Source of the DNA: Chitinophaga barathri
GTDB taxonomy: Bacteria > Bacteroidota > Bacteroidia > Chitinophagales > Chitinophagaceae
Direction of reading: 5' to 3'
Assembly: GCF_003807585.1 (NCBI RefSeq)
Contig: NZ_RMBX01000008.1
Location: 186,001 to 250,000, forward strand
DNA: 64,000 nucleotides
The notes beneath the pieces were generated by a model, which worked only from the letters and a program-made list of their open reading frames with translations, was not told the origin of the DNA and did not search any database. Shown piece by piece: positions 1 through 64,000 of the stretch; within the stretch, counting starts at the first letter, position 1; the number at the start of each line of letters is the position of its first letter. The translations under genes and the position numbers were made by a program.

Positions 1-59
1 AAAGGCCATAAAGGTAACCATTCATTACGATTTATGCATAAGGGATAATTCGTAATTGT

Positions 60-67
60 TACATTTG
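60..67 (+). promoter_or_regulatory. -7-type promoter element before porZ
   Basis: TACATTTG matches the Bacteroidota -7 consensus TAnnTTTG exactly and ends four bases before the porZ ATG. No clear TTG lies 18-21 nt upstream. If used, the transcript would be leaderless or nearly so. Confidence 0.35.
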
Positions 68-71
68 GGTT

Positions 72-2288
72 ATGTTCCTCCGCACCCTGCTGTATTGCCT
101 CTTCCTTTACGTTCCGGGCGCTTATGCCCAGCTGCTGCCCATCGGGCAATGGCGGGAGCATTTCCCCTGCCGGGAGGCCATAGCGGTGGCGGCGGGAAAG
201 GACGCGGTGTTCTGTGCCACGCCTTACAGCCTCTTCTCCGTTTCCCAGCCGGGGCATGAATTTACCCGCTACAGCAAGGTGAATGGCCTGCATGACGCTG
301 GGATTGCCGCCATTGCCTGGCATGAGGCCGGCGCTTCGCTGGTGATCGCCTACCGGAACAGCAACCTGGACGTCCTTCACAACGAAAATGTGGTGAATAT
401 CCCGGAGATCATGCATCGGCAGACTTCCGGGGACAAACAGATCAGGCATATCGCCTTCAGCGGGCAGCGCGCTTTGCTCAGCACCGGGCTGGGCATCGTT
501 GTGCTGGACCTGGACCGGAATGAAATTGAAGACACCTGGCTCCCGGCGCTCAACAGCACCGTATTTTCCTGCGCTGTAAACGCTAATACCTGCTATGCAG
601 CCACCTCCACGGGGGTAAAAAGGGCTTCCCTCCAGGGCAGCAACCTGGCGGACCAGCGCAACTGGGCGGATATTTCCGCCGGCCTTCCTTCCCAGCCCAT
701 GACGGAGATCGGGGTGGCGGGCGCTTTGGTGATCGGCCGGGTGAAGGACACATTGTTCTCATTGCAGGGAAATGCCTGGGTGAAGTGGTACACTGCCTCC
801 GCTCCTGTCCTGCGTCTTTCCATTCAATCCAATACCATATTTCTCCATCAGCCTGGCAAGGTGCTGCGCCTTTCCCAGGAACCCGCTGTGATAGCGGAAT
901 ACAGCCAGCCCAATCTAATTACGTCCCCGGCGGATGCAGTGATCACAGGCGGCAGCACCTGGATCGCGGACGGGCGGAATGGCCTGGTGCTCCATGAAAA
1001 CGGTGTATATGAATCCCTTGTGCCCAACTCTCCCGCGGGTATCGCCACCGGCGATCTGTTCATTCACAACAATGCGCTGTGGGCCGCTTCCGGTGGGGTG
1101 ACGGCCAGCTGGCAGCCGCAGGGCAATACACAGGGGCTTTACCGTTTTGAACAGGAGGAATGGCATAATTATACCTTTCCGCTTCCTTATCACGATATCA
1201 TTTCCTTATCGGCCGGTGGACAGGAAATGTACGCCGGTTCATTTGGCGGCGGCCTTCTCACAATCCCGGAAGGCGGCACCTACACCGGGCTGAAACCACT
1301 CGGCGATTCCCTCATCAGCGGCCTGGCCAGAGATGCGGAAGGTTATCTCTGGGCAAGCTCCTACGGCGCAAACGGCGACCTGCTGGTAAAACGGAAAGAC
1401 AATACCTGGCAACGTTTCACCATTCCTATCTTTCACATCGCGAACGCGGTGAGCCAGATCGTGATAGATGACTCCAACCAGAAATGGATCGTGTCCCCAA
1501 GAGGCAGCGGCGTGCTGGTCCTGAACCATGGCGCGACGGTGGAAAATACACAGGATGATCAGTGGAAGCTTTTCCAGACGGGAGCCGGGAGAGGGAATCT
1601 TCCTTCGGGAGAGGTGTATTGCATTGCAAAAGATAAGGACGGTTGGATGTGGATCGGCACGGCCCGCGGCGTGGGCGTGGTACAGTGTGCGCCGGAAACC
1701 TTCAGCACAGCGGGCTGCGATGCCATATGGCCGGTAGTGCGCCAGGATAATTTTGCGGGTTATCTTTTTCAGAACGAAAGGGTGAACACCATCGCGGTAG
1801 ACGGCGCCAACCGTAAATGGGTAGGCACGCAAAACGGCGCCTGGCTCGTGAGCCCGGACGGCAGCAGCATCATCGAACATTTTATTACGGCCAACAGCCC
1901 GCTCCCCGATAACATCATCCACCGCATCGCGGTACATCCTGAAACCGGGGAAGTATTTTTTGCCACCGCCGCCGGGCTCATTTCCTGGCGAGGCACGGCC
2001 ACGGAAGGCGCGGCCGAACAAGGCAGCAACGTCATGGCATTCCCCAACCCTGTACCTCACGGCTACGAAGGCACTATCGCTATTCGCGGGCTGGTGCGGA
2101 ATGCTATCGTTAAAATCACGGATATTACAGGCAAACTCGTGTACCAGACGCGTGCCCAGGGCGGGCAGGCGGTGTGGAACGGGAAAGATTACACAGGCTA
2201 CCGCCCGCAAAGCGGCGTATACCTCGTACTGGCTTCCGATGAAACCGGAAAAGAAAAGATCGTCACGAAGCTGGTATTTATCCGCTGA
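72..2288 (+). CDS. porZ: T9SS protein PorZ, beta-propeller surface protein with C-terminal sorting domain
   Basis: A 738-residue exported protein. Residues 1-19 form a signal peptide ending AYAQ. Most of the chain consists of short repeats of the two-component-regulator-propeller type (for example GWMWIGTARGVGVV and RKWVGTQNGAW), consistent with the two seven-bladed propellers of PorZ. The last ~85 residues begin with FPNPV and contain a DITGKLVY-type strand pattern and a terminal KLVFIR, which is a type A T9SS C-terminal sorting domain. In Porphyromonas, PorZ belongs to the cell-surface attachment complex that anchors T9SS cargo to anionic LPS. The ATG at 72 is the start that gives a proper signal peptide. 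recO follows 18 nt downstream, so the two may be co-transcribed. The family call is strong; whether this organism has A-LPS anchoring is unknown. Confidence 0.85.
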   Translation: MFLRTLLYCLFLYVPGAYAQLLPIGQWREHFPCREAIAVAAGKDAVFCATPYSLFSVSQPGHEFTRYSKVNGLHDAGIAAIAWHEAGASLVIAYRNSNLDVLHNENVVNIPEIMHRQTSGDKQIRHIAFSGQRALLSTGLGIVVLDLDRNEIEDTWLPALNSTVFSCAVNANTCYAATSTGVKRASLQGSNLADQRNWADISAGLPSQPMTEIGVAGALVIGRVKDTLFSLQGNAWVKWYTASAPVLRLSIQSNTIFLHQPGKVLRLSQEPAVIAEYSQPNLITSPADAVITGGSTWIADGRNGLVLHENGVYESLVPNSPAGIATGDLFIHNNALWAASGGVTASWQPQGNTQGLYRFEQEEWHNYTFPLPYHDIISLSAGGQEMYAGSFGGGLLTIPEGGTYTGLKPLGDSLISGLARDAEGYLWASSYGANGDLLVKRKDNTWQRFTIPIFHIANAVSQIVIDDSNQKWIVSPRGSGVLVLNHGATVENTQDDQWKLFQTGAGRGNLPSGEVYCIAKDKDGWMWIGTARGVGVVQCAPETFSTAGCDAIWPVVRQDNFAGYLFQNERVNTIAVDGANRKWVGTQNGAWLVSPDGSSIIEHFITANSPLPDNIIHRIAVHPETGEVFFATAAGLISWRGTATEGAAEQGSNVMAFPNPVPHGYEGTIAIRGLVRNAIVKITDITGKLVYQTRAQGGQAVWNGKDYTGYRPQSGVYLVLASDETGKEKIVTKLVFIR

Positions 2289-2306
2289 TCACCGAATTTT
2301 GCCAAC

Positions 2307-3041
2307 ATGCTGCACAAAACACCCGGTATAGTTTTACGGACCGTCAAATATGGCGATACCAGCCTCATCCTGAGTATTTTCACGGAGCTGTTCGGCATAC
2401 AGTCCTATATCGTAAATGGTGTGCGGTCTTCCAAACCGAAAGCTGCAAAAGGCAATATCCTCCAGCCCGGAAATATCCTGGACCTCGTGGTATATCATCA
2501 CGAGCAGAAAAACCTGCAACGCATTTCCGAGTTTAAACTCGGGCACGTATACACGTCCATGCACGTGAACATCGTAAAAAATACGGTGGCGCTTTACCTG
2601 ATAGAACTGTTGCAGAAAGTGATGAAACAGCCTGAGCATACCCCCGAGCTGTATGATTTTGCGGAAAACACTTTCAAGGCGTTGGATACGGAATCCACAC
2701 CGGTAGCGGCCAACCTGCCTTTGTTCTTTACGCTCAAACTGGCCGCCCACCTGGGTTTCCACTTTGGCGGGCATTATTCTGAATACACGCCCTACCTGGA
2801 TTTGCAGGAAGGCGTATTTACAGACCTTCCCCCACATCACACCAATTACCTGGATGAAGTGAGCAGTCATATTACAGATCGCCTGCAGGATATCCGCAAC
2901 TTTGCTGACCTTGAAAAAATTGAACTGAACAAAGAGCGGAGAAGGAATATGCTCTATGCTTACCTGGAGTTTTACAAACATCACCTGCCCGATTTCACGG
3001 AACTGCAATCACCGCCTATTCTGCATGAAATATTGGGCTGA
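2307..3041 (+). CDS. recO: DNA repair protein RecO
   Basis: A 244-residue RecO-family protein. The N-terminal OB-fold signature is visible (LHKTPGIVLRTVKYGDTSLI, then a KGNILQPGNILDLV strand), followed by an all-helical C-terminal domain. RecO acts with RecR in the RecFOR pathway to load RecA on SSB-coated single-stranded gaps. The length is normal for the family. The four-cysteine zinc cluster found in many RecO proteins is absent, as far as I can see. It follows porZ by 18 nt, and its stop codon abuts the stop of the convergent lpxH with no bases between. Confidence 0.92.
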   Translation: MLHKTPGIVLRTVKYGDTSLILSIFTELFGIQSYIVNGVRSSKPKAAKGNILQPGNILDLVVYHHEQKNLQRISEFKLGHVYTSMHVNIVKNTVALYLIELLQKVMKQPEHTPELYDFAENTFKALDTESTPVAANLPLFFTLKLAAHLGFHFGGHYSEYTPYLDLQEGVFTDLPPHHTNYLDEVSSHITDRLQDIRNFADLEKIELNKERRRNMLYAYLEFYKHHLPDFTELQSPPILHEILG

Positions 3042-3806
3042 CTATTTACGGTAGTATTTCAGCTCCGTCGTTTCCCCGTCGAACACTGCGTAGGAATTAT
3101 AATTAAGCCAGTCGCCAAGATTGATGTAACGGCTGCGCTCTCCCACTTTCAGGTCCAGCGGGAGATGCCGGTGGCCGAAAATAAAATAATCGAAATGTTC
3201 TTGCTGTAAGATCTCCCGGCTGTAGATCGCCAGCCATTCCTGGTCGTCGCCCAGGAATTGTTCCAGCTGGGAACCGGTGGCGGCGCGGCTTTTACGGCTC
3301 CAGTAGTTAGCCATGGAAATGCCCCAGTTCGGCGGGATGCACGAAAACAGGAACCGGCAAACCGGGTTGCGGAATATCTTTTTCAGGAATTTATAACCGT
3401 GATCGCCAGGGCCAAGACCGTCCCCATGACCGATGTAGAATCTTTTTGCGCCGATCGTATATTGCTGCGGCTCGAAGTACACGGGGATCTCCAGTTCTTC
3501 TTCAAAATATCCGTCCATCCACATGTCATGATTACCGATGAATACGGAGATGCCGATGCCTTTGTCCCGAAGCTCCGCCAGCTTGCCCAGCAGCCGGGTA
3601 TATCCCTTTGGAATTACGTGTTTGTATTCAAACCAGAAATCGAAAAGATCGCCTACGAGGAAGATGTGCGCGGCATCTTTCGCCGCTTCGTCCAGCCACT
3701 GAGCGACGAGGCGCTCCCTGTCCCGGCTCTTCTCCATATCCGGAGCGCCCAGGTGAAAGTCTGATGCAAAATAAACACGCTTGCCCGGCGGCAGTAATAT
3801 TTCCAT
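3042..3806 (-). CDS. lpxH: UDP-2,3-diacylglucosamine diphosphatase (LpxH type)
   Basis: A 254-residue calcineurin-like phosphoesterase. The metal-binding blocks are all present: SDFHLG (residues 15-20), GDLFDFWFEY, GNHDMW, a GHGDGLGPGDHGYK block and FGHRH near the C terminus. The DFWFEY and GPGDHGYK signatures are typical of LpxH, which hydrolyses UDP-2,3-diacylglucosamine to lipid X in lipid A synthesis at the inner membrane. The ATG at 3806 gives the usual start. A weak promoter (TTG, 21 nt, CACTTTTG) lies 27-58 nt upstream within an inverted repeat. The 3' end abuts recO. Confidence 0.9.
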   Translation of the reverse strand: MEILLPPGKRVYFASDFHLGAPDMEKSRDRERLVAQWLDEAAKDAAHIFLVGDLFDFWFEYKHVIPKGYTRLLGKLAELRDKGIGISVFIGNHDMWMDGYFEEELEIPVYFEPQQYTIGAKRFYIGHGDGLGPGDHGYKFLKKIFRNPVCRFLFSCIPPNWGISMANYWSRKSRAATGSQLEQFLGDDQEWLAIYSREILQQEHFDYFIFGHRHLPLDLKVGERSRYINLGDWLNYNSYAVFDGETTELKYYRK

Positions 3807-3823
3807 GACGGCCTTTTCTTAAA

Positions 3824-3863
3824 TGTAAAATGCAAAAGTGATGATTTCCTTTTGCATTTTACA
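3824..3863. repeat. 15-bp perfect inverted repeat between the LUD gene and lpxH
   Basis: The left arm at 3824-3838 (TGTAAAATGCAAAAG) and right arm at 3849-3863 are perfect reverse complements around a 10-nt spacer. It is the only feature between the LUD-gene stop (3888) and the lpxH start (3806). It could be an AT-rich terminator hairpin for the ftsH-LUD transcript or an operator for lpxH. A candidate lpxH promoter on the minus strand (CAAAAGTG at 3833-3840 with CAA at 3862-3864 on the plus strand) overlaps it. Confidence 0.7.
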
Positions 3864-3887
3864 AGTATTTGTATTCAATAAATGTTG

Positions 3888-4523
3888 TTATTCATCCAGC
3901 AGGAAAACGTATACTTCCTTGGGCCCGTGCACGCCTACCACCAGTGTTTTCTCGATATCCGCGGTACGGCTCGGGCCGGTGGCGAAAGAGATCATGGAGG
4001 GCAACTGGCCCGGGTATTTTTCCTTCATTTTGTTGATACCGTCTTTCAAGTCAAACACGAGCTGGTGCGTATAGGCCACCACGATGTGGTAGGGCGCGTA
4101 TACCGGCAGTGCGCGGCCGGAAGGCTGCGCGGCGCTCATGATGATGGAGCCTGTGCGGGCAATGAGGTATTCACAGTCCGTAATGGCGGCATCCAGCGTA
4201 CGCTCGTCGCCTACGTTGAGATATGCCGGGTTGTACGGTCTCAGGATGCTTTCCAGGGAAGGCGTTTTGCAATGAACATGCGTCCATTCTTTATTCTCCA
4301 CGAGCGTTTGCAGGTTTTCGGCCAGTTCGTCGCGGGAGGAGCAGAAGATAAACTTGCCCTGGAGTTTGGAGAACTCTTCGGCAAATTTTATCTCAAGGCC
4401 TTCATGTGCCGTTTCAAACACCGAATTGTTGCCTTCCGCATGGGGGAAAGGCAGCTGAACCGGCTGGCTGAGCGCATTTCTCACCCTTTTGAGAATATTT
4501 TCTTTTGCTGGAGATACTTTCAT
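3888..4523 (-). CDS. LUD-domain protein (LutC/YkgG family)
   Basis: A 211-residue protein with the LUD (lactate utilisation) fold of LutC/YkgG. It shows LIARTGSIIMSA, SMISFATGPSRTADIEKTLVVGVHGP and a terminal VYVFLLDE, which are the conserved blocks of this family. The GPSRTADIE segment is the strongest marker. LutC works with LutA and LutB in L-lactate oxidation, but no lutA or lutB is nearby. Here the gene lies 18 nt downstream of ftsH and probably shares its transcript, so a lactate role is not shown. Confident as to fold, not to function. Confidence 0.75.
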   Translation of the reverse strand: MKVSPAKENILKRVRNALSQPVQLPFPHAEGNNSVFETAHEGLEIKFAEEFSKLQGKFIFCSSRDELAENLQTLVENKEWTHVHCKTPSLESILRPYNPAYLNVGDERTLDAAITDCEYLIARTGSIIMSAAQPSGRALPVYAPYHIVVAYTHQLVFDLKDGINKMKEKYPGQLPSMISFATGPSRTADIEKTLVVGVHGPKEVYVFLLDE

Positions 4524-4541
4524 ATTGATCCTCGTTCCTTA

Positions 4542-6581
4542 CTATTCTGAAATGGCGTTTGCTGGTGAAGGATTGATAATGTCTGTAGGATGAACACCGT
4601 CGGTGGTCATACCTTCCTTGTTCGGCACGATATGTTCCCTGTGCGTTTCATACGGGCGTTTACCGATGAGACGTTCCAGGTCATCTTTGTACAGCACTTC
4701 TTTTTTCAGCAGTTCCTGCGCCAGCAGCTTCACGTTTTCCAGCTTCTCGGAAAGCAGCGCCTTGGTACGGTTGTATGCTTTTTCGATCAGCAGCCTTACT
4801 TCATTGTCGATCATTTTAGCGGTCTCTTCTGAATAAGGTTTGGTGAAAGCCTGTTCGCTGTTCGGATCGTAGAAAGACACATTCCCCACTTTATCGTTCA
4901 TACCGTACACGGTCACCATGGCGTAAGCCATACGGGTGATCACCTGCAGGTCGTTCTGCGCGCCGGTGGATATTTTGCCAAACACGAGGTCTTCCACCGC
5001 ACGGCCACCAAGGGTCATGCAGATATCGTCCATCAGCTGTTCGGTATTGTACAGGTATTGTTCTTTCGGAAGGTATTGTGCGTACCCCAGGGCTGCAACG
5101 CCGCGCGGCACAATGGTCACTTTCACCAGCGGGTTCGCGTGCTCAAGATACCAGCCGCAGATGGCGTGGCCTGCTTCGTGGTAAGCGATCACTTCTTTTT
5201 CTTCCGGGGAAATGATCTTGTTCTTTTTCTCCAGGCCACCGATCACACGGTCGATTGCATCGTTGAAGTCTTCCATTTCCACTTCGGTTTTGCCTTTACG
5301 GGCCGCGATGAGGGCGGCTTCGTTACATACGTTGGCAATGTCCGCGCCGGCGAAGCCGGGGGTCATGGAAGCGAGCTTCTTGATATCAAGGATCGGGGAA
5401 GTCTTGATGGGTTTCAGATGCACGTTGAAGATGTGCTCACGCCCGTTCAGGTCCGGCTTGTCGATAGAGATCTGGCGGTCGAAACGGCCGGGGCGCAGCA
5501 GGGCGCTGTCCAGCACGTCCGGCCGGTTCGTCGCGGCGAGGATGATGATCCCGCTGTCTGTACCGAAACCGTCCATTTCCACGAGCAGCTGGTTGAGGGT
5601 GTTTTCACGCTCGTCGTTGCTCATCATGACGTTTTTGCCACGGGCACGGCCGATCGCGTCTATTTCATCGATGAAGATGATACAGGGTGCTTTTTCACGG
5701 GCCTGTTTGAACAGGTCGCGCACACGGCTGGCGCCTACGCCTACAAAGAGTTCCACGAAATCGGAACCGCTCATGGAGAAGAAGGGAACCTGTGCTTCGC
5801 CTGCCATGGCTTTTGCCAGGAGCGTCTTACCGGTGCCCGGAGGGCCTACCAGCAGGGCGCCTTTGGGTATTTTACCACCGAGGGCGGTGTATTTTTTCGG
5901 GTTTTTGAGGAAATCCACGATTTCCATCACTTCCACTTTGGCTTCGTCAAGACCGGCTACATCGTTGAATGTGATGGTCACGCGGGTGCCTTTGTCGAAG
6001 AGGGTGGCTTTTGATTTGCCAATGTTGAAGATGCCGCCTGGTCCGCCGCTTCCGCCGGAAGGGCCGCCCATTTTGCGCATCAGCAATACCCACATACCGA
6101 TCAACAGCAGTATGGGCAGTAATATCTGCATCAAAGGCTCAAACCAGTTCTGACGGTCTGTGTAAGACACGTTCATCTGGTCCGCCAATGGCATATCAGC
6201 CTGTGCTTTATCCAGTTCTTTCTGGAAACTTTCCACGCTGCCAATGGTAAATTGGAAGTGCGGTCCGGGGTTTTCAGCTCCGAAACGGCCTTTGGAGACG
6301 TTTTCGTATCTGGGGTCTTTCAGCCGGTCTTTTTTAATGAATACTTCCACTAATCTTTTATTCACTACCACCAGCTTATCGACATCCCCGGTGCGGAGAT
6401 ACTGCTGCTGGAATTCCTTAAAGCCGGAAAGCTCTTTGGGCTGATTGGAAAGCGGCACGAAGTTCATTGCCAGCAAGGCAATACCAATGATGGCATACAC
6501 CCAGTATATGTTGAACTTTGGCCCTTTCTTCGGAGATTTTTCTGATCCCTTGTTATTATAGTTGTTGCCTCCTTTTTCCAT
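4542..6581 (-). CDS. ftsH: ATP-dependent zinc metalloprotease FtsH
   Basis: A 679-residue membrane AAA+ protease. It has transmembrane segments at about 25-43 and 148-168 with a periplasmic domain between them, Walker A GPPGTGKT (246-253), Walker [12 protein letters not shown], the pore and second-region-of-homology blocks ([18 protein letters not shown]), and the zinc site HEAGH (468-472). FtsH degrades membrane and regulatory proteins, among them in other bacteria LpxC. The start codon has a clear Shine-Dalgarno-like AAAGGAG nine bases upstream (complement of 6591-6597), unusual for this phylum. It lies 71 nt downstream of rsfS and 18 nt upstream of the LUD gene. Confidence 0.97.
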
Positions 6582-6652
6582 GATCGTTCGCTCCTTTACG
6601 AATGAGTGTTGTCTGTTTATACAAATAATTAATACAAAACCAGCGGTTTTGT

Positions 6653-7057
6653 TCAGTTTTCAAGATGTTCCATGCGTTCTGCATCGCTCCACATCTCTTC
6701 CAGATTGTAGAATTTGCGGGTTTCGGGTATAAAAACGTGTAACACGATGTTCACATAGTCCACCAGAATCCACTGCTGGGCTGTGAAACCTTCGTGTTTG
6801 TACGGTGTTTCCTCCGTGGCATTCTTCACTTCTTCCTCCACGAAGTCCGCAATCGCCTTAACTTGGTTATTGGAATTGGCCTCACAAATGATAAAGAAGT
6901 CAGCTACCGCTTCAGGGATCTTGCGCAGATCAAGGGAAACGACATTCTCCCCTTTTTTCTCCTGTATGGCCTTTATGATAGTTGTAAATATCTTGCTGTT
7001 CCTGTTAATGCGTGTTACCGCCTTTTTCCTGGTATTCAGAATGGTTAAGGGTGCCAA
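6653..7057 (-). CDS. rsfS: ribosomal silencing factor RsfS (TTG start)
   Basis: A 134-residue RsfS/Iojap-family protein that binds uL14 and keeps ribosomal subunits apart in starvation. Family blocks are ENVVSLDLRKIPEAVADFFI, a QVKAIADFVEEEV helix, and WILVDYVNIVLHVFIPETR. The frame is open upstream only to a TAA at 7100-7102 and contains no ATG ahead of the conserved region, so the start is most likely TTG at 7057. A TAATTTTG element (complement of 7095-7102) lies about 37 nt upstream. ftsH follows, as is common in this phylum. Confidence 0.88.
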   Translation of the reverse strand: MAPLTILNTRKKAVTRINRNSKIFTTIIKAIQEKKGENVVSLDLRKIPEAVADFFIICEANSNNQVKAIADFVEEEVKNATEETPYKHEGFTAQQWILVDYVNIVLHVFIPETRKFYNLEEMWSDAERMEHLEN

Positions 7058-7212
7058 TAAAATGCTGTTTTTGTTAAAAATAAACTTTAATCTCCAAAAT
7101 TACTAAACCGGCGTCAAAATATAACGAACACCAGCCTGTATCTAGGTAGACGAATCAGCCGGCAAAAAATTGTGAAAATGCTTTACTTTGCTTTTCAAGT
7201 AAAAACGGCTTT

Positions 7213-7953
7213 GTGATAGGAAACCCATTTCACGTGCTGGCTACTATAAACAGCACCAATAACTATGCCATGGGGCAGGTCAATGCAGGGCCTGTGGCAG
7301 ACGGAAGTACCTGGTTTGCCATGGAGCAAACCGCCGGAAAAGGACAGCGCGGCAAACAATGGCTCTCCGAGCCCGGGGAGAACATTATGCTCACCACCGT
7401 GCTGCAACCCGCCCTCACACTGAATCAGCAGTTTATGCTCAGTGTCGCAGTATCCCTCGGGGCCTATGATTTCTTCAGCAAATACGCCGGCGAAGAGACC
7501 CGGATCAAGTGGAGCAATGATATATACTGGCGTGACAGAAAGGCAGGTGGCATATTGATAGAGAACGTTTTACGCGGAAATATATGGCAATATGCCATCG
7601 CCGGCCTGGGAATCAACATTAACACCCCGAAGTTTCCCGAACACCTCGCCAATCCTGTTTCCCTTCGGCAGATCACCGGCAAAACCTGGGACAGCCTGGA
7701 ACTGGCATATGACCTCTGCCGCTGCCTCGAAGAACGCTACAGCCGTTTGCATCCCGCAGTGTTCGATACATGGCTGGCCGAATACAAAGAACACCTTTAC
7801 CGCCTTCACGAACCGGCGCTGTACAAGATCAACGGCGAAATTTTCCAGGGAACTATTCATGATGTGCTGCCGGACGGGCGGCTCTGTCTCGAAAAAGGAA
7901 AAGAAATACTGGAACTCGGCTTCGGCGAAGTGGAATTTATTTTTGCTACCTGA
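7213..7953 (+). CDS. birA: biotin--[acetyl-CoA-carboxylase] ligase (GTG start)
   Basis: A 246-residue catalytic-only biotin protein ligase without the DNA-binding helix-turn-helix of E. coli BirA. Signature blocks are STNNYAM near the N terminus, the biotinyl-AMP loop AGKGQRGKQW, IKWSNDIYW, AGGILIEN and GLGININ. It attaches biotin to the carrier protein of acyl-CoA carboxylases. No ATG is found in frame before the conserved STNNYA block, so GTG at 7213 is the likely start. It is divergent from rsfS. Confidence 0.92.
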   Translation: MIGNPFHVLATINSTNNYAMGQVNAGPVADGSTWFAMEQTAGKGQRGKQWLSEPGENIMLTTVLQPALTLNQQFMLSVAVSLGAYDFFSKYAGEETRIKWSNDIYWRDRKAGGILIENVLRGNIWQYAIAGLGININTPKFPEHLANPVSLRQITGKTWDSLELAYDLCRCLEERYSRLHPAVFDTWLAEYKEHLYRLHEPALYKINGEIFQGTIHDVLPDGRLCLEKGKEILELGFGEVEFIFAT

Positions 7954-8247
7954 GTTGAAAAGTACGCTGGTATTGGCTTCTGAGAGAAATGAAAAAGCCA
8001 GTTTGACAACTGGCTTTTGGAGAAGTGGAATTTGTAAAGACAATATTCGATCGGCTTCTCCAAAAACGCCAGTCACGGGAATGATCCCCTGATTTTGGTC
8101 AATAAATGGAGGCATACAAGATGTATATTCTTTTTTGACCTGCCAAATATAAAACTGCAACATCTGTTGCAATTCCCGTCAAAACTGCGCTGGTGCCGCA
8201 TTCGAAAAATCCACTGAATTTTGCAACTTACCGTTTGAATCATGCAA
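7954..8247. other. intergenic region after birA with two competing hairpins
   Basis: About 290 nt with no supported gene. Segment A at 7993-8003 pairs with 8008-8018 (11 bp, 4-nt loop; stem AAAAGCCAGTT), which looks like the birA terminator although no long T-run follows. Bases 8009-8025 can instead pair with 8055-8073 (6 + 11 bp around a 2-nt bulge). Both structures need the same bases. The rest, 8080-8247, shows nothing I recognise until the promoter of the reductase. Confidence 0.6.
7993..8020 (+). terminator. probable birA terminator hairpin
   Basis: An 11-bp perfect stem with loop TGAC, ending in TTTTGG, 40 nt after the birA stop. Confidence 0.5.
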
Positions 8248-8277
8248 TTGCCGTGAAACAGGCCGGGTGTACATTTG
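8248..8277 (+). promoter_or_regulatory. Bacteroidota housekeeping-type promoter of the aldo/keto reductase
   Basis: TTG at 8248-8250, a 19-nt spacer, then TACATTTG at 8270-8277, a full match to TTG-N19-TAnnTTTG. The ATG lies 21 nt downstream of the element, giving a leader of about 15 nt. Confidence 0.65.
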
Positions 8278-8298
8278 TATCCATAAATCCTATTCACA

Positions 8299-9282
<984 letters not shown>

Positions 9283-9298
9283 TCGGTTCTGCATAAAC

Positions 9299-9332
9299 AA
9301 AAAGGAAGGCCCGTAAAAGCCTTCCTTTTTTA
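9299..9332. terminator. bidirectional terminator between the aldo/keto reductase and the SUI1 gene
   Basis: AAAGGAAGGC (9301-9310) pairs with 9319-9328 around an 8-nt loop. Runs of T follow on the plus strand, and the A-rich flank gives T on the minus strand. A second GC-rich hairpin (CACCGGC/GCCGGTG, 9341-9359) lies between this and the SUI1 stop. Confidence 0.8.
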
Positions 9333-9373
9333 TTTGGCGACACCGGCGCTGAGCCGGTGAATGATTCACGATA

Positions 9374-9706
9374 TTACGAAACCTTATAACCCCAGTCCCG
9401 CAGCCACTTCAGCACCTTCTCCTTGTAATCTCCCTGTATCAGTATCTGCCAGTCTTTTACACTGCCGCCCGTGCCGCATTTTGTTTTTAATTCCTTGCCC
9501 AGCTTTTCAAGATCCTCTCCTTTTCCCAGGAACCCTTCTACCACAGTCACGGTTTTACCGGCGCGCTGTTTCGTATCCAGCTTCACTTTCAGGCGTTGCT
9601 CCGCGGGCGGGAGGGTATCCTGCTCCTGTTGTTCTTCTTCCTGGTACTGGAAACCGGGATCGGTGGAATATACAATGCCGTTGGAGGTGTTTTTTTTCTT
9701 GCTCAT
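9374..9706 (-). CDS. SUI1/YciH-family translation factor
   Basis: A 110-residue protein whose C-terminal ~70 residues are the eIF1/SUI1 domain: RAGKTVTVVEGFLG, a LGKELKTKCGTGGSVKD block and IQGDYKEKVLKWLRDWGY. The N-terminal ~35 residues are low-complexity and rich in Q and E. Bacterial YciH proteins are proposed to affect start-codon fidelity or act in stress; their role is not settled. It is the last gene after nadC and the diacylglycerol kinase gene, 11 nt behind the latter. Confidence 0.85.
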   Translation of the reverse strand: MSKKKNTSNGIVYSTDPGFQYQEEEQQEQDTLPPAEQRLKVKLDTKQRAGKTVTVVEGFLGKGEDLEKLGKELKTKCGTGGSVKDWQILIQGDYKEKVLKWLRDWGYKVS

Positions 9707-9717
9707 AACCGTAAGTT

Positions 9718-10602
9718 TTAATTGCCCTGCGGAACGATGATCTGCAACGCGCCGGGCACAACACGAAAATACACAGTTTTACCATTCAGCGGCACCGCAT
9801 CGCCGTCCACCTGCAGGCAGTTCAGCTCAGGGCTGCTGACTGTTATTTCCTTTCCTTTAAAATGTTTCATAAAACGGCTGCGGTCTATCGTGCCGCGCAG
9901 TGAATGCAGGCTCACAGGCAGCAGGTGCCAGAACCTTACCGGCGGCATGAGGCATACGTCCAGCTCGCCGTCGAACACGCTGGCCTGGGGGGCCAGCTTA
10001 AATTCATACCCAAACTGGTTCCCGTTCGCCACCGTCATCAGGAATGCTTTTTCATTGCTCTCAATACCATCTGTATTGATCGAATAATGCGCGGGATCAT
10101 ATGCGGAAAAGCCGCCGATCACCAGCCGCGCGTAATTGATCAGGCCCCTTTTTTTGGAATGCCTGAAGCGGTCCGCGATCAACGCATCAAAGCCTACGCC
10201 CGCGTTGCTCAGGAAAAGGTGTTCATTCGCAAAGCCTGCGTCCATCGGCATCTTGCGGCCATCGGCCACTACCTGCAGCGCCTGCATTACATCCAGTGGG
10301 ATCTTCAACGCACGCGCAAGGCCGTTGCCGCTGCCCAGCGGAACGATCGCCAGCGCCGTACGCGTACCGATCAGGCCCTGGGCGATTTCATTGATAGAAC
10401 CGTCTCCACCAACCGCCACCACGGTGTCCACACCGCGCTTCACCGCTTCACGCGCCAGGTCCGTGCCATGGCCGAGATATTGGAGATAGGTGGTTTCCAC
10501 GCTGAAGCGCTCCGGCGGCAACTGCTGCCGGATGGCCGCACCCATCTGCTTTTCGCGGTCTGTCCCGGCTTTCCGGTTGATGATAATAAGTATCTTCCTC
10601 AA
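9718..10602 (-). CDS. diacylglycerol/lipid kinase family protein (YegS/DagK fold)
   Basis: A 294-residue DAGK-catalytic-domain protein. It starts with KILIIINRKAG, has the ATP-binding VVAVGGDGSINEIAQGL and PLGSGNGLARAL blocks, and the C-terminal beta-rich domain with DGELDVCLM and LQVDGDAVPL. These enzymes phosphorylate diacylglycerol or related lipids with ATP at the membrane, recycling lipid to phosphatidic acid. The lipid specificity cannot be told. It lies 6 nt after nadC and 11 nt before the SUI1 gene. Confidence 0.88.
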   Translation of the reverse strand: MRKILIIINRKAGTDREKQMGAAIRQQLPPERFSVETTYLQYLGHGTDLAREAVKRGVDTVVAVGGDGSINEIAQGLIGTRTALAIVPLGSGNGLARALKIPLDVMQALQVVADGRKMPMDAGFANEHLFLSNAGVGFDALIADRFRHSKKRGLINYARLVIGGFSAYDPAHYSINTDGIESNEKAFLMTVANGNQFGYEFKLAPQASVFDGELDVCLMPPVRFWHLLPVSLHSLRGTIDRSRFMKHFKGKEITVSSPELNCLQVDGDAVPLNGKTVYFRVVPGALQIIVPQGN

Positions 10603-10608
10603 AGGACT

Positions 10609-11469
10609 TTATTTGTTGGGATGGATAACGGCTTTCAGGCTCAGATCGAGACTGACGGCGTGGTGAATGATAGCACCGACGGATACGAAGTCCACACCTG
10701 TTTTGGCGTAAGCCTCCACATTCTCCAGCGTGATGCCGCCGGATGCTTCGGTTTCGTATCGGCCCTGTATCAGTTCAAGTGCCGGGGGGATTTGCTCTGG
10801 TGTAAAATTATCGAGCATGATGCGGTGTACCTGGCCAACGGACAATATTTCCTGTACATCGGCGAGGGTACGCGCTTCCACTTCTATTTTAAGGTTCAGT
10901 CCCTGCTGCGCCAGGTATGCCACTACATTATTCACCGCGGGCGTAATACCACCGCTGAAATCGATATGATTATCCTTGAGCATGATCATGTCGTACAGGC
11001 CGATGCGGTGATTCACGCCGCCGCCGATCAATACGGCTTCTTTTTCCAGCATCCGGAAGTTAGGGGTGGTCTTGCGGGTGTCCAGCACTTTTGTGCGGTA
11101 ACCTTTCAGCTTATCCGTGTATTTCCGCGTGAGGGAAGCGATGCCGCTCATACGCTGCATACAGTTCAGCACCAGGCGTTCGGCCATCAGCAGGGTACGC
11201 ACGGAAGCTTCCACCTCAAAAGCCAGCTCTCCGAAGATCATTTCGTCTCCGTCTTTTTTCAGGGGCTTAAACTTCGTTTCCGGGTCCAGGTGGCGGAAAA
11301 TAGCCGCTGCTACTTCCATCCCCGCGAGGATGCCGTTCTCTTTGATCTTCAGCTGTGCGTTACCCCGTACGCCAGCGGGTATGGACGCCAGGGTGGAATG
11401 GTCACCGCTACCGATGTCTTCCGCCAGGGCACTGCTGATAAATTGTTCCAATGCTTCTTTCTGTAACAT
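10609..11469 (-). CDS. nadC: nicotinate-nucleotide pyrophosphorylase (quinolinate phosphoribosyltransferase)
   Basis: 286 residues when started at the ATG at 11469 (MLQKEAL); an in-frame extension upstream to 11502 is not family-like. Key blocks are LAEDIGSGDHST, LNCMQRMSGIASLT, the VLDTRKTTPNFRMLEK loop with phosphate-binding residues, GGGVNHRIGLYD, MLKDNHI and ASGGITLENV. It converts quinolinate and PRPP to nicotinate mononucleotide in de novo NAD synthesis, the pathway to which nadB in this window also belongs. It heads the group nadC / diacylglycerol kinase / SUI1. The gene upstream has its own terminator, so nadC probably has a separate promoter. Confidence 0.95.
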   Translation of the reverse strand: MLQKEALEQFISSALAEDIGSGDHSTLASIPAGVRGNAQLKIKENGILAGMEVAAAIFRHLDPETKFKPLKKDGDEMIFGELAFEVEASVRTLLMAERLVLNCMQRMSGIASLTRKYTDKLKGYRTKVLDTRKTTPNFRMLEKEAVLIGGGVNHRIGLYDMIMLKDNHIDFSGGITPAVNNVVAYLAQQGLNLKIEVEARTLADVQEILSVGQVHRIMLDNFTPEQIPPALELIQGRYETEASGGITLENVEAYAKTGVDFVSVGAIIHHAVSLDLSLKAVIHPNK

Positions 11470-11502
11470 ATCCGTGCAAAATTGAAGGCAAGTTACAAAC
11501 AA

Positions 11503-11532
11503 AAAGGCTGCCCGTGAAAAACGGGACAGCCT
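11503..11532 (-). terminator. terminator of the DUF4783 gene
   Basis: AAGGCTG...CAGCCTT stem at 11505-11532 with inner CCGT/ACGG pairing. The A-run at 11501-11505 becomes T on the minus strand, 30 nt after the stop. Confidence 0.8.
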
Positions 11533-11561
11533 TCAATTCCTTTTGCTTAAGCTATCGTTCT

Positions 11562-11957
11562 TTATTTGGATTCAAATCTTAATTCATTCAATACCAATAC
11601 GTTCCCTTTTTTTTGCAGGAAAAAGGACATCCTGAAATTGCCGCCTGAAGTTACAAGGTTACCAATACCGAACTGGGAACCGCCTCCTTCACCGCCTTTG
11701 TGGAGGATCTCGAAAGACTTTACCGAGTTTTTGCTGAAAAAATCCTTCAGAATGATCTCCGCCTGTGCTTTGCTGTAGGAATTGTTCTTGCCGGCAATGT
11801 TGATCTCTACCGTGTTATCCAGGCTTTTACTCAGGCTGGCAGCATCCCCCTGCTTAATGGCGCTTACCACGTCCTCGAAGGGACCGGCCATCAAGGTAAA
11901 GGCTGTGAACATACCGCCCGCCAACAATACCCCCAGCACAAAGATTAACTTTTTCAT
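11562..11957 (-). CDS. DUF4783 domain-containing exported protein
   Basis: 131 residues when started at the ATG at 11957, which gives a good signal peptide (KKLIFVLGVLLAGGMFTAF). The mature part is a cone-like NTF2-type fold pattern: PFEDVVSAIKQGDAASLSKS, an EINIAGKNNSYSKAQAEIIL strand-helix and FFLQKKGNVLVLNELRFESK at the end. DUF4783 proteins have no known function and commonly sit beside nadC in this phylum, as here. It has its own promoter and terminator. Confidence 0.8.
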   Translation of the reverse strand: MKKLIFVLGVLLAGGMFTAFTLMAGPFEDVVSAIKQGDAASLSKSLDNTVEINIAGKNNSYSKAQAEIILKDFFSKNSVKSFEILHKGGEGGGSQFGIGNLVTSGGNFRMSFFLQKKGNVLVLNELRFESK

Positions 11958-12005
11958 TATCCGTTTTTTGATTCGATTTATACTTTTATCAACTGCTGAT
12001 GGAAC

Positions 12006-12034
12006 CAAAACTATGCCAAACTGTTGATGTTCAA
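12006..12034 (-). promoter_or_regulatory. promoter of the DUF4783 gene
   Basis: On the minus strand, TTG (complement of 12032-12034), an 18-nt spacer, then TAGTTTTG (complement of 12006-12013), matching TAnnTTTG. The start codon is 48 nt downstream. Confidence 0.6.
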
Positions 12035-12158
12035 TCAATATCCCATTATTGTGCTATGTACTTTGTTCTTCTGCATTAAGAATGAATGATATATGAAAAT
12101 CGCCCGGATGCGAATTTTCCTGGCCCAAAACCGCCCGCCCGCCACCAGGCTGCGGCCA

Positions 12159-12213
12159 GGCCGCATCGCCTCCGGATCAACTCCGCATCAAGTCCGCCTC
12201 ACCTCCGCAACTC
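12159..12213. repeat. degenerate 11-bp tandem repeats, GC-rich
   Basis: Five consecutive 11-mers: GGCCGCATCGC, CTCCGGATCAA, CTCCGCATCAA, GTCCGCCTCAC and CTCCGCAACTC, starting at 12159, 12170, 12181, 12192 and 12203. The shared core is TCCGCATCA. They lie in the 347-nt region between the divergent DUF4783 gene and gpmI, next to a TGCGGCC-A-GGCCGCA palindrome at 12151-12165. The rest of that region is AT-rich and shows no gene. Confidence 0.65.
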
Positions 12214-12385
12214 CTATAACAATCATATACTTACGCAATATCTTTCATAGTAGTATATCCGTCCCTTCAACCGGAGCTACCCTTGCACGCCTTCACATTA
12301 AGCGGTACAACACAAAAATTTTAAATACGGAAAGGGATGTTATTATTAATTTCACGACCCGATTCATTCAATAACGGATTTAAGT

Positions 12386-13909
12386 ATGGAAACTAAAAGA
12401 GCGATCCTGATCATCATGGATGGCTGGGGCGAGGGCAAAGTACCGGCCGCAGATGCCATCGAGCACGCAAATACTCCTTTTGTAGACAGTTTATATGAGC
12501 AATATCCCCACAGTTCACTGGTTACCTGCGGCGAAGACGTTGGTCTGCCCGACGGCCAGATGGGGAATTCCGAAGTAGGCCATCTCAATATCGGCGCAGG
12601 AAGGATTGTATACCAGGAGCTGCAACGCATCAATGTAGCCGTACGCACCGGGGAACTGGCGGCGAACAAAGCCCTCCAGGCTTCCATGGACTACGCTCTG
12701 AACAACGATAAAGCCCTTCACCTCATTGGCCTGGTGAGCGACGGCGGGGTACACTCCCACATCAATCACCTGAAAGCCCTGACCAGCATTGCGTTTGCAC
12801 GCGGGCTGAAAAAAGTGTTCATCCACGCGTTCACAGACGGCCGCGACACCGATCCGAAAGGCGGCCTCGGCTACCTGGAAGACCTGCAGGCGCACCTCTT
12901 GCAAACCACCGGGCGCATCGCATCCGTTACCGGCCGTTATTACGCCATGGACAGGGATAAACGCTGGGAAAGGGTGAAACTCGCTTACGATGCCCTGGTA
13001 CTGGGCCTGGGCACTCCTACCCATGACCTGCTCACCGCCATCAAAGCATCCTATGCGGAAGGCGTAACCGACGAATTTATCAAACCGATCATAGTGACCG
13101 ACGAGGCGCAGAAACCCATCGCCACCATCCAGGAAGGTGATGCCGTGCTGTGTTTCAACTTCAGAACGGACCGCTGCCGCGAGATCACCGAAGTGCTCAC
13201 GCAGGAGGCATTCCCCGCCTTCGGTATGCAGCCCCTGGCGCTGAACTATACCACGATGACGGAATACGACAAGTCTTTCCGCGGCGTGCATATCATTTTC
13301 GACAACGACAACCTTGTAATGACACTCGGCGAAGTACTGGAGAAATACGGTAAAACCCAGATCCGCATCGCTGAAACCGAGAAATATCCCCACGTATCCT
13401 TCTTTTTCTCCGGCGGCCGCGAAGAGCCCTTCGTTGGCGAAAGACGCCTGCTGGCGCCTTCGCCCAAAGTGGCCACTTACGACCTGAAACCGGAAATGAG
13501 CGCGCCCGAACTGGCGGACCTGATCGTGCCCGAACTGGAGCAAAGGACCGCGGACTTTATCGTGCTGAACTTCGCAAATGCAGACATGGTAGGGCATACC
13601 GGCATCTGGCCCGCCGCCATCAAAGCCGTTGAAACCGTGGACGCCTGCGTGGCCAGGGTAGTGACCACAGCGCTGCTGAACGACTATGTGATCTTCGTGA
13701 CCGCAGACCATGGCAACGCCGATTACATGATCAACGAAGATGGTACGCCCAACACGGCGCATACCCTGAACCTGGTGCCTTTCTTTATCGTAAGCCACGA
13801 TTTCAAAGGCCCGATCAGAAATGGCAAACTGGGAGACCTCGCCCCGACCATCCTGCATTTCATGGGCCTGCCCATACCGCCGGAAATGACGGGTAACGTG
13901 CTCGTATAA
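12386..13909 (+). CDS. gpmI: 2,3-bisphosphoglycerate-independent phosphoglycerate mutase
   Basis: A 507-residue alkaline-phosphatase-superfamily enzyme with two Mn-binding domains. D12 in IIMDGWGEG and the phospho-serine S62 in PDGQMGNSEVGHLNIG are present, as are HAFTDGRDTDP, GRYYAMDRDKRWERV, a FNFRTDRCREI block and the metal ligands in FANADMVGHTG and TADHGNADYM. It interconverts 3- and 2-phosphoglycerate in glycolysis and gluconeogenesis. Length and start (METKRAILIIMDG) are standard. A strong terminator follows, so it is monocistronic. Confidence 0.97.
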   Translation: METKRAILIIMDGWGEGKVPAADAIEHANTPFVDSLYEQYPHSSLVTCGEDVGLPDGQMGNSEVGHLNIGAGRIVYQELQRINVAVRTGELAANKALQASMDYALNNDKALHLIGLVSDGGVHSHINHLKALTSIAFARGLKKVFIHAFTDGRDTDPKGGLGYLEDLQAHLLQTTGRIASVTGRYYAMDRDKRWERVKLAYDALVLGLGTPTHDLLTAIKASYAEGVTDEFIKPIIVTDEAQKPIATIQEGDAVLCFNFRTDRCREITEVLTQEAFPAFGMQPLALNYTTMTEYDKSFRGVHIIFDNDNLVMTLGEVLEKYGKTQIRIAETEKYPHVSFFFSGGREEPFVGERRLLAPSPKVATYDLKPEMSAPELADLIVPELEQRTADFIVLNFANADMVGHTGIWPAAIKAVETVDACVARVVTTALLNDYVIFVTADHGNADYMINEDGTPNTAHTLNLVPFFIVSHDFKGPIRNGKLGDLAPTILHFMGLPIPPEMTGNVLV

Positions 13910-13939
13910 ACACCGATTTAGTTCTGCTTAACAATACAG

Positions 13940-13975
13940 GAGGCTGGCACAAACAAAGGTGCCAGCCTCTTTTTT
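13940..13975 (+). terminator. gpmI terminator
   Basis: Perfect 11-bp stem GAGGCTGGCAC (13940-13950) with 13959-13969, 8-nt loop, then six T. Confidence 0.92.
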
Positions 13976-14035
13976 GCTTTATTTTTCCCCCCTTGTAACT
14001 TTTTTGTTTTCCCTCCCGTTTTACCTTCAAATTCC

Positions 14036-15331
14036 ATGCTCCCTATGCGCCACAGTCTTTTATCCATCCCACTTATTGCGGTGATGTCGCTGGCACTGAA
14101 CGGTTGTGTGAAAGAGAATTGTCAGAGCGTCACAAAAGCAAAAATTTATACCCCCGTTTACATGGCATTAAGCGATGTCAGGGCCACAGCGGTACAGACC
14201 ATGCCGGCCCGGGATATTGCCAAAACAGGCAAGATCTATACCAGGGGGAATTATATACTGGTGAGTGAACCCGCAAAAGGTATTCATATCATCGACAACA
14301 GCCAGCCCTCCTCCCCCAGGAAAGTTTCTTTCCTGAACGTGATGGGGAACGCGGATATGGCAGTGCAGGACAATATCCTTTATGCCGACAGTTTCCGGGA
14401 CCTCCTGGTCTTCGACATAAGCGATCTCAGCAATATCAGGTTTTTGAAGCGGTTTGACGATGTGATGGGTTATGTGGTGGACGATATGGGCAGATGGCTG
14501 GGCACCCCCAGCGCGCAAAGGGATTCCATCCTGGTAGGATATTCAGAGCGGGACACCACTTACGCGCATGGCTGTAAGGATACGAAGGGAGACGATTTTG
14601 TGGAATTTGACAACCAGATGCTCTTTTTTGCCTCCTCCAGCTTTAAAGCGTCAAGCGGTGGCGGTACAGGAAAAGGCGGGTCTATGGCAAGGTTCGCCAT
14701 CACAAAAGGGCACCTTTACACAGTGGACCGTTACCAGCTGACCAGCTACAACATCGCCACGCCATCCGACCCGGTGAAAGCGCCAACGCCCGTGCCGGTC
14801 GGCGGAGGGATCGAAACCATTTTCCCTTACCAGGATTACCTGTACATCGGCAGTACAAGCGCCATGTTCATTTATGACCTGGTGGACCCGGAAAAGCCGG
14901 CCCGCCGCTCCGTAGCCATACACGTAAACGCATGCGACCCGATAGTGGTGGAAGGTACCACGGCTTATGTAACGGTGCGCACTGGTAATTTTTGCGCAGG
15001 CACCGTAAACGAGCTCCAGGTATACGACGTAAAAGACGTGGACCGTCCTGTGAAGCTGGCAACTTACCAGATGAGCAACCCGCACGGCCTGGGGATAGAC
15101 AACGGCAAACTGTTCATCTGCGAAGGCGGTCACGGGCTCCGTTTCCTGAATGCGCCATCGCCGGCGAATATTACCATCGCCAGTACACAAACCGGCCTGA
15201 ACGCCTACGACGTCATCCCTTTCCCCGGGGAAAAACGCCTGCTGGTGAGCGCGGTGGAAGGCATTTATCAATATGATTATTCGTCTATGACGAACCCGGT
15301 GCTGTTAAGCCGGATTGAAGTGAAAAAATAA
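14036..15331 (+). CDS. LVIVD-repeat lipoprotein
   Basis: A 431-residue lipoprotein: signal sequence with lipobox LALNGC (C at about residue 24), so anchored to a membrane, probably the outer one. The mature chain consists of repeats of the form NYILVSEPAKGIHIIDNSQP, NILYADSFRDLLVFDISD, DYLYIGSTSAMFIYDLVDPEKPAR and KLFICEGGHGLRFLN, which are LVIVD-type beta-propeller strands. Function is unknown. The start may be ATG 14036 or ATG 14045; both give a signal peptide. It is flanked by terminators on both sides and so stands alone. Confidence 0.8.
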   Translation: MLPMRHSLLSIPLIAVMSLALNGCVKENCQSVTKAKIYTPVYMALSDVRATAVQTMPARDIAKTGKIYTRGNYILVSEPAKGIHIIDNSQPSSPRKVSFLNVMGNADMAVQDNILYADSFRDLLVFDISDLSNIRFLKRFDDVMGYVVDDMGRWLGTPSAQRDSILVGYSERDTTYAHGCKDTKGDDFVEFDNQMLFFASSSFKASSGGGTGKGGSMARFAITKGHLYTVDRYQLTSYNIATPSDPVKAPTPVPVGGGIETIFPYQDYLYIGSTSAMFIYDLVDPEKPARRSVAIHVNACDPIVVEGTTAYVTVRTGNFCAGTVNELQVYDVKDVDRPVKLATYQMSNPHGLGIDNGKLFICEGGHGLRFLNAPSPANITIASTQTGLNAYDVIPFPGEKRLLVSAVEGIYQYDYSSMTNPVLLSRIEVKK

Positions 15332-15381
15332 CCTGACTATATATCTTTTTAGTGCTCTCGACAGATTTGCTCATGCATCAG

Positions 15382-15411
15382 ATGCGCCGTTTTCACGGCG
15401 CATTATTTTTT
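15382..15411 (+). terminator. terminator of the LVIVD lipoprotein gene
   Basis: Perfect 9-bp stem ATGCGCCGT (15382-15390) with 15395-15403 around TTTC, followed by TATTTTTT. Confidence 0.9.
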
Positions 15412-15436
15412 GCCGCCATTTTCCCCCTGATCCCAT

Positions 15437-15444
15437 TAAATTTG
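15437..15444 (+). promoter_or_regulatory. -7-type promoter element before the lipoprotein-uvrC pair
   Basis: TAAATTTG matches TAnnTTTG and ends five bases before the ATG at 15450. No TTG at the standard distance. Would imply a leaderless transcript. Confidence 0.35.
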
Positions 15445-15449
15445 CCAGT

Positions 15450-16031
15450 ATGAGACCTGTAGTTTGGATCATTTTCCTTTGCACACTGATAACGGCGGGT
15501 TGCAGCCCGCAGCCCGATAAACCGGCTTCCCTTCAGAAAGATATGAGTTACCGCGCCCTCGGCAATTATTGCTGGGAGGAGATCGCGCGCATGAAAGCAC
15601 AGCAGATCGGGATCACAAAGGTCGTACGGGTGAACGGGAAGACCGATTCCCTGCCGGTAAAGGACAGCGCCGGGCTGCAAGCCCTCTTCAGGCCGCTGAT
15701 GGACGCGGATGTGAACAAACCCTCCCTCCTGGACGCTTACCAGATAGACACCATTGCAGACCAGTTTCACGGCGATACCACCTTCATTTACCACACCAAA
15801 GGCAAACAGACCTGGCCCGCCCAGCTTATCCTTGACGTGGACAAAGAAGGCCGTATCAAGACCGCCCAGGTATCGTCCTACACCAAAAACCTGGTGTATG
15901 AATACCGCCAGGAAGTGCTGTACGAACGTAACAAACAGCTCAGGGTGAGCACTTACCAGAAGATCATTTTCCTGAAACCTGAAAGCCTGGAAGTACAGGC
16001 CTGGTTTCAACCGACAACGAAACATACATGA
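15450..16031 (+). CDS. hypothetical lipoprotein coupled to uvrC
   Basis: A 193-residue protein with a lipoprotein signal (WIIFLCTLITAGC, cysteine at residue 18). The mature part is soluble, charged and of mixed alpha/beta pattern (for example TFIYHTKGKQTWPAQLILDV, then EYRQEVLYERNKQLRV). I do not recognise a family. Its TGA overlaps the uvrC ATG in an ATGA arrangement (16028-16031), so translation of the two is probably coupled, yet a periplasmic or outer-membrane lipoprotein has no obvious link to nucleotide excision repair. Confidence 0.75.
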   Translation: MRPVVWIIFLCTLITAGCSPQPDKPASLQKDMSYRALGNYCWEEIARMKAQQIGITKVVRVNGKTDSLPVKDSAGLQALFRPLMDADVNKPSLLDAYQIDTIADQFHGDTTFIYHTKGKQTWPAQLILDVDKEGRIKTAQVSSYTKNLVYEYRQEVLYERNKQLRVSTYQKIIFLKPESLEVQAWFQPTTKHT

Positions 16032-17848
16032 CAGCCGCAGAGTTTCAACAGATAGCCCATACATTACCCGTTCATGCCGGTATCTATAAGTATTTCGGCA
16101 CGGAAGGGGAACTGCTTTATATCGGGAAGGCCAAAAGCCTCCGCAAAAGGGTCAGCTCCTATTTTGTCAAGAACCATGATAACTACAAAACACGGAAGCT
16201 GGTGGAGTCTATCCATCACATCGAGTTTACCATCGTGGATTCCGAGCAGGACGCCTTTTTGCTGGAAAACTCCCTCATCAAACAATTCCAGCCGAAATTC
16301 AACATCAACCTGAAAGATGATAAGACCTACCCTTTTATCATCATCAAACACGAGCCTTTTTCCCGCGTGTTCCTCACCCGCCGCATCATCAAAGACGGCA
16401 GCGAATACCTCGGGCCGTTCACGTCCGTGGGCAGGGTGCGCGAAGTGCTGGAAGTGATCCGTTACAATATCCCCCTCCGCACCTGCTCGCTGAACCTGAG
16501 TGAGCAGAATATCAAAAAAGGGAAGTTCAAGGTCTGCCTGGAATATCACCTCGGCAATTGCAAAGGCCCCTGCGAAGGGCTGCAAACGCAGGAAGATTAC
16601 CGGGAAGGGCTTCAGCAGGTGAAAGAGATCCTGCGCGGCAACCTTTCCCCTGTGCTGAACATCTTCAAAGCGAAGATGCAGGAACATGCCATGAATATGG
16701 AATTTGAAAAGGCGGAAATACAACGTAAAAAGATCGAAAGCCTCCAGGCCTATCAGAGCCGCTCCACCATCGTGAGCTCAAGAGTGGGGAATGTGGACGT
16801 GTTCACCATCCTGTCCGAAGGCAACTTTGCGTACGTGAACTACCTCCGCGTGCTGAACGGCACCATTGCCGATACCAAAACCGTGACGCTGGAAAAGAAG
16901 CTCGAAGAAACGGACGATGAGGTGATGGCCTATGCCATCGCGTATCTCCGCGAAGCGTTTCAGAGCATGGCGAAAGAGATCATCCTGCCCTTTGAAGTGG
17001 AGTTTCCCGAAGAAGGTGTAACGCTCACCGTACCCCGGGGCGGCGATAAAAAGAAGCTGCTCGATCTCTCCGAAAAAAATGTGACCTATTTCCGCGAAGA
17101 ATTACGGAAAAAGAAAATGCTGCACCTGGAAGGCAAAACGGACATGGAGAAAAAGAAAGTACTGTACCAGTTGCAGGCCGATCTTGAATTGCAGGAACTT
17201 CCCGTGCACATCGAATGTTTCGATAACTCGAACTTCCAGGGAAGTTATCCCGTTTCCGCCTGCGTGGTGTTCAAGGATGGGACAGCGTCAAATAAAGACT
17301 ACCGGCATTTTAACATCAAAACGGTGGAAGGCATCAATGACTTTGCATCGATGACAGAGGTGGTTTTCCGGCGCTACAACCGCCTTTTGAACGAAGAGCA
17401 GCCTTTGCCCCAGCTGGTGATCATAGACGGCGGTAAAGGGCAGCTCGGCGCCGCTATGGAAAGCATCCGTAAGCTCAACCTCATCGGCAGCATGACGGTA
17501 GTGGGCCTTGCGAAAAATGAAGAAGAGATATTTTTCCCGGGAGATAAGGAAAGCATTAAACTTCCCTATGACAGCGAGAGTCTAAAACTTATCCGCCGCA
17601 TCCGCGACGAAGTGCACCGCTTTGGTATTACGTTCCACCGGCAGAAAAGAAGCAAAGGCACATTCAAAAACGAGTTGGAAGACATCAAAGGCATTGGCAA
17701 AAATACCGCTACACAGTTGTTGCAAACCTTCCGTTCGGTGAATAAAGTGAAACAATTATCGCTGGAGGACTTAGTAAAAGAGGTAGGTCAAAGTAAAGCC
17801 CAGCTTATCTATCAGCATTTTCACGGGGATGCTCCCCAGACTTCATAA
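16028..17848 (+). CDS. uvrC: excinuclease ABC subunit UvrC
   Basis: A 606-residue UvrC. Domains in order: GIY-YIG nuclease (GIYKYFGTEGELLYIGKAKS, residues 18-37) for the 3' incision, the cysteine region CLEYHLGNCKGPCEG, a UVR helix pair (MNMEFEKAEIQRKKIESLQ) that contacts UvrB, the RNase H-like nuclease (ECFDNSNFQGSYPVSACVVF and VIIDGGKGQL) for the 5' incision, and a C-terminal helix-hairpin-helix (DIKGIGKNTATQLLQTF). Length is normal. The ATG overlaps the stop of the upstream lipoprotein gene. Confidence 0.97.
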   Translation: MTAAEFQQIAHTLPVHAGIYKYFGTEGELLYIGKAKSLRKRVSSYFVKNHDNYKTRKLVESIHHIEFTIVDSEQDAFLLENSLIKQFQPKFNINLKDDKTYPFIIIKHEPFSRVFLTRRIIKDGSEYLGPFTSVGRVREVLEVIRYNIPLRTCSLNLSEQNIKKGKFKVCLEYHLGNCKGPCEGLQTQEDYREGLQQVKEILRGNLSPVLNIFKAKMQEHAMNMEFEKAEIQRKKIESLQAYQSRSTIVSSRVGNVDVFTILSEGNFAYVNYLRVLNGTIADTKTVTLEKKLEETDDEVMAYAIAYLREAFQSMAKEIILPFEVEFPEEGVTLTVPRGGDKKKLLDLSEKNVTYFREELRKKKMLHLEGKTDMEKKKVLYQLQADLELQELPVHIECFDNSNFQGSYPVSACVVFKDGTASNKDYRHFNIKTVEGINDFASMTEVVFRRYNRLLNEEQPLPQLVIIDGGKGQLGAAMESIRKLNLIGSMTVVGLAKNEEEIFFPGDKESIKLPYDSESLKLIRRIRDEVHRFGITFHRQKRSKGTFKNELEDIKGIGKNTATQLLQTFRSVNKVKQLSLEDLVKEVGQSKAQLIYQHFHGDAPQTS

Positions 17849-17856
17849 AATGACGA

Positions 17857-17885
17857 GAGCCCGGTTTGAGAACCAGGCTCTTTTC
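17857..17885 (+). terminator. uvrC terminator
   Basis: GAGCCcGGTT (17857-17866) pairs with AACCaGGCTC (17871-17880) with one mismatch and a TGAG loop, then TTTT. A second hairpin of 9 bp with a bulge lies at 17925-17947 but has no T-run on either side. The rest of 17885-18094 shows nothing further. Confidence 0.8.
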
Positions 17886-18094
17886 CCCAAGTTAACCATT
17901 AAAAGACACAGATTTATTTTTGATGGTCCCGATAAGAATCGGGGACCGATCTTTCCAGATTATTATTCTTTTACTAAAGTAGTATGAACAACGTATAGCA
18001 GTTGTTAAGAATTTGTTATCACCACAAAAATACAAACATGTTGGAATGCCCAACAGGATTGACTTTCAAGCGATTTTCCCTACTGCTGTTCTGA

Positions 18095-18721
18095 TTAACG
18101 AAACTGCTCTTCGAGGTACTGCATTGTGACCGCAGTTTTGTTGCCGCCGGTGACGGTATTGATGGCCCGGAGAGCCTGGAGCATATGACGTTGCCCGTGT
18201 GCGATGAGGAAGCGGAAAGTGTCTCCTGCTTTGAGTTTGAGGAGCCTGGAGATGGAGATGGGGATGCGCAGGCGGGAGATATTTACTTTTTCTGCGCGTT
18301 GGAGAAGGGCCAGCGTTTTTTCCTGGTGCGATATAAATTCAGCGAGGATGGCGGGCGCATCCAATTGGGGTTCGGGGCGGTAGCCTTTCGGAGCTTTCAT
18401 CTTCGACTTCAAAGCCCCGTCAGGGTTGGGTTGCATGAGGTTGGTAAAATAATTGCCCAGCCAGCCGCTGCGAAACTGTGGCAGTGCTATCCATTTGTTC
18501 TTTTCTGCTTTGTTAATGGCTTGTTCAAGCGCGGGCAGGTAATACCTGCTGTAGCCATTCAAATGCTCAAGGCATTGTGCGGCGCTCCAGCTGCCCGGGG
18601 AAGGCTGATGAAGTATGGCCGCGCTGGTTTGGGTGGCAATCTTTGTGTTGAGGGCGTTCGTGAGGCCGTTCACATCGTTCCGGAGATTTTGCAGCAGGAT
18701 TGCTGTTTGAAAAACAGGCAT
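18095..18721 (-). CDS. DinB-fold protein
   Basis: A 208-residue four-helix DinB/YfiT-type protein. Candidate metal ligands are H54 in CLEHLNGY and the two histidines of AHGQRHMLQALR; WSAAQCLEHL and FRFLIAHGQRH are the typical family blocks. DinB-fold proteins are metal-binding hydrolases or thiol-transferases of mostly unknown substrate; despite the name most have no role in DNA repair. It lies 104 nt downstream of the Crp/Fnr gene but a separate TACCTTTG element (complement of 18744-18751) precedes it. Confidence 0.8.
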   Translation of the reverse strand: MPVFQTAILLQNLRNDVNGLTNALNTKIATQTSAAILHQPSPGSWSAAQCLEHLNGYSRYYLPALEQAINKAEKNKWIALPQFRSGWLGNYFTNLMQPNPDGALKSKMKAPKGYRPEPQLDAPAILAEFISHQEKTLALLQRAEKVNISRLRIPISISRLLKLKAGDTFRFLIAHGQRHMLQALRAINTVTGGNKTAVTMQYLEEQFR

Positions 18722-18743
18722 GATTCAATTTTTAATGACAACA

Positions 18744-18751
18744 CAAAGGTA
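18744..18751 (-). promoter_or_regulatory. -7-type promoter element before the DinB-fold gene
   Basis: TACCTTTG on the minus strand matches TAnnTTTG, 22 nt upstream of the ATG at 18721. No good TTG at 18-21 nt upstream. Confidence 0.35.
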
Positions 18752-18825
18752 CAGGTGGCCCAAAGCTTAAATCTTTGCCTGCGCCAAGATTTTTGTAAGA
18801 ATTGGATACGATGTTTGCAATGTGG

Positions 18826-19398
18826 TCAGATCCGGGCGCTACCCAGCAGTTTACTGAACGTAGCAGGATCGATGCCGAGATAGGAAGCGAGGTATTTGTG
18901 CGGGATCATTTGCAGCACATGCGGGCTGCGGGCCAGCAGGCGGCGGAATTTATGTTCGGCGCCCAGCGTCTGGACCTCTATCATTCTTTCCATCACCCCG
19001 GCCAGGGCCTGTACCACCCCGAGGTGTACCCAGTGTGCGATCAGCGGATGCTCCTGCATCAGCCGGCTAACGTCCGCAAAAGAAATGCGCAGGAAAGCGC
19101 TGTGCGTGAGCGTTTCAAGATAGTACCGGCTGGGCTGCTGCAGGAAAAATGAATCGATGATGCCGGAAAAGGAACCTTTGTAAGAGAACATCAGGGTGGC
19201 TTCTTTCTCCCCCTCGGCCAGGCTGAAGGCCCTTTGCAGACCATCCAGTACAAAATAAGTGTACCGTTCCGTGTCTCCCGCGGCGGTGATCACCGTTTTC
19301 CGTTTGAACTCCACAGGATGCCAGCAGGCGGCCATCGCTTCCCAGGTATCATCCGGGAGCGGCACCAGCGCGTGTATGGCGGAACGGAGTTCTTTCAC
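18826..19398 (-). CDS. Crp/Fnr-family transcriptional regulator
   Basis: A 190-residue regulator. The N-terminal cyclic-nucleotide-binding-type domain (about 15-130) includes VEFKRKTVITAAGDTERYTY, FVLDGLQRAF and SYKGSFSGIIDSFF. The C-terminal helix-turn-helix is the short form common in Bacteroidota: MIPHKYLASYLGIDPATFSK. Residues needed for cAMP binding in Crp are not evident, and there is no Fnr-like cysteine cluster, so the signal is unknown. It sits between the gldN terminator and the DinB-fold gene. Confidence 0.85.
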   Translation of the reverse strand: MKELRSAIHALVPLPDDTWEAMAACWHPVEFKRKTVITAAGDTERYTYFVLDGLQRAFSLAEGEKEATLMFSYKGSFSGIIDSFFLQQPSRYYLETLTHSAFLRISFADVSRLMQEHPLIAHWVHLGVVQALAGVMERMIEVQTLGAEHKFRRLLARSPHVLQMIPHKYLASYLGIDPATFSKLLGSARI

Positions 19399-19409
19399 CG
19401 GTGTAAGAT

Positions 19410-19441
19410 AAAAAAAAACTGCCTCCCATGCGGAAGGCAGC
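19410..19441 (-). terminator. terminator of the gldKLMN operon
   Basis: On the minus strand CTGCCTTCCGCATGGGAGGCAG forms a stem, followed by nine T (A-run 19410-19419 on the plus strand), 36 nt after the gldN stop. Confidence 0.9.
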
Positions 19442-19476
19442 TTTCATTATTGTTCGCAGGATTTGAACGTTACATC

Positions 19477-20535
19477 TTAGTATTCCCAGAGATCCTGTTC
19501 TTTATTAAAGATCTTGTCTTTAATGGCCTGTCCTTCGAGGAGGCGCATTACACCGTCTTTAATGTAGGAATTGATATCCCTGTTGAAAGCGTTCTTTTCT
19601 TTCACCACATAGCTGGTAAAGAAACGCATTTCGAAAAGGTCTTCCCAGGTCATGGTAGATGCGTCATTATTCTGGTTGTAAACGTCGTATTTGGCCAGTA
19701 CGGGGCGAAGATCAGGGTAATACAGCCAGAACAGGGGGATAGAGGCGCGTATGGACCCATCGTCGTTGATGCGGGATACCATGGGCGCAATACCCAGGAT
19801 GCGGACCTTCAGCGCGGAGGCTTCCTGGTCAAACACCCATACTTCCTTGATCTTGAATTGTTTGATGGTCTCAGGGTTAAATTCATCCCTGGTTTCCACC
19901 AGCTTTTCTTCGCCTGTAACGGGGTCTACGCTTCTTACAGACCTCACTTCGCCGGTCAGTTTCGTCATGATCTCATCATAGCTCATAACGGTGCTGAAAC
20001 GGTCATCTATGGGGCTGAAAGCTTCTACTTCCTTGGTCCTGATCGCATTGAGCAGAATATTGATCAGCAGCTGGTTTACACCAGTTTCGTCTTCCACGTT
20101 GTACTGGAAGGGGAGGTTCATTTTCTCGCGGATGTCTATCACCTGCCAGATCTGTTTTTCCCAGAACTTGTCGTCTTCGCGGATGTGATCATACGTGATG
20201 GGCACACGGTCGCGGATCGGGCTTTTCTCGGAAACACCATCTATACGGAGGGATTTACGCGGCGTGTCCACGGGCGTGCCGATGCCATCCTGCCTTAAAG
20301 AAGGCGGGGGCGCCTGCTGCTGCATGGTGGCCGGGTCCGTGCCTGCCGGGGCAGGGGGTACGGTTACCGGTCTTCCGGTAGCGGGATTGGTAGCAGGTTG
20401 CTGCTGCGCCGGTTGATTGGCGGGCGGCGTGGTCCTGTTACCGCCTCGGCGGGTCTGTGCTTCTGCTGACGTAGACGCCAGCATGATCACCAAAAATGCA
20501 CTCCAGCTGATTTGTTTCAATATTACTGCTCGCAT
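19477..20535 (-). CDS. gldN: gliding motility / T9SS protein GldN (PorN)
   Basis: A 352-residue exported protein with a signal peptide (residues 1-26, ending ASTSAEAQ) and a long Pro/Gln/Thr-rich linker to about residue 85. The conserved domain has VPITYDHIREDDKFWEKQIW, VIDIREKMNLPFQYN and LFEMRFFTSYVVKEKNAFNR. GldN forms with the lipoprotein GldK the large periplasmic ring that stabilises the T9SS complex under the outer membrane. It is the last gene of gldKLMN, 23 nt after gldM, and is followed by a strong terminator. Confidence 0.95.
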   Translation of the reverse strand: MRAVILKQISWSAFLVIMLASTSAEAQTRRGGNRTTPPANQPAQQQPATNPATGRPVTVPPAPAGTDPATMQQQAPPPSLRQDGIGTPVDTPRKSLRIDGVSEKSPIRDRVPITYDHIREDDKFWEKQIWQVIDIREKMNLPFQYNVEDETGVNQLLINILLNAIRTKEVEAFSPIDDRFSTVMSYDEIMTKLTGEVRSVRSVDPVTGEEKLVETRDEFNPETIKQFKIKEVWVFDQEASALKVRILGIAPMVSRINDDGSIRASIPLFWLYYPDLRPVLAKYDVYNQNNDASTMTWEDLFEMRFFTSYVVKEKNAFNRDINSYIKDGVMRLLEGQAIKDKIFNKEQDLWEY

Positions 20536-20558
20536 AGCCCAGTAATTAATTTGTTACG

Positions 20559-22100
20559 TTAATTGATCTTGAAATTGATGTTCTGCATGGAACGTACCTT
20601 GTTATCCGGGCCTTTTACGCGGATGTTCTCGAAGTACACCATGTCACCGGCTTTCAACTGACGGAGGGAATTCACGATCTCGGCGTTTTTAGGCCAGTAT
20701 TCGGAAGTGGCTTCTCCCTCAGCATATTCGCGGCTTCTTGAGTCGATGGACATACGGTAGCCTACTACAGCATAACGTACACCGTCGAATACGAAATCTT
20801 CCAGGTCTGCGCGAAGACCCTGCTGTGCTTTAAAGTCAGCAACCTTCATCAGCGGTCCTTTGCTTACACCTACCTTCATCGTAGGATCCGGTACCATTTT
20901 CACACGGAATTCTTTGGAATCCAGCGTTTTCATTTTACCGTCGATCTCCGCGGAAACGGTGATCACGGCTTTGGTACCTGGTTGAGATGCGGTTACTACG
21001 AACTCGCCCGGACCTCTTTTAGTGATCTGAGCGCCACCGCCGCTAACGGATGCAACGATCTTTTCAGCAGGCACACCGGCGGCAGTGATAGACACCGGGT
21101 TTTGCAGCGCTGCATAAATTACGTTCATCTTGTCCGCGGAAATGGAGGTTGCGGAAGCACCTACTTTATACGTTTCGGTAAACGGTCTTGTGATTACTTC
21201 GCCGTTAGGTTTGGTGAGCTGAACAGTACCTGAAATGGAGTGTTCGCCGATAGCGCCTACCTGTGTGGTATATACGCCTTTACCTGCCTGAGCGGTCACG
21301 GGCTGGCCGTTGATCACGATGGTGGGATTTACAGTGGAGCTGTAAGCGCCCATTACCACAGTGGCTTCAAGTGTCTGGCCAGCGGTGAAGTTTTTAGAGT
21401 TCAGTGATACGAATGCATCCAGCTGGTCGAATTTGAAGTCTTTTTCAGACACTTCGGACAGCAGTTTGTCAATGATCATCGCCTCTGAGTTTTTAACGTC
21501 GTTCTGGAACTTGCTCAGCAGGGTGATGGCGGCGATAGACGGTACCATGTTGAAGTGGTAGGTAGTCCAGCTTTTTTTCACCGGGCCTTTCTGTTCCGGA
21601 TCATCCACTTTCAGCGGAAGGTTCTGCTCGAAAGCCTTGCGGTCTTTCGGATCGATAAGCGCAAGCATTTTTGTTCTCAGTCCCTGAAGCTGTTGCTGTA
21701 ATGCGGGGCCTTTCTTCTGGTTCTCCATGATGCGCGTTGCAGCATCAAGGTTATCCTTTCCTTTCATCTCACCTTTTTCATTCAGGCCATCGCTTGCAGT
21801 AATGATTTCTTTTTTAAGATTTTCTATATAGGTATGGGCATCAGCAGAGAGTTTTTTCACTTCTTCTGCTTTGGCTTTAAAGGGACCAACTTTCGCGGCA
21901 TCCGTTTTCACCAGTTCATCGAACTGATTATACGTTACCTTGTTTTTGCTATCGATCGAGGTGTTGGATGTAGTAATTGAATTATTTACGATGTCAAATG
22001 CATTCAGAATTTCGGCGGATACGTTCAAAGCCAGCATGGCTGTGAGCACCAGGTACATGAAGTTGATCATCTTCTGCCTGGGGTCTTTTGGTAATGCCAT
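20559..22100 (-). CDS. gldM: gliding motility / T9SS motor protein GldM (PorM)
   Basis: A 513-residue protein with one N-terminal transmembrane helix (FMYLVLTAMLALNVSAEIL, about 10-30) and a long periplasmic region of four Ig-like or helical domains (for example VMGAYSSTVNPTIVINGQPV and GPGEFVVTASQPGTKAVITV). GldM dimers with GldL make the proton-powered rotary motor of T9SS and gliding, reaching across the periplasm to the GldK-GldN ring. The position between gldL (54 nt) and gldN (23 nt) is the canonical order. Confidence 0.96.
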   Translation of the reverse strand: MALPKDPRQKMINFMYLVLTAMLALNVSAEILNAFDIVNNSITTSNTSIDSKNKVTYNQFDELVKTDAAKVGPFKAKAEEVKKLSADAHTYIENLKKEIITASDGLNEKGEMKGKDNLDAATRIMENQKKGPALQQQLQGLRTKMLALIDPKDRKAFEQNLPLKVDDPEQKGPVKKSWTTYHFNMVPSIAAITLLSKFQNDVKNSEAMIIDKLLSEVSEKDFKFDQLDAFVSLNSKNFTAGQTLEATVVMGAYSSTVNPTIVINGQPVTAQAGKGVYTTQVGAIGEHSISGTVQLTKPNGEVITRPFTETYKVGASATSISADKMNVIYAALQNPVSITAAGVPAEKIVASVSGGGAQITKRGPGEFVVTASQPGTKAVITVSAEIDGKMKTLDSKEFRVKMVPDPTMKVGVSKGPLMKVADFKAQQGLRADLEDFVFDGVRYAVVGYRMSIDSRSREYAEGEATSEYWPKNAEIVNSLRQLKAGDMVYFENIRVKGPDNKVRSMQNINFKIN

Positions 22101-22154
22101 AGTTAATTACAAGTTTTAGATGATTGTGTCTTGTTTAGTCACTATTGCGTTACC

Positions 22155-22892
22155 TTATCTGCCTTGCATTGCCGTGAGCATATTGCCATAAACAGTATTC
22201 AGGTTACCGAGGTTGCGCGCCAGCAGGGTGATCTGCTCTTGTGTTTTCTTAGCGTCGTCAACGGAGCCGCTCATAGCCTGGGAAGCGCTCAGCAGGTTGC
22301 TGTAGAAGCTGTTCATGGCTTTGAGGTGGTTATTGGTATCCTGTAATTCCAGTTCATAGATGGCATTGAGGGAAGCCAGATTTTTGGTCATGGACTGTAC
22401 CTGCTCATGGAAATTACGGGTAGATTCGGATGCGTTATTGAAAGTGGAAACCGCTGCTGCTGCGTTCGTGTAAGCTTGTGTTACATTACCGATAGCGGAA
22501 GCTGCTTCGCGTGTTTTCTGCGTGTAATCGCCGGTAGCAGCAACCACGTCGCTGATATCGCGCATTTTGTCAACGGTGGAGCCGAGCTTGGTGAAGTTTT
22601 CGCTCAGGCGGCTCAGGTTTGCGGGCGTGATGTCCGCTTCCTGGAGCATTTTGTCCATGTTCGCCAGTGCGGGGCTACCTCCGGCTACAGCTGCGGGTGC
22701 AGGTGCATGGCTGGTGTCCGGTACAAAGGCGTACACAAAAAAGATGAGTGCTTCCACGCTCAGACCGAGGATCAGCGCTACGTCTGCGCCAGGCCAGTGC
22801 TGGAGTTTAAATAATGCTCCGATGATCACTACTGATGCACCTACGCATACAAAGAAGTTTAGCCATTTCGCTGTGTTAGGATTCATAGCCAT
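22155..22892 (-). CDS. gldL: gliding motility / T9SS motor protein GldL (PorL)
   Basis: A 245-residue inner-membrane protein with two transmembrane helices (about 10-29 and 36-58: NFFVCVGASVVIIGALFKLQ and DVALILGLSVEALIFFVYAF) and a cytoplasmic, largely helical tail with coiled-coil character. The acidic E47 within the second helix (GLSVEALIF) fits the proton-channel glutamate known in GldL. It forms a pentamer around the GldM dimer. It lies 109 nt after gldK and 54 nt before gldM. Confidence 0.95.
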   Translation of the reverse strand: MAMNPNTAKWLNFFVCVGASVVIIGALFKLQHWPGADVALILGLSVEALIFFVYAFVPDTSHAPAPAAVAGGSPALANMDKMLQEADITPANLSRLSENFTKLGSTVDKMRDISDVVAATGDYTQKTREAASAIGNVTQAYTNAAAAVSTFNNASESTRNFHEQVQSMTKNLASLNAIYELELQDTNNHLKAMNSFYSNLLSASQAMSGSVDDAKKTQEQITLLARNLGNLNTVYGNMLTAMQGR

Positions 22893-23001
22893 AGGTTAAA
22901 ATTTAAGTTTATGGGTGATTAAAAGGAAAAAAGCTCGTTTCAGGTTTGCCATGTCTTTCGATTTTACGGTTTTATCAAGGATGGTTGTCAGCTAATGTAT
23001 C

Positions 23002-24297
23002 CTACTTACGGTTGAAATCGTTTTTAGACCTGCTCAGGAAGGCGATCGTACAGCGGAAGCCGATGTAGGATTTTGCACTGTCTTGGTACTCATAAGAACG
23101 TGTGCCATTCTGGAGGAAGTGTCCGATATCTTTCCAGCTGCCGCCTCTTACGGTTTTACGTTTCATCTTCGGCGCCGCGTTATCCGGAATATCCATTCTC
23201 AGATAAGGGTTCATGTCTGAAGTGAAAGAGTAAGCATTCTGGTAGAAAATGTCCTGTGTCCATTCCGCTACGTTACCTGCCATGTTGTACAGGCCATAGT
23301 CGTTAGGCCAGTAAGCATCCGCGCGTACGGTGTAAAAACCGCCGTCTTCAGGATAGTTACCGCGGCCCGGTTTGAAGTTCGCGAGCAGACAGCCTTTTTT
23401 GTTGCGGATATAATAACCGCCCCAGGGGTAAGGAGCCTGTTCACGGCCGCCGCGGGCTGCATATTCCCACTGCGCTTCGGAAGGGAGCTGGAATTTATCT
23501 TCAGTGAATTGTTTCTTGGAGGTACGGTAGTCTTCCCAGAACTTACTGCGCCATTCGCAGAAAGTGCTGGCCTGGTGCCAGGTTACGCCCACCACCGGGT
23601 AATTGTCGAAGGCGGGGTGCCAGAAGTACATACGCGTCATGGGCTCGTTGTAAGCGTAGGAGAAATCCCTGATCCAGCAGAGGGTATCAGGATAGATAGC
23701 CACATCTTTCTTCTCGATGAAGGTGTTGCGCGGCTTGTCTTTATTCTCCCGCAGCTTCGCTTTTTCCCAGTTGAAGGTTTCCTGGTGATAAAGGAGCTTG
23801 CGCACGTCAATGTCCTTGCGGCCGTACAGACGGTCGTCTGCCGCGTAGATCATTGCGTCCACTTTTTCGTAGGTGGCTTTGTCCTTCCAGTTGATCTTCT
23901 GTTTCCAGTCCACATAGTCCTGCCCATTATCGTTTTTCACATGACCGAGGAGGATGTGCGCAATGGAATCCGTCACCCAGTTCACGAACTGGCGGTATTC
24001 ATTGTTGGTGATCTCCGTGGCGTCCATGTAAAACCCGGAAATGGAGATGGCTTTGTTCCGCGCCGTATAGGCGTAGTTCACATCTTCATCGCTGGGACCC
24101 ATGTGAAAAGTTCCGGAAGGCACATATACCATTCCGTAAGGTACGGGGGGAGTGTACTTCGGCCGGGGACTTACACCTATCAGCTGACCTTGTGCGTTTT
24201 TGGGGGTTTTACCACCACCGCAGCTGGCCAGGAGAACCGGCAGCAGTATGACCAACAGCCCACTACAATAATTAAGCTTCATAAGGGTGACTTTCAT
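23002..24297 (-). CDS. gldK: gliding motility / T9SS lipoprotein GldK (PorK)
   Basis: A 431-residue lipoprotein with lipobox VLLASC (cysteine near residue 26). The body is a formylglycine-generating-enzyme-like (FGE-sulfatase) domain: PYGMVYVPSGTFHMGPSDED, ATEITNNEYRQFVNWV, FQLPSEAQWEYAARGG, YNMAGNVAEWTQD and VRGGSWKD. In T9SS it is a structural ring subunit with GldN and not an enzyme. Two start codons are possible, 24297 and 24282; both give a signal peptide. It heads gldKLMN. Confidence 0.95.
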   Translation of the reverse strand: MKVTLMKLNYCSGLLVILLPVLLASCGGGKTPKNAQGQLIGVSPRPKYTPPVPYGMVYVPSGTFHMGPSDEDVNYAYTARNKAISISGFYMDATEITNNEYRQFVNWVTDSIAHILLGHVKNDNGQDYVDWKQKINWKDKATYEKVDAMIYAADDRLYGRKDIDVRKLLYHQETFNWEKAKLRENKDKPRNTFIEKKDVAIYPDTLCWIRDFSYAYNEPMTRMYFWHPAFDNYPVVGVTWHQASTFCEWRSKFWEDYRTSKKQFTEDKFQLPSEAQWEYAARGGREQAPYPWGGYYIRNKKGCLLANFKPGRGNYPEDGGFYTVRADAYWPNDYGLYNMAGNVAEWTQDIFYQNAYSFTSDMNPYLRMDIPDNAAPKMKRKTVRGGSWKDIGHFLQNGTRSYEYQDSAKSYIGFRCTIAFLSRSKNDFNRK

Positions 24298-24397
24298 TAG
24301 AATACGATGATTTTTCCTGAACCGGCCAGATGTGTCTGCACGCGCTTGATATCATTTTTAGTCACACTTTTCACCTGGTTGTTTATCAGAAAGATAG

Positions 24398-24405
24398 CAA
24401 ATGTA
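24398..24405 (-). promoter_or_regulatory. -7-type element upstream of gldKLMN
   Basis: TACATTTG on the minus strand matches TAnnTTTG; a transcript from here would have a leader of about 95 nt before gldK. No standard TTG is found upstream, so this is a tentative call. Confidence 0.35.
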
Positions 24406-24690
24406 ATAAATAATTTTAATCCGTAGTTAGTTTTCACCCAACTTTTTCAATTCCACATATCAGGGCTACGTAACATATTTAAACGCACCTTTTAACATTT
24501 TATTATGCAAACTGCCCTACCTCACACAAATTGACCATGGCGCACTCCCATTTGGGGTCATCTGCAAACGCTTGCCTGTCAGGATCATATACGCATCTAA
24601 TATAAATATAATATTTATTTTGATATTATTGCGGTTATTTTTTCCTCTCAAGCGCTAATTTATCAAAGGGATTGCAAATTACAACAAATT
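24406..24690. other. AT-rich intergenic region upstream of gldK
   Basis: No gene is supported. A 17-nt odd palindrome ATAAATAT-A-ATATTTAT lies at 24602-24618. I see no clear terminator hairpin for the YyaL-like gene that ends at 24691 on the same strand. Confidence 0.5.
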
Positions 24691-26736
24691 TCATATTAAA
24701 TTAGTTATTTCTGATATATATTCGACAGGCTTAACACATTGGTAATCCCGGCAGAGGTATATCAGGGTCCTCCCCTGCTGCATCCGCTGCTGCAAAAGCG
24801 GCATATCCCCAGCCTCTGCATCAGCCCCCAGCAACACTTTATAAGGAATATACAGTTCATTCAGCTCCCGGATCCGCTCTTTGTATGCCGGCCCGGCCAC
24901 CGCCAGCTCCGGCGTGCCCTGCACCAGCCGCATGATCATCGCTGCCCATACCCCGAAGGACGTCGGGTACCGGATCAACGTCTGAGACAGCCCGGCCGTC
25001 ATGCCCAGGGCCCTTTCCGCCCATTCGCTCTTATCAAAAACAATGGAAAGGTGCCAAAGGTTATGAGCCATCACCGCATTGCCGCTGGGCACCGCCCCGT
25101 CATATATCTCCTTCTTACGTACGATCACATCGGCCTGCCCGGATGCGGTGTAATAGAAATAACGCAGGTTTTCGTCGCTGAATTGTTCTAACACAAAAGT
25201 AACCAGTTCCCCTGCCGTACGAACCCACTCCAGGTTGCCGGATGTTTCCTGTAAAGTTATCAGGGCGCGGATGAGGTTGGCATAATCGTCAAGAAAAGCG
25301 GGATAACGCGCGCTACCTTCCTTATACGTATGCCAGTACGCCGGGGATGCCCCGGGCTTGCGCATATTTTTCAGAATGCAGCCCATCGCGGCTTCCGCCA
25401 TGGCCAGATAAGCACCGTCTCCCAAAGCCGCCGCTGCCTTGCAGCAGGCGTGGATCATCAGCGCGTTCCAGCCCAGCAATATCTTGTCGTCCAGGCCGGG
25501 GCGGATGCGTTTGTCGCGGGCTGCCATGAGCACAGGTTTGCTTCTTTCCAGCAATGCCTCCAGCGCCGCGGCCGTCATCCCCTGCTCCTCCGCCACCGTT
25601 TCCAGCGGCCGGGGCGCCCAGAGAATATTCACATCCTCCCAGTTGCCATGCCGGCTGATATCGTAATATGCTTTAAACGCAGGCGCATCGGGGCCCAGCA
25701 GCTGGTCCACCTCTTCTTCGCCCCATACGTAAAATTTACCCTCCACTCCCTCCGAATCCGCGTCCAGCGCGGAATAGAAGCCTCCTTCGGGAGAGGTCAT
25801 TTCTCTTTGTATAAATGCCAGCGTATGCCGGACGGTCTGTGCGTAACGTTTATTGCCGGTGAGCTGGTAAGCCTCGCAAAGCGTGTCCACCAGCAGGGCA
25901 TTGTCGTACAGCATCTTTTCGAAATGCGGGGCCAGCCATTTTTCATCGGTTGAATACCGCGAAAAACCGCCGCCGAGCTGGTCGTAAATGCCACCGTCGA
26001 TCATCTTGTCCAGTGAAAGAAGCGCCTGCCTGAGCGCCGCTTCGTCTTTATTGGTGCGGTAATGGCGCAGCAGGTACTGGATGGAGAAACACCCTGGAAA
26101 TTTCGGTGCATGGCCAAAGCCACCCCACTCTTTGTCCGCCTGCCCCAGCAGGGCCAGCACCATGGCATCCGCCTGCGCCTGCGTGAAAAGCTCCTCTTTG
26201 GGAAGCCCGAGGTCCACGGTATTAACGCCAAACTGGTTGCTTTGATTAAGGTGTTGTGTGAGGTTCGCAGCCTGCTCCTCCAGGTCTTTCCGCTTCGTTT
26301 TAAACGCATCGGAGACGGCCAGCAGCACTTCTGTCCAGGAGGGACGGTTGTAGGCCTGTTTCGGCGGGAAATAGGTGCCGCCGTAAAACGGCTGCCTGTC
26401 CGGCAGGAGGAACATATTCAGCGGCCATCCGCCGTTACCGGCGATTGCCTGCAATGCATCCATGTAGATATGATCTATGTCCGGGCGTTCTTCCCGGTCT
26501 ATCTTGATATTCACAAAGTGCTCGTTCATGAGCTGCGCAGTGGTTTCGTTCTCGAAACTTTCCCGCTCCATCACGTGGCACCAGTGGCAGGCCGCATAGC
26601 CAATGCTCACCAGGATAGGTTTGTTTTCTTCTTCGGCCTTCCGGAACGCCTCTTCTCCCCAGGGGTACCAGTCCACAGGATTATGGGCATGCTGGAGCAG
26701 GTAGGGGCTGGTTTCCTTTGCTAAACGGTTTGCCAT
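24691..26736 (-). CDS. thioredoxin-domain protein, YyaL/SSP411 (DUF255) family
   Basis: 681 residues from the ATG at 26736 ([20 protein letters not shown]), the family-typical start; an in-frame extension to 26766 is unlikely. An N-terminal thioredoxin-like DUF255 domain has C50-H-W-C53 in [26 protein letters not shown] and GGTYFPP. It is followed by an (alpha/alpha)6-barrel region ([42 protein letters not shown]). The human relative is SPATA20. Function is unknown; a redox or sugar-related role is suggested only by the folds. Confidence 0.88.
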
Positions 26737-26784
26737 GTAATGATCAGTTAAGGGTATCGTAATCAATACGAAAGTAGGTTAAAA

Positions 26785-26817
26785 CAAAAAGGGAACATCC
26801 TGCGGATGCTCCCTTTT
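26785..26817 (-). terminator. hemD terminator
   Basis: AAAAGGGAaCATCC / GGATGcTCCCTTTT hairpin at 26786-26817; the A-run at 26781-26790 gives T on the minus strand. It lies 23 nt after the hemD stop. Confidence 0.85.
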
Positions 26818-26839
26818 CTATAAATTTTTCGTTACTGTT

Positions 26840-27628
26840 TTACTTTTTCCCCAATCCCTGGAGGAATTGTTCCAGTGCGGCAACCATAGATGGCGCCTGC
26901 GGGGCGGGGGCTTTCACATCCAGGCGCAGACCTGCTTCTTCCACGGCAGCGGAAGTGGTTGGTCCGAATGCACCGATGTGTGTGCCGTTCTGTTTGAATT
27001 TCGGCATATTCTCAAAGAGAGATTTTACACCGGAAGGACTAAAGAATACGATCATGTCATATTCCGTCTTCGCTAATACATCTTTCACATCAGTCGAAAC
27101 AGTCTTGTACAGGGAGGCTGTGGCATATTCGCACTTGTTGGCTTTTAACCATTCCTCGATGTCTTTTTTCTGACTGTCTGAGCTCGGGAAAAGGAATTTT
27201 TCATTTTCCCGGTGTTTGTTCATCACTTCCAGCAGGCTTTTGGTAGAGCCGTCCGCTCCGTAAAAAACCTTGCGTTTGCGGTAGAGGATGAACTTTTGCA
27301 GGTACAACGCCACGGCTTCTGTTATACAGAAGTACTTACAATCCTGTGAGACTTTTACTTTCAGCTCCTCGCAAACGCGGAAGAAGTGGTCTACCGAATT
27401 CCGACTGGTGAAGATAACAGCAGTATAAGTGATGATGTCCACTTTCTGCTTACGGAAATCTTTACCCGGCACTCCTTCCACGCGGATGAAAGGATGAAAA
27501 TCCAAGCGAACGTTGAATTTCTTTGCTAAGTCGAAATAAGGTGATTTCTCTGTCTCTGGCTTAGGTTGGGAAATTAGGATCGTTAGTTGTTTCTCCTGCA
27601 AATCTTTTTTTGGCCCGCCTTTTATCAT
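26840..27628 (-). CDS. hemD: uroporphyrinogen-III synthase
   Basis: A 262-residue HemD-fold protein. Blocks include LTILISQPKPETEKSPYFDL, AVIFTSRNSVDHFF, FLFPSSDSQKKDIEEWL, YDMIVFFSPSGVKSLF and IGAFGPTTSAAVEEAGL, the two-lobe pattern of uroporphyrinogen-III synthase. The enzyme closes hydroxymethylbilane to uroporphyrinogen III in tetrapyrrole synthesis. Sequence is weakly conserved in this family, so the call rests on the SRNSV and FGPTT blocks. It follows the DUF4271 gene by 36 nt. Confidence 0.85.
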   Translation of the reverse strand: MIKGGPKKDLQEKQLTILISQPKPETEKSPYFDLAKKFNVRLDFHPFIRVEGVPGKDFRKQKVDIITYTAVIFTSRNSVDHFFRVCEELKVKVSQDCKYFCITEAVALYLQKFILYRKRKVFYGADGSTKSLLEVMNKHRENEKFLFPSSDSQKKDIEEWLKANKCEYATASLYKTVSTDVKDVLAKTEYDMIVFFSPSGVKSLFENMPKFKQNGTHIGAFGPTTSAAVEEAGLRLDVKAPAPQAPSMVAALEQFLQGLGKK

Positions 27629-27664
27629 ACGTAATTTGCTCTTGTGTTAACAATAGCAGTAATC

Positions 27665-28663
27665 TTACGGATTACCAGTTAACCAAAGTAAAAGTACCTT
27701 TGTAATTATTAAAACCGGCACTACTTCGAATGCGCAAAGGTAAAGAAAAAAATGCAATTTGCTGAAAGAGAGATATTGGCGGACCAGGGAATAAGACCTT
27801 ACGTACCTGTACACAACCAGTAATACAATAAAAAATAATGAAATATAGAGGCATGTTGCCGCAATTTCAGGCTTACAGAAGGCCAATATCACCAGGAACG
27901 GCGCTAAAAGTATCCCCAGCACTTTATTGATCAGGTAGAGAATAAACACATACGCATCTATCAGCTCCTCGTTCCCGAAAAGCCACCCGCAAAACCGCAG
28001 CACAATGTATTTTACCGTGTAGATCACGCCTACCAGCAGCATCAGGCCGGGTATCAGCATCCATGCGATGGCGTCCGCCGGGTAATCCAGCCGGTACATA
28101 AGCAGGTATAGGTACAGCCCCAGGCTGATCACAAAAAATGCGTTCAGCAGGAAGTTCGGGAACGGTGACTGTGAAAGCTGGTCTTTCAGCTGCCGCTGGC
28201 TAAGTGTAGGGTTAAAAAAGGCCCTGAACAGGTCGGAAAAATATTTCAGGTAAGCGGTCCGGATGATGCCCAGCAGCAGGATCACACCCGCCACTACATA
28301 CACCAGCCAGTCCTGCGAACTGTCTTTCCGGGCGGGATTGATGTCGTATTGCAGCGGTTTGCCTTCGCGGTTGAGATACATGTGTTTTTTCTCCAAAGCC
28401 TGCATAACCGTATCGTATGCATGTACTTTGGGCGCAGCGGCCGCTGCCAGGGAATCCCGCAGCGCAATGGAGTCCTTTACGGGCAAAGGCGCCGTAACCG
28501 CGGAATCTATCTTAACTTTGCGTACAGCCGCAGCGGCGGGTTTGGGGCGCGCCGGTTTTTTAACAGCACTGTCCGACTGCGCCCGGAGGCTCAGTGAGCA
28601 GATCATCAGCAACATGTACAACATCCAGGTTCGCAACGGTCTGTAAGATTTATGATAATGCAA
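27665..28663 (-). CDS. DUF4271 membrane protein
   Basis: A 332-residue integral membrane protein. It has a signal-like N terminus (residues 10-29), then a Lys/Pro/Ala-rich stretch to about 85 that is probably periplasmic, then six or seven hydrophobic helices, including VYVVAGVILLLGIIRTAYL and IPGLMLLVGVIYTVKYIVLR. The FRAFFNPTLSQRQLKDQLSQ loop is typical of DUF4271. Function is unknown; the gene is found next to hemD in Bacteroidota, and the two are probably co-transcribed here. Confidence 0.82.
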   Translation of the reverse strand: MHYHKSYRPLRTWMLYMLLMICSLSLRAQSDSAVKKPARPKPAAAAVRKVKIDSAVTAPLPVKDSIALRDSLAAAAAPKVHAYDTVMQALEKKHMYLNREGKPLQYDINPARKDSSQDWLVYVVAGVILLLGIIRTAYLKYFSDLFRAFFNPTLSQRQLKDQLSQSPFPNFLLNAFFVISLGLYLYLLMYRLDYPADAIAWMLIPGLMLLVGVIYTVKYIVLRFCGWLFGNEELIDAYVFILYLINKVLGILLAPFLVILAFCKPEIAATCLYISLFFIVLLVVYRYVRSYSLVRQYLSFSKLHFFLYLCAFEVVPVLIITKVLLLWLTGNP

Positions 28664-28754
28664 TTAACTATTCTTGTTCCAAAAATATCAACAAAACTCA
28701 CATGTATTTTCGAGGTTTGCAAATAATCCCGCGAATTCTTTCTTAAAACAACTC

Positions 28755-29879
28755 ATGGCCGGTATCTATATTCATATTCCCTTCTGTAAAAAGGCTTGTC
28801 ATTACTGCAACTTTCATTTCTCCACCTCGCTCCAGTACCGGGATGAGGTTACGGAATGCATTCATGTGGAGGCAGCCCTTCAGCAGGCATACCTCGAAGG
28901 CCAGGCCGTGCAGACCGTCTATTTCGGCGGAGGCACTCCCAGCCTGCTGTCAGGCGCGGCCATCCGGTCGCTGCTGGATACCCTCCGGAAATACTTCACC
29001 GTGACCGAAGACGCGGAAATCACCCTGGAAGCCAATCCTGACGATCTTTCCGCTGAAAATCTCCAGGCCCTGCGTGACGCCGGCGTGAACCGGCTGAGCA
29101 TAGGCGTACAGTCGTTCTTTGAAGAAGACCTGCGCTGGATGAACCGCGCCCACAACGCCGCCCAATCCGTTCAATGCCTGGAAACCGCACGGGAAAAGGG
29201 TTTCGATAATATCAGTATAGACCTTATCTACGGTGGCCCCACCCTCACTGATGCGCATTGGGAGGAAAATATCGCCCGGGCCATCAGCCTCGGCATTCCG
29301 CATCTTTCCTGTTATGCCCTTACCGTGGAGCCAGGCACCGCGCTGGACAACTTCATCCAGCATCACAAGATCCCGCCCATCGACCCGGACCGCGCGGCGC
29401 ATCATTTCGGGATGCTCATGCAGGCGCTGGAAAAAGCGGGATACGAACATTACGAGATATCCAATTTCGCGAAACCGGGCATGTATTCGCGTCACAACAG
29501 CAGTTACTGGCAGGGGAAACCTTACCTGGGGCTGGGGCCGAGCGCCCACTCGTTCAACGGGCAGAGCCGGCAATGGAACGTGGCCAATAATTCTTTGTAC
29601 ATGCAAAGCATCCGTAAGGGCGCGTTACCTTTTGAGAAGGAAGTGCTGAGCCCGCAGATGGCGCTGAACGAATATATCATGATCTCGCTGCGCACCCAGG
29701 CTGGGTGCGATCTCGAAAGAGTGTCCGCCCGGTTCGGCCAGGACAAAAGCCTGCAGCTGCTTTCAGCAGGCGCGGAGTTTATCGAAAAGGGCTGGATGCA
29801 GCAGGAAACATCCATGCTCAGGCTCACCCGCGAAGGCAAGTTTTTTGCGGACGGCATCGCAGCCGCGATGTTTTTCTAA
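28755..29879 (+). CDS. hemW: radical SAM heme chaperone HemW
   Basis: 374 residues from ATG 28755 (MAGIYIHIPFCKKACHYCNF). The [4Fe-4S] cluster cysteines are C11, C15 and C18 in CKKACHYC. SAM-binding GGGTPSLL and the HemW marker HNSSYWQGKPYLGLGPSAHSF (HNxxYW) separate it from coproporphyrinogen oxidase HemN. HemW binds heme and inserts it into target proteins. An in-frame extension to 28674 has no family support. Its last four bases overlap the 3' end of the convergent gpsA. Confidence 0.94.
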   Translation: MAGIYIHIPFCKKACHYCNFHFSTSLQYRDEVTECIHVEAALQQAYLEGQAVQTVYFGGGTPSLLSGAAIRSLLDTLRKYFTVTEDAEITLEANPDDLSAENLQALRDAGVNRLSIGVQSFFEEDLRWMNRAHNAAQSVQCLETAREKGFDNISIDLIYGGPTLTDAHWEENIARAISLGIPHLSCYALTVEPGTALDNFIQHHKIPPIDPDRAAHHFGMLMQALEKAGYEHYEISNFAKPGMYSRHNSSYWQGKPYLGLGPSAHSFNGQSRQWNVANNSLYMQSIRKGALPFEKEVLSPQMALNEYIMISLRTQAGCDLERVSARFGQDKSLQLLSAGAEFIEKGWMQQETSMLRLTREGKFFADGIAAAMFF

Positions 29880-30901
29880 ACAAGCCCCTTCTCTATTTCC
29901 AGGAAAGCTTCTTCTGTATGCAGGTGTTCCCAGAGAATACTGTAGACCTTTTGCGCAATAGGCATGTAGGCTCCTATCTCCTGGTTGATCTCGAAGATGC
30001 AGCGGCTGGCGTAATAACCTTCGGCGATCATATTTAGCTCAAGCTGGGCGGCTTTTACGCTGTATCCTTTCCCGATCATGTTCCCGAAAGTACGGTTGCG
30101 GCTGTGGAGGGAATAACAGGTTACCAGCAGGTCCCCTAGGTAGGCGCTGGCGTTGTAATTGTGTACCATGGCCTCTTTGCCGTGCCCTGCCTGGAACTGC
30201 TCGTATTTTTCGAGGAATTCCTGCATTTCACGGAAACAGTTGGTGATGAACACGCTCAGGAAGTTGTCCCCGTATTCAAGCCCGTGTGCAATACCGGCGC
30301 CCATGGCGTAGATGTTTTTCAGCACGGAGGCGAATTGTACACCGTACAGGTCTTTATTGACGATGGTTTGCAGGTAACTGTTGTTGAATCGCGCGGCCAG
30401 TTCTTCCGTACGCTCTGCATCCAGGCCCGAAAAGGTAAGATAGGAGAGCTTTTCATTCGCCACTTCTTCCGCATGGCAGGGGCCGGTGATGGTAAAATAA
30501 CTTTCCGGAGGCAGGCCAAACTGGTCCGCCAGGTATTCATTGATCAGCTGGTTGGTACCAGGCACCAGCCCTTTGATGGCGGAAACCACCTGTTTACCAT
30601 TGAATGCGTCCGCGGGGAGCGTTTCCAGCACCTGCCGCAGGAAAGCGGAGGGAACGGCCAGGATCAGCGTGTCGCTGGACCTTACGACTTCCGCCAGGTC
30701 ATTATTCACCTGGAGCATCCGCGTATCAAAATATACTGAAGTAAGATAATGTTTGTTATGATGGCGTAATTGCAGATGGCGGATGGTCTCTTCACTGCGT
30801 ATCCACCAATGTATGTTCTGATTGTTGTCCGTCAGGATCTTGGCAATAGCTGTAGCCCAACTACCGCTCCCGATTATTCCGATATGATTACCCATGCTCA
30901 A
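29876..30901 (-). CDS. gpsA: glycerol-3-phosphate dehydrogenase [NAD(P)+]
   Basis: A 341-residue GpsA. The Rossmann motif is GIIGSGSWATAIAKIL; LILAVPSAFLRQVLE, VVSAIKGLVPGTNQLINEYL and the catalytic region LKNIYAMGAGIAHGLEYGDN follow. It reduces dihydroxyacetone phosphate to sn-glycerol-3-phosphate for phospholipid synthesis. The start is the first ATG (30901) or the one two codons later. Convergent with hemW, overlapping by four bases. Confidence 0.94.
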   Translation of the reverse strand: MSMGNHIGIIGSGSWATAIAKILTDNNQNIHWWIRSEETIRHLQLRHHNKHYLTSVYFDTRMLQVNNDLAEVVRSSDTLILAVPSAFLRQVLETLPADAFNGKQVVSAIKGLVPGTNQLINEYLADQFGLPPESYFTITGPCHAEEVANEKLSYLTFSGLDAERTEELAARFNNSYLQTIVNKDLYGVQFASVLKNIYAMGAGIAHGLEYGDNFLSVFITNCFREMQEFLEKYEQFQAGHGKEAMVHNYNASAYLGDLLVTCYSLHSRNRTFGNMIGKGYSVKAAQLELNMIAEGYYASRCIFEINQEIGAYMPIAQKVYSILWEHLHTEEAFLEIEKGLV

Positions 30902-30944
30902 CTGTTTCCCGATTTTTCTGCAATGTAAATAAATTCAGGGGGAC

Positions 30945-30979
30945 AATAAAAAAGGGGCATACGGTAAAGTATGCCCCTT
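30945..30979 (-). terminator. terminator at the 3' end of the ABC exporter cluster
   Basis: Perfect stem AAGGGGCATAC (30952-30962) with 30969-30979; the preceding A-run gives T on the minus strand. It lies 17 nt past the stop of the last adaptor gene. Confidence 0.92.
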
Positions 30980-30995
30980 CCTGAATTTTTTACGC

Positions 30996-32369
30996 CTATT
31001 TCGTCTCTTCGAAGAGTTGTGATTTCGGTACTACTTTTACTTTTTTGCCATTCTCCAGCAGGCGTGAAATGGCCGTGTACGGGCCGCTGATCACTTCCTG
31101 CCCTTCCGTGATGCCGGACTTGACCTGGATGTTGTTATCGTCCTGGATGCCTATGGTCACTTCAGCCATTTTTACGGTATTGTCTTTTTGCAGCAGGAAC
31201 ACTACTTCCTTAAAGTCGCGCTTGGTGTCTTCGGCAGCGGGTGCCGCATTACCAGCCTGGGCCGGGCCCTTCTTTTCATCCTTTTTCGCCGTATCCGCCG
31301 GGTTGCGGGTGGTCACGGCATTGATCGGGATGGACAGCACCTGTTTTTCCGTGCGCGTCTGTATGTCCACGTTCGCACTCATGCCGGGCCTGAAGGGGAA
31401 CCTGCGCGGGAATTTCGGATCCATGAGGTCCGCGTAGGAAGAAGGCAGGATGCGGATGTGTACCACGTAGTTGGTTACCTGCTCCGCGGAGGAAGTGGAC
31501 GCTGTGGCTGTGGCCGCGCCCTTGCTGGAGCTGGCGATCTGGGTTACCAGGCCTTTGAATTTGCGGTTGGTATAAGCATCCACCTCAATGAGGGCGGAAT
31601 CGCCGAACTTAACTTTCGGAATGTCGTTTTCTCCCACGTCCACCTGCACTTCCATGGTAGCCATATCGGCAATGCGGAGCATTTCCGTACCGGTCATCTG
31701 CGCTGTACCTACCACGCGTTCGCCTTTTTTTACGGAAAGAAGGGAAACGGTTCCGCCCATCGGGGACGTGATGGTGGTCCTTCCAAGGTTTTTGTTGGCT
31801 TCCGTGAGGTTCGCCTGGGCGCTGGCAACGGCAAATTTACTGCTGTTGATGCGCTGGGTGGCGGCGTTGAAGTCCGCCAGGGCAGCTTTATAGGTTGCTT
31901 CCGCCGTTTCAAATTCGGAGCGGGAGATCACTTTTTGTTTGAGCAGCTCCGAGTTACGGTCAAATGCTGCCTTGGACTGGTCCAGGCGGGCTTTGAACGC
32001 GCTCAGGGCGGCGTCGCTGTTCGCCAGTTCCGCCTGGGACTGGCTTACGGATGCGGCGGCACGGTCCCTTGCGGAGCCGTAAATATCAGCGTATATGCGG
32101 GCCAGTACCTGTCCCTTTACCACGGAATCTCCTTCTTCCACCATCAGGTCGGTAATTTCCCCGGAGATGTCGGAGCTTACCTTCACCTCGATTTCCGGGA
32201 AGATCTTTCCGCTGGCAGAAACCACTTCGATGATGTCCCTTTTGGCTACTTTATCGACGGCCACTTTGATGCCCTCGTCTTTGCCGGAACCTTTTATAAA
32301 CAGAACAAGGATTATCAACAGGACAATGCCGCCGATAATCCAGAAAAGCAGTTTCTTTTTCTTCTTCAT
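30996..32369 (-). CDS. periplasmic adaptor subunit, HlyD/MacA type (distal copy)
   Basis: A 457-residue membrane-fusion protein with an N-terminal anchor (LLFWIIGGIVLLIILVLFI, about 7-25), a biotinyl-lipoyl-like half (VKVSSDISGEITDLMVEEGD), a long helical hairpin (about 105-205), then the second lipoyl half (TTITSPMGGTVSLLSVKKGE) and beta-barrel (FPFRPGMSANVDIQT). A Lys/Ala/Pro-rich insertion lies near residues 370-395. Such adaptors join an inner-membrane transporter to TolC. It lies 30 nt after the TolC-type gene and is the last gene of the cluster. It differs clearly from the proximal adaptor at 50008. Confidence 0.9.
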   Translation of the reverse strand: MKKKKKLLFWIIGGIVLLIILVLFIKGSGKDEGIKVAVDKVAKRDIIEVVSASGKIFPEIEVKVSSDISGEITDLMVEEGDSVVKGQVLARIYADIYGSARDRAAASVSQSQAELANSDAALSAFKARLDQSKAAFDRNSELLKQKVISRSEFETAEATYKAALADFNAATQRINSSKFAVASAQANLTEANKNLGRTTITSPMGGTVSLLSVKKGERVVGTAQMTGTEMLRIADMATMEVQVDVGENDIPKVKFGDSALIEVDAYTNRKFKGLVTQIASSSKGAATATASTSSAEQVTNYVVHIRILPSSYADLMDPKFPRRFPFRPGMSANVDIQTRTEKQVLSIPINAVTTRNPADTAKKDEKKGPAQAGNAAPAAEDTKRDFKEVVFLLQKDNTVKMAEVTIGIQDDNNIQVKSGITEGQEVISGPYTAISRLLENGKKVKVVPKSQLFEETK

Positions 32370-32399
32370 ATACGCTTTGTATTTCTGTGCCCCGGAATA

Positions 32400-33839
32400 C
32401 TATAGCGTTATTCGCTGGTCGCGATAGAATTCCAGTAATTTGATTTTAAATATATAGTCGTACAGGGCCGATACTTTATCTATCTGCGCTCTGAACAGGT
32501 TCGTCTGAGTTGTTACATATTCCACGGTGTTCAACAGGCCCACGTTAAAACGTTTGGTGGCAAAGTCGTACGCTTTCTGGGAGGCTCGTTCCGTAGTAAT
32601 GGCCGCCTGGTATTTCTGCAGGGCGCCTACCGCATCCGCATGCGCGGTGTAGATGTCCTGGCGGAGTTTCTGGCGGTTGATGTCCAGCGTGAGCAGTTTA
32701 TCCTGCTGGTCGATCTTCGCTCTTTCCACGTTTCCGCGCAGCTGCCATGCGTTCAGGATGGGTATGCTGAGGGTGATACCGACATTCTGACCGAAGTTAT
32801 TGCTGAACTGTTCACCGAAGGGCGTCAGCCTGCTCTGCCTGAAGGCGCCAGCTTTCAGGGAAGGATACAACGTACCGTTCACGTTCACAAAACCGGTGGT
32901 ATCTACATAAGGAATAGCCGGGCCGAACTGCTGATAATTGGAATTGGCATAATTGGTTCCCGCGCCGCCGCCAATGCTGAGGCTCGGGTACAAGGCCCCT
33001 TTTGCGGCTGCCAGGCTGCGGTTCGCCGCTTTTACCATCGCTTCGTCCGCTTTATACTGCGGTTGGTTGGCCAGCGCTGCGCTGAACACCATTTCAGGAG
33101 CGGTTTCGGAGAGGTTGAGCAGCGGCACCGCCTCAATTTCTTTAGGCAGCTCGGTATTAAAAGGAACCGCAAAATCGAGGTTCAGTAAAGCTTTCATGGT
33201 CAGCACCCTGATCACGGCGTTGTTTTCCGCGGTCACCAGTGTGGAACTATCCCTCGCCAGCTGAGCTTCCAGGTCCGCCTGGTTGCTTTCCGGCACGGAA
33301 CCCGCCGCCACAAGTTTTTTGGTATTGTCCAGCTGGGCGATACTCAGGTCCACCTGCGATTTGCTGATTTTCACCTGTTCATTGGCCAGTAATATCTGGA
33401 GGAAGGCATTGGCAACGTTCACGCCCATGTCATTACGGGCTTTTTCAAGCTGGTAATTGGCGGCATACACCTGGTATTTTGAGGCGGCAATGGTATTTTG
33501 TTTGGTGAACCAGCCAAAAAGATCCGCGTCGAAACTCATATTCAGGCCCGCATTGAAGAGGGTCTGGGTCACGAAGGTGTTGGTAGTAGGGTCAATAGAG
33601 CGGCCGAAACGGTAACCGGCGTTCGCGCCTGCGTTGACGGTAGGCAGCTGGGACATCCGGTTCTGCTTCAGGGTAAGCTCCTGGAGACGCCGCTGCAGCA
33701 CACTCTGCTGGAGGGTCAGGTTGTGGGAAAGCGCATAGTCCAGCGCACGCTGATAGCTCCAGTTATCCTGGGCTGCTACCGGGTTGGCAAACAAAACAAA
33801 AGCCAGTATCGATGCGATTGCAAGGGACTTTATTTTCAT
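32400..33839 (-). CDS. TolC-family outer membrane efflux protein
   Basis: 479 residues from ATG 33839 (MKIKSLAIASILAFVLFANPVAAQ, a clear signal peptide); the frame extends further upstream without support. It shows two OEP repeats of the TolC fold, such as SYQRALDYALSHNLTLQQSV, TVNAGANAGYRFGRS, LYPSLSIGGGAGTNYA, VGITLSIPILNAWQLRG and FNVGLLNTVEYVTTQTNLFR. It forms the outer-membrane duct of tripartite exporters. A gap of 148 nt separates it from the ATPase upstream, with a possible promoter in between, so TolC plus the distal adaptor could be a separate transcript. Confidence 0.93.
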   Translation of the reverse strand: MKIKSLAIASILAFVLFANPVAAQDNWSYQRALDYALSHNLTLQQSVLQRRLQELTLKQNRMSQLPTVNAGANAGYRFGRSIDPTTNTFVTQTLFNAGLNMSFDADLFGWFTKQNTIAASKYQVYAANYQLEKARNDMGVNVANAFLQILLANEQVKISKSQVDLSIAQLDNTKKLVAAGSVPESNQADLEAQLARDSSTLVTAENNAVIRVLTMKALLNLDFAVPFNTELPKEIEAVPLLNLSETAPEMVFSAALANQPQYKADEAMVKAANRSLAAAKGALYPSLSIGGGAGTNYANSNYQQFGPAIPYVDTTGFVNVNGTLYPSLKAGAFRQSRLTPFGEQFSNNFGQNVGITLSIPILNAWQLRGNVERAKIDQQDKLLTLDINRQKLRQDIYTAHADAVGALQKYQAAITTERASQKAYDFATKRFNVGLLNTVEYVTTQTNLFRAQIDKVSALYDYIFKIKLLEFYRDQRITL

Positions 33840-33846
33840 AGCCTGA

Positions 33847-33854
33847 CAAAAATA
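33847..33854 (-). promoter_or_regulatory. -7-type element before the TolC-type gene
   Basis: TATTTTTG on the minus strand matches TAnnTTTG and ends seven bases before the ATG at 33839. A CATCATATGATG palindrome lies further upstream at 33945-33956. Confidence 0.3.
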
Positions 33855-33987
33855 TATTAATTGAGTTGACACCATGCGGCCGTACTTGATAGATGGCAAA
33901 TTACTAGTAGGTATGGCTCCGGGCCACACGAATTTAAGGTAAAACATCATATGATGAGTTTTTAGCTTCCGGAAAATAATGAAGAGG

Positions 33988-34650
33988 TTACTTTACCCGG
34001 CCGTCCATAATTTCAATGACCTTATTCCCGTAACCGGCGTTAAGGTCCGAATGGGTTACCTGGACGATGGTGATGCCGTCTTTTTTATTCAGCTCTGCAA
34101 ACAGTTCCATGATGGATTTGGCCTGGTCGGAATGCAGGTTGCCGGTAGGCTCGTCCGCAAATATCACCGTCGGCTCAGCCACGATGGCCCGGGCTATGCC
34201 CACCAGCTGCTGCTGGCCGCCGGAAAGCTGGTTCGGGAACAGGTCCTTTTTGGCTACCATGTTAAAACGGTCAAGAATATCCGCAACACGGCTTTTACGC
34301 TCCGAGGAAGGCATGTTTTTATACAGAAGAGGTGTTTCGATATTTTCATACACCGTCAGCTCGTCTATCAGGTGATACGCCTGGAATACGAAGCCAATGG
34401 CGCCCCGGTGCAGCTGGGTCCGTTTTTTATCGTTCATTTTGTGGACCAGCTCCCCCTGGAAAAGGTATTCCCCGTCAGAAGGCTCTTCCAGCAACCCAAG
34501 GATGTGCAACAGGGTAGACTTCCCCGAACCGGAAGGGCCCATGATAGACACAAACTCCCCCTCGTGAATCACCAGGTTCACTTCCTTTAATATTTCATGT
34601 TTGCCAAACCCGACCGGGTAATGTTTTGAGATGTTGCGCAGTTGAATCAT
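33988..34650 (-). CDS. ABC transporter ATP-binding protein (LolD/MacB type) with altered signature and D-loop
   Basis: 220 residues from ATG 34650 (MIQLRNISKHYPVG). Walker A GPSGSGKST (38-46), Q-loop FVFQAYHLIDE, Walker B VIFADEPTGN and the H-loop H200 are intact. The signature is LSGGQQQLVGIARA (142-155), with Leu at 149 where Arg is nearly always found, and the D-loop reads NLHSD with His173 in place of Asp. The ATPase at 49282 has the usual residues at both sites. It directly follows the sixth permease gene (26 nt) and probably energises one or more of the permeases. Confidence 0.92.
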   Translation of the reverse strand: MIQLRNISKHYPVGFGKHEILKEVNLVIHEGEFVSIMGPSGSGKSTLLHILGLLEEPSDGEYLFQGELVHKMNDKKRTQLHRGAIGFVFQAYHLIDELTVYENIETPLLYKNMPSSERKSRVADILDRFNMVAKKDLFPNQLSGGQQQLVGIARAIVAEPTVIFADEPTGNLHSDQAKSIMELFAELNKKDGITIVQVTHSDLNAGYGNKVIEIMDGRVK

Positions 34651-34676
34651 GATATTAATGTAAAAAAATTTATTGA

Positions 34677-37094
34677 TTATTCTGAACGGAGCGACTTCAC
34701 AGGGTTCATCAGAGCGGCTCTTATGCTCTGGAAGCTCACCGTGGCCGCCGCTATAAACACCGCCACCAGCCCTGCCAGTACAAACACCCACCAGCTGATA
34801 TTTATCCGGTAAGCATACCCTTTCAGCCATTCGCTCATCACGTACCAGGCCACCGGTGTGGCTATCAGGATGGCCAGCGCCACCAGTTTCAGGAAATCCC
34901 TGGCAATAAGCCCGGCTATGCCCGCGGCGCTGGCGCCCAGCACTTTCCTGATGCCGATCTCCTTCGTACGGTGCCCGATAGTAAGCATCGCGATGGCAAA
35001 CAGGCCCATGCAGGAAATAATGATAGTCAGTACCGCCCCGCAGATAAAGATCTTCATCAGCGTGGATTCGAACTTGTATTGTTTTTCCGTGTTTTCGTTT
35101 ACAAATGATGCCAGATATGTCTGGCCCGGAGCGGCTTTTTTAAAGGCCGCTTCGATGCGGGACATGGAAGCGGGCAGGTTGCCGGGTTTTGTTTTCACAA
35201 AAATGTAAGCCGGCGGCTCGTCCTGTTGGTTCAGGTACATCGTGAGCGGTCCTATTTCCTCGTGCAGGGACTTAAAATTGTAATCCTTCACTACACCGTT
35301 TATATGATATTCCGGCCCTTCGTTATCCATCCTGAAACGGTAACCCACCGCGTCTTTCGCGCCTACAAGCTGTTTTGCCATTTTTTCATTGATCACCAGC
35401 CCGAAGGAATCAAGCCCCATCTTCGGGTCAAAGTCTTTGCCGCCGCGCAGTTTCAGGTCCATGGTCCGGATGTAGTCGTAGTCCACAGCCTGCCAGTGCG
35501 AGCTTATTTCTTTCCCCTCCAGTTCGAAGGTGATAATGGAAGTAGATTGACTGCCGTCTTTGCCCCGGCCGAGGTTATGGCCGGAAGCGGAAACGGCGAG
35601 AATGTCCGGCTGTTGTGCAAGTTCCGTTCTCAGCCGCGCAAGCAGCAGGTGACCATCCAGGTCTTTGCTCACGGGAATGCTCACCACCTCATGTGTATTA
35701 AATCCCAGCGGTTTGTCGCGCAGGTAGCTCATTTGCTGCCAGGCAATGATAGTCCCGCAGATCAGCAGGGAGGAAAAAACGAATTGTGTAACGATCAGCG
35801 TGTTGCGGAAATAATTGGTCCTTCCGGAAGAAACCTTCCCTTTCAGCACCAGCAGCGTATGCGTGCGGGACAATACCCATGCGGGATATCCGCCGGCCAG
35901 CGGGCTGATGATCAGCAGCGCGGCCAGTATACCCACCAGGAATTTCGGCTGCAGCAATATGCCAAAGGCATACACCGCTTTTGCAAAAAACATCGCGTTG
36001 TAAAACGGCAGCACAAAATATGTGATAGCAAGGCCCAGCACCAGCGATATCAGGAAAAGCACCAGGGCTTCGCCACAGAGCTGCAATACCAGTTGTATCC
36101 TTGCCGCGCCCAGCATTTTGCGCATACCCACTTCCTTGGCGCGGGTGAAAGCGCGTGCCAGCGTGAGGTTCAGGAAGTTGATACTCGCGATGAACAGCAG
36201 GAATGCCGCTATGAACAACAACATATACAGTATGGGCTTTTTTGCATCCTGCAGATTGCTGTTATTACTGAAATGTATCTCGCTTATCGGGGTAAGCCCC
36301 ATATGCTGTACGCCGCCGAATTTATCTTTCCGCGCACCCGCCTTTTTCATCCGCTCAATATCTTCGGTATAATGTTTTTCGAGAAAGGTTTTGCCCCTCC
36401 GCTCAATATCTTCCGGTTTTACACCGGGATTGAGCTGAACGAATATCTCCAGGCTGAAATTGCCCCAGTTCTCCCGGTCTTCCGGGAAGCTGGGATGATT
36501 TTCCAGCCGCAGCAGGGCATCGAAGCGGATGCTGGAATTATCCGGCACGTTTTTCATTACTGCACCCACGACATAACTTTTCCATTCATTTCCCACGCGG
36601 AGACGGATTGTTTTGCCCACAGGGTCCTGGTCTTTAAAAAAGATACCGGCCATTTTTTCTGTGATCTGCACATTATTCATCCCCAGTGCGCTGTTGCCGC
36701 TGACGGCGGGAAATGTGAACACATTCAGGAAAGAACTGTCTACAAATCGCAGGCCGATGCTCTGGGAAATCTCGCCTACGTTCATCACGGAAGCGTCGTT
36801 GGCAAACCGCACCACTTCTTTAATGCCGGGTATTTCCGCCTTCAGGGCAGGGCCCATCGGGTAACTCATGTTGGACTGCGATTCGGTTTTATCCGCATGA
36901 AAATCCTCCTTGTACACTTCGTAGAGATAATCCTTTTTCTCCTGGAAATCATTGAAGGAAAACTCCCTGTACACGGTAATGCACAACAGCAATGCGGCTG
37001 CAATAGCCACCGCCAGGCCTACGATATTCACAGCAGACACCTGTTTTGCTTTCCAGATGTTCCTCCACGCTATTTTGAGATAATTCCTGAACAT
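34677..37094 (-). CDS. ABC transporter permease, MacB/FtsX type (copy 6)
   Basis: An 805-residue permease built of two halves, each with one helix, a periplasmic MacB-type domain and three FtsX-type helices. TM1 is at about 20-42 (VSAVNIVGLAVAIAAALLLC), TM2-4 at about 285-410 and TM5 at about 432-453 (TLIVTQFVFSSLLICGTII). The C-terminal half has TKEIGIRKVLGASAAGIAGL and ends NPVKSLRSE. Closest in sequence to copy 3 (41868): both carry the GFN/GYN-xxx-VVSIPV and NxGxGxDG blocks. It shares a 14-nt junction with copy 5. Confidence 0.93.
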   Translation of the reverse strand: MFRNYLKIAWRNIWKAKQVSAVNIVGLAVAIAAALLLCITVYREFSFNDFQEKKDYLYEVYKEDFHADKTESQSNMSYPMGPALKAEIPGIKEVVRFANDASVMNVGEISQSIGLRFVDSSFLNVFTFPAVSGNSALGMNNVQITEKMAGIFFKDQDPVGKTIRLRVGNEWKSYVVGAVMKNVPDNSSIRFDALLRLENHPSFPEDRENWGNFSLEIFVQLNPGVKPEDIERRGKTFLEKHYTEDIERMKKAGARKDKFGGVQHMGLTPISEIHFSNNSNLQDAKKPILYMLLFIAAFLLFIASINFLNLTLARAFTRAKEVGMRKMLGAARIQLVLQLCGEALVLFLISLVLGLAITYFVLPFYNAMFFAKAVYAFGILLQPKFLVGILAALLIISPLAGGYPAWVLSRTHTLLVLKGKVSSGRTNYFRNTLIVTQFVFSSLLICGTIIAWQQMSYLRDKPLGFNTHEVVSIPVSKDLDGHLLLARLRTELAQQPDILAVSASGHNLGRGKDGSQSTSIITFELEGKEISSHWQAVDYDYIRTMDLKLRGGKDFDPKMGLDSFGLVINEKMAKQLVGAKDAVGYRFRMDNEGPEYHINGVVKDYNFKSLHEEIGPLTMYLNQQDEPPAYIFVKTKPGNLPASMSRIEAAFKKAAPGQTYLASFVNENTEKQYKFESTLMKIFICGAVLTIIISCMGLFAIAMLTIGHRTKEIGIRKVLGASAAGIAGLIARDFLKLVALAILIATPVAWYVMSEWLKGYAYRINISWWVFVLAGLVAVFIAAATVSFQSIRAALMNPVKSLRSE

Positions 37095-37108
37095 AACCTG
37101 TAATGTTT

Positions 37109-39499
37109 TTATTCTGATTTCAGCGAGCGCACCGGGTTTACCATGGCTGCTTTAAATGCCTGTGAGGCTACCGTGACCAGCCCGAGCAGCAGTGCTGCCG
37201 CGGCCGCCAAAGGAAATACCCACCAGGGAATATTGATATGATAAGCAAAGTTCTGCAGCCAGGAATCCATGGCGTACCAGGCAATGCCTGTCGCAATGAA
37301 TGCCGCGATACAGATCAGTTTTGTCACGTCCTTGCTGAAGAGCATCACAATGCTGCCCACGCTGGCGCCCAGCACCTTCCGTATCCCGATCTCTTTGGTA
37401 CGCTGGCGGGTGGCATAAATAGCCAGACCCAGCAAACCAAGACAGCTGATAAAGATCGCCACACCTGTAGCCCAGCTCAGCAGCTGGTTCAGCCTCTTTT
37501 CTGATTGGTAAAAAATCTCAAGCGCATCATCCACGTATGTAGCTTTGAATTCGTCGTTCGGGAACACTTCATTCCAGGCGGCTTTGATCTTGTCCATTGT
37601 GCGGTGAACGTCCGCATCGCGGTGCAGGGAAACATGCAGAGAAGTTTTAGCCAGCCAGTCTGATGTAAGGGCCAGCGGCATTATTTCCGTCTGCATGCCT
37701 TTTGTATGAAAGTCCGCTACGACGCCCACCACCGGCTTTTTTTTGTCATTAAACGAGAGTAGCTGCCCGATAGCGTCTTCCGGTTTTGCAAAGCCAGCCG
37801 CGCGGGCATAACTTTCGTTGATCAGCATTTCGCGGGCGGTATCCGACGGGAGGATGTTGCGCCCTGCCAGCAGCTTGATCTTATAAAAAGGAACATAATT
37901 GGCGTCGATGTATTTTGCTTCCACCATTGCCTTTTCAGCCATTTCACCGGTCCCCAGGGACATGGTGGTGGAGCTGGTGCCCAGGGACAAGGGAGCGGAA
38001 TATCCATAACTGAGCATTTCCACTTCCGGGAAAGCGTCCAGTTTGGCTTTCAATGCTTCTGTAGTGGCTCTTGAGCCGGGAGCTTTCAGGAAAAACCGGG
38101 CTTCTTTGTCGAAACCAAGGTCTTTGCGATAGGCGTATTTTGTCTGTTCGCCTACAATAACCGTAGCCATAATTAGTACAAGCGCTATGCTGAACTGCGA
38201 AATGGTCAGCACCTGGCGCAGGCGTGCTTTGCCTTTGATGCCATGTACCTGGTTCTTCAGCACAGCCACCGGCTGGAAACGCGCCAGTACAAAGGACGGA
38301 TAAATACCCGCCATCAGTCCTACCAGCAGCACCAGTATGGGTATGAACAGGAATATCTGCCATTCGGCGAACATGGCCATGGTCACGCCATCCGGGATAA
38401 AACTATTGAATGCGGACAATATGCCCGGCACCATCAATACAGATAATGCAGCTGCAAATGCGGTAAGCACAAAACTTTCACCGAGGAACTGCAGTATCAC
38501 TCTTCCTTTGGAGCTGCCCAGCGACTTACGTATCCCGATCTCTTTCGCCCTTTCACCCGCCTGCGCGGTTTGCAGGTTCACGAAATTGATACAGCCCAGC
38601 AACAGCAGGAACACCACCAGCGCACCGAGTTTGTATAATACCGGCAGGTTCGCCTGCCGCTGGTCAAAGGCGCCGATCTCCGAATTAAAATGTATCTCCC
38701 GCAAGGGTTGCAGGGTATATTGGTTTTTGGAATCTTCATCATCATGAGCCTTGGTGATACCCATGATCCGCGCTTCGATCTTTTCCTTTTCAACGCCAGG
38801 CCTCAGCTTCACAAACATGCTGATACCGGAATTAAAATTGTTCCATGCATCCCAGCCGCGCATTTTCTTAAGCCCCTGATCGGAGAGGACCGTCTGCATG
38901 GATACAAATTCCTGGAAAGTAAAGTCAGTATTTCCTTTCAGGGATTGAACGATACCGCTCACAGCCACCCTGATGGAATCATCGTAGGTTACCTCCCTGC
39001 CGATCACATCCTGCAAAGCGGTCCCGGGGAAATACTGTGCCGCGCGCTCTTCTGTGAGTACTGTCTGCAATGGATTTTTCAGCACAGCGGGTGAACCATA
39101 TATCCATTTATAATCGATCAGGCTGAAATATTCCGGCTCGGCAAACGCAATGCGTTTCTGCACACCGAATTTCTGTTCCTTTATTTTGACATTAGGCGAA
39201 TACTGGTAGATCAGCGCCGCTTTTTCCACTCCCGGCACGTTGGCCCGGAGCTCGGGCAGCATTGGAATAGGCACACCGGAGGTTTTGATGATCATCTTGT
39301 TGAAGTCCAGCTTCGAAACTACACGGTACATACGGTCCCTGTCTTTGTGGAAGGTATCAAAGGAAAGATCGTAATGCACGATCATCCATATCACCAGCGC
39401 AGCGCTGAGGCCAACGCTGAGGCCAAGGATGTTCACAACTGACATGAACTTGTTTTTCCAAAGGTTGCGCAATGCAATCCTGATGTAGTTCCTGATCAT
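37109..39499 (-). CDS. ABC transporter permease, MacB/FtsX type (copy 5)
   Basis: A 796-residue permease with the same two-half plan: N terminus MIRNYIRIALRNLWKNKFMS, TM1 at about 20-41, FtsX helices at about 285-410 (LYKLGALVVFLLLLGCINFV), TM5 VLTISQFSIALVLIMATVIV, then a periplasmic domain unlike the other copies (SAPLSLGTSSTTMSLG, TKGMQTEIMPLAL) and the C-terminal block TKEIGIRKVLGASVGSIVML ending NPVRSLKSE. No ATPase domain is fused. It is separated from copy 4 by 3 nt. Confidence 0.93.
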   Translation of the reverse strand: MIRNYIRIALRNLWKNKFMSVVNILGLSVGLSAALVIWMIVHYDLSFDTFHKDRDRMYRVVSKLDFNKMIIKTSGVPIPMLPELRANVPGVEKAALIYQYSPNVKIKEQKFGVQKRIAFAEPEYFSLIDYKWIYGSPAVLKNPLQTVLTEERAAQYFPGTALQDVIGREVTYDDSIRVAVSGIVQSLKGNTDFTFQEFVSMQTVLSDQGLKKMRGWDAWNNFNSGISMFVKLRPGVEKEKIEARIMGITKAHDDEDSKNQYTLQPLREIHFNSEIGAFDQRQANLPVLYKLGALVVFLLLLGCINFVNLQTAQAGERAKEIGIRKSLGSSKGRVILQFLGESFVLTAFAAALSVLMVPGILSAFNSFIPDGVTMAMFAEWQIFLFIPILVLLVGLMAGIYPSFVLARFQPVAVLKNQVHGIKGKARLRQVLTISQFSIALVLIMATVIVGEQTKYAYRKDLGFDKEARFFLKAPGSRATTEALKAKLDAFPEVEMLSYGYSAPLSLGTSSTTMSLGTGEMAEKAMVEAKYIDANYVPFYKIKLLAGRNILPSDTAREMLINESYARAAGFAKPEDAIGQLLSFNDKKKPVVGVVADFHTKGMQTEIMPLALTSDWLAKTSLHVSLHRDADVHRTMDKIKAAWNEVFPNDEFKATYVDDALEIFYQSEKRLNQLLSWATGVAIFISCLGLLGLAIYATRQRTKEIGIRKVLGASVGSIVMLFSKDVTKLICIAAFIATGIAWYAMDSWLQNFAYHINIPWWVFPLAAAAALLLGLVTVASQAFKAAMVNPVRSLKSE

Positions 39500-39502
39500 A
39501 GG

Positions 39503-41866
39503 TTATTCTGTTCTGAGTGATTTGATCGGGTTCATACGAGCCGTTCTCACAGATTGATAACTCACCGTCAGCATCGCCAGCACAATGGCCAGCAGCGCGG
39601 TTACGGCAAATACCCACCAGGCGATCTCCACGTGATAAGCGAATTTTTCCAGCCAGCCGTGCATAAAATAAGCGGCCAATGGCATCGCGATAGCTACTGC
39701 AATCAGCACCAGGCGCAGGAACTCTTTGCTGAGCAACACCAATATCTGGCCGATAGTGGCGCCCAGCACCTTACGGATACCAATCTCCTTCGTGCGTTGC
39801 TGCGCGGTGAAAGTAGCCAGGCCAAATAATCCAAGACAGGCCACCAGGATGGCCAGGACCGTGAAGCTGGCGGAAAGGCGGCCTATCACCTGCTCGCTGC
39901 TATACATTTTTGCAAAAGAGTCATCCATGTATTTTACGCTGAAGGGATATTCCGGGTTGAATTTTTTGTACACGGTTTCGAGGCTGGCCAGCGCGGCATC
40001 CACCTTGCCCGGCTGGATGCGGACGAGCACGTAGCGGTTGCTGCCGTTGGCGTAACGCAATAAGGTGGGCGCTATTTTCCTGGAAAGGTGATTGCTGGAA
40101 AAATCTTTGGTAACACCCAGTATGGGCCGCTGTTCATCTTCTACTGTCAGCAGCTGGCCAACGTAGGGGCGTTTCAGCTTCATCAGTTTCGCCGCCGTCT
40201 CGTTGATCACCAGGCCACGCTGGTCTGTAGGATATGCGGGAGAGAATGTCCGGCCTTCCACCATTTCCAGCTGCATTGTTTTTTCAAAATCGTATCCCAC
40301 CCAGAGGTAATCGATCAGCACGGATTCGTCCGCGCCTTTGCCTGGCCAGGAAACGCCCTGGAAGTTGCTGCCCACCTTGATCGGCAGCTGGTCCGATGTG
40401 GAAGAGGCCACAATACCCGGCATCCCTGCCAGTGCATTACGGAAAGCGTCTTCGTTTTTCTGGATGTTGTCTTCATTCAGGATATATACCACCTGGTCTT
40501 TGTTCAGGCCAAGGTTACGGTTTTTGATGAACTGGATCTGCTGGTAAATCAGGAACGCGGCTACGATCAGGACCGTGGAGATCACGAACTGGAATACCAC
40601 CAGCCCTTTCCTCAGCCAGATAGCGCTGGTACGAAGCCGCAGCATACCGCCCTTCAGCGTGGCCACAGGGTCCAGGGAAGAGAGGTAAAACGCGGGGTAA
40701 CTGCCTGCTACAAAACCGGTGAACAGCGCAAGGAAAAAGAGACCCAGCAGGTTGTACCAGGTAAATATTTTCACCGTCAGCGTTACGTTCACCATTGTTT
40801 CAAAAAACGGCAGCAGTACCCATACCAGCAGTACGGACAGCACTGAAGCGATGAACACCAGCGCGAAAGACTCTCCGAGGAATTGCCAGATCAGCGCGGG
40901 CCGGCCGGCACCGATGCTTTTGCGTACACCCACTTCCTTGCTGCGCTGGATGGCCCGCGCGGTGGAAAGGTTCATAAAATTGATACAGGCGATCAGCAAT
41001 ACAAAAACCGCCACAATGATGAACAGTCTTACGTATTCAATGCGTCCACCGGTCAGTTTGCCTTTGTCGAACTGGCCTTTCAGGTAAATATCTTCGAAGG
41101 GGTAGAGGAATACCTCCGTTTTGGATTCCGACGCGTTCCGTTGTATCACGCCTTTCACCCTGGCATTCACTTTTTCGAAATCCGCTTTGGGATCGAGGAG
41201 TACGTAGGTACGGGGAGCATTGCTCGTCCAGGAGTTTTTCAGCCATTGATTTTCTTCCGCCAGCCTGTCCATTGGCAGCAGCCAGGTGAAGGTGAAAGTC
41301 GAGTTCAGCGGCAGGTCTTTCATCACACCGCAAACCATATAATCATGTTTGTTGTCCACCCGCACGATCTGGCCAACGGCTTTGGCGTCCCCAAACAGGC
41401 TCCTGGCCACTTTCTCCGTGAGCACGATGTCATTGGGGCGTTTCAGCGCGGTAGCGGGATCGCCTTCAATAAAGGGGAAAGAAAAAACATAAAAGATATC
41501 GTTGTTCGCGTACTGGCCTTCAAATTTCAGGTGTTTGCTCCCGGCGGAAAAAAGCATTTCGCTGCTCCAGGACAAATGGCCGGCTTTCAGTATGCCGGGC
41601 GTTTCCGCCTTCATCTGGTCCGCAAGCGGGCCGGGGGTAGCGGTTACCGTCAGTATCTCGTCGTGCGAATAATACTGCTGCTCGTACACCTGGTAGATGT
41701 TATCCAGTTTATCGTGGTTCCGGTTGAAGTTCCACTCATTGGCCACCCACAATAAAATGAACATGCAGCAGGTGAGGCCGATGGTCAGACCGGCTATATT
41801 GATGATGCCGAATGCTTTGTTGTTCCAAAGGTTTCTCCAGGCTATCTTGATATAATTTCTCAGCAT
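39503..41866 (-). CDS. ABC transporter permease, MacB/FtsX type (copy 4)
   Basis: 787 residues from the ATG at 41866 (MLRNYIKIAWRNLWNNKAF), which matches the N termini of the sister copies; the frame extends 36 nt further into the preceding gene. TM1 at about 20-42, middle FtsX block with KEVGVRKSIGAGRPALIWQF, TM5 GLVVFQFVISTVLIVAAFLI, C-terminal block TKEIGIRKVLGATIGQILVL and end NPIKSLRTE. The first-half KEVGVRKSIGA motif shows that the two halves arose by internal duplication. Only one base separates it from the stop of copy 3. Confidence 0.93.
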   Translation of the reverse strand: MLRNYIKIAWRNLWNNKAFGIINIAGLTIGLTCCMFILLWVANEWNFNRNHDKLDNIYQVYEQQYYSHDEILTVTATPGPLADQMKAETPGILKAGHLSWSSEMLFSAGSKHLKFEGQYANNDIFYVFSFPFIEGDPATALKRPNDIVLTEKVARSLFGDAKAVGQIVRVDNKHDYMVCGVMKDLPLNSTFTFTWLLPMDRLAEENQWLKNSWTSNAPRTYVLLDPKADFEKVNARVKGVIQRNASESKTEVFLYPFEDIYLKGQFDKGKLTGGRIEYVRLFIIVAVFVLLIACINFMNLSTARAIQRSKEVGVRKSIGAGRPALIWQFLGESFALVFIASVLSVLLVWVLLPFFETMVNVTLTVKIFTWYNLLGLFFLALFTGFVAGSYPAFYLSSLDPVATLKGGMLRLRTSAIWLRKGLVVFQFVISTVLIVAAFLIYQQIQFIKNRNLGLNKDQVVYILNEDNIQKNEDAFRNALAGMPGIVASSTSDQLPIKVGSNFQGVSWPGKGADESVLIDYLWVGYDFEKTMQLEMVEGRTFSPAYPTDQRGLVINETAAKLMKLKRPYVGQLLTVEDEQRPILGVTKDFSSNHLSRKIAPTLLRYANGSNRYVLVRIQPGKVDAALASLETVYKKFNPEYPFSVKYMDDSFAKMYSSEQVIGRLSASFTVLAILVACLGLFGLATFTAQQRTKEIGIRKVLGATIGQILVLLSKEFLRLVLIAVAIAMPLAAYFMHGWLEKFAYHVEIAWWVFAVTALLAIVLAMLTVSYQSVRTARMNPIKSLRTE

Positions 41867-41867
41867 A

Positions 41868-44288
41868 CTATTCAGTTTTAAGAGATTTAACCGGGTTGGC
41901 AAATGCGGCCTTCAGGGACTGGTACCCGATCGTACAAAGTGCTACCGCGAGGGCTATCAGGCCGGCAGCCAGCAGCCACCACCATTGAATCTGAACGCTG
42001 AAAGCAAAATCCTTCAGCCAGATACTCATAAAATACCAGGCCAGCGGCGTGGCGATGATCATGGCGATCACGATCAGTTTTACAAAATCTTTAGTGATCA
42101 GTTGTACAATGCTGACGGTGGAAGCGCCCAAAGCCTTGCGTATCCCGATCTCACGGGTCCTTTGCATGATGGCGAGCACGGCGAGGGCAAAAAGGCCGAG
42201 ACAGGAAAGCACGATCGCTACCACTGCGGCATATACGAATATCTGTGTGAACCGTTCTTCACGGTTATACTGGCGGTTAATGTTTTCGTCCAGGAAACTG
42301 CCCCTGAACTCGGAGCGCGGCGCGATCTGCGCCCAGTGAGTCTTCAGCTTGCCCATGATCACAGGCAGGTTGTCCGGCCGCACTTTTACCAGCAGGTAAT
42401 TGATGGGCATCTCTTTATACATCACGAGGCCCATCGGCTCCACCGGCCTGTGCAGGCTCTGGAAGTTGAAGTCCTTCACCACGCCGATCACTTTCATCGG
42501 CAGGTTCAGCTCCTCGATCTGCAATATTTCTCCCACAGGATCTTTCACCCCCATCTTCCTGGCCATCTGTTCATTGATCACGATGCCGCTGCTGTCCGTG
42601 GAAAAGTTGCGGGAGAAGTCGCGGCCGCTTGCCATGGCAAGGTCCATGGTTTGTGTGAAGTCATACCCCACATTCAGCCATTCCATGCTGATGTTGCGGT
42701 TTTTATAATCAAATCCCAGGGAGAAGGTATAACTGCCGCCGTCTATGCCCACGCCCATGTTCTTCGAAAGACCGGTCACGCTAAGCACGGAAGGCTCCGC
42801 ATTGAGTTTCTGGCGCAGCAGCTCGAGGGCTTCGCGGCCATTCACTTCCTGGCCAACGGGGATGCTCACCACCTGGCTGGAGTTGTAGCCCAGCGGGCGG
42901 GCACGTAAAAAGTTGAGCTGATTCCAAGCCACCAGTGTGCAGCCTATCAGCAGGATGGCGATGGCGAACTGCCCGATGATGAGGCCGTTGCGCAGTCCGC
43001 CGGAGGTTTTCAGTCTCAGTTTTCCTTTAAGGATATTCACGGCGTCCATGCGGGTCATTACCAGCGCGGGATAACCGCCCGCCAAAAGTGTTACGAGCAA
43101 AAAGCTCCCGATGATGCTCGCTATTATGACGGGCTGGTTCAGTACCCCCGTTTCAAGACTGCTGCCGAAAACGGCTTTGTAATAAGGCAGTACGACGTAA
43201 AAAACAGGTATGCTGATCAGCAGCGCCAGCGCGCAGATAATAGCCGCCTCGCCCCAGAACTGTAAACCTACCTGGAAAGGCAGGGCGCCAAGCGTCTTGC
43301 GCAATCCTACTTCCCGGGTTCGGGTGAAGGAGCGGCCAACGGAAAGATTGATAAAGTTGATACAGGCGATGAACATCACAAACACTGCTACAGACAGCAG
43401 CATGTAGAGATAGGACCGGCTGATGGTTTCTCCTGCCCCGCGCATGCTGCTATCAGTATGCATATTGAGGTAAGGTTGCATGAGCAGCTCCATGTATTGC
43501 CCGTTGGGTGCAGCTACAGCGCCATCCCTCTTCAGGTCGCCGATGTAGTCTTTGTATTGGAGGTTTATTAAGCCCTGCACAGCCTTTTCAAAGGCTTTCA
43601 CATCCGTACCGTGTTTCAGGCGCAGGATAATATCATGATTGGTAGCGTCCCATTTGCCAACAGTCGCGGGATAAGTGAACCCATGTTCGAACGGAACCAC
43701 CGCATCGAACCGGATACTGGAAGTCGTGGGAATTTCCGCCGCCACAGCGCTCACGATAAACGCCTTCCAGGGGCCGCCGGATTGCACCTGCAGCTGCTTG
43801 CCGATCGGGTTTTCGTTCCCGAAAATAGCATTGGCAGTGGCCCGAGTGAGCACAATATTGTTACGGCCTTCCAGCGCCTGCGGGGCATTTCCTTTCTCCA
43901 GCGGGAAATTGAACATGGTAAAAAAGTCCGGATCTCCGAAAGCCAGTTCATTGAAAAAATGTTTGCCGTTGTAGACGATCTCACAGCCGTTGCGGTTGTA
44001 ACGTGTGCCGTACTGCACCGCGGGAAACTGCTCCTTCAGCGCCTTCAGCATAGGCTCCGGCATGGAGGACTGCAATATGGGCTTTTCGGGCTGCTGTACT
44101 TTAAAATAGGTCCTGTAAAGGTCTTCCGGCTGCTGGTGGAACTTATCGAACGAAAACTCGAAATATACGCTCAGCAACAGCAGCAGGCAAATGGTGAATG
44201 CCACCGTGAGCCCGAGCAGGTTGATGAACGTATTGGTTTTGTGTTTCCACAAATTACGCAGCGCTATTTTAAAGTAATTACGGAGCAT
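41868..44288 (-). CDS. ABC transporter permease, MacB/FtsX type (copy 3)
   Basis: An 806-residue permease, N terminus MLRNYFKIALRNLWKHKTNT. First half has TREVGLRKTLGALPFQVGLQ, second half TREIGIRKALGASTVSIVQL, ending NPVKSLKTE. The second periplasmic domain (KNMGVGIDGGSYTFSLGF, MDLAMASGRDFSRNF) resembles copy 6, suggesting these two share a more recent origin than the others or the same kind of partner. It is 12 nt behind copy 2. Confidence 0.93.
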   Translation of the reverse strand: MLRNYFKIALRNLWKHKTNTFINLLGLTVAFTICLLLLLSVYFEFSFDKFHQQPEDLYRTYFKVQQPEKPILQSSMPEPMLKALKEQFPAVQYGTRYNRNGCEIVYNGKHFFNELAFGDPDFFTMFNFPLEKGNAPQALEGRNNIVLTRATANAIFGNENPIGKQLQVQSGGPWKAFIVSAVAAEIPTTSSIRFDAVVPFEHGFTYPATVGKWDATNHDIILRLKHGTDVKAFEKAVQGLINLQYKDYIGDLKRDGAVAAPNGQYMELLMQPYLNMHTDSSMRGAGETISRSYLYMLLSVAVFVMFIACINFINLSVGRSFTRTREVGLRKTLGALPFQVGLQFWGEAAIICALALLISIPVFYVVLPYYKAVFGSSLETGVLNQPVIIASIIGSFLLVTLLAGGYPALVMTRMDAVNILKGKLRLKTSGGLRNGLIIGQFAIAILLIGCTLVAWNQLNFLRARPLGYNSSQVVSIPVGQEVNGREALELLRQKLNAEPSVLSVTGLSKNMGVGIDGGSYTFSLGFDYKNRNISMEWLNVGYDFTQTMDLAMASGRDFSRNFSTDSSGIVINEQMARKMGVKDPVGEILQIEELNLPMKVIGVVKDFNFQSLHRPVEPMGLVMYKEMPINYLLVKVRPDNLPVIMGKLKTHWAQIAPRSEFRGSFLDENINRQYNREERFTQIFVYAAVVAIVLSCLGLFALAVLAIMQRTREIGIRKALGASTVSIVQLITKDFVKLIVIAMIIATPLAWYFMSIWLKDFAFSVQIQWWWLLAAGLIALAVALCTIGYQSLKAAFANPVKSLKTE

Positions 44289-44300
44289 AGTCAGTCAGCG

Positions 44301-46712
44301 TTATTCCGAGCGCAGGGAGCGCACGGGGTTTAATAATGCAGCCTTTACAGACTGGAAACTGATAGTCAGGAAAGCAATCAGCAACGCCAGCAGGCCTGCC
44401 GCGGCGAAGGACCACCATGGAAAATCCACCCTGAACGGGAATTCCGCCAGCCATTTGTTCATTCCGAACCAGGCCAGCGGCGAGGAGATCAGGATGGATA
44501 TGGCTACCAGCTGCAGGAAATCTTTGGACAATAAGGCGGTGATGCTGCCCACTGATGCGCCCAGCACTTTACGGATGCCGATCTCTTTGGTGCGCTGCCT
44601 TGCCACCAGCATGGCCAGGCCAAACAGGCCCAGGCAGGCGATGATGATAGCGAGCCCCGCATAAGCCCCAAACAGGCTGCCGGAGCGCTGTTCAGCGCGG
44701 TATTCATTACCCAGTTCATCTTCCACAAAACGGTAGTTGAACGGGAAAGTGGGCATGAGCTTTTTCCATATCTGCTCTATCCGCGCCAGTTGCGCCTGCC
44801 TTTCGCCGGGCTCCAGGCGGATCGTGAGCATTCCCGCGGCGCCGTTGCGTATCATGGACACCATCGGTTCGATGGGCAGACGGAGGTTTTGCATGTTAAA
44901 GTCTTCCACTACACCTATCACCTGGCCTTTACGGGGCTTGGAGCCTCCGCGCCATTCTATCCTGCTGCCGATCACCGGTTCTTTCAGCTGGAGTTTGGCC
45001 ACGGCGGTTTTGTTGATCACAAAAGCGTCCAGCGAGTCGGAGGGGTACTTTTCGGAGAAATCCCTTCCAGCTACGAACTTCGCGCCGATATTGGTAAAGT
45101 AATTGAAATCCGCATTTACGATGATGGAGCTCACGCTTTCATCTTCGCGGGTGCCTTCCCTGCCTACGGGGTTATTGCTCACACTTTGCCCGCCCAACGG
45201 CATATTGGTATACGCCGTCTGTTTTACGAAAGGCAGCCTTGATAATTCGTTCTTAAACGGTTCCCTGTAAGGCGCTTGTTTACTGTTATTCAGGTATAGC
45301 GTCAGCAGGCCGTTTTTGTTATAACCCAGGTCTTTCTGCTGCATGTACCGCAACTGGGAATAGATCACCACCGTGGCGATGATCAGCGCAATAGCTATGG
45401 TAAACTGGGATACCACGAGTGTTTTTCGGAAAAGGGAACGATGGCCGGAAGACTTAAGGCCACCTTTTAATATTCTTACAGGCAGGAAGCTGGAAAGATA
45501 TAATGCGGGATAACTCCCGGCGAACAAACCTACTGCCACCGCTATCAGTAACAGTGTGGTAAACATCGGGATCTGACCCGTTCCGAAAAGCGCCATAGTT
45601 TTATCGGTCACGTAGTTGAACCCGGGCATCAGGATGGCAGCCAGCAGAATAGCCAGCACAAACGACATGATACATACCATCACGGATTCTACCAGGAACT
45701 GCATGATCAGCGCTTTGCGCTCCGCTCCCATCACTTTACGCAATCCCACTTCCATGGCGCGTTCGCTGGCCCTTGCAGTCACGAGGTTCATAAAGTTGAT
45801 GCAGGCGATCAGGATGATGAAAAAACCAATGCACCCGTAGATGTAAAGACGCGAAAGGTTTTCATGTGTACCCGTGTCTCCGTCAGGGTATAAATGGATG
45901 TCCGCCAGCGGCTGCAGGCGGTATTGGAACTGAGTTCCCAGATTTTTTGCCAGCGGGCCAACGTGTTTATCCGCAAACGCCTTCAGTTCTTTGTCCATAG
46001 CTGCAGGCGTAACACCGGGTGCCAGCTGCACGAAGGTCTGGTTTGAAGTGAACCCGAACCAGATGGTCTCCGGATCACGGCCGATCTTCGCATTGTTCTG
46101 CATATAGGTGGAGAAAGAAAACACCATGTCAAACTGAAGATCGCTATTGGCGGGTACATCCTTTGCAACACCGGTCACCATGCAGTCATAATCATCCTGC
46201 ACACGAATCATTTTACCGATAGGGCTTTCGTTTCCGAAAAATTTCTTTGCGGTCCGCTCAGATAGTACGGCTGTATAAGGTTCTTTCAGCACAGACGCCG
46301 CATTACCACTCAGCAACGGAAAGTCGAACAAACGGAAAAACCCTTCATCCGCAAATACCGTATTCTCCTGCCGGAACTTTTCATTGTTAACAGACACGAT
46401 CACCTCATTCGCCTGGTAAAAACGCAGGGCTTCTTTTACCCGGCTTAACTCACGCTTCAAAGTGGGTGCGGCGCCAAACTGGGAAATGCTCATCTGCCCC
46501 TCCCATCCGTTATTCTCCTTGATCATGCAATTGAGCCGGTATACGGATGGTGCGTTCGTATGAAAACTATTATAACTTAATTCGTCTTTGACGAAAAGCA
46601 CGATCAGGATACAACAGGCCATACCGATGGCAAGCCCTGCAATATTAATGGCAGTGATCCCTTTGTTGCGCATAAGGTGGCGCAGCGCCACTTTGATGTA
46701 ATTCCTGATCAT
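44301..46712 (-). CDS. ABC transporter permease, MacB/FtsX type (copy 2)
   Basis: An 803-residue permease, N terminus MIRNYIKVALRHLMRNKGIT, TM1 at about 20-42. First half contains AMEVGLRKVMGAERKALIMQ, TM5 is TLVVSQFTIAIALIIATVVI, and the second half has TKEIGIRKVLGASVGSITAL, ending NPVRSLRSE. The second periplasmic domain contains NMPLGGQSVSNNPVGREGT, not found in the sister copies. It is preceded by the 64-residue membrane protein gene (12 nt). Confidence 0.93.
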   Translation of the reverse strand: MIRNYIKVALRHLMRNKGITAINIAGLAIGMACCILIVLFVKDELSYNSFHTNAPSVYRLNCMIKENNGWEGQMSISQFGAAPTLKRELSRVKEALRFYQANEVIVSVNNEKFRQENTVFADEGFFRLFDFPLLSGNAASVLKEPYTAVLSERTAKKFFGNESPIGKMIRVQDDYDCMVTGVAKDVPANSDLQFDMVFSFSTYMQNNAKIGRDPETIWFGFTSNQTFVQLAPGVTPAAMDKELKAFADKHVGPLAKNLGTQFQYRLQPLADIHLYPDGDTGTHENLSRLYIYGCIGFFIILIACINFMNLVTARASERAMEVGLRKVMGAERKALIMQFLVESVMVCIMSFVLAILLAAILMPGFNYVTDKTMALFGTGQIPMFTTLLLIAVAVGLFAGSYPALYLSSFLPVRILKGGLKSSGHRSLFRKTLVVSQFTIAIALIIATVVIYSQLRYMQQKDLGYNKNGLLTLYLNNSKQAPYREPFKNELSRLPFVKQTAYTNMPLGGQSVSNNPVGREGTREDESVSSIIVNADFNYFTNIGAKFVAGRDFSEKYPSDSLDAFVINKTAVAKLQLKEPVIGSRIEWRGGSKPRKGQVIGVVEDFNMQNLRLPIEPMVSMIRNGAAGMLTIRLEPGERQAQLARIEQIWKKLMPTFPFNYRFVEDELGNEYRAEQRSGSLFGAYAGLAIIIACLGLFGLAMLVARQRTKEIGIRKVLGASVGSITALLSKDFLQLVAISILISSPLAWFGMNKWLAEFPFRVDFPWWSFAAAGLLALLIAFLTISFQSVKAALLNPVRSLRSE

Positions 46713-46724
46713 AATTCCGAACGG

Positions 46725-46919
46725 TTAAACTGATGTTTTCCTGCGGTACTGGTCTATCAGGTAAAGACCTGCTATCAGCACCATAAGAAAAGGGATGATC
46801 AAATACGGCATAAACGTCATCTGGTCATATCCGGATACAGAACCGGAGTGACCGGTGAATGTGCCGGTACTTAGCTGGAAATCCAGCACCTTGTTGATTA
46901 AACAATTCATCTTGTCCAT
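46725..46919 (-). CDS. small single-helix membrane protein inside the permease cluster
   Basis: 64 residues. The N-terminal ~35 are polar; residues about 37-57 (MPYLIIPFLMVLIAGLYLI) form one hydrophobic helix, followed by a basic tail DQYRRKTSV that predicts a cytoplasmic C terminus. I do not recognise a family. It fits exactly between copy 1 (2 nt) and copy 2 (12 nt) in the same direction, which supports a real gene. A role as a small accessory subunit of the transporter is inference only. Confidence 0.6.
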   Translation of the reverse strand: MDKMNCLINKVLDFQLSTGTFTGHSGSVSGYDQMTFMPYLIIPFLMVLIAGLYLIDQYRRKTSV

Positions 46920-46921
46920 AA

Positions 46922-49267
46922 CTACTCAGTTTTCAGGGTGCGCACAGGGTTTGCCAGCGCGGCTTTTACGGATTGGGTGCCGATGGTGACGATGGCCACC
47001 AATACAGCTGCCGCTCCTGCCACGAGGAAAACCCATATGGGTATATTGGTACGATATTCATAGCCCTGCAGCCATTGGTCCGTGGCGTACCAGCTAAGCG
47101 GAGTGGCCAGCAGGATGGCGATGAATACCAGTTTCAGAAAGTCTTTTGTTATAAGCCGGACGATGCCTGCAACGGAAGCGCCCAGCACTTTGCGGATGCC
47201 GATCTCTTTGGTGCGCTGCAGGATGGTGAAAGTTGCGAGACCGAACAATCCCAGGCACGACAGGAAAACAGCTACGCCCGCAAACCATGTGAACAGTTTG
47301 CCGGTGCGTGTCTCCTGGTCGTACAGCTGCATAAAAGTATCTTCCACAAACTCATGATCGAAGCGATATTCAGGATTATATTCTTTCCATATCTTCCCGA
47401 CGGCTGCTATGATGGCCGGTGTATTTTCTCCCGTGGTTTTCATATACAGTTTCCAGCTACTGGGCCTGTACCGCATGATAACCGACGGGATCTTGTCATG
47501 CATCGAGCCGATGTGAAAATCTTTCACCACACCGATGATCGTGCCGTCTACGTCCAGGAGTTTAAAACGTTTGCCGATAGGGTCTTTTAAGCCTGTTACT
47601 TTAACGGCTTCCTCGTTGAGGATGTAGCTGGTGGAATCGGCTTTACCCCCACGGAACATCCGGCCTTCCTTCATTTTCATTTCCATGGCGGGCATAAAGT
47701 TTTCGTCCACGCTGATGTGTTTGATGTTGAGGCTCATTTCCGGGGCTTTGCCTTCCCAGTCCGTATCGCTGGTGCTGTTGCCCAGAGCGGTGATATTTGC
47801 GTTGCCGAAAAATACCGCTTTCACGCCGGGGATCTTTCCCAGCCTGTCTTTCACAGCCTCTGGGTGGTCCTGCATGTTGCGCGCGGAAAAGGTCAGCAGG
47901 TTATCTTTATTGTAACCGAGCGGTTTGCTGTTGATATATTTCAGCTGCATACCTATGGCCAGTGTACAGCCTATCAGCACAATGGAAATAAAGAACTGCG
48001 CCACGACCAGCGTTTTCCTGAACATGCCGCCGCTCATGGCCGCTTTGCCTTTCAACGACTGGATGGGATTAAAACGCATGAGATGGAACGCGGGATAAAC
48101 CGCTGCCAGCAATAACATGACCACGCTGCTGATCAGTAATATCAGCAGTATCTGACCGCTTACTTCGTTAAAACCGGTGGTTTTACCGGTAAGCTCATTG
48201 TAGAACGGCAGCAGCAGCCACATCAGGAATACGGAAAGAATGACCGCAAGTACGAATACAATGGAAGACTCCGTCATGAACTGGCGGAAAAGCTGCCAGC
48301 GGTTCGCCCCGATCAGCTTGCGCACGCTGATCTCTACAGCCCGCTGATGTGCGCGGGCGGTAGCCAGGTTCACATAATTGATGCCGGCAATAAGCAATAT
48401 CACAATGGCAACGAGAAAAAAGATGCGTACTATTTTCATCAGCCCTTCTTCACCGGTGACCTCGTAAAGATGTACATCTCTCAGCGGCTGAATGGAGTAT
48501 CCGCGGCTCTGCGTGTTTTCGTTCGGGCTTCCTTTCACCCATTCTTCACCCAGCAGCTTATTGGTCTTTGCAATGTCCGGATTCGGCTGCATCAGCAGGT
48601 AAGTGGAAGCGTAAAAATTGCCCCAGTCGTCGTTCATGGATTTCCAATAACCGGACTGGTAATTGTCATTGCGCAATTTTATCGGCACCAGCATGTCGAA
48701 CCGGATGCTGGAATTGCGTGGCATGTCCGCAATGATGCCGCTTACGATGAACTGGAATTCCCGTTCTACCGTGATCACTTTTCCAAGAGGCTCTTCGTTA
48801 CCGAAATATTTTTTCGCGGTAGATTCCGTGAGTACGATGGAGGTATTGTTCGGGAAGGCGCTCCCTTTCAGGACAGGGAAATCGAATACGGTGAAGAAAG
48901 TCGTGTCTACATAAGCGACCTGCGTTTCATAAAAAGTTTTCCCGCCGCTTTCGAATTTGGACAGGTCCCAGGCCTGTGCGATGCGCACCATATCTGTCAC
49001 GCCGGGAACCGAACTTTTCGCGTGCGGGCCAATGGCTGCCTGTGTAGCCTCCCAGTTCTGCAATTTGGTGCCGCTCATGAATTGGCTGCTTACTTTGTAA
49101 ATATCTTTCCCTTTCGAATGAAAGGAGTCGAAACTCCGCTCGTCCTGCACCCAGCTAAGCAGCAGCGTACTGATAGCCAGGCCGATAGCCAGCCCCACAA
49201 CGATGATGAAGGCGTATAACTTCTGCGAGAAAAGCGTCCTGAATGCGACTTTAATATTACGAAACAT
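46922..49267 (-). CDS. ABC transporter permease, MacB/FtsX type (copy 1)
   Basis: A 781-residue permease, N terminus MFRNIKVAFRTLFSQKLYAF, slightly shorter than the sisters. First half contains AVEISVRKLIGANRWQLFRQ, TM5 TLVVAQFFISIVLIGCTLAI, second half TKEIGIRKVLGASVAGIVRL, ending NPVRTLKTE. It is the most diverged copy at its N terminus. It directly follows the proximal ATPase (14 nt), so this pair plus the adaptor at 50008 looks like the ancestral minimal module. Confidence 0.93.
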   Translation of the reverse strand: MFRNIKVAFRTLFSQKLYAFIIVVGLAIGLAISTLLLSWVQDERSFDSFHSKGKDIYKVSSQFMSGTKLQNWEATQAAIGPHAKSSVPGVTDMVRIAQAWDLSKFESGGKTFYETQVAYVDTTFFTVFDFPVLKGSAFPNNTSIVLTESTAKKYFGNEEPLGKVITVEREFQFIVSGIIADMPRNSSIRFDMLVPIKLRNDNYQSGYWKSMNDDWGNFYASTYLLMQPNPDIAKTNKLLGEEWVKGSPNENTQSRGYSIQPLRDVHLYEVTGEEGLMKIVRIFFLVAIVILLIAGINYVNLATARAHQRAVEISVRKLIGANRWQLFRQFMTESSIVFVLAVILSVFLMWLLLPFYNELTGKTTGFNEVSGQILLILLISSVVMLLLAAVYPAFHLMRFNPIQSLKGKAAMSGGMFRKTLVVAQFFISIVLIGCTLAIGMQLKYINSKPLGYNKDNLLTFSARNMQDHPEAVKDRLGKIPGVKAVFFGNANITALGNSTSDTDWEGKAPEMSLNIKHISVDENFMPAMEMKMKEGRMFRGGKADSTSYILNEEAVKVTGLKDPIGKRFKLLDVDGTIIGVVKDFHIGSMHDKIPSVIMRYRPSSWKLYMKTTGENTPAIIAAVGKIWKEYNPEYRFDHEFVEDTFMQLYDQETRTGKLFTWFAGVAVFLSCLGLFGLATFTILQRTKEIGIRKVLGASVAGIVRLITKDFLKLVFIAILLATPLSWYATDQWLQGYEYRTNIPIWVFLVAGAAAVLVAIVTIGTQSVKAALANPVRTLKTE

Positions 49268-49281
49268 GAAGCGGCGTTTAT

Positions 49282-49971
49282 TTATACGTGAAATTGTTCC
49301 TTGATGTTTTCAGTTACCACCTTACCGTCAAACAGGTTCACAATGCGGTGTGCAAAACCTGCGTCGTAGGGGGAGTGTGTCACCATGATGAGGGTGGTGC
49401 CGGCGTCGTTCAGTTCCTGGAGGAGTTTCATTACTTCTTCACCGTTGGTGGAATCCAGGTTACCGGTCGGTTCATCCGCGAGGATCAGCTTGGGTTTTGC
49501 CACTACTGCGCGGGCAATCGCCACACGCTGCTGCTGGCCACCGGAAAGCTGTTGCGGGAAGTGGTTGCGGCGGTGCATGATATTCATGCGCTCCAGCACT
49601 TCTTCCACTCTTTTTTTACGGTCAGCGGCGGGTACTTTCAGGTACAGGAGCGGCAGTTCCACGTTTTCGAAAACGGTCAGTTCGTCTATCAGGTTAAAGC
49701 TCTGGAATACGAAGCCGATAGCCCCCTTGCGCAACTGCGCGCGCTGGCGCTCGCTCATGCGGGCTACTTCCTTGTCCCAGAAATGATATTCGCCATGGCT
49801 GGGATTGTCCAGCAGGCCAAGGATATTCAGCAGGGTGGATTTACCACAGCCTGAAGGCCCCATGATGGCTACAAACTCACCATCCTGCACGTCCATGTTG
49901 ATGCCGTTGAGGGCCGTTGTTTCTACTTCTTCCGTAGTAAAGAGCTTTTGTAAGTTGACTGTTCTGATCAT
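49282..49971 (-). CDS. ABC transporter ATP-binding protein (LolD/MacB type, proximal)
   Basis: A 229-residue ATPase with intact motifs: Walker A GPSGCGKST (38-46), Q-loop FVFQSFNLIDE, signature LSGGQQQRVAIARA (142-155), Walker B LILADEPTGNLD and H-loop VTHS. This is the LolD/MacB/FtsE-type nucleotide-binding domain that pairs with FtsX-fold permeases and drives mechanotransmission rather than classical transport. Gene order is adaptor (36 nt), this ATPase, permease copy 1 (14 nt). Confidence 0.94.
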   Translation of the reverse strand: MIRTVNLQKLFTTEEVETTALNGINMDVQDGEFVAIMGPSGCGKSTLLNILGLLDNPSHGEYHFWDKEVARMSERQRAQLRKGAIGFVFQSFNLIDELTVFENVELPLLYLKVPAADRKKRVEEVLERMNIMHRRNHFPQQLSGGQQQRVAIARAVVAKPKLILADEPTGNLDSTNGEEVMKLLQELNDAGTTLIMVTHSPYDAGFAHRIVNLFDGKVVTENIKEQFHV

Positions 49972-50007
49972 TGTTGTAGTTTGTTAGTGATTGGATGGGT
50001 GAGCGGG

Positions 50008-51255
50008 TTAAAATTCTAATACTTCCTTATCCCCGAAGTTCTCATAAGTTGAGGTGATTACCTGGTCGCCTACATTGAGGCCTTCCAGCACTTCGAAGTA
50101 TACAGGGTTTTTCCGGCCCAGGGATATTTTACGTTTGATGGCTCGGCTGCCGCCTTTTTCCACTACATATACCCAGTTGCCGCCGGTATCAGAGAAGAAC
50201 CCGCCCGCAGGCAAAAGTAATGCTTCGGAAGATTTCCCGAGCTCGAGGCGGATAGGAGAGGATTGTCCGCGGCGGATGCCCTCTGGTGCGGCTTTCACAA
50301 AGTTCATATCTACTTCAAAACGGCCGTTCTTTACTTCGGGGTACACTTTCGTGATCTCCATTTCATTGGCGGTGCCGTTGAATTCAAAACTGGCCTTCAG
50401 GCCGGCGAATACCCTGTTCACATAATGTTCGTCCACTTCGGCGCGCATCTTGAACCCGTTCATATCGTCTATCTGGCCAATGTTCTGCCCGGCCTGGATG
50501 CTGGTACCCACTTCCACGTTGATGGAAGAAAGCTGCCCGTCCACCGGGGCGCGTACCACCAGGTTGCTCAGGTTGTCCTTCATCAGCGTCAGGTTCCGCT
50601 GGGTACGGGCAATGGTGCCTTCCAGCTGGATGATCTGGGTACGGGCATTGTCCAGCTGGTATTCCTGGCTCTGCACTTCGATCTGCCGCTGGCGTACCAG
50701 GCGTTCGTATTCCCTTTTGGTTTTCAGGTACTCCTGTTCGGCCACCACTTTGTCTTTCCACAGTTTATTATTCCTGTCGTAAAGGTCTTTGGCCTGGTCC
50801 ACCTGGTAATCAAGGTCGCTGAGCGTCTTTTCCAGGGCAAAACGGTCCTGTTTCAGGCGGAGGCGGGTATTCTGAAGTTCGTTGATAAGACGGTACATTT
50901 CCGTTTCACGGTTTACGAAGTCCATCATGAGCCGTTGGTTTTCAAGGGCAAGGATGGAATCACCCCTTTTTACCATACTGCCGCCTTCCAGGAATTTGCG
51001 GGCTACATAACCGCCTTCGATGGCGTCCAGGCGGATGGTTTTCAGGGGGTGCACCACCGCCGTCACGGCGATGTATTCGTCAAAGGAACCTTTGGTAACG
51101 GGAGAAATAGTGATCTTGTCCTTTTCCACGTTCAGCTTGCTCCGTTTGTCCGCGAAAATAAAGCTCCACAGCACGAGCAGCACCAGGGCGCCACCGCCTC
51201 CGAACAGGAATATCCTTTGTTTGTTCCAGAATTTCTTTTTGAGTTGTCTGTCCAT
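50008..51255 (-). CDS. periplasmic adaptor subunit, HlyD type (proximal copy)
   Basis: 415 residues from ATG 51255 (MDRQLKKKFWNKQRIFLF); the frame is open for 129 codons upstream through the divergent regulatory region but that part is not protein-like. Anchor helix at about 14-34, lipoyl half with RLDAIEGGYVARKFLEGGSM, long coiled-coil hairpin at about 105-225, second lipoyl half RAPVDGQLSSINVEVGTSIQ, then beta-barrel and membrane-proximal domains. It heads the exporter cluster. Confidence 0.9.
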   Translation of the reverse strand: MDRQLKKKFWNKQRIFLFGGGGALVLLVLWSFIFADKRSKLNVEKDKITISPVTKGSFDEYIAVTAVVHPLKTIRLDAIEGGYVARKFLEGGSMVKRGDSILALENQRLMMDFVNRETEMYRLINELQNTRLRLKQDRFALEKTLSDLDYQVDQAKDLYDRNNKLWKDKVVAEQEYLKTKREYERLVRQRQIEVQSQEYQLDNARTQIIQLEGTIARTQRNLTLMKDNLSNLVVRAPVDGQLSSINVEVGTSIQAGQNIGQIDDMNGFKMRAEVDEHYVNRVFAGLKASFEFNGTANEMEITKVYPEVKNGRFEVDMNFVKAAPEGIRRGQSSPIRLELGKSSEALLLPAGGFFSDTGGNWVYVVEKGGSRAIKRKISLGRKNPVYFEVLEGLNVGDQVITSTYENFGDKEVLEF

Positions 51256-51279
51256 GTTAGTAATTGCTGTCCCCCGTAA

Positions 51280-51295
51280 GTCAATCCATGTGCCA
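51280..51295 (-). promoter_or_regulatory. possible sigma-54-type promoter of the exporter cluster
   Basis: On the minus strand TGGCACATGGATTGAC matches TGGCACG-N4-TTGCA at the -24 block (6 of 7), with the invariant -12 GC reading GA. Just upstream, TTGGCAC is repeated 10 bases away. The predicted start lies about 12 nt ahead of the adaptor ATG. Supported mainly by the NtrC-type regulator encoded divergently. Confidence 0.35.
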
Positions 51296-51347
51296 AGCCG
51301 TGCCAATTCGCCAAAAGCCCCACCATGGCGGACCGTAAGCCAGTAGC

Positions 51348-51396
51348 CCTGTCCGCCCCTGTTCCAAAGCGGACAGGCGGTGTCCGAATACGGACA
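51348..51396. promoter_or_regulatory. array of TGTCCG/CGGACA half-sites in the divergent region
   Basis: Two inverted repeats: CCTGTCCGC (51348-51356) with GCGGACAGG (51369-51377), 12-nt spacer; and TGTCCG-AATA-CGGACA (51381-51396). The four half-sites start at 51350, 51370, 51381 and 51391, intervals of 20, 11 and 10 bases, close to whole helical turns. Placement 55-115 bp upstream of the adaptor promoter candidate fits an enhancer for the response regulator at 51641. Confidence 0.6.
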
Positions 51397-51520
51397 TTTC
51401 ACCGGACGCCCCGCCCCTGCGAAAAATCCAGCCGGGCAATAAAATCTTTGTTTAATATTGCTCCCGGGCCGGTTTTGGACCATTCCGGCACTCATCTGAA
51501 CCTGCTTCCGGCACATAGCC

Positions 51521-51534
51521 GGAATACGTTTTGC
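51521..51534 (+). promoter_or_regulatory. possible sigma-54-type promoter of the two-component operon
   Basis: GG (51521-51522), exactly ten bases, then GC (51533-51534) within TTTTGCAG, matching the GG-N10-GC rule and the -12 TTGCA; the -24 block is poor beyond GG. A TTGCAG-containing segment recurs at about 51531, 51564 and 51601. Confidence 0.3.
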
Positions 51535-51640
51535 AGTATGCCGTTTGCAAAACATTCTGTTTATTGCAGATATGCCCGGTAAACGGCCGGAAAAACGTTT
51601 TTGCAGCATATCGCTAACCAAGCATTTAATTTTTACCCAC

Positions 51641-52987
51641 ATGAGTACCCAGCAAGGAAAAATTCTGATCGTAGACGATGATGTAGATGTATTACGGGCA
51701 GCGCGCCTGCTGCTGAAACGCCATTTTGCACAGGTGGATTTCGAAAAAAATCCGCAAAAGATCCCCTACCTGGTCAGCAATTTTGAATATGACGTGATCC
51801 TGCTGGATATGAACTTCACCCGCGACCTCAGCAGCGGCAAGGAAGGTTTTGAATGGCTGGACCGTATTCTTGATATCAATCCCAAAGCCACTGTCGTGCT
51901 CTTCACCGCCTACGGCGATGTGGAAATGGCCGTGCGCGCCATCAAAGCGGGCGCGGTGGATTTTGTGCTGAAACCCTGGGAAAACGATAAACTGCTCGCT
52001 ACCCTGCAGACAGCCGTACAAACCCACCAGTCTAAACAGGAAAAGAAAGCCGGCGGCGCCACCCTGCATACGGATAATGTATTGATCGGGGACAGCCCCG
52101 CCATGCAGGAAGTGATGGAAACCGTATCGCGCGTGGCCGGAACGGATGCGAACATCCTCATCCTCGGCGAAAACGGCACTGGTAAAGACCTGCTCGCCCG
52201 GCATATCCATTCCCTGAGCCACCGCCGCGAAAAATCATTCGTGAGCGTGGACCTCGGCGCACTCAGCGAAACGCTTTTCGAAAGCGAACTGTTCGGTCAC
52301 GTCAAAGGCGCCTTCACCGATGCCCGCGAAGACCGCAGCGGCCGTTTTGAAGAAGCGAACGGCGGCTCCATTTTCCTGGACGAGATCGGCAACATCTCCA
52401 TTCCCTTCCAGGCCAAACTGCTCACCGTACTGCAAAACAGGTCCGTTACCCGCGTGGGCTCCAACAAAGCGCAGAACGTGGACGTGCGCCTGATCTGCGC
52501 AACAAACCGGAACATCAACCAGATGGCTGCCCAGCAGCTGTTCCGCCAGGACTTGCTGTACCGGGTGAACACCATCGAAATACAACTCCCCCCGCTGCGG
52601 GAAAGACGCGAAGACATCGTGCCGCTGGCCGAATATTTCCTGGGTCTTTACCGCAAAAAATATAACCGCCCCGTGGCATTCCTCCATGAAACGCTGATCG
52701 CACAGCTGGAGAAATACGACTGGCCGGGAAACATCCGCGAGCTGCAGCACGCCATCGAAAGAGCCGTGATCCTCTGCCAGGGCAAAACCCTCATGCCCAA
52801 AGATGTATTTGTAAAAACGAACACCGCCACCGAATCGCTGGACACCGGGTTCAACCTCGAGGAAATGGAGCGCAACATGATTGCCCAGGCTTTAAAAAAA
52901 TGCAATGGAAATATCACGGACGCTGCAAAGGAGCTGGGTTTGAGCCGCGCCGCCCTGTACAGGCGCATGGAAAAATATAATCTCTGA
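51641..52987 (+). CDS. NtrC-family response regulator
   Basis: 448 residues from ATG 51641 (MSTQQGKILIVDDDVDV). Receiver domain at 5-125 with acidic D12-D14, phospho-acceptor D56 (LLDMNF), and the T and K switch residues in LFTAYGD and VLKPWEN. AAA+ domain with Walker A GENGTGKD (176-183), Walker B SIFLDEIG, and at 223-228 GAFTDA in place of the sigma-54-contacting GAFTGA. C-terminal Fis-type helix-turn-helix NITDAAKELGLSRAALYRRM. It is the partner of the kinase that starts on its last base, and is divergent from the exporter cluster, its likely target. Confidence 0.93.
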   Translation: MSTQQGKILIVDDDVDVLRAARLLLKRHFAQVDFEKNPQKIPYLVSNFEYDVILLDMNFTRDLSSGKEGFEWLDRILDINPKATVVLFTAYGDVEMAVRAIKAGAVDFVLKPWENDKLLATLQTAVQTHQSKQEKKAGGATLHTDNVLIGDSPAMQEVMETVSRVAGTDANILILGENGTGKDLLARHIHSLSHRREKSFVSVDLGALSETLFESELFGHVKGAFTDAREDRSGRFEEANGGSIFLDEIGNISIPFQAKLLTVLQNRSVTRVGSNKAQNVDVRLICATNRNINQMAAQQLFRQDLLYRVNTIEIQLPPLRERREDIVPLAEYFLGLYRKKYNRPVAFLHETLIAQLEKYDWPGNIRELQHAIERAVILCQGKTLMPKDVFVKTNTATESLDTGFNLEEMERNMIAQALKKCNGNITDAAKELGLSRAALYRRMEKYNL

Positions 52988-54321
52988 TGAACCGGTTTAG
53001 CCTCAATATCCTTTTACGCATTGTGGTACTGATCGTTACGATCATGGCCGGCTGCTGGCTGTGGTGGAACGGATTCCCGCTGGTCGTTATCCTGCTGGTG
53101 CCCTTCCTCATTGCACAGATACTTAACCTGTATTATTACCTGAACCGGGTGAACAGGAAACTCACGCTGTTCCTGGAAGCGATCCGCTACGAAGACTTCT
53201 CCATACGGTTCAGCGCGGACAATAAGCTGGGAAAGAGTTTCAGCGCCCTCAACCACCAGTTCAACGAAGTGCTGGAAGCATTCCGCCAAACGCGCGCGGA
53301 AAGAGAGGCGAACCTGAAATATATCGATACCATCATTCAGCATATCAGCATCGGCGTGTTGTCTTTTGACTCCGACGGGAAGATAGAACTGATCAATCCC
53401 GCGGCATTCCGGCTGATGGGCATCTACCGCCTCCGTTACCTGGACGAATTAAAAAACGCCCATCCCGATCTCGCCGGGCTTTTAATGCAACTGCCCGCCG
53501 GGCATAAGTCGTTGTATGCCACCCAAAACGGCCAGCAGCTATCCATTCACGCCGCCACCGTGCGGTTGCAGGGAAGGCTGGTGAAGCTGATCTCTTTGCA
53601 GAACATCCACGCGGAACTGCAACAAAAAGAACTGGAAGCCTGGCAGAACCTGACCAAGATCCTCCGCCACGAGATCATGAATTCCGTAACGCCCATCGTG
53701 AGCCTGATAGGAACCATGCAGGAAATCGTGCAGCACGACATCCAGCCCGCCGAAGACCAGGTGGAAGCCTTCGAAGACCTGAAAGAAGCGCTGGAAACCA
53801 TCGAAAGCCGGAGCAAAGGCATCATGAACTTCGTAAACGCTTACCGCGATTACACCACTTTACCCAAACCGCAATTCACCACCCTCAACCTCAAGCAGCT
53901 GATACAGTCCGTGAGCAGCCTGCTGCTGGCGGATATGAAAGCGGCCGGTATCTCTTACCGCGCGCACGTTTCGCCGGATAATATAGAAATACACGCGGAC
54001 GAAACGCAATTGCAGATGGTGCTCATCAACCTGATCAAAAACGCGATGGACGCGCTGGAACATACAGATAAACCTTTTATTCACGTAAAAGGTTCCCTGG
54101 GCAACGCACAGCAGATCGTGATAGAGATCACGGACAACGGGCCCGGCATAGAATCGGAAGCGATGGAAAAGATCTTCATTCCTTTCTTTACCACCAAAAA
54201 GAAAGGCTCCGGCATCGGGCTGAGCCTTTCGCAGCAAATTATCCAATCGCATGGCGGTCAGCTTAAAGTCGTAAGCCCCCCGGCAAAGGGTACAACGTTT
54301 TATGTATTGCTCACTAATTAA
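52987..54321 (+). CDS. sensor histidine kinase, NtrB/AtoS-like
   Basis: A 444-residue kinase. Two close N-terminal helices (about 8-28 and 31-50) leave almost no periplasmic loop, so the signal is probably sensed within or near the membrane. HAMP-like and PAS-like regions (about 55-205) precede the HisKA box with H228 in ILRHEIMNSVTPIVSL, then N box INLIKNAMDALEH, G1 DNGPGI, F FIPFFTTK and G2 GSGIGLSL. The TGATG overlap with the regulator shows co-translation. Confidence 0.93.
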   Translation: MNRFSLNILLRIVVLIVTIMAGCWLWWNGFPLVVILLVPFLIAQILNLYYYLNRVNRKLTLFLEAIRYEDFSIRFSADNKLGKSFSALNHQFNEVLEAFRQTRAEREANLKYIDTIIQHISIGVLSFDSDGKIELINPAAFRLMGIYRLRYLDELKNAHPDLAGLLMQLPAGHKSLYATQNGQQLSIHAATVRLQGRLVKLISLQNIHAELQQKELEAWQNLTKILRHEIMNSVTPIVSLIGTMQEIVQHDIQPAEDQVEAFEDLKEALETIESRSKGIMNFVNAYRDYTTLPKPQFTTLNLKQLIQSVSSLLLADMKAAGISYRAHVSPDNIEIHADETQLQMVLINLIKNAMDALEHTDKPFIHVKGSLGNAQQIVIEITDNGPGIESEAMEKIFIPFFTTKKKGSGIGLSLSQQIIQSHGGQLKVVSPPAKGTTFYVLLTN

Positions 54322-54330
54322 AAACAGCGT

Positions 54331-55023
54331 ATGTTGCCTGCCGAATTCCACAAGCGTATGCAACCTAAACACTGGGGAGCCTTATATTTCCTCATACTGC
54401 TGGCCGATTTGTGTGTGATAGCATTTGACATTCCCTATGCCCGATTCGCCACAAAACCACTGATCATGATCCTGCTGGGCTTCTACGGATGGTCCCAGGC
54501 AGGCTGCCTGCCTCACCGCAGCAAAAATTTCATTTTAGCCGCCATCATATTCTCCTGGTCCGGAGACGTATTCCTGCTTTTCCCGCATTATTTCATCGCG
54601 GGACTGGTGAGTTTCCTGACGGCGCACCTCCTGTACACCGGCTTTTTCCTGACCGTTCAGCCCAAACCAAAACCCGGCTGGAAAGAAGGCGCGGTACTGG
54701 TGGTGATCATCATATATGCGGTAAGGTTAGTACAGCGGCTCGTCGCGAACCTCGGCGATATGAAACCAGCCGTGATCGTTTACACTGCCGTGATATCGCT
54801 GATGTTCCTTTCCGCCGTGCGCGCTTTCGGGCTGAACAGCAGCAAGGCCGGAAGGCTCTGCATCGGGGGCGCTTTACTGTTTGTGTTATCGGATTCCATC
54901 CTGGCTATAGAAAAATTCCTTACGCCCTTTCCTGGGAGCGGCATCCTCGTGATGCTTACCTATGGCATAGCGCAGTGGATGATCGTAGACGGGAGCCTGC
55001 GGCACCTGAAAACCGCGAAATAA
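54331..55023 (+). CDS. lysoplasmalogenase-like membrane protein (YhhN family)
   Basis: A 230-residue protein of about eight hydrophobic helices. Family blocks are ATKPLIMILLG, SWSGDVFLLFP and LLFVLSDSILAIEKF with the conserved aspartates proposed as catalytic. YhhN/TMEM86 proteins hydrolyse the vinyl-ether bond of lysoplasmalogens, but bacterial substrates are uncertain. It begins 9 nt after the histidine kinase and may belong to the same transcript, which would add a lipid-related function to this envelope regulon. A second ATG lies at codon 10. Confidence 0.82.
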   Translation: MLPAEFHKRMQPKHWGALYFLILLADLCVIAFDIPYARFATKPLIMILLGFYGWSQAGCLPHRSKNFILAAIIFSWSGDVFLLFPHYFIAGLVSFLTAHLLYTGFFLTVQPKPKPGWKEGAVLVVIIIYAVRLVQRLVANLGDMKPAVIVYTAVISLMFLSAVRAFGLNSSKAGRLCIGGALLFVLSDSILAIEKFLTPFPGSGILVMLTYGIAQWMIVDGSLRHLKTAK

Positions 55024-55054
55024 CTTTTTACATTTATAGAAACCCGCTTTTAAC

Positions 55055-56674
55055 ATGAAAAGATTTGTTCTCCTCTTCCTGGCGGCCTTTTCCGGCTCTG
55101 TAACCTACGCGCAAACCTGGCAGGATACGCTCACCCGCATCGAAGCTGCATTCGCGAAATACAAACCCGATGGCCCCGGCGCACAAATGGCCATTAGCCG
55201 GAACGGTAAAGTGATCTTTTCAAAAGCATGGGGTATGGCGGACCTGGAGCATGGCATCCCCATGAGCACCACCTCCCTCATCGAAGCCGGCTCCGTGAGC
55301 AAACAATTCACCGCCGCCGCCATCCTGCTGCTGGAGCAGCAGGGCAAACTTTCCCTTGAAGACGATGTACATAAATACGTTCCCGAGCTGCCGGATTACG
55401 GCGCTCCCATCACGCTGCGCCAGATGATGCAGCATACGAGCGGCCTGAAGGATTGGGGAAGCATGGCCTCGCTGAGCGGCTGGCCGCGCGGCACAAAAGG
55501 ATATAACAACGATGACGCCCTCGCCATCATGATCAGGCAGAAGACCCTGAACAATGTGCCCGGCGCGGAGTACATCTATAGCAACTCGAATTACAACCTG
55601 CTGGCGATCGTGGTGAAACGCGTGAGCGGAAAAGAACTCTCCGAATTTTCAGGCCCCGCGATCTTCAGCCCCGCCGGTATGCCCCTCACCGTATGGCGCT
55701 CCAGCTACAGGCTGCTGGTGCCCGGCCGTACCATGGCATATTCCCGCGCTAAAGACGGGTTTGAGAACGATATGCCGAACGAAAGCGTGTATGGCCAGGG
55801 CGGCCTGCTCACCACCGCCGAAGAACTTATCAAATGGACGGAGTTTTACAGCGGCGGGAAATTCGGCTCTCCTTCTCTTTACCCTCAACAGATCAAAACT
55901 AACAATTTCAATAACGGCCGCCCTCACAACTACGCGGCAGGCCTGGTAGTAGGCCCGTTCAACGGCCAGGATGCCATCGTGCACAGCGGCGCCACCGCCA
56001 GCTACCGCGCCAACCTGGAATTTTTCCCGAAACTTGGACTGGTGTTCGCTTTCCTGAGCAATACCTCCGCCTTCGACAGGGATTCCACCGCCGCCCAGGC
56101 CGTGGTGCGCAACATCTTCGTGCCTGAGCCGCCCGCTGCCAAAAAACCGGCTGCCGCCGCTTCTTTTAAAGTAACGGAAGAAACCCTCCGGACCTATACG
56201 GGCTGGTACAAACGCAGCCTGGACGGCCAGGGTGTGAAATTATCCGCGAAAGACGGCAAGCTGCTGTTTGGCTCCACGCCTTTGCAGGCAACCGCGAACA
56301 ATACCTTCAAAACCCCTGGCGGCGCCAACCTTCTGTTTTCCGAAGGCCAGATCGTAGTGGTGACGCCTAACAGCGACAGCCTACAGTATAAATCCGTTGA
56401 ATTCTCCAATATCAACGAAGGCGCCGCGGCCCGCTATGCCGGCGAATATTACTCCGAGGAAGCCGATTCGCGTGTAACCGTGAAAGTGGAAGGTACCGCC
56501 ATCTGGGCGATACAGAAGCCTGATGAAAAAGTCCAGCTCACGCCCCTTTACCGGGACGGGTTTGACAGCCCCTATGGGCCGGTGTACTTCGAGCGGGATG
56601 CGCAGAACAAAATATCCGGCTTTAAAGTGTCGCTGGGCAGGGCGCGGAATGTCCCCTTCGTAAAGGTTAAATAA
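55055..56674 (+). CDS. serine hydrolase, beta-lactamase/PBP4* family
   Basis: A 539-residue secreted protein with signal peptide (residues 1-20, TYAQ). Serine beta-lactamase fold: S80-V-S-K83 in EAGSVSKQFTAAAILLLEQQ, the Tyr motif in YIYSNSNYNLLA, and HSGATASY as the KTG-equivalent (HSG). The C-terminal ~170 residues are a beta-rich lipocalin-like domain often fused in this family. Substrates may be D-amino-acid peptides or esters; not determinable. It follows the YhhN-like gene by 31 nt. Confidence 0.88.
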   Translation: MKRFVLLFLAAFSGSVTYAQTWQDTLTRIEAAFAKYKPDGPGAQMAISRNGKVIFSKAWGMADLEHGIPMSTTSLIEAGSVSKQFTAAAILLLEQQGKLSLEDDVHKYVPELPDYGAPITLRQMMQHTSGLKDWGSMASLSGWPRGTKGYNNDDALAIMIRQKTLNNVPGAEYIYSNSNYNLLAIVVKRVSGKELSEFSGPAIFSPAGMPLTVWRSSYRLLVPGRTMAYSRAKDGFENDMPNESVYGQGGLLTTAEELIKWTEFYSGGKFGSPSLYPQQIKTNNFNNGRPHNYAAGLVVGPFNGQDAIVHSGATASYRANLEFFPKLGLVFAFLSNTSAFDRDSTAAQAVVRNIFVPEPPAAKKPAAAASFKVTEETLRTYTGWYKRSLDGQGVKLSAKDGKLLFGSTPLQATANNTFKTPGGANLLFSEGQIVVVTPNSDSLQYKSVEFSNINEGAAARYAGEYYSEEADSRVTVKVEGTAIWAIQKPDEKVQLTPLYRDGFDSPYGPVYFERDAQNKISGFKVSLGRARNVPFVKVK

Positions 56675-56689
56675 ACGGGTATAATTGCC

Positions 56690-56697
56690 TAATTTTG
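56690..56697 (+). promoter_or_regulatory. -7-type element before nadB
   Basis: TAATTTTG matches TAnnTTTG and ends seven bases before the nadB ATG. A TTA rather than TTG lies 20 nt upstream. Confidence 0.35.
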
Positions 56698-56704
56698 ATG
56701 TTCT

Positions 56705-58303
56705 ATGCATCAAACAGATTTCCTGGTAGTAGGCTCAGGAATTGCGGGGCTCACGTACGCCCTGAAAGTGGCCGAGCAATGTCCGGATAAAAAGGTAACC
56801 ATCATTACCAAAACCCGGGAAGACGAAACCAATACCAAATATGCACAGGGCGGCGTAGCCGTGGTGAATGACCTCGAGAACGACAGCTTTGAAAAGCATA
56901 TCGAAGACACGCTGATTGCGGGCGATGGGCTTTGCAACGAACAGGTGGTGGAGATAGTGGTAAAAGAAGGGCCGGATCGTGTGAACGAGCTGATCTCCTG
57001 GGGCGCTCAGTTCGACAAGTCGCCGGACGGGGATTATGCCCTTGGTAAGGAAGGCGGTCACTCCGAGTTCCGCGTGATCCATCACAAAGACGTGACCGGC
57101 CGCGAAATAGAGCGCGCACTGCTGGAAGCTATCCGCCGCAAAAAAAATATCGAGCTCATCACCCACTGCTTCGTGGTGGAGATCATCACCCAGCACCATC
57201 TTGGTTACCTCGTTACCAAATCCACACAGGACATAGAATGTTACGGCATGTACGTCCTTAATCTCAAGACCAATAAGATCGAAAAGATATTGTCGCGGCT
57301 CACTTTACTGGCCACGGGCGGCAACGGGCAGGTATACCGCACTACCACCAATCCCGTGATCGCCACGGGAGACGGTGTGGCCATGGTCTACCGCGCCAAA
57401 GGCAGGATCGAGAACATGGAGTTTATCCAGTTCCATCCCACCGCGCTGTACCAGCCCGGGGAAAGTCCTTCCTTCCTGATCACGGAAGCCGTGCGCGGCG
57501 ATGGCGGCATTCTCCGCAACAAAAACGGCGAGGACTTCATGCACAAATACGATGAACGCCTCAGCCTCGCCCCCCGCGACATCGTGGCCCGCGCCATAGA
57601 CAGCGAAATGAAGATCACCGGTACCGAGCACGTATACCTCGACTGCCGGCATATGGACATGGAGAAGTTTGTCCACCATTTCCCGAACATCTACGAAAAA
57701 TGTAAATCCATCGGCATAGATGTGAGTAAGGACATGATCCCCGTAGCGCCTGCAGCCCATTACAGCTGCGGCGGCATCAAAACGGACGAATATGGCCATA
57801 CCTCCATCCGGAACCTTTACGCGGCCGGCGAGTGCGCCAGCACGGGGCTTCACGGCGCAAACCGCCTCGCCTCCAACTCACTGCTGGAAGCCATGGTATT
57901 TGCCCACCGTTGTTACCTGGACGCCGTAAAGGTGATCGATTCGATCAGCTTCAAGGAAAATGTGCCGGACTGGAATACGCTGGGTACAAACGCCCCCCGT
58001 GAAATGATCCTGATCACACAAAGCCTGAAAGAGCTGAAACAGATCATGAGCGATTACGTGGGTATCGTACGCACAAACGTCCGCCTGGAGCGCGCCATGC
58101 GCCGGCTGGACATACTGCATCTTGAAACGGAAGCGCTTTACAAGGAAACGGCCGTTTCGCCGCAGCTTTGCGAGCTACGCAACCTGATCACCGCCGGGTA
58201 CCTTATCGTGAAAGGGGCCGCCTTCCGCAAAGAAAGCAGGGGCCTGCATTACAACACGGATTATCCATACAAAAGCGACCTCGTGGAGAATATTATCCTG
58301 TAG
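56705..58303 (+). CDS. nadB: L-aspartate oxidase
   Basis: A 532-residue flavoprotein. FAD-binding VVGSGIAGLTYAL at the N terminus, the TKYAQGGVAVV block, EGGHSEFRVIHHKDVTGREI, HPTALYQPGESPSFLITEAVRGDGG, catalytic YDERLSLAPRDIVARAI, and HYSCGGIKTD with LYAAGECASTGLHGANRLASNS at the flavin site. It oxidises L-aspartate to iminoaspartate, the first step of de novo NAD synthesis; nadC of the same pathway is at 10609. No nadA is in the window. Length is normal. Confidence 0.96.
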   Translation: MHQTDFLVVGSGIAGLTYALKVAEQCPDKKVTIITKTREDETNTKYAQGGVAVVNDLENDSFEKHIEDTLIAGDGLCNEQVVEIVVKEGPDRVNELISWGAQFDKSPDGDYALGKEGGHSEFRVIHHKDVTGREIERALLEAIRRKKNIELITHCFVVEIITQHHLGYLVTKSTQDIECYGMYVLNLKTNKIEKILSRLTLLATGGNGQVYRTTTNPVIATGDGVAMVYRAKGRIENMEFIQFHPTALYQPGESPSFLITEAVRGDGGILRNKNGEDFMHKYDERLSLAPRDIVARAIDSEMKITGTEHVYLDCRHMDMEKFVHHFPNIYEKCKSIGIDVSKDMIPVAPAAHYSCGGIKTDEYGHTSIRNLYAAGECASTGLHGANRLASNSLLEAMVFAHRCYLDAVKVIDSISFKENVPDWNTLGTNAPREMILITQSLKELKQIMSDYVGIVRTNVRLERAMRRLDILHLETEALYKETAVSPQLCELRNLITAGYLIVKGAAFRKESRGLHYNTDYPYKSDLVENIIL

Positions 58304-58324
58304 TTCTAAAAGAGAAAACGATTC

Positions 58325-59209
58325 ATGTATTATATTCTACTGGCATTCTGTTACAGCATTTCCATTCTCCCCCTGTGGCTGCTCTACCGCATCAGCGACG
58401 GGCTTTACGTGCTCGTGTACCATATATTCAGATACCGCCGCCAGGTGGTGCTGGAAAATCTTCACCAGGCTTTTCCCGAAAAAACAGACAAAGAACTCAG
58501 GCGGCTGGCCCGCAAATACTACCGCAACCTGACGGACATGATGGTAGAAACCATCAAGCTGCTGACGATGAGCCGCAAATCGCTGGACAAACGTTTTGAA
58601 TGCGACCTTTCTATTTTTCACAAACTTTATGCGGAAGGCCGCAGCGTGCAGCTTCACCTCGGGCATAACTTCAACTGGGAGTGGGCGAACCTTTTTGCAA
58701 AGAACGGGGTGGATTATTCTTTCCTTGTCGTGTTCATGCCCATCAGCAATTCCGCGGTGAGCCGTATGTTCAGGCACTTCCGGGAAAAATTCGGCTCTGT
58801 ACTGATACCCGCGAACGATATGCGCAACGGTATGGCCCCCTGGATCGGGAAACAATACCTGCTGGGCCTCGTAGCCGATCAGAACCCCGGTAACCCGCGC
58901 CGCTGTTACTGGTATCCGTTCCTGAACAAGATGACCGCTTTTTATAAAGGTCCGGAAATGAGCGCGCGCCGGTACAACATTCCTGTAGTGTTCGCGGATG
59001 TGCGCAAAGTGAAAAGAGGGTATTACAAAGCGGTACTTAAGCTCGCGTTCGAGAATCCGGCTGAAGAGCCGGTGGGCCGCATCACGGAAGAGTTTGTAAA
59101 ATACCTTGAAAAAAATATCCGCGAGCAACCCGAAGTGTGGGTGTGGAGCCACCGCCGCTGGAAACATGAATACAAAGCGGAGTACGAGTTTGAGAATGGA
59201 GACGAATAA
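58325..59209 (+). CDS. lysophospholipid/lipid A acyltransferase (LpxL/HtrB family)
   Basis: A 294-residue membrane-bound acyltransferase. N-terminal hydrophobic segment LAFCYSISILPLWLLYRISD, the H-x4-E catalytic motif HNFNWE in LHLGHNFNWEWANLF, and conserved GLVADQNPGNPRR, FYKGPEMSARRYNIPVVFAD and WVWSHRRWKHE blocks. This family transfers secondary acyl chains to lipid A in the inner membrane. In Bacteroidota some members act on other lipids, so no gene symbol is given. It follows nadB by 21 nt and ends before a strong terminator. Confidence 0.9.
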   Translation: MYYILLAFCYSISILPLWLLYRISDGLYVLVYHIFRYRRQVVLENLHQAFPEKTDKELRRLARKYYRNLTDMMVETIKLLTMSRKSLDKRFECDLSIFHKLYAEGRSVQLHLGHNFNWEWANLFAKNGVDYSFLVVFMPISNSAVSRMFRHFREKFGSVLIPANDMRNGMAPWIGKQYLLGLVADQNPGNPRRCYWYPFLNKMTAFYKGPEMSARRYNIPVVFADVRKVKRGYYKAVLKLAFENPAEEPVGRITEEFVKYLEKNIREQPEVWVWSHRRWKHEYKAEYEFENGDE

Positions 59210-59219
59210 AAGAAATTAA

Positions 59220-59255
59220 AAGACCCCGGCTAATGCAGCCGGGGTCTTGTTTTTA
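59220..59255. terminator. terminator between the acyltransferase gene and the BON-LysM gene
   Basis: Perfect 11-bp stem AAGACCCCGGC (59220-59230) with 59238-59248, then GTTTTTA; T-rich also on the minus strand, so it serves both convergent genes. Confidence 0.92.
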
Positions 59256-59267
59256 TACGTGACCAGG

Positions 59268-59642
59268 TTATGCCGAAGGTATCTTCAGTTTCCAGCCGGG
59301 CTGGATCATATCGGGGTCTTTTATTTTGTCTTTGTTTGCTTCGAAGATCTTTTGCCAGGTGAGGCCGGGGTATTTTTTGGCGATCTTACTCAGATTGTCG
59401 CCTGCCTGCACTTCATATTCCTGTTCGGCGCCTTCGGCCAGGGAAATATTCAGCACCAGGTCTCCGGCGCGCATTTCAGGATCCAGCTTTTCGTAAATGC
59501 CCCAGATCTGGTCTTTTACCGCTGAGGACGGAGCTGTGCCCGTTACGTACAGCACGCCGTTCTGCTCTGCTACCTGCAAACCGGTAACGCCGCCACTGTT
59601 GGCCGCCTGAACGAGTTCCGCGTATTTATCTTGTAATGCCAT
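59268..59642 (-). CDS. BON-LysM protein, Kbp/YgaU-like
   Basis: 124 residues without a signal peptide, so cytoplasmic. An N-terminal BON-type domain (about 1-70: VTGLQVAEQNGVLYVTGTAP, VLNISLAE) is followed by a C-terminal LysM domain (EYEVQAGDNLSKIAKKYPG to MIQPGWKLKIPSA). The same BON-LysM order is found in E. coli Kbp (YgaU), a cytoplasmic potassium-binding protein of 149 residues. Here the protein is shorter and may share the potassium-binding role; that is by homology of layout only. It lies 44 nt after a gene for a BON-domain lipoprotein. Confidence 0.8.
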   Translation of the reverse strand: MALQDKYAELVQAANSGGVTGLQVAEQNGVLYVTGTAPSSAVKDQIWGIYEKLDPEMRAGDLVLNISLAEGAEQEYEVQAGDNLSKIAKKYPGLTWQKIFEANKDKIKDPDMIQPGWKLKIPSA

Positions 59643-59686
59643 GTTCGTACTTTTTTAAGGTTAATGGTGGATTGAAAAGCCGGCGC

Positions 59687-60184
59687 TTATTGCAGGGTGA
59701 GTTTGTTGTTCACCTTTTTCGGCTTGGCTTCATTGGCTGCCTGCATCACTTTGCGCAGGTCCGCTTTTTTGATGGTGCCGGTGAGGGTTACTTCGCCGTT
59801 TGCAATGGTGGCGGTCACTCCGGTGATGCCTGCTGCGCTGATGGCTGAATCCACGCTGGATTTCAGGATGTCGTCAGGGTTGATGGCCACCGGGGCGGCG
59901 GGCGGCGGAGGGGGCGGGGTCAGCATCACGTTGTTCACAACGGATTTAACGCCTTTTACACTTTTGGCGGCATCTTCAGCGGTGGTTTTGGCGGCATCGT
60001 CCATCACTTCTCCACTGAGGGTAGCAACGCCTCCCTTTACTTCCGCAATCACGCCGGGGGCGGCTGTGGACAGCTTATCATTCACTTCCTTCTGAAGCTT
60101 TGCATCGCTTGGCTTACAAGCGTAAAGGAACACGCCCATCCCCAACAGGAACAAGGCGAGCAAAATGGGTTTGCGTTGTTTCAT
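59687..60184 (-). CDS. BON-domain lipoprotein
   Basis: A 165-residue lipoprotein with lipobox VFLYAC (cysteine at about residue 23). Two BON domains (about 30-88: GVIAEVKGGVATLSGEV; about 105-163: GVTATIANGEVTLTGTI) are joined by a proline-rich linker of six consecutive prolines. BON domains bind phospholipid and maintain envelope integrity, as in OsmY and DolP. Transcription may start near a TTG-N20-TAAATTCC element upstream, a partial match. Probably co-transcribed with the BON-LysM gene. Confidence 0.85.
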   Translation of the reverse strand: MKQRKPILLALFLLGMGVFLYACKPSDAKLQKEVNDKLSTAAPGVIAEVKGGVATLSGEVMDDAAKTTAEDAAKSVKGVKSVVNNVMLTPPPPPPAAPVAINPDDILKSSVDSAISAAGITGVTATIANGEVTLTGTIKKADLRKVMQAANEAKPKKVNNKLTLQ

Positions 60185-60451
60185 ATGATTAGAATTTTAT
60201 AGGAATTTAGCCAATTCCGGCCTAAGTGACAATTATTTCTGCCTTTAATTAATTGTTAAGCAACAATTTATGCAATAACAAATATAAAATGTAAGTGTAT
60301 AAATTTATATGTGTTTTAACCGCAAACTATTACATAAAGGTTGACAAAGCGTGCAGGCGGCAGCGGAATTATCGCAGCAAAAAAGAAGAAGTGGCCGGTT
60401 GGAATATATGGTCAATTGAAAACCCTTCCCGTGAACTTCCTGCTTTTCTAT

Positions 60452-60481
60452 TTTACCAGATAGATATTTACCAGATAGATA
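60452..60481. repeat. 15-bp perfect tandem duplication
   Basis: TTTACCAGATAGATA occurs twice in immediate succession at 60452-60466 and 60467-60481. Confidence 0.9.
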
Positions 60482-60540
60482 CCGCCTTCTCCAAGTACTG
60501 GTAATACTGTCGTGTTTTCAGGATATAGTATAAATAAACC

Positions 60541-60640
60541 AAAGATGAAGCATAGATAAAGCATAGATAAGGCATATCTTATAGATATGCCTTATCTATG
60601 GGATATATATGGGATATCTATGGGACATATATGCCTTATC
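60541..60640. repeat. 11-bp-period tandem repeat array with 18-bp inverted repeat
   Basis: Cut in steps of 11 from 60552, the units read ATAGATAAAGC, ATAGATAAGGC, ATATCTTATAG, ATATGCCTTAT, CTATGGGATAT, ATATGGGATAT, CTATGGGACAT, ATATGCCTTAT. TATGGG recurs at 60597, 60608 and 60619. Centred on 60581, arms 60562-60579 and 60583-60600 are perfect 18-bp reverse complements, so the first units are inverted relative to the later ones. Confidence 0.85.
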
Positions 60641-60751
60641 CCTACTCTAACATAGTAGCAGTAAGGCTTTACGACTATTGTTAGGTAGCAGTATTACGGG
60701 GGAAGAATTGTAAATAATTGATTTACAACGACCTGAATCAGAAGGGGGCAT

Positions 60752-60785
60752 AAAAAAACGCCGGAAACAATGTTTCCGGCGTTTT
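60752..60785 (-). terminator. terminator of the persulfide dioxygenase-rhodanese gene
   Basis: Perfect 14-bp stem AAAACGCCGGAAAC (60755-60768) with 60772-60785 and a 3-nt loop; extra A on the plus strand gives a T-run on the minus strand. Confidence 0.92.
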
Positions 60786-60805
60786 CCAGTATTCAATGAA
60801 AAAGC

Positions 60806-62209
60806 TTAGTTCAAGATATTTTTTTCCTGCACCACGGTCAGCCCTTTCTGGTCTTTCATTTTGCCAAAGCCGCCGTTGATGTTGCGGAGATTGTGAATGC
60901 CCTCGCGTTTCATGATGGAACAGGCTATCACGCTGCGGTAACCGCCCTGGCAGTGAACATACAGGTTCATATGATCGTCCAGGTCCGCGAGGGTACCAGG
61001 ATCGGTCATTTCGCTGAGGGTCATGTTGATCGCGCTTTCGATGTGGCCGTCCGCGTATTCAGCCGGCTTGCGTACATCCACTACCACCAGGTTCGGGTCG
61101 TGGGGTATGTCCATGGCCAGTTCGTCCGGATCTACGGAGATGATCAGGTCGATCTTTTCACCGGCTGCCTGCCAGGCTTCAAAACCGCCTTCGAGGTAAC
61201 CCTGTACTTTATCAAAACCGACACGGGCCAGTCTTACGATCGTTTCTTCTTCCTGCCCGGCCGCTGTTACCAGCAGCATCGGCTGGTCGAACGGCAGCAG
61301 GCTGCCCGCCCATTCCGCAAAGCGGCCCTCCAGGCCAATGCTGATGGAACCGGGCACATATCCTTCCGTGAAAACGTTCGCGTGGCGGGTATCCAGGATC
61401 ACGGCGCCTTCGGCTGCCTTTTCCTTGAATTCTTTTATGGACAAAGGTTTCAGGCTTCTTTCCATGATAGTGTTCATGGCATCGTAACCTTCCTTGTTGA
61501 TCTGCGCGTTGATGGGGAAATATTGCGGGGGTGTAGCCAGCCCGTCCGTCACCTGCCTGATAAAATCGGCTTTGTCTTCGGCCAGCAGGGCATAATTCCC
61601 GCTTTTTTCATCGCCGATGGTGCTGTAAGTGTTCGGGCCAAGATTTTTGCCGCAGGCTGAACCGGGGCCATGCGCAGGATATACCGTTACATGATCGGGC
61701 AGGATTTTGATCTTATTTTTTAGTGACTCGAACAGGTAACCGGCCAGCTCTTCCTTGCTGAGGTTTCCGCTGAACAGGTCGGGCCTGCCCACATCGCCTA
61801 CAAACAAAGTATCGCCGGTGAAGATGGCATTCGGCTCGCCTTTTTCGTCCAGCAGCAGGTAGCAGGTGGATTCCATGGTATGGCCGGGCGTGTGCAGGGC
61901 CCTCACGGTGAGTTTGCCGATCTTAAAATCCTCGCCGTCTTTCGCGATATGCACGGGAAAACTGGTCGTAGTTTCAGGCCCGTACACGATGGGCGCTTTA
62001 GTGGCTGCCGCAAGGTCCAGGTGGCCAGACACGAAGTCTGCATGAAAATGTGTCTCGAAAATATATTTGATGGAGGCGTTCCTTTCATGTGCAAGCTCCA
62101 GGTACGGCTCGATGTCTCTCAGCGGATCTATTATAGCGGCTTCCCCTTCGGATTCTATATAATATGCTGCTTCGGATAAGCAACCTGTATACAACTGCTT
62201 AATGAACAT
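60806..62209 (-). CDS. CstB-like persulfide dioxygenase / pseudorhodanese / rhodanese
   Basis: 467 residues from ATG 62209 (MFIKQLYTGC). Residues 1-250 are a metallo-beta-lactamase domain with H54, H56 and D58 (ETHFHADFVSGH), H110 (HTPGH), D133 (FTGDTLF) and H180 with C186 (AHGPGSACG), the ETHE1 pattern of non-heme iron persulfide dioxygenases. Residues about 255-350 are a rhodanese fold whose active-site loop reads TAAGQEEE without cysteine, so inactive. Residues about 360-460 are a rhodanese with C420 in HCQGGYRS. This three-part plan is that of Staphylococcus aureus CstB, which turns persulfide into thiosulfate. It has its own promoter element and terminator. Confidence 0.9.
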   Translation of the reverse strand: MFIKQLYTGCLSEAAYYIESEGEAAIIDPLRDIEPYLELAHERNASIKYIFETHFHADFVSGHLDLAAATKAPIVYGPETTTSFPVHIAKDGEDFKIGKLTVRALHTPGHTMESTCYLLLDEKGEPNAIFTGDTLFVGDVGRPDLFSGNLSKEELAGYLFESLKNKIKILPDHVTVYPAHGPGSACGKNLGPNTYSTIGDEKSGNYALLAEDKADFIRQVTDGLATPPQYFPINAQINKEGYDAMNTIMERSLKPLSIKEFKEKAAEGAVILDTRHANVFTEGYVPGSISIGLEGRFAEWAGSLLPFDQPMLLVTAAGQEEETIVRLARVGFDKVQGYLEGGFEAWQAAGEKIDLIISVDPDELAMDIPHDPNLVVVDVRKPAEYADGHIESAINMTLSEMTDPGTLADLDDHMNLYVHCQGGYRSVIACSIMKREGIHNLRNINGGFGKMKDQKGLTVVQEKNILN

Positions 62210-62227
62210 AGTGGTTTTTGATTTTTG

Positions 62228-62235
62228 CAAAAATA
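62228..62235 (-). promoter_or_regulatory. -7-type promoter element of the CstB-like gene
   Basis: TATTTTTG on the minus strand matches TAnnTTTG, 18 nt ahead of the ATG at 62209. Confidence 0.4.
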
Positions 62236-62314
62236 CGAAGAAGTTAGGCAATGCGGGTTGACGGATGTCAGGGGTCCGTCAAACTGTTATCCGGTAGGAT
62301 AAGGGGATTAAAAG

Positions 62315-62352
62315 GCATAAAAAAGGCTGTCTTCCCAACAGGAGAAGACAGC
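62315..62352 (-). terminator. terminator of the ArsR-type gene
   Basis: Perfect 10-bp stem GGCTGTCTTC (62324-62333) with 62343-62352; A-run 62317-62323 gives T on the minus strand. It separates the regulator from the CstB-like gene. Confidence 0.9.
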
Positions 62353-62412
62353 CAGTTCAGTATGGTGCAGGGCCGCTCTTCCGGCCACTTAAAAGAAAAG
62401 ATTGTAGATGGA

Positions 62413-62772
62413 TTATCCCACCAGTTCCTCGACAAACTTAGCTACCTCAGCAATACGTTGCTTGTTGATAGTATAGTGGATAAACTTACCGTCTCTTTCG
62501 GTAATCACGATGCCTGCGCGCCTCAGGATGGCCAGGTGCTGGCTTGCTACAGACTGTTCCAAACGCAATTTCACATAGATCTCCGTTACAGTCATGCGCT
62601 TATGGTCTTCCAGCAGCTTGATCATTTGCTGGCGCAGTTTGTGGTTGATTGCTCTCAACACCATCGCGGCCTTTTTAACGGCAATGTAATCCAATTTGAT
62701 CTGATCTTTTTCATTGTTACCTCTAGAAATAATAAGAGTATTAGAAGAGGTAGTTAATAATTGTTTTTCCAT
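62413..62772 (-). CDS. ArsR/SmtB-family transcriptional regulator without cysteines
   Basis: A 119-residue winged-helix regulator: AMVLRAINHKLRQQMIKLLE, the recognition helix region EQSVASQHLAILRRAGIVIT and the wing ERDGKFIHYTIN. The first ~30 residues are an extension with many S, T and N. The protein contains no cysteine at all, so it cannot use the thiol switch of sulfide-responsive relatives such as BigR or SqrR, nor a cysteine metal site. It lies upstream of the CstB-like gene in the same direction but with a terminator between. A TAATTTTG element (complement of 62863-62870) about 90 nt upstream may be its promoter. Confidence 0.9.
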   Translation of the reverse strand: MEKQLLTTSSNTLIISRGNNEKDQIKLDYIAVKKAAMVLRAINHKLRQQMIKLLEDHKRMTVTEIYVKLRLEQSVASQHLAILRRAGIVITERDGKFIHYTINKQRIAEVAKFVEELVG

Positions 62773-63076
62773 CGCAAAATAGTTTTAAAAATAAATGAAA
62801 TGACAGGGATCAACGGACAGTAAAACGCGACTATTAGACAACAATCACGGATATTGATTATACAAAATTATAATATCTGTCACAATAAAAAAAATTTCTA
62901 TACCTTCTTTTTTAATATATAAACCGGAATATGCCTCTTTTTTCCACAATTTGACACTTCTCTGACATTTCCGGGTGCGTTTTACTGTCAATCCTGCCGT
63001 CCACAGATTATAACGCGTTTCAATGCGTAATATGATGCGGCGAAATGCTAAAAATCTGCTAAAAAATTAGAGGATG
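62773..63076. other. intergenic region between the ArsR-type gene and tsaB
   Basis: About 300 nt, AT-rich, with a TAATTTTG promoter-like element on the minus strand at 62863-62870. No clear terminator for tsaB is seen and no gene is supported. Confidence 0.5.
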
Positions 63077-63751
63077 TTACGGTTTTCCAGGGGTAAAGAA
63101 GGCTTTGAGATAGTGGGGAGCGAAGTAGGCCACATCCTGAAAATGCTTGCTGGCAAAGGCTTTATCTGCCAGAGGGATCATATGTGCGGCGGAAATCTGA
63201 TATGTGGGAAAAACAGCATTGGTAGGCGATCCTAAAAAAGGCCGCCATTTTGCGGCGCCGTCGCCAAAGAAAAACGCCGTTTTCAGGCCCATATACGCGC
63301 TGAAAGAATCAGGTGCCAGTATCATAGCCTGCGGGGGCATTTCCGCGTGTAATGAGCTGTTATACACCGCCGTGAACACTTCCATGCGGCGGGCGTCTAT
63401 CATCGGTACATAAAATGCATCTTCCTGGTGCTCAGCCTGTAAACCTGATGCCATCATCTGCAAAGTGGAGACTGCGATCAGGGGTTTTTTCCAGGTATAA
63501 CACAATCCTTTCACCGTGGCGGCGCCCACACGCAGACCTGTATACGAACCGGGCCCGGCGCTCACCGCGATGGCGTCCAGCTCTTCGTGGCGGATACCGT
63601 GATTGTTCAGCAGGCGCTGTATAAACAGGCCGATAGTGGCTGCATGATCTTTCTGATCCGCGTTGTGCAGCGTTTCCAGTTCTTTCCCGTCCTGCGATAA
63701 ACAAACGGAGCCAAACGAAGTGGCGGTGTCGATATGTAAAATAAGTGCCAA
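63077..63751 (-). CDS. tsaB: tRNA threonylcarbamoyladenosine biosynthesis protein TsaB (TTG start)
   Basis: A 224-residue ASKHA-fold protein: ILHIDTATSFGSVCLSQDG, KDHAATIGLFIQRLL, and the family marker AVSAGPGSYTGLRVGAATVK. TsaB pairs with TsaD and TsaE to make t6A at position 37 of ANN-decoding tRNAs. The frame has no ATG upstream of the conserved LILHIDTA; a stop lies at 63764-63766, so TTG at 63751 is the start. It follows the dehydrogenase gene by 12 nt. Confidence 0.92.
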   Translation of the reverse strand: MALILHIDTATSFGSVCLSQDGKELETLHNADQKDHAATIGLFIQRLLNNHGIRHEELDAIAVSAGPGSYTGLRVGAATVKGLCYTWKKPLIAVSTLQMMASGLQAEHQEDAFYVPMIDARRMEVFTAVYNSSLHAEMPPQAMILAPDSFSAYMGLKTAFFFGDGAAKWRPFLGSPTNAVFPTYQISAAHMIPLADKAFASKHFQDVAYFAPHYLKAFFTPGKP

Positions 63752-63763
63752 ACGATAATATTT

Positions 63764-64000
63764 TTAAAACGGCAGTGCTTCGTATTCCTCCCGCAAAAGC
63801 GGGGCGGGTTTGTAACGTTCGTTGCCTGTTTCCCGGTAAACGGCCTGCAATACTTCGTATATGTTGCGGATGCCGGCCTTTTTGCTCCATTCAAAAGGGC
63901 CGTAAGGATAGTTCGTGCCCAGTTTCATGGAAATATCTATGTCTTCCCGCGAGGCGGTGCCTTCCGCCGCGGTAAAATATGCTTCGTTGATGATCATGGC
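63764..64000 (-). CDS. 3-hydroxyacyl-CoA dehydrogenase, C-terminal part (cut by window edge)
   Basis: Only the last ~78 residues are inside the window: NEAYFTAAEGTASREDIDIS, MKLGTNYPYGPFEWSKKAGI, then a terminal helix pair. These are the C-terminal dimerisation domain of 3-hydroxyacyl/3-hydroxybutyryl-CoA dehydrogenases, which act in beta-oxidation or polyhydroxybutyrate-type metabolism. The NAD-binding half lies beyond position 64000, so the exact enzyme cannot be named. Confidence 0.8.
   Translation of the reverse strand, partial: AMIINEAYFTAAEGTASREDIDISMKLGTNYPYGPFEWSKKAGIRNIYEVLQAVYRETGNERYKPAPLLREEYEALPF

Follow-up and report, generated by a model that had tools for sequence, protein, structure and literature searches.

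Fixed chassis and interchangeable double permeases: a candidate modular ABC exporter with a shared sigma-54 operator in Chitinophaga barathri

The window analysed here (the whole stretch of 64,000 nucleotides of Chitinophaga barathri DNA, positions 186,001 to 250,000 of contig NZ_RMBX01000008.1) probably encodes a modular type VII ABC exporter, in which a fixed chassis is combined with interchangeable permeases, within an NtrC-type regulon whose dispersed permease copies would be powered in trans. The chassis would consist of ATP1 (joined by ATP2 in Chitinophaga), two adaptors and TolC; double permeases of about 800 aa would be the interchangeable, substrate-facing modules, each taking two ATPase subunits. 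Some of these would occupy a variable slot of the chassis operon, and others, scattered round the chromosome, would draw power from the same chassis. The adjoining histidine kinase (HK) and NtrC-type response regulator (RR) would turn on the whole set together: phosphorylated RR is predicted to bind TGTCCG-n4-CGGACA-like sites and to activate the sigma-54 promoters of the chassis and of most of the dispersed permeases.

Co-regulation of the chassis and the dispersed permeases is well supported by the sequences; we infer from the same material that chassis ATPases energise the dispersed permeases, and the substrates are presumably envelope-active peptides or small molecules. On the broadest form of the proposal, in which "orphan" double permeases would be the plug-in repertoire for one universal chassis, wired genome-wide by one kinase-regulator pair via a helically phased sigma-54 enhancer, our judgement is evenly balanced.

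Duplicated MacB-type permeases reach dozens of copies in some environmental Bacteroidota, by our counts and by an excerpt of PMC11573002, and are annotated there as orphans of unknown function; the present analysis proposes a probable partner machine for them, together with a probable regulator. If the pairing is true, a single engine can drive many substrate modules in exporters, as it does in some importers, and the repertoire of export or self-protection could be widened by one gene with a ready-made promoter.

Organization of the operon

Chitinophaga barathri is a soil bacterium. Its chassis genes have the order HK-RR, divergent from MFP1-ATP1-[slot]-ATP2-OMF-MFP2 (Table 1), as checked in the window by ORFs, Pfam domains and gaps. 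The same data confirm the six minus-strand permeases, two ATPases, two adaptors and TolC of a preliminary description of this DNA, to which we add the divergent NtrC-type regulator, the histidine kinase, the operator (51280-51396) and 12 further double permeases elsewhere in the genome. Intergenic gaps along the operon measure 36, 14, 2, 12, 12, 1, 3, 14, 26, 148 and 30 nt, in agreement with the 1-14 nt described between permeases apart from the small gene.

Table 1. Annotated features of the exporter locus and its control region
Feature	Description	Coordinates	Strand	Evidence
MFP2	Second periplasmic adaptor, 457 aa	30996..32369	-	Pfam/NCBIfam
OMF	TolC-type outer-membrane factor, 479 aa	32400..33839	-	Pfam/NCBIfam
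ATP2	Second ATPase, 220 aa	33988..34650	-	Pfam, alignment
P6	Permease, 805 aa, slot member adjoining ATP2	34677..37094	-	Pfam, AlphaFold model, Foldseek
P5	Permease, 796 aa	37109..39499	-	Pfam
P4	Permease, 787 aa from ATG	39503..41866	-	Pfam
P3	Permease, 806 aa	41868..44288	-	Pfam
P2	Permease, 803 aa	44301..46712	-	Pfam, NCBIfam
Small ORF	64 aa, one C-terminal hydrophobic stretch, between P1 and P2	46725..46919	-	Hydropathy
P1	Permease, 781 aa, double MacB_PCD/FtsX	46922..49267	-	Pfam, NCBIfam
ATP1	MacB/LolD/DarD-type ATPase, 229 aa	49282..49971	-	Domain and family matches, alignment
MFP1	Periplasmic adaptor, 415 aa	50008..51255	-	Best NCBIfam DarC, below cut-off
-24/-12	Sigma-54-like element TGGCACATGGATTGAC, 24 nt upstream of MFP1 ATG	51280..51295	-	Consensus scan
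UAS 2	TGTCCGCTTTGGAACA, 104 nt upstream of MFP1 ATG	51360..51375	-	Motif scan
UAS 1	Perfect palindrome TGTCCGTATTCGGACA, 125 nt upstream of MFP1 ATG	51381..51396	-	Genome-wide R1 E 0.025
RR	NtrC-type: receiver, sigma-54 AAA+, Fis HTH; divergent from operon	51641..52987	+	Pfam
HK	Histidine kinase, two N-terminal hydrophobic helices joined by few residues	52987..54321	+	Pfam, hydropathy

P4 reaches 799 aa only if started at an upstream TTG, the ATG giving the tabulated length. Relatives of the small ORF, of 71 and 68 aa, adjoin ATP1 in two other loci. The adaptors (HlyD_D23/RND_mfp) and the OEP-type channel exceed Pfam cut-offs, and the MacA and TolC equivalog cut-offs are not reached. No biosynthetic genes were seen adjoining the exporter cluster in the window, and comparison of an intergenic RNA candidate with Rfam gave nothing except one chance match.

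Permease architecture

All six permeases contain two MacB_PCD and two FtsX stretches above the Pfam gathering cut-off, and all have the block T(K/R)EIGIRK(V/A)LGA and the NP-(V/I)-(K/R)-(S/T)-L-(K/R)-(S/T)-E end reported earlier. The claim that P3 and P6 are the closest pair holds as seen from P6, to which identities were computed: P3 is its nearest relative, at 38 % against 31-33 % for the others. A coupling motif, E-h-G-h-R-K, is found in both halves of slot and dispersed permeases alike; its E is conserved at 99-100 % and its R at 92-100 % among 113 slot, 72 dispersed and 80 further sequences (one of these 80 "outside" tree entries, L157, is from Chitinophaga).

The AlphaFold model of P6 (pLDDT 81, pTM 0.72) has eight long helices of transmembrane length (17-45, 286-317, 332-369, 383-410, 428-460, 665-708, 723-757 and 768-795). 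The first-ranking and best full-length Foldseek match of this model is 9ge6, E. coli YbbP (E 6.7e-20), with a TM-score of only 0.43. In the YbbAP complex, as given in an excerpt of PMC12646458, one duplicated permease binds two ATPases via two coupling helices, with 2:1 YbbA:YbbP stoichiometry. By sequence and model, each double permease looks like a self-contained pseudo-dimer, which makes hetero-oligomers unlikely.

The preliminary description had put hetero-oligomers forward next to interchangeable permeases. A fixed six-part machine, with six permeases joined in hetero-oligomers for one substrate class, would suit so tight an operon, with 1-14 nt between permeases; we regard it as very improbable, as each copy is already duplicated and carries two coupling motifs, like YbbP with its 2:1 complex (PMC12646458, excerpt), and the variation of the slot from none to six permeases within the genus already largely refutes it.

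Chassis and slot in Chitinophaga and the family

An MFP1 orthologue was found in all 35 other genomes of the genus searched. The chassis is intact, with its order kept, in 34 of the 35 fetched, the remaining one being cut by a contig end. The slot is far less constant, with 0 to 6 permeases per genome. Four genomes have kept the chassis around an empty slot, and ATP1 and ATP2 are separated there by 123-166 nt; these genomes hold 13, 12, 10 and 9 full-length double permeases elsewhere. Assembly gaps are ruled out as the source of the empty slots, since the four loci are contiguous, with no N in the joined sequence, and no obvious permease remnant was seen in the ATP1-ATP2 gap.

Interchangeability, the other early suggestion, is thus supported at the sequence level, and more widely than proposed, with a slot of 0-6 copies and 9-16 ATPase-less copies elsewhere in each of six genomes. 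The six positions are not kept as an orthologous set; single copies do, however, recur in close relatives as orthologues within the slot and in unchanged relative order, so that the scattering without conserved order named at the outset as contrary evidence is not what is found.

Chassis adaptor and double permeases also go together across the family. Among 294 genomes, 137 have both, 1 has MFP1 alone, 3 have a permease alone and 153 have neither (phi 0.97), with at most three candidates scored per genome in one of the searches and six in another.

Dispersed permeases

The C. barathri genome encodes 12 double permeases outside the slot, one carrying an internal stop codon. There are 7-16 dispersed copies in each of nine Chitinophaga genomes; six genomes with 9-16 apiece gave, counting ORFs of 680 aa or more, the set of 72 used below (loci L198 and L222 each hold two permeases), and a single 4.2-Mb Cytophagaceae genome has 61 double permeases. 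A blastp screen of the flanks fetched (mostly 4-5 kb, down to 1-2.4 kb at contig ends) detected no adaptor, TolC or intact ATPase adjoining any of the 72, the sole ATPase fragment being some 4 kb away, at the edge of a locus.

Could these be decaying spill-over from an ordinary MacAB-like operon expanded by local tandem duplication only? Broken copies do occur in the slot (436, 524 and 307+523 aa in G002, G033 and G035, respectively), as do a split dispersed copy in G015 and the in-frame stop in C. barathri. On a FastTree phylogeny, with groups defined by an ad hoc depth cut, there are 24 switches between slot and dispersed positions against a shuffled mean of 63, so the two pools are largely separate, as spill-over would also have it. 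Such an origin is nevertheless scarcely credible, given that 71 of the 72 dispersed copies have no stop, many have orthologues in other species, and 61 have the operator upstream, with a spacing to the promoter assigned for 51.

Operator and regulators

The operator, a palindrome resembling TGTCCG-n4-CGGACA that is phased to a sigma-54 promoter, is common to the chassis and most dispersed permeases; this suggests one shared engine for all of them. It precedes at least 9 of the 12 additional double permeases of C. barathri. The UAS was found in 61 of 72 dispersed upstreams, compared with 8 of 325 control upstreams drawn from the same loci and 31 of 1440 mononucleotide shuffles. The sigma-54 consensus score alone was rejected as a discriminator, for it hardly separates the two classes (14 or more in 59/72 dispersed and 226/327 control upstreams); it is the UAS that discriminates. 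For 51 assigned pairs, the distance from UAS to the -24 element is 51-54 nt in 36, 42-44 nt in 8, 63-64 nt in 3 and 73-75 nt in 4; these pairs were picked as lying nearest 50 nt among candidates at 35-95 nt, and orthologous genes do not count as independent cases.

A loose whole-genome pattern, CGGACA-N40-70-TGGCA, gave 84+91 matches, and its reversed control 88+87; being at chance level, the pattern was dropped for a profile. The profile, R1, was trained on 33 upstreams of five genomes. Its E-values are rough, and its match lists are lower bounds, since 150 of 1082-3804 first-look candidates were scored per genome. G000 was held out of training and not of discovery, as the training motif had been seen before its genes. 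The dispersed permeases of G011, G024, G001, G113 and two Cytophagales genomes were unseen before the scan; the chassis loci of all of these but G113 had been seen.

In four other genomes, 26 of the 32 best matches listed at E <= 0.0025 precede double permeases; two more represent both strands of a single chassis operator, two belong to a second exporter and two are other. At least 28 of 43 dispersed permeases are recovered in these four genomes, and at least 4 of 11 in G024. The chassis operator was recognized in 24 of 35 genus loci and in the window. In G113, which belongs to another genus, the 23 matches listed at E <= 0.01 comprise 20 double permeases, 1 chassis and 2 other. Beyond the genus, R1 recognizes 32 of 41 chassis promoters at E <= 0.01, the 41 being those given among 52 loci (L125-L176), and the candidate sigma-54 enhancer is found from Bacteroidota to a Calditrichaceae MAG. 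The incomplete recovery counts against the proposal, as do two further results: 10 of 19 matches listed for Spirosoma telluris (E <= 0.01) are unassigned, and of 59 permeases listed for the Cytophagaceae genome rich in them, 4 have a match among those listed (permeases compared with R1 were 46 of 82 in G372 and 59 of 61 in G373).

As in NtrC-type systems, a palindromic UAS lies upstream of a -24/-12 promoter, and RR adjoins MFP1 in the genus loci mapped; from this adjacency and conservation, RR probably binds these UAS. The assignment is not unique, because a second exporter in C. barathri (C11:225-234 kb), with half-size permeases, shares the operator and encodes an NtrC-type RR of its own. 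In G022, neither the permease of this second exporter nor its ATPase (54-57 %) was detected, but the UAS still precedes all nine dispersed permeases.

The hydrophobic windows of HK predicted from hydropathy (3-27 and 23-50) form a layout which we take to be that of an intramembrane-sensing histidine kinase, with two TM helices and hardly any periplasmic loop between them. Kinases whose sensing depends on a transporter are built in this way. Rather than transporters, the dispersed permeases might be receptors or flux sensors for the kinase, in the manner of BceAB acting on BceS, with the chassis as effector pump, and BceA and BceB do appear among the ATPase sequence matches and the permease fold matches, respectively. 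We think this quite improbable: coupling motifs are kept in both permease halves, as expected if they are ATPase-driven, and one genome has 61 copies, a large number for a single kinase.

The ATPases and the source of power

Within the chassis, conservation is highest for ATP1 (mean pairwise identity 0.934), with no loss in empty-slot genomes (0.935 to the rest). In its motifs, ATP2 departs from ATP1 only in the D-loop (GNLHS for GNLDS) and at one residue after the signature (LSGGQQQL for LSGGQQQR), in 35 of 35 sequences. The idea that ATP2 is a dead subunit is not supported, Walker A, Walker B, LSGGQ and the H-loop being intact. Heterodimerisation of ATP1 and ATP2 is a guess; in Chitinophaga, a heterodimer with D-loop-altered ATP2 is perhaps matched to the pseudo-symmetric permeases. 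A universal heterodimer is not supported, as 16 of 80 named loci, all outside the genus, have MFP1-ATP1-OMF without an adjoining ATP2 orthologue or permease.

Dispersed permeases could instead be co-regulated and separately powered, the slot using ATP1/ATP2 and the scattered copies another ATPase, such as a LolD-like protein about 44 % identical to ATP1. This protein was matched in 4 of 4 genomes scanned, and the two of its loci inspected (G000 and G022) showed no neighbouring relative of the permeases. Moreover, three half-size permeases of G000 (L090, L092 and L093) likewise show no adjoining ATPase, so that dispersed pairing may occur there anyway. We consider separate power unlikely, though the least unlikely of the alternatives. 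LolD would be expected in all 153 of the family genomes that lack adaptor and permeases, and only 3 have a permease without the adaptor; in addition, it is ATP1 that stays the most conserved chassis part even where the slot is empty.

Comparison with known systems

The exporter resembles MacAB-TolC in its MacB_PCD and FtsX permease, HlyD/RND-type adaptors and TolC-type channel. It differs in that the ATPases (229 and 220 aa) are separate rather than fused to a half-size permease as in MacB, the permease is duplicated in one chain of 781-806 aa, and there are 0-6 permeases per operon, the majority of permease genes lying elsewhere in the genomes studied.

DarBCD, the darobactin export system, is described in an excerpt of PMC9055067 as the ABC-type transporter that the darobactin cluster encodes. 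MFP1 has DarC as its best NCBIfam match, both ATPases match DarD, and P1, P2 and P6 also match DarB, all below cut-off (DarC 207/450; DarD 284 and 237/375; DarB 133-146/700 bits). The darobactin cluster differs in having one DarB.

"Orphan" in ADOP (acidobacterial duplicated orphan permease, TIGR03434) means a permease gene without its own ATPase. ADOP is the best full-length NCBIfam match of P1, P2 and P6, the three permeases scanned, again below cut-off (296, 324 and 298 bits, respectively, against 622.3). The 72 dispersed copies are ADOP-like in having no ATPase of their own in the flanks fetched, unlike the six slot copies; the difference is that they are assigned here a probable partner chassis and an operator in common. 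By annotation, two Dyadobacter genomes have 28 and 33 ADOP copies (PMC11573002, excerpt).

YbbAP-TesA shares the duplicated permease with two periplasmic domains, in line with the Foldseek result. Full identity with the YbbP topology is ruled out, since the P6 model has eight long helices and YbbP ten, with an extra linking pair; here, furthermore, there are adaptors, TolC and many permeases, and no TesA.

In the open-licence PMC literature we found no paper on Chitinophaga ABC permeases with sigma-54, or on Spirosoma MacB. COG0577 permeases are enriched among predicted sigma-54 targets in Bacteroidia (PMC12316311, 2025), and the excerpt of that paper describes no chassis, operator sequence or ATPase pairing.

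The arrangement proposed here would work like that of certain importers. In ECF group II systems, one ATPase module serves several separately encoded permeases. A single ATPase, MceG, appears likewise to serve the separately encoded permeases of Mce1 and Mce4 (PMC9947336, excerpt). Genomic co-occurrence, dispersed permeases and the shared operator would fit such a one-ATPase-many-permeases scheme; MceG and ECF group II systems are importers of other folds, whereas here we deal with exporters under a common sigma-54 operator. If the plug-in reading is true, they would be the export counterpart of the shared-energiser, ECF-type importers.

Organization of the locus and its neighbors

The window (C27:186001-250000 of a 6.86-Mb genome, nearest among named genomes to those of Chitinophaga) encodes on its minus strand, in order of transcription, the periplasmic adaptor MFP1, the ATPase ATP1, the double MacB_PCD/FtsX permease P1, a 64-aa ORF, permeases P2-P6, a second ATPase (ATP2), a TolC-type outer-membrane factor (OMF) and a second adaptor, MFP2; intergenic gaps from MFP1 through MFP2 are 36, 14, 2, 12, 12, 1, 3, 14, 26, 148 and 30 nt. 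An NtrC-type response regulator (RR) and a histidine kinase (HK), both recognized by Pfam, are divergent from MFP1. The preliminary description of six permeases, two ATPases, two adaptors and a TolC protein was correct for these parts and drew the boundary too short, as the unit reaches 54321 and takes in RR and HK. We call the conserved non-permease genes the chassis, and the space between ATP1 and ATP2 the slot.

The 64-aa ORF contains one hydrophobic stretch, and relatives of 71 and 68 aa adjoin ATP1 in genome G020 and Chitinophaga cymbidii. Two proteins encoded near the system, of the beta-lactamase family and DsbH-like (DUF255) thioredoxin type, show no evident relation to it.

Coordinates of the features discussed (window positions, unless a locus, L, or contig, C, is named)
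Feature	Position	Strand	Remark
DsbH-like thioredoxin protein	24691-26766	-	
64-aa ORF between P1 and P2	46725-46919	-	
Chassis promoter	51280-51295		64 nt from nearer palindrome
Chassis palindromes	51360-51375 and 51381-51396		
Beta-lactamase-family protein	55055-56674	+	
Double permease with in-frame stop	C22:417868-420279		window's genome
Double permease, 933 aa	L078:4733	-	window's genome
Second exporter	L307:3256-11705		G000:C11:225-234 kb; also L305, L306
GNAT acetyltransferase	L296:5668-6321	-	genome G001
Candidate small RNA	L298:6013-6135	-	G000:C22 about 324012-324134

A fixed chassis with a variable slot

The chassis is fixed and the permease slot is variable. Each of the 35 other genus genomes searched, a subset of the genus, has an MFP1 orthologue at 68-88 % identity, and the order HK-RR / MFP1-ATP1-slot-ATP2-OMF-MFP2 is kept in all 34 loci with full context. 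The locus of G005 is interrupted by a contig end; among the 35 loci used for slot counts, window included, the slot holds no permease in 4, one in 4, two in 1, three in 7, four in 8, five in 5 and six in 5, with the one broken permease set (G035) counted apart and one truncated copy included for each of G002 and G033. One slot permease is placed between MFP1 and ATP1 in G006, G009, G025 and G027. The empty slots are real, because the ATP1-ATP2 gap in the four empty-slot loci (G015, G016, G021 and G022) is 123-166 nt, contains no N and holds no obvious permease remnant. The four empty-slot genomes are alike (MFP1 identity 0.905 among them), so that the slot may have been emptied once, in a single loss. 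In two MAGs (L120 and L123, MFP1 68-69 %), the permease frames are in pieces, with decay or assembly error both possible.

Double permeases outside the slot

The window's genome has 12 further double permeases, here called dispersed; a copy on C22 has an in-frame stop, and another of the 12, with a longer open frame, has no detected operator (see Table). We surveyed six genomes, namely this one, G020 and the four with empty slots, and found 72 copies outside the slot (ORF >= 680 aa). Full-length copies number 13 in G015 (plus one split copy), 12 in G016, 10 in G021 and 9 in G022; dispersed copies number 13, 11 and 7 in G011, G024 and G001, respectively. In the flanks fetched, a blastp screen found no adaptor or TolC relative beside any of the 72; the sole ATPase relative was a fragment, three ORFs away, at the end of a locus, and four copies have a relative of a response regulator or kinase nearby. 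The 4.2-Mb genome of Cytophagaceae ECT2AJA-110-C (G373, CP030886.1) encodes 61 double permeases, and open frames longer than 857 aa hold 38 of the 59 listed.

A FastTree phylogeny of 265 permeases (113 slot, 72 dispersed, and 80 from loci L125-L176, one of them Chitinophaga, all scored as slot) requires at least 24 changes between slot and dispersed states, against a mean of 63 and a minimum of 57 in 200 shuffles; the two pools are therefore largely distinct, yet exchange members. Orthologues of slot copies in close relatives keep their relative order; P4, for example, is represented in six genomes and P6 in five, the window's genome counted.

A shared operator and promoter

Inspection of the upstream regions turned up a palindrome that recurs and, close to the start codon, a GG element, together resembling an upstream activator site, TGTCCG-n4-CGGACA, with a sigma-54 -24/-12 promoter. 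The degenerate form TGTnYn-n4/5-nRRACA precedes 61 of 72 dispersed permeases, compared to 8/325 other ORFs in those loci, and occurs in 31/1440 mononucleotide shuffles. For the chassis, 27 of 36 upstream regions contain it; two of these sites, 17 nt from the start, look like chance. The distance from palindrome to -24 element, assigned in 51/72 by choosing among 35-95 nt candidates the pair closest to 50 nt, is 51-54 nt in 36, 42-44 in 8, 63-64 in 3 and 73-75 in 4, stepping by about one helical turn. In G022 all nine dispersed permeases have the operator; the permease and ATPase of the second exporter (see below) were not detected in that genome.

A profile of this region, R1, was trained on 33 upstream regions from G015, G016, G020, G021 and G022 and run against whole genomes, where match counts are lower bounds. 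In the window's genome (G000), G011, G024 and G001, 26 of 32 listed matches at E <= 0.0025 precede double permeases. The remaining six are both strands of the G001 chassis operator, two sites before the second exporter's adaptor, and one each before a GNAT acetyltransferase and an intergenic RNA candidate. Matches, all at E <= 0.02, accompany at least 9/12, 10/13, 4/11 and 5/7 dispersed permeases, respectively; the window's own chassis operator scores E 0.025.

Within the genus, all 33 matches at E <= 0.1 in chassis loci (684,520 bases) fall inside the MFP1-RR region and account for 24 of 35 loci; 476,034 bases of neighboring sequence yield one match. Of 41 chassis loci outside the genus, 32 have a match directly before MFP1 at E <= 0.01; relaxing the threshold to E <= 1 raises the number to 36. 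They include loci of Emticicia, Spirosoma, Roseivirga and a Calditrichaceae MAG. The profile trained on dispersed permeases thus marks chassis promoters, in other families too. In G113, of another genus, 23 listed matches (E <= 0.01) comprise 20 before double permeases (44 in total in that genome), one at the chassis and two others. The 19 listed for Spirosoma telluris at this threshold include eight that precede a listed permease by no more than 1 kb, one at the chassis and ten assigned to neither; five long-frame copies have a match about 740-810 nt upstream, as if separated by another gene. In G373, where the chassis lacks adjoining permeases, two of three listed matches have a listed permease no more than 1 kb downstream, and 4/59 listed permeases have any listed match.

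The second exporter bears the same operator upstream of its adaptor. Besides that adaptor it comprises an ATPase 54-57 % identical to ATP1, a pair of half-size MacB permeases and an RR of its own, with an HK adjoining; this RR, 42 % identical to that of the chassis, could compete for the part of regulator. The GNAT acetyltransferase, with a strong operator (E 1.2e-5), is a possible extra regulon member. The candidate small RNA (about 110 nt, between convergent genes) has the same activator site and sigma-54 promoter, a perfect intrinsic terminator and a conserved core, GTTAGCGAAATT, with relatives at L297, L313 and L311; no shared ORF was seen and no Rfam family matched. R1 matches there in G000, G011, G031 and weakly G020, and in none of L310, L314 and L315. 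Its DNA finds a match in 9/60 genus genomes, long in 5 of the 9.

Co-occurrence across the family

Among 294 family genomes, profile A1 (E <= 1e-30) detects MFP1 in 138 and profile A2 (E <= 1e-80) a double permease in 140; phi is 0.97, a figure that owes something to both genes sharing one locus. Both are present in 137, MFP1 only in one (G107), permease only in three and neither in 153. The three are G327, 67 % complete, and G134 and G182, drafts of about 460 and 300 contigs. At the A2 threshold, 153 of 156 MFP1-less genomes yielded no permease of either kind, slot or dispersed.

Proteins and a proposed mechanism

Mean pairwise identity is highest for ATP1 (0.934), followed by ATP2 (0.850), RR (0.809), MFP1 (0.756), HK (0.739), MFP2 (0.716) and OMF (0.578). 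ATPases are generally well conserved; the top rank of ATP1 would be expected for a hub with many partners. ATP2 has GNLHS and LSGGQQQL (35/35 sequences), compared to GNLDS and LSGGQQQR in ATP1 (36/36). Both permease halves have the coupling motif E-h-G-h-R-K. The lysine of the first half reaches 100 % among both the 113 slot and the 72 dispersed sequences and 94 % among 80 others; that of the second half reaches 100 %, 94 % and 99 %, respectively. At this position, two half-size permeases from the same genome carry R or M.

HK has two hydrophobic helices with few residues between, an arrangement seen in kinases whose sensing takes place within the membrane or by way of a transporter. In the AlphaFold model of P6 (pLDDT 81, pTM 0.72), two periplasmic domains accompany eight long helices; its best match over length is YbbP (9ge6, E 6.7e-20, TM-score 0.43), followed by a Porphyromonas permease domain (3is6), MacB and LolC/E. 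YbbP, which has ten TM helices, uses two coupling helices to bind a pair of YbbA subunits (PMC12646458); by this analogy, the functional unit is likely one double permease with two ATPases.

In the mechanism that we propose, HK would sense envelope stress, phosphorylated RR would bind the palindromes, and sigma-54 polymerase would transcribe the chassis and the dispersed permeases. The permeases would then compete for a place on the common ATPase-adaptor-TolC machine, or exchange there, and would be energized by its ATPases; their substrates are presumably envelope-active peptides or small molecules.

Comparison with known systems

The domain content is that of ordinary type VII ABC systems. 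Searches of open-licence PMC papers turned up no account of a shared chassis, this operator or the chassis-permease pairing. ADOP is the best match of the three permeases scanned (P1, P2 and P6), and DarC and DarD of MFP1 and the ATPases, respectively, all with scores below the cut-offs. E. coli YbbP differs from the P6 model in its number of helices, ten against eight. PMC9947336 describes Mce importers that share an ATPase.
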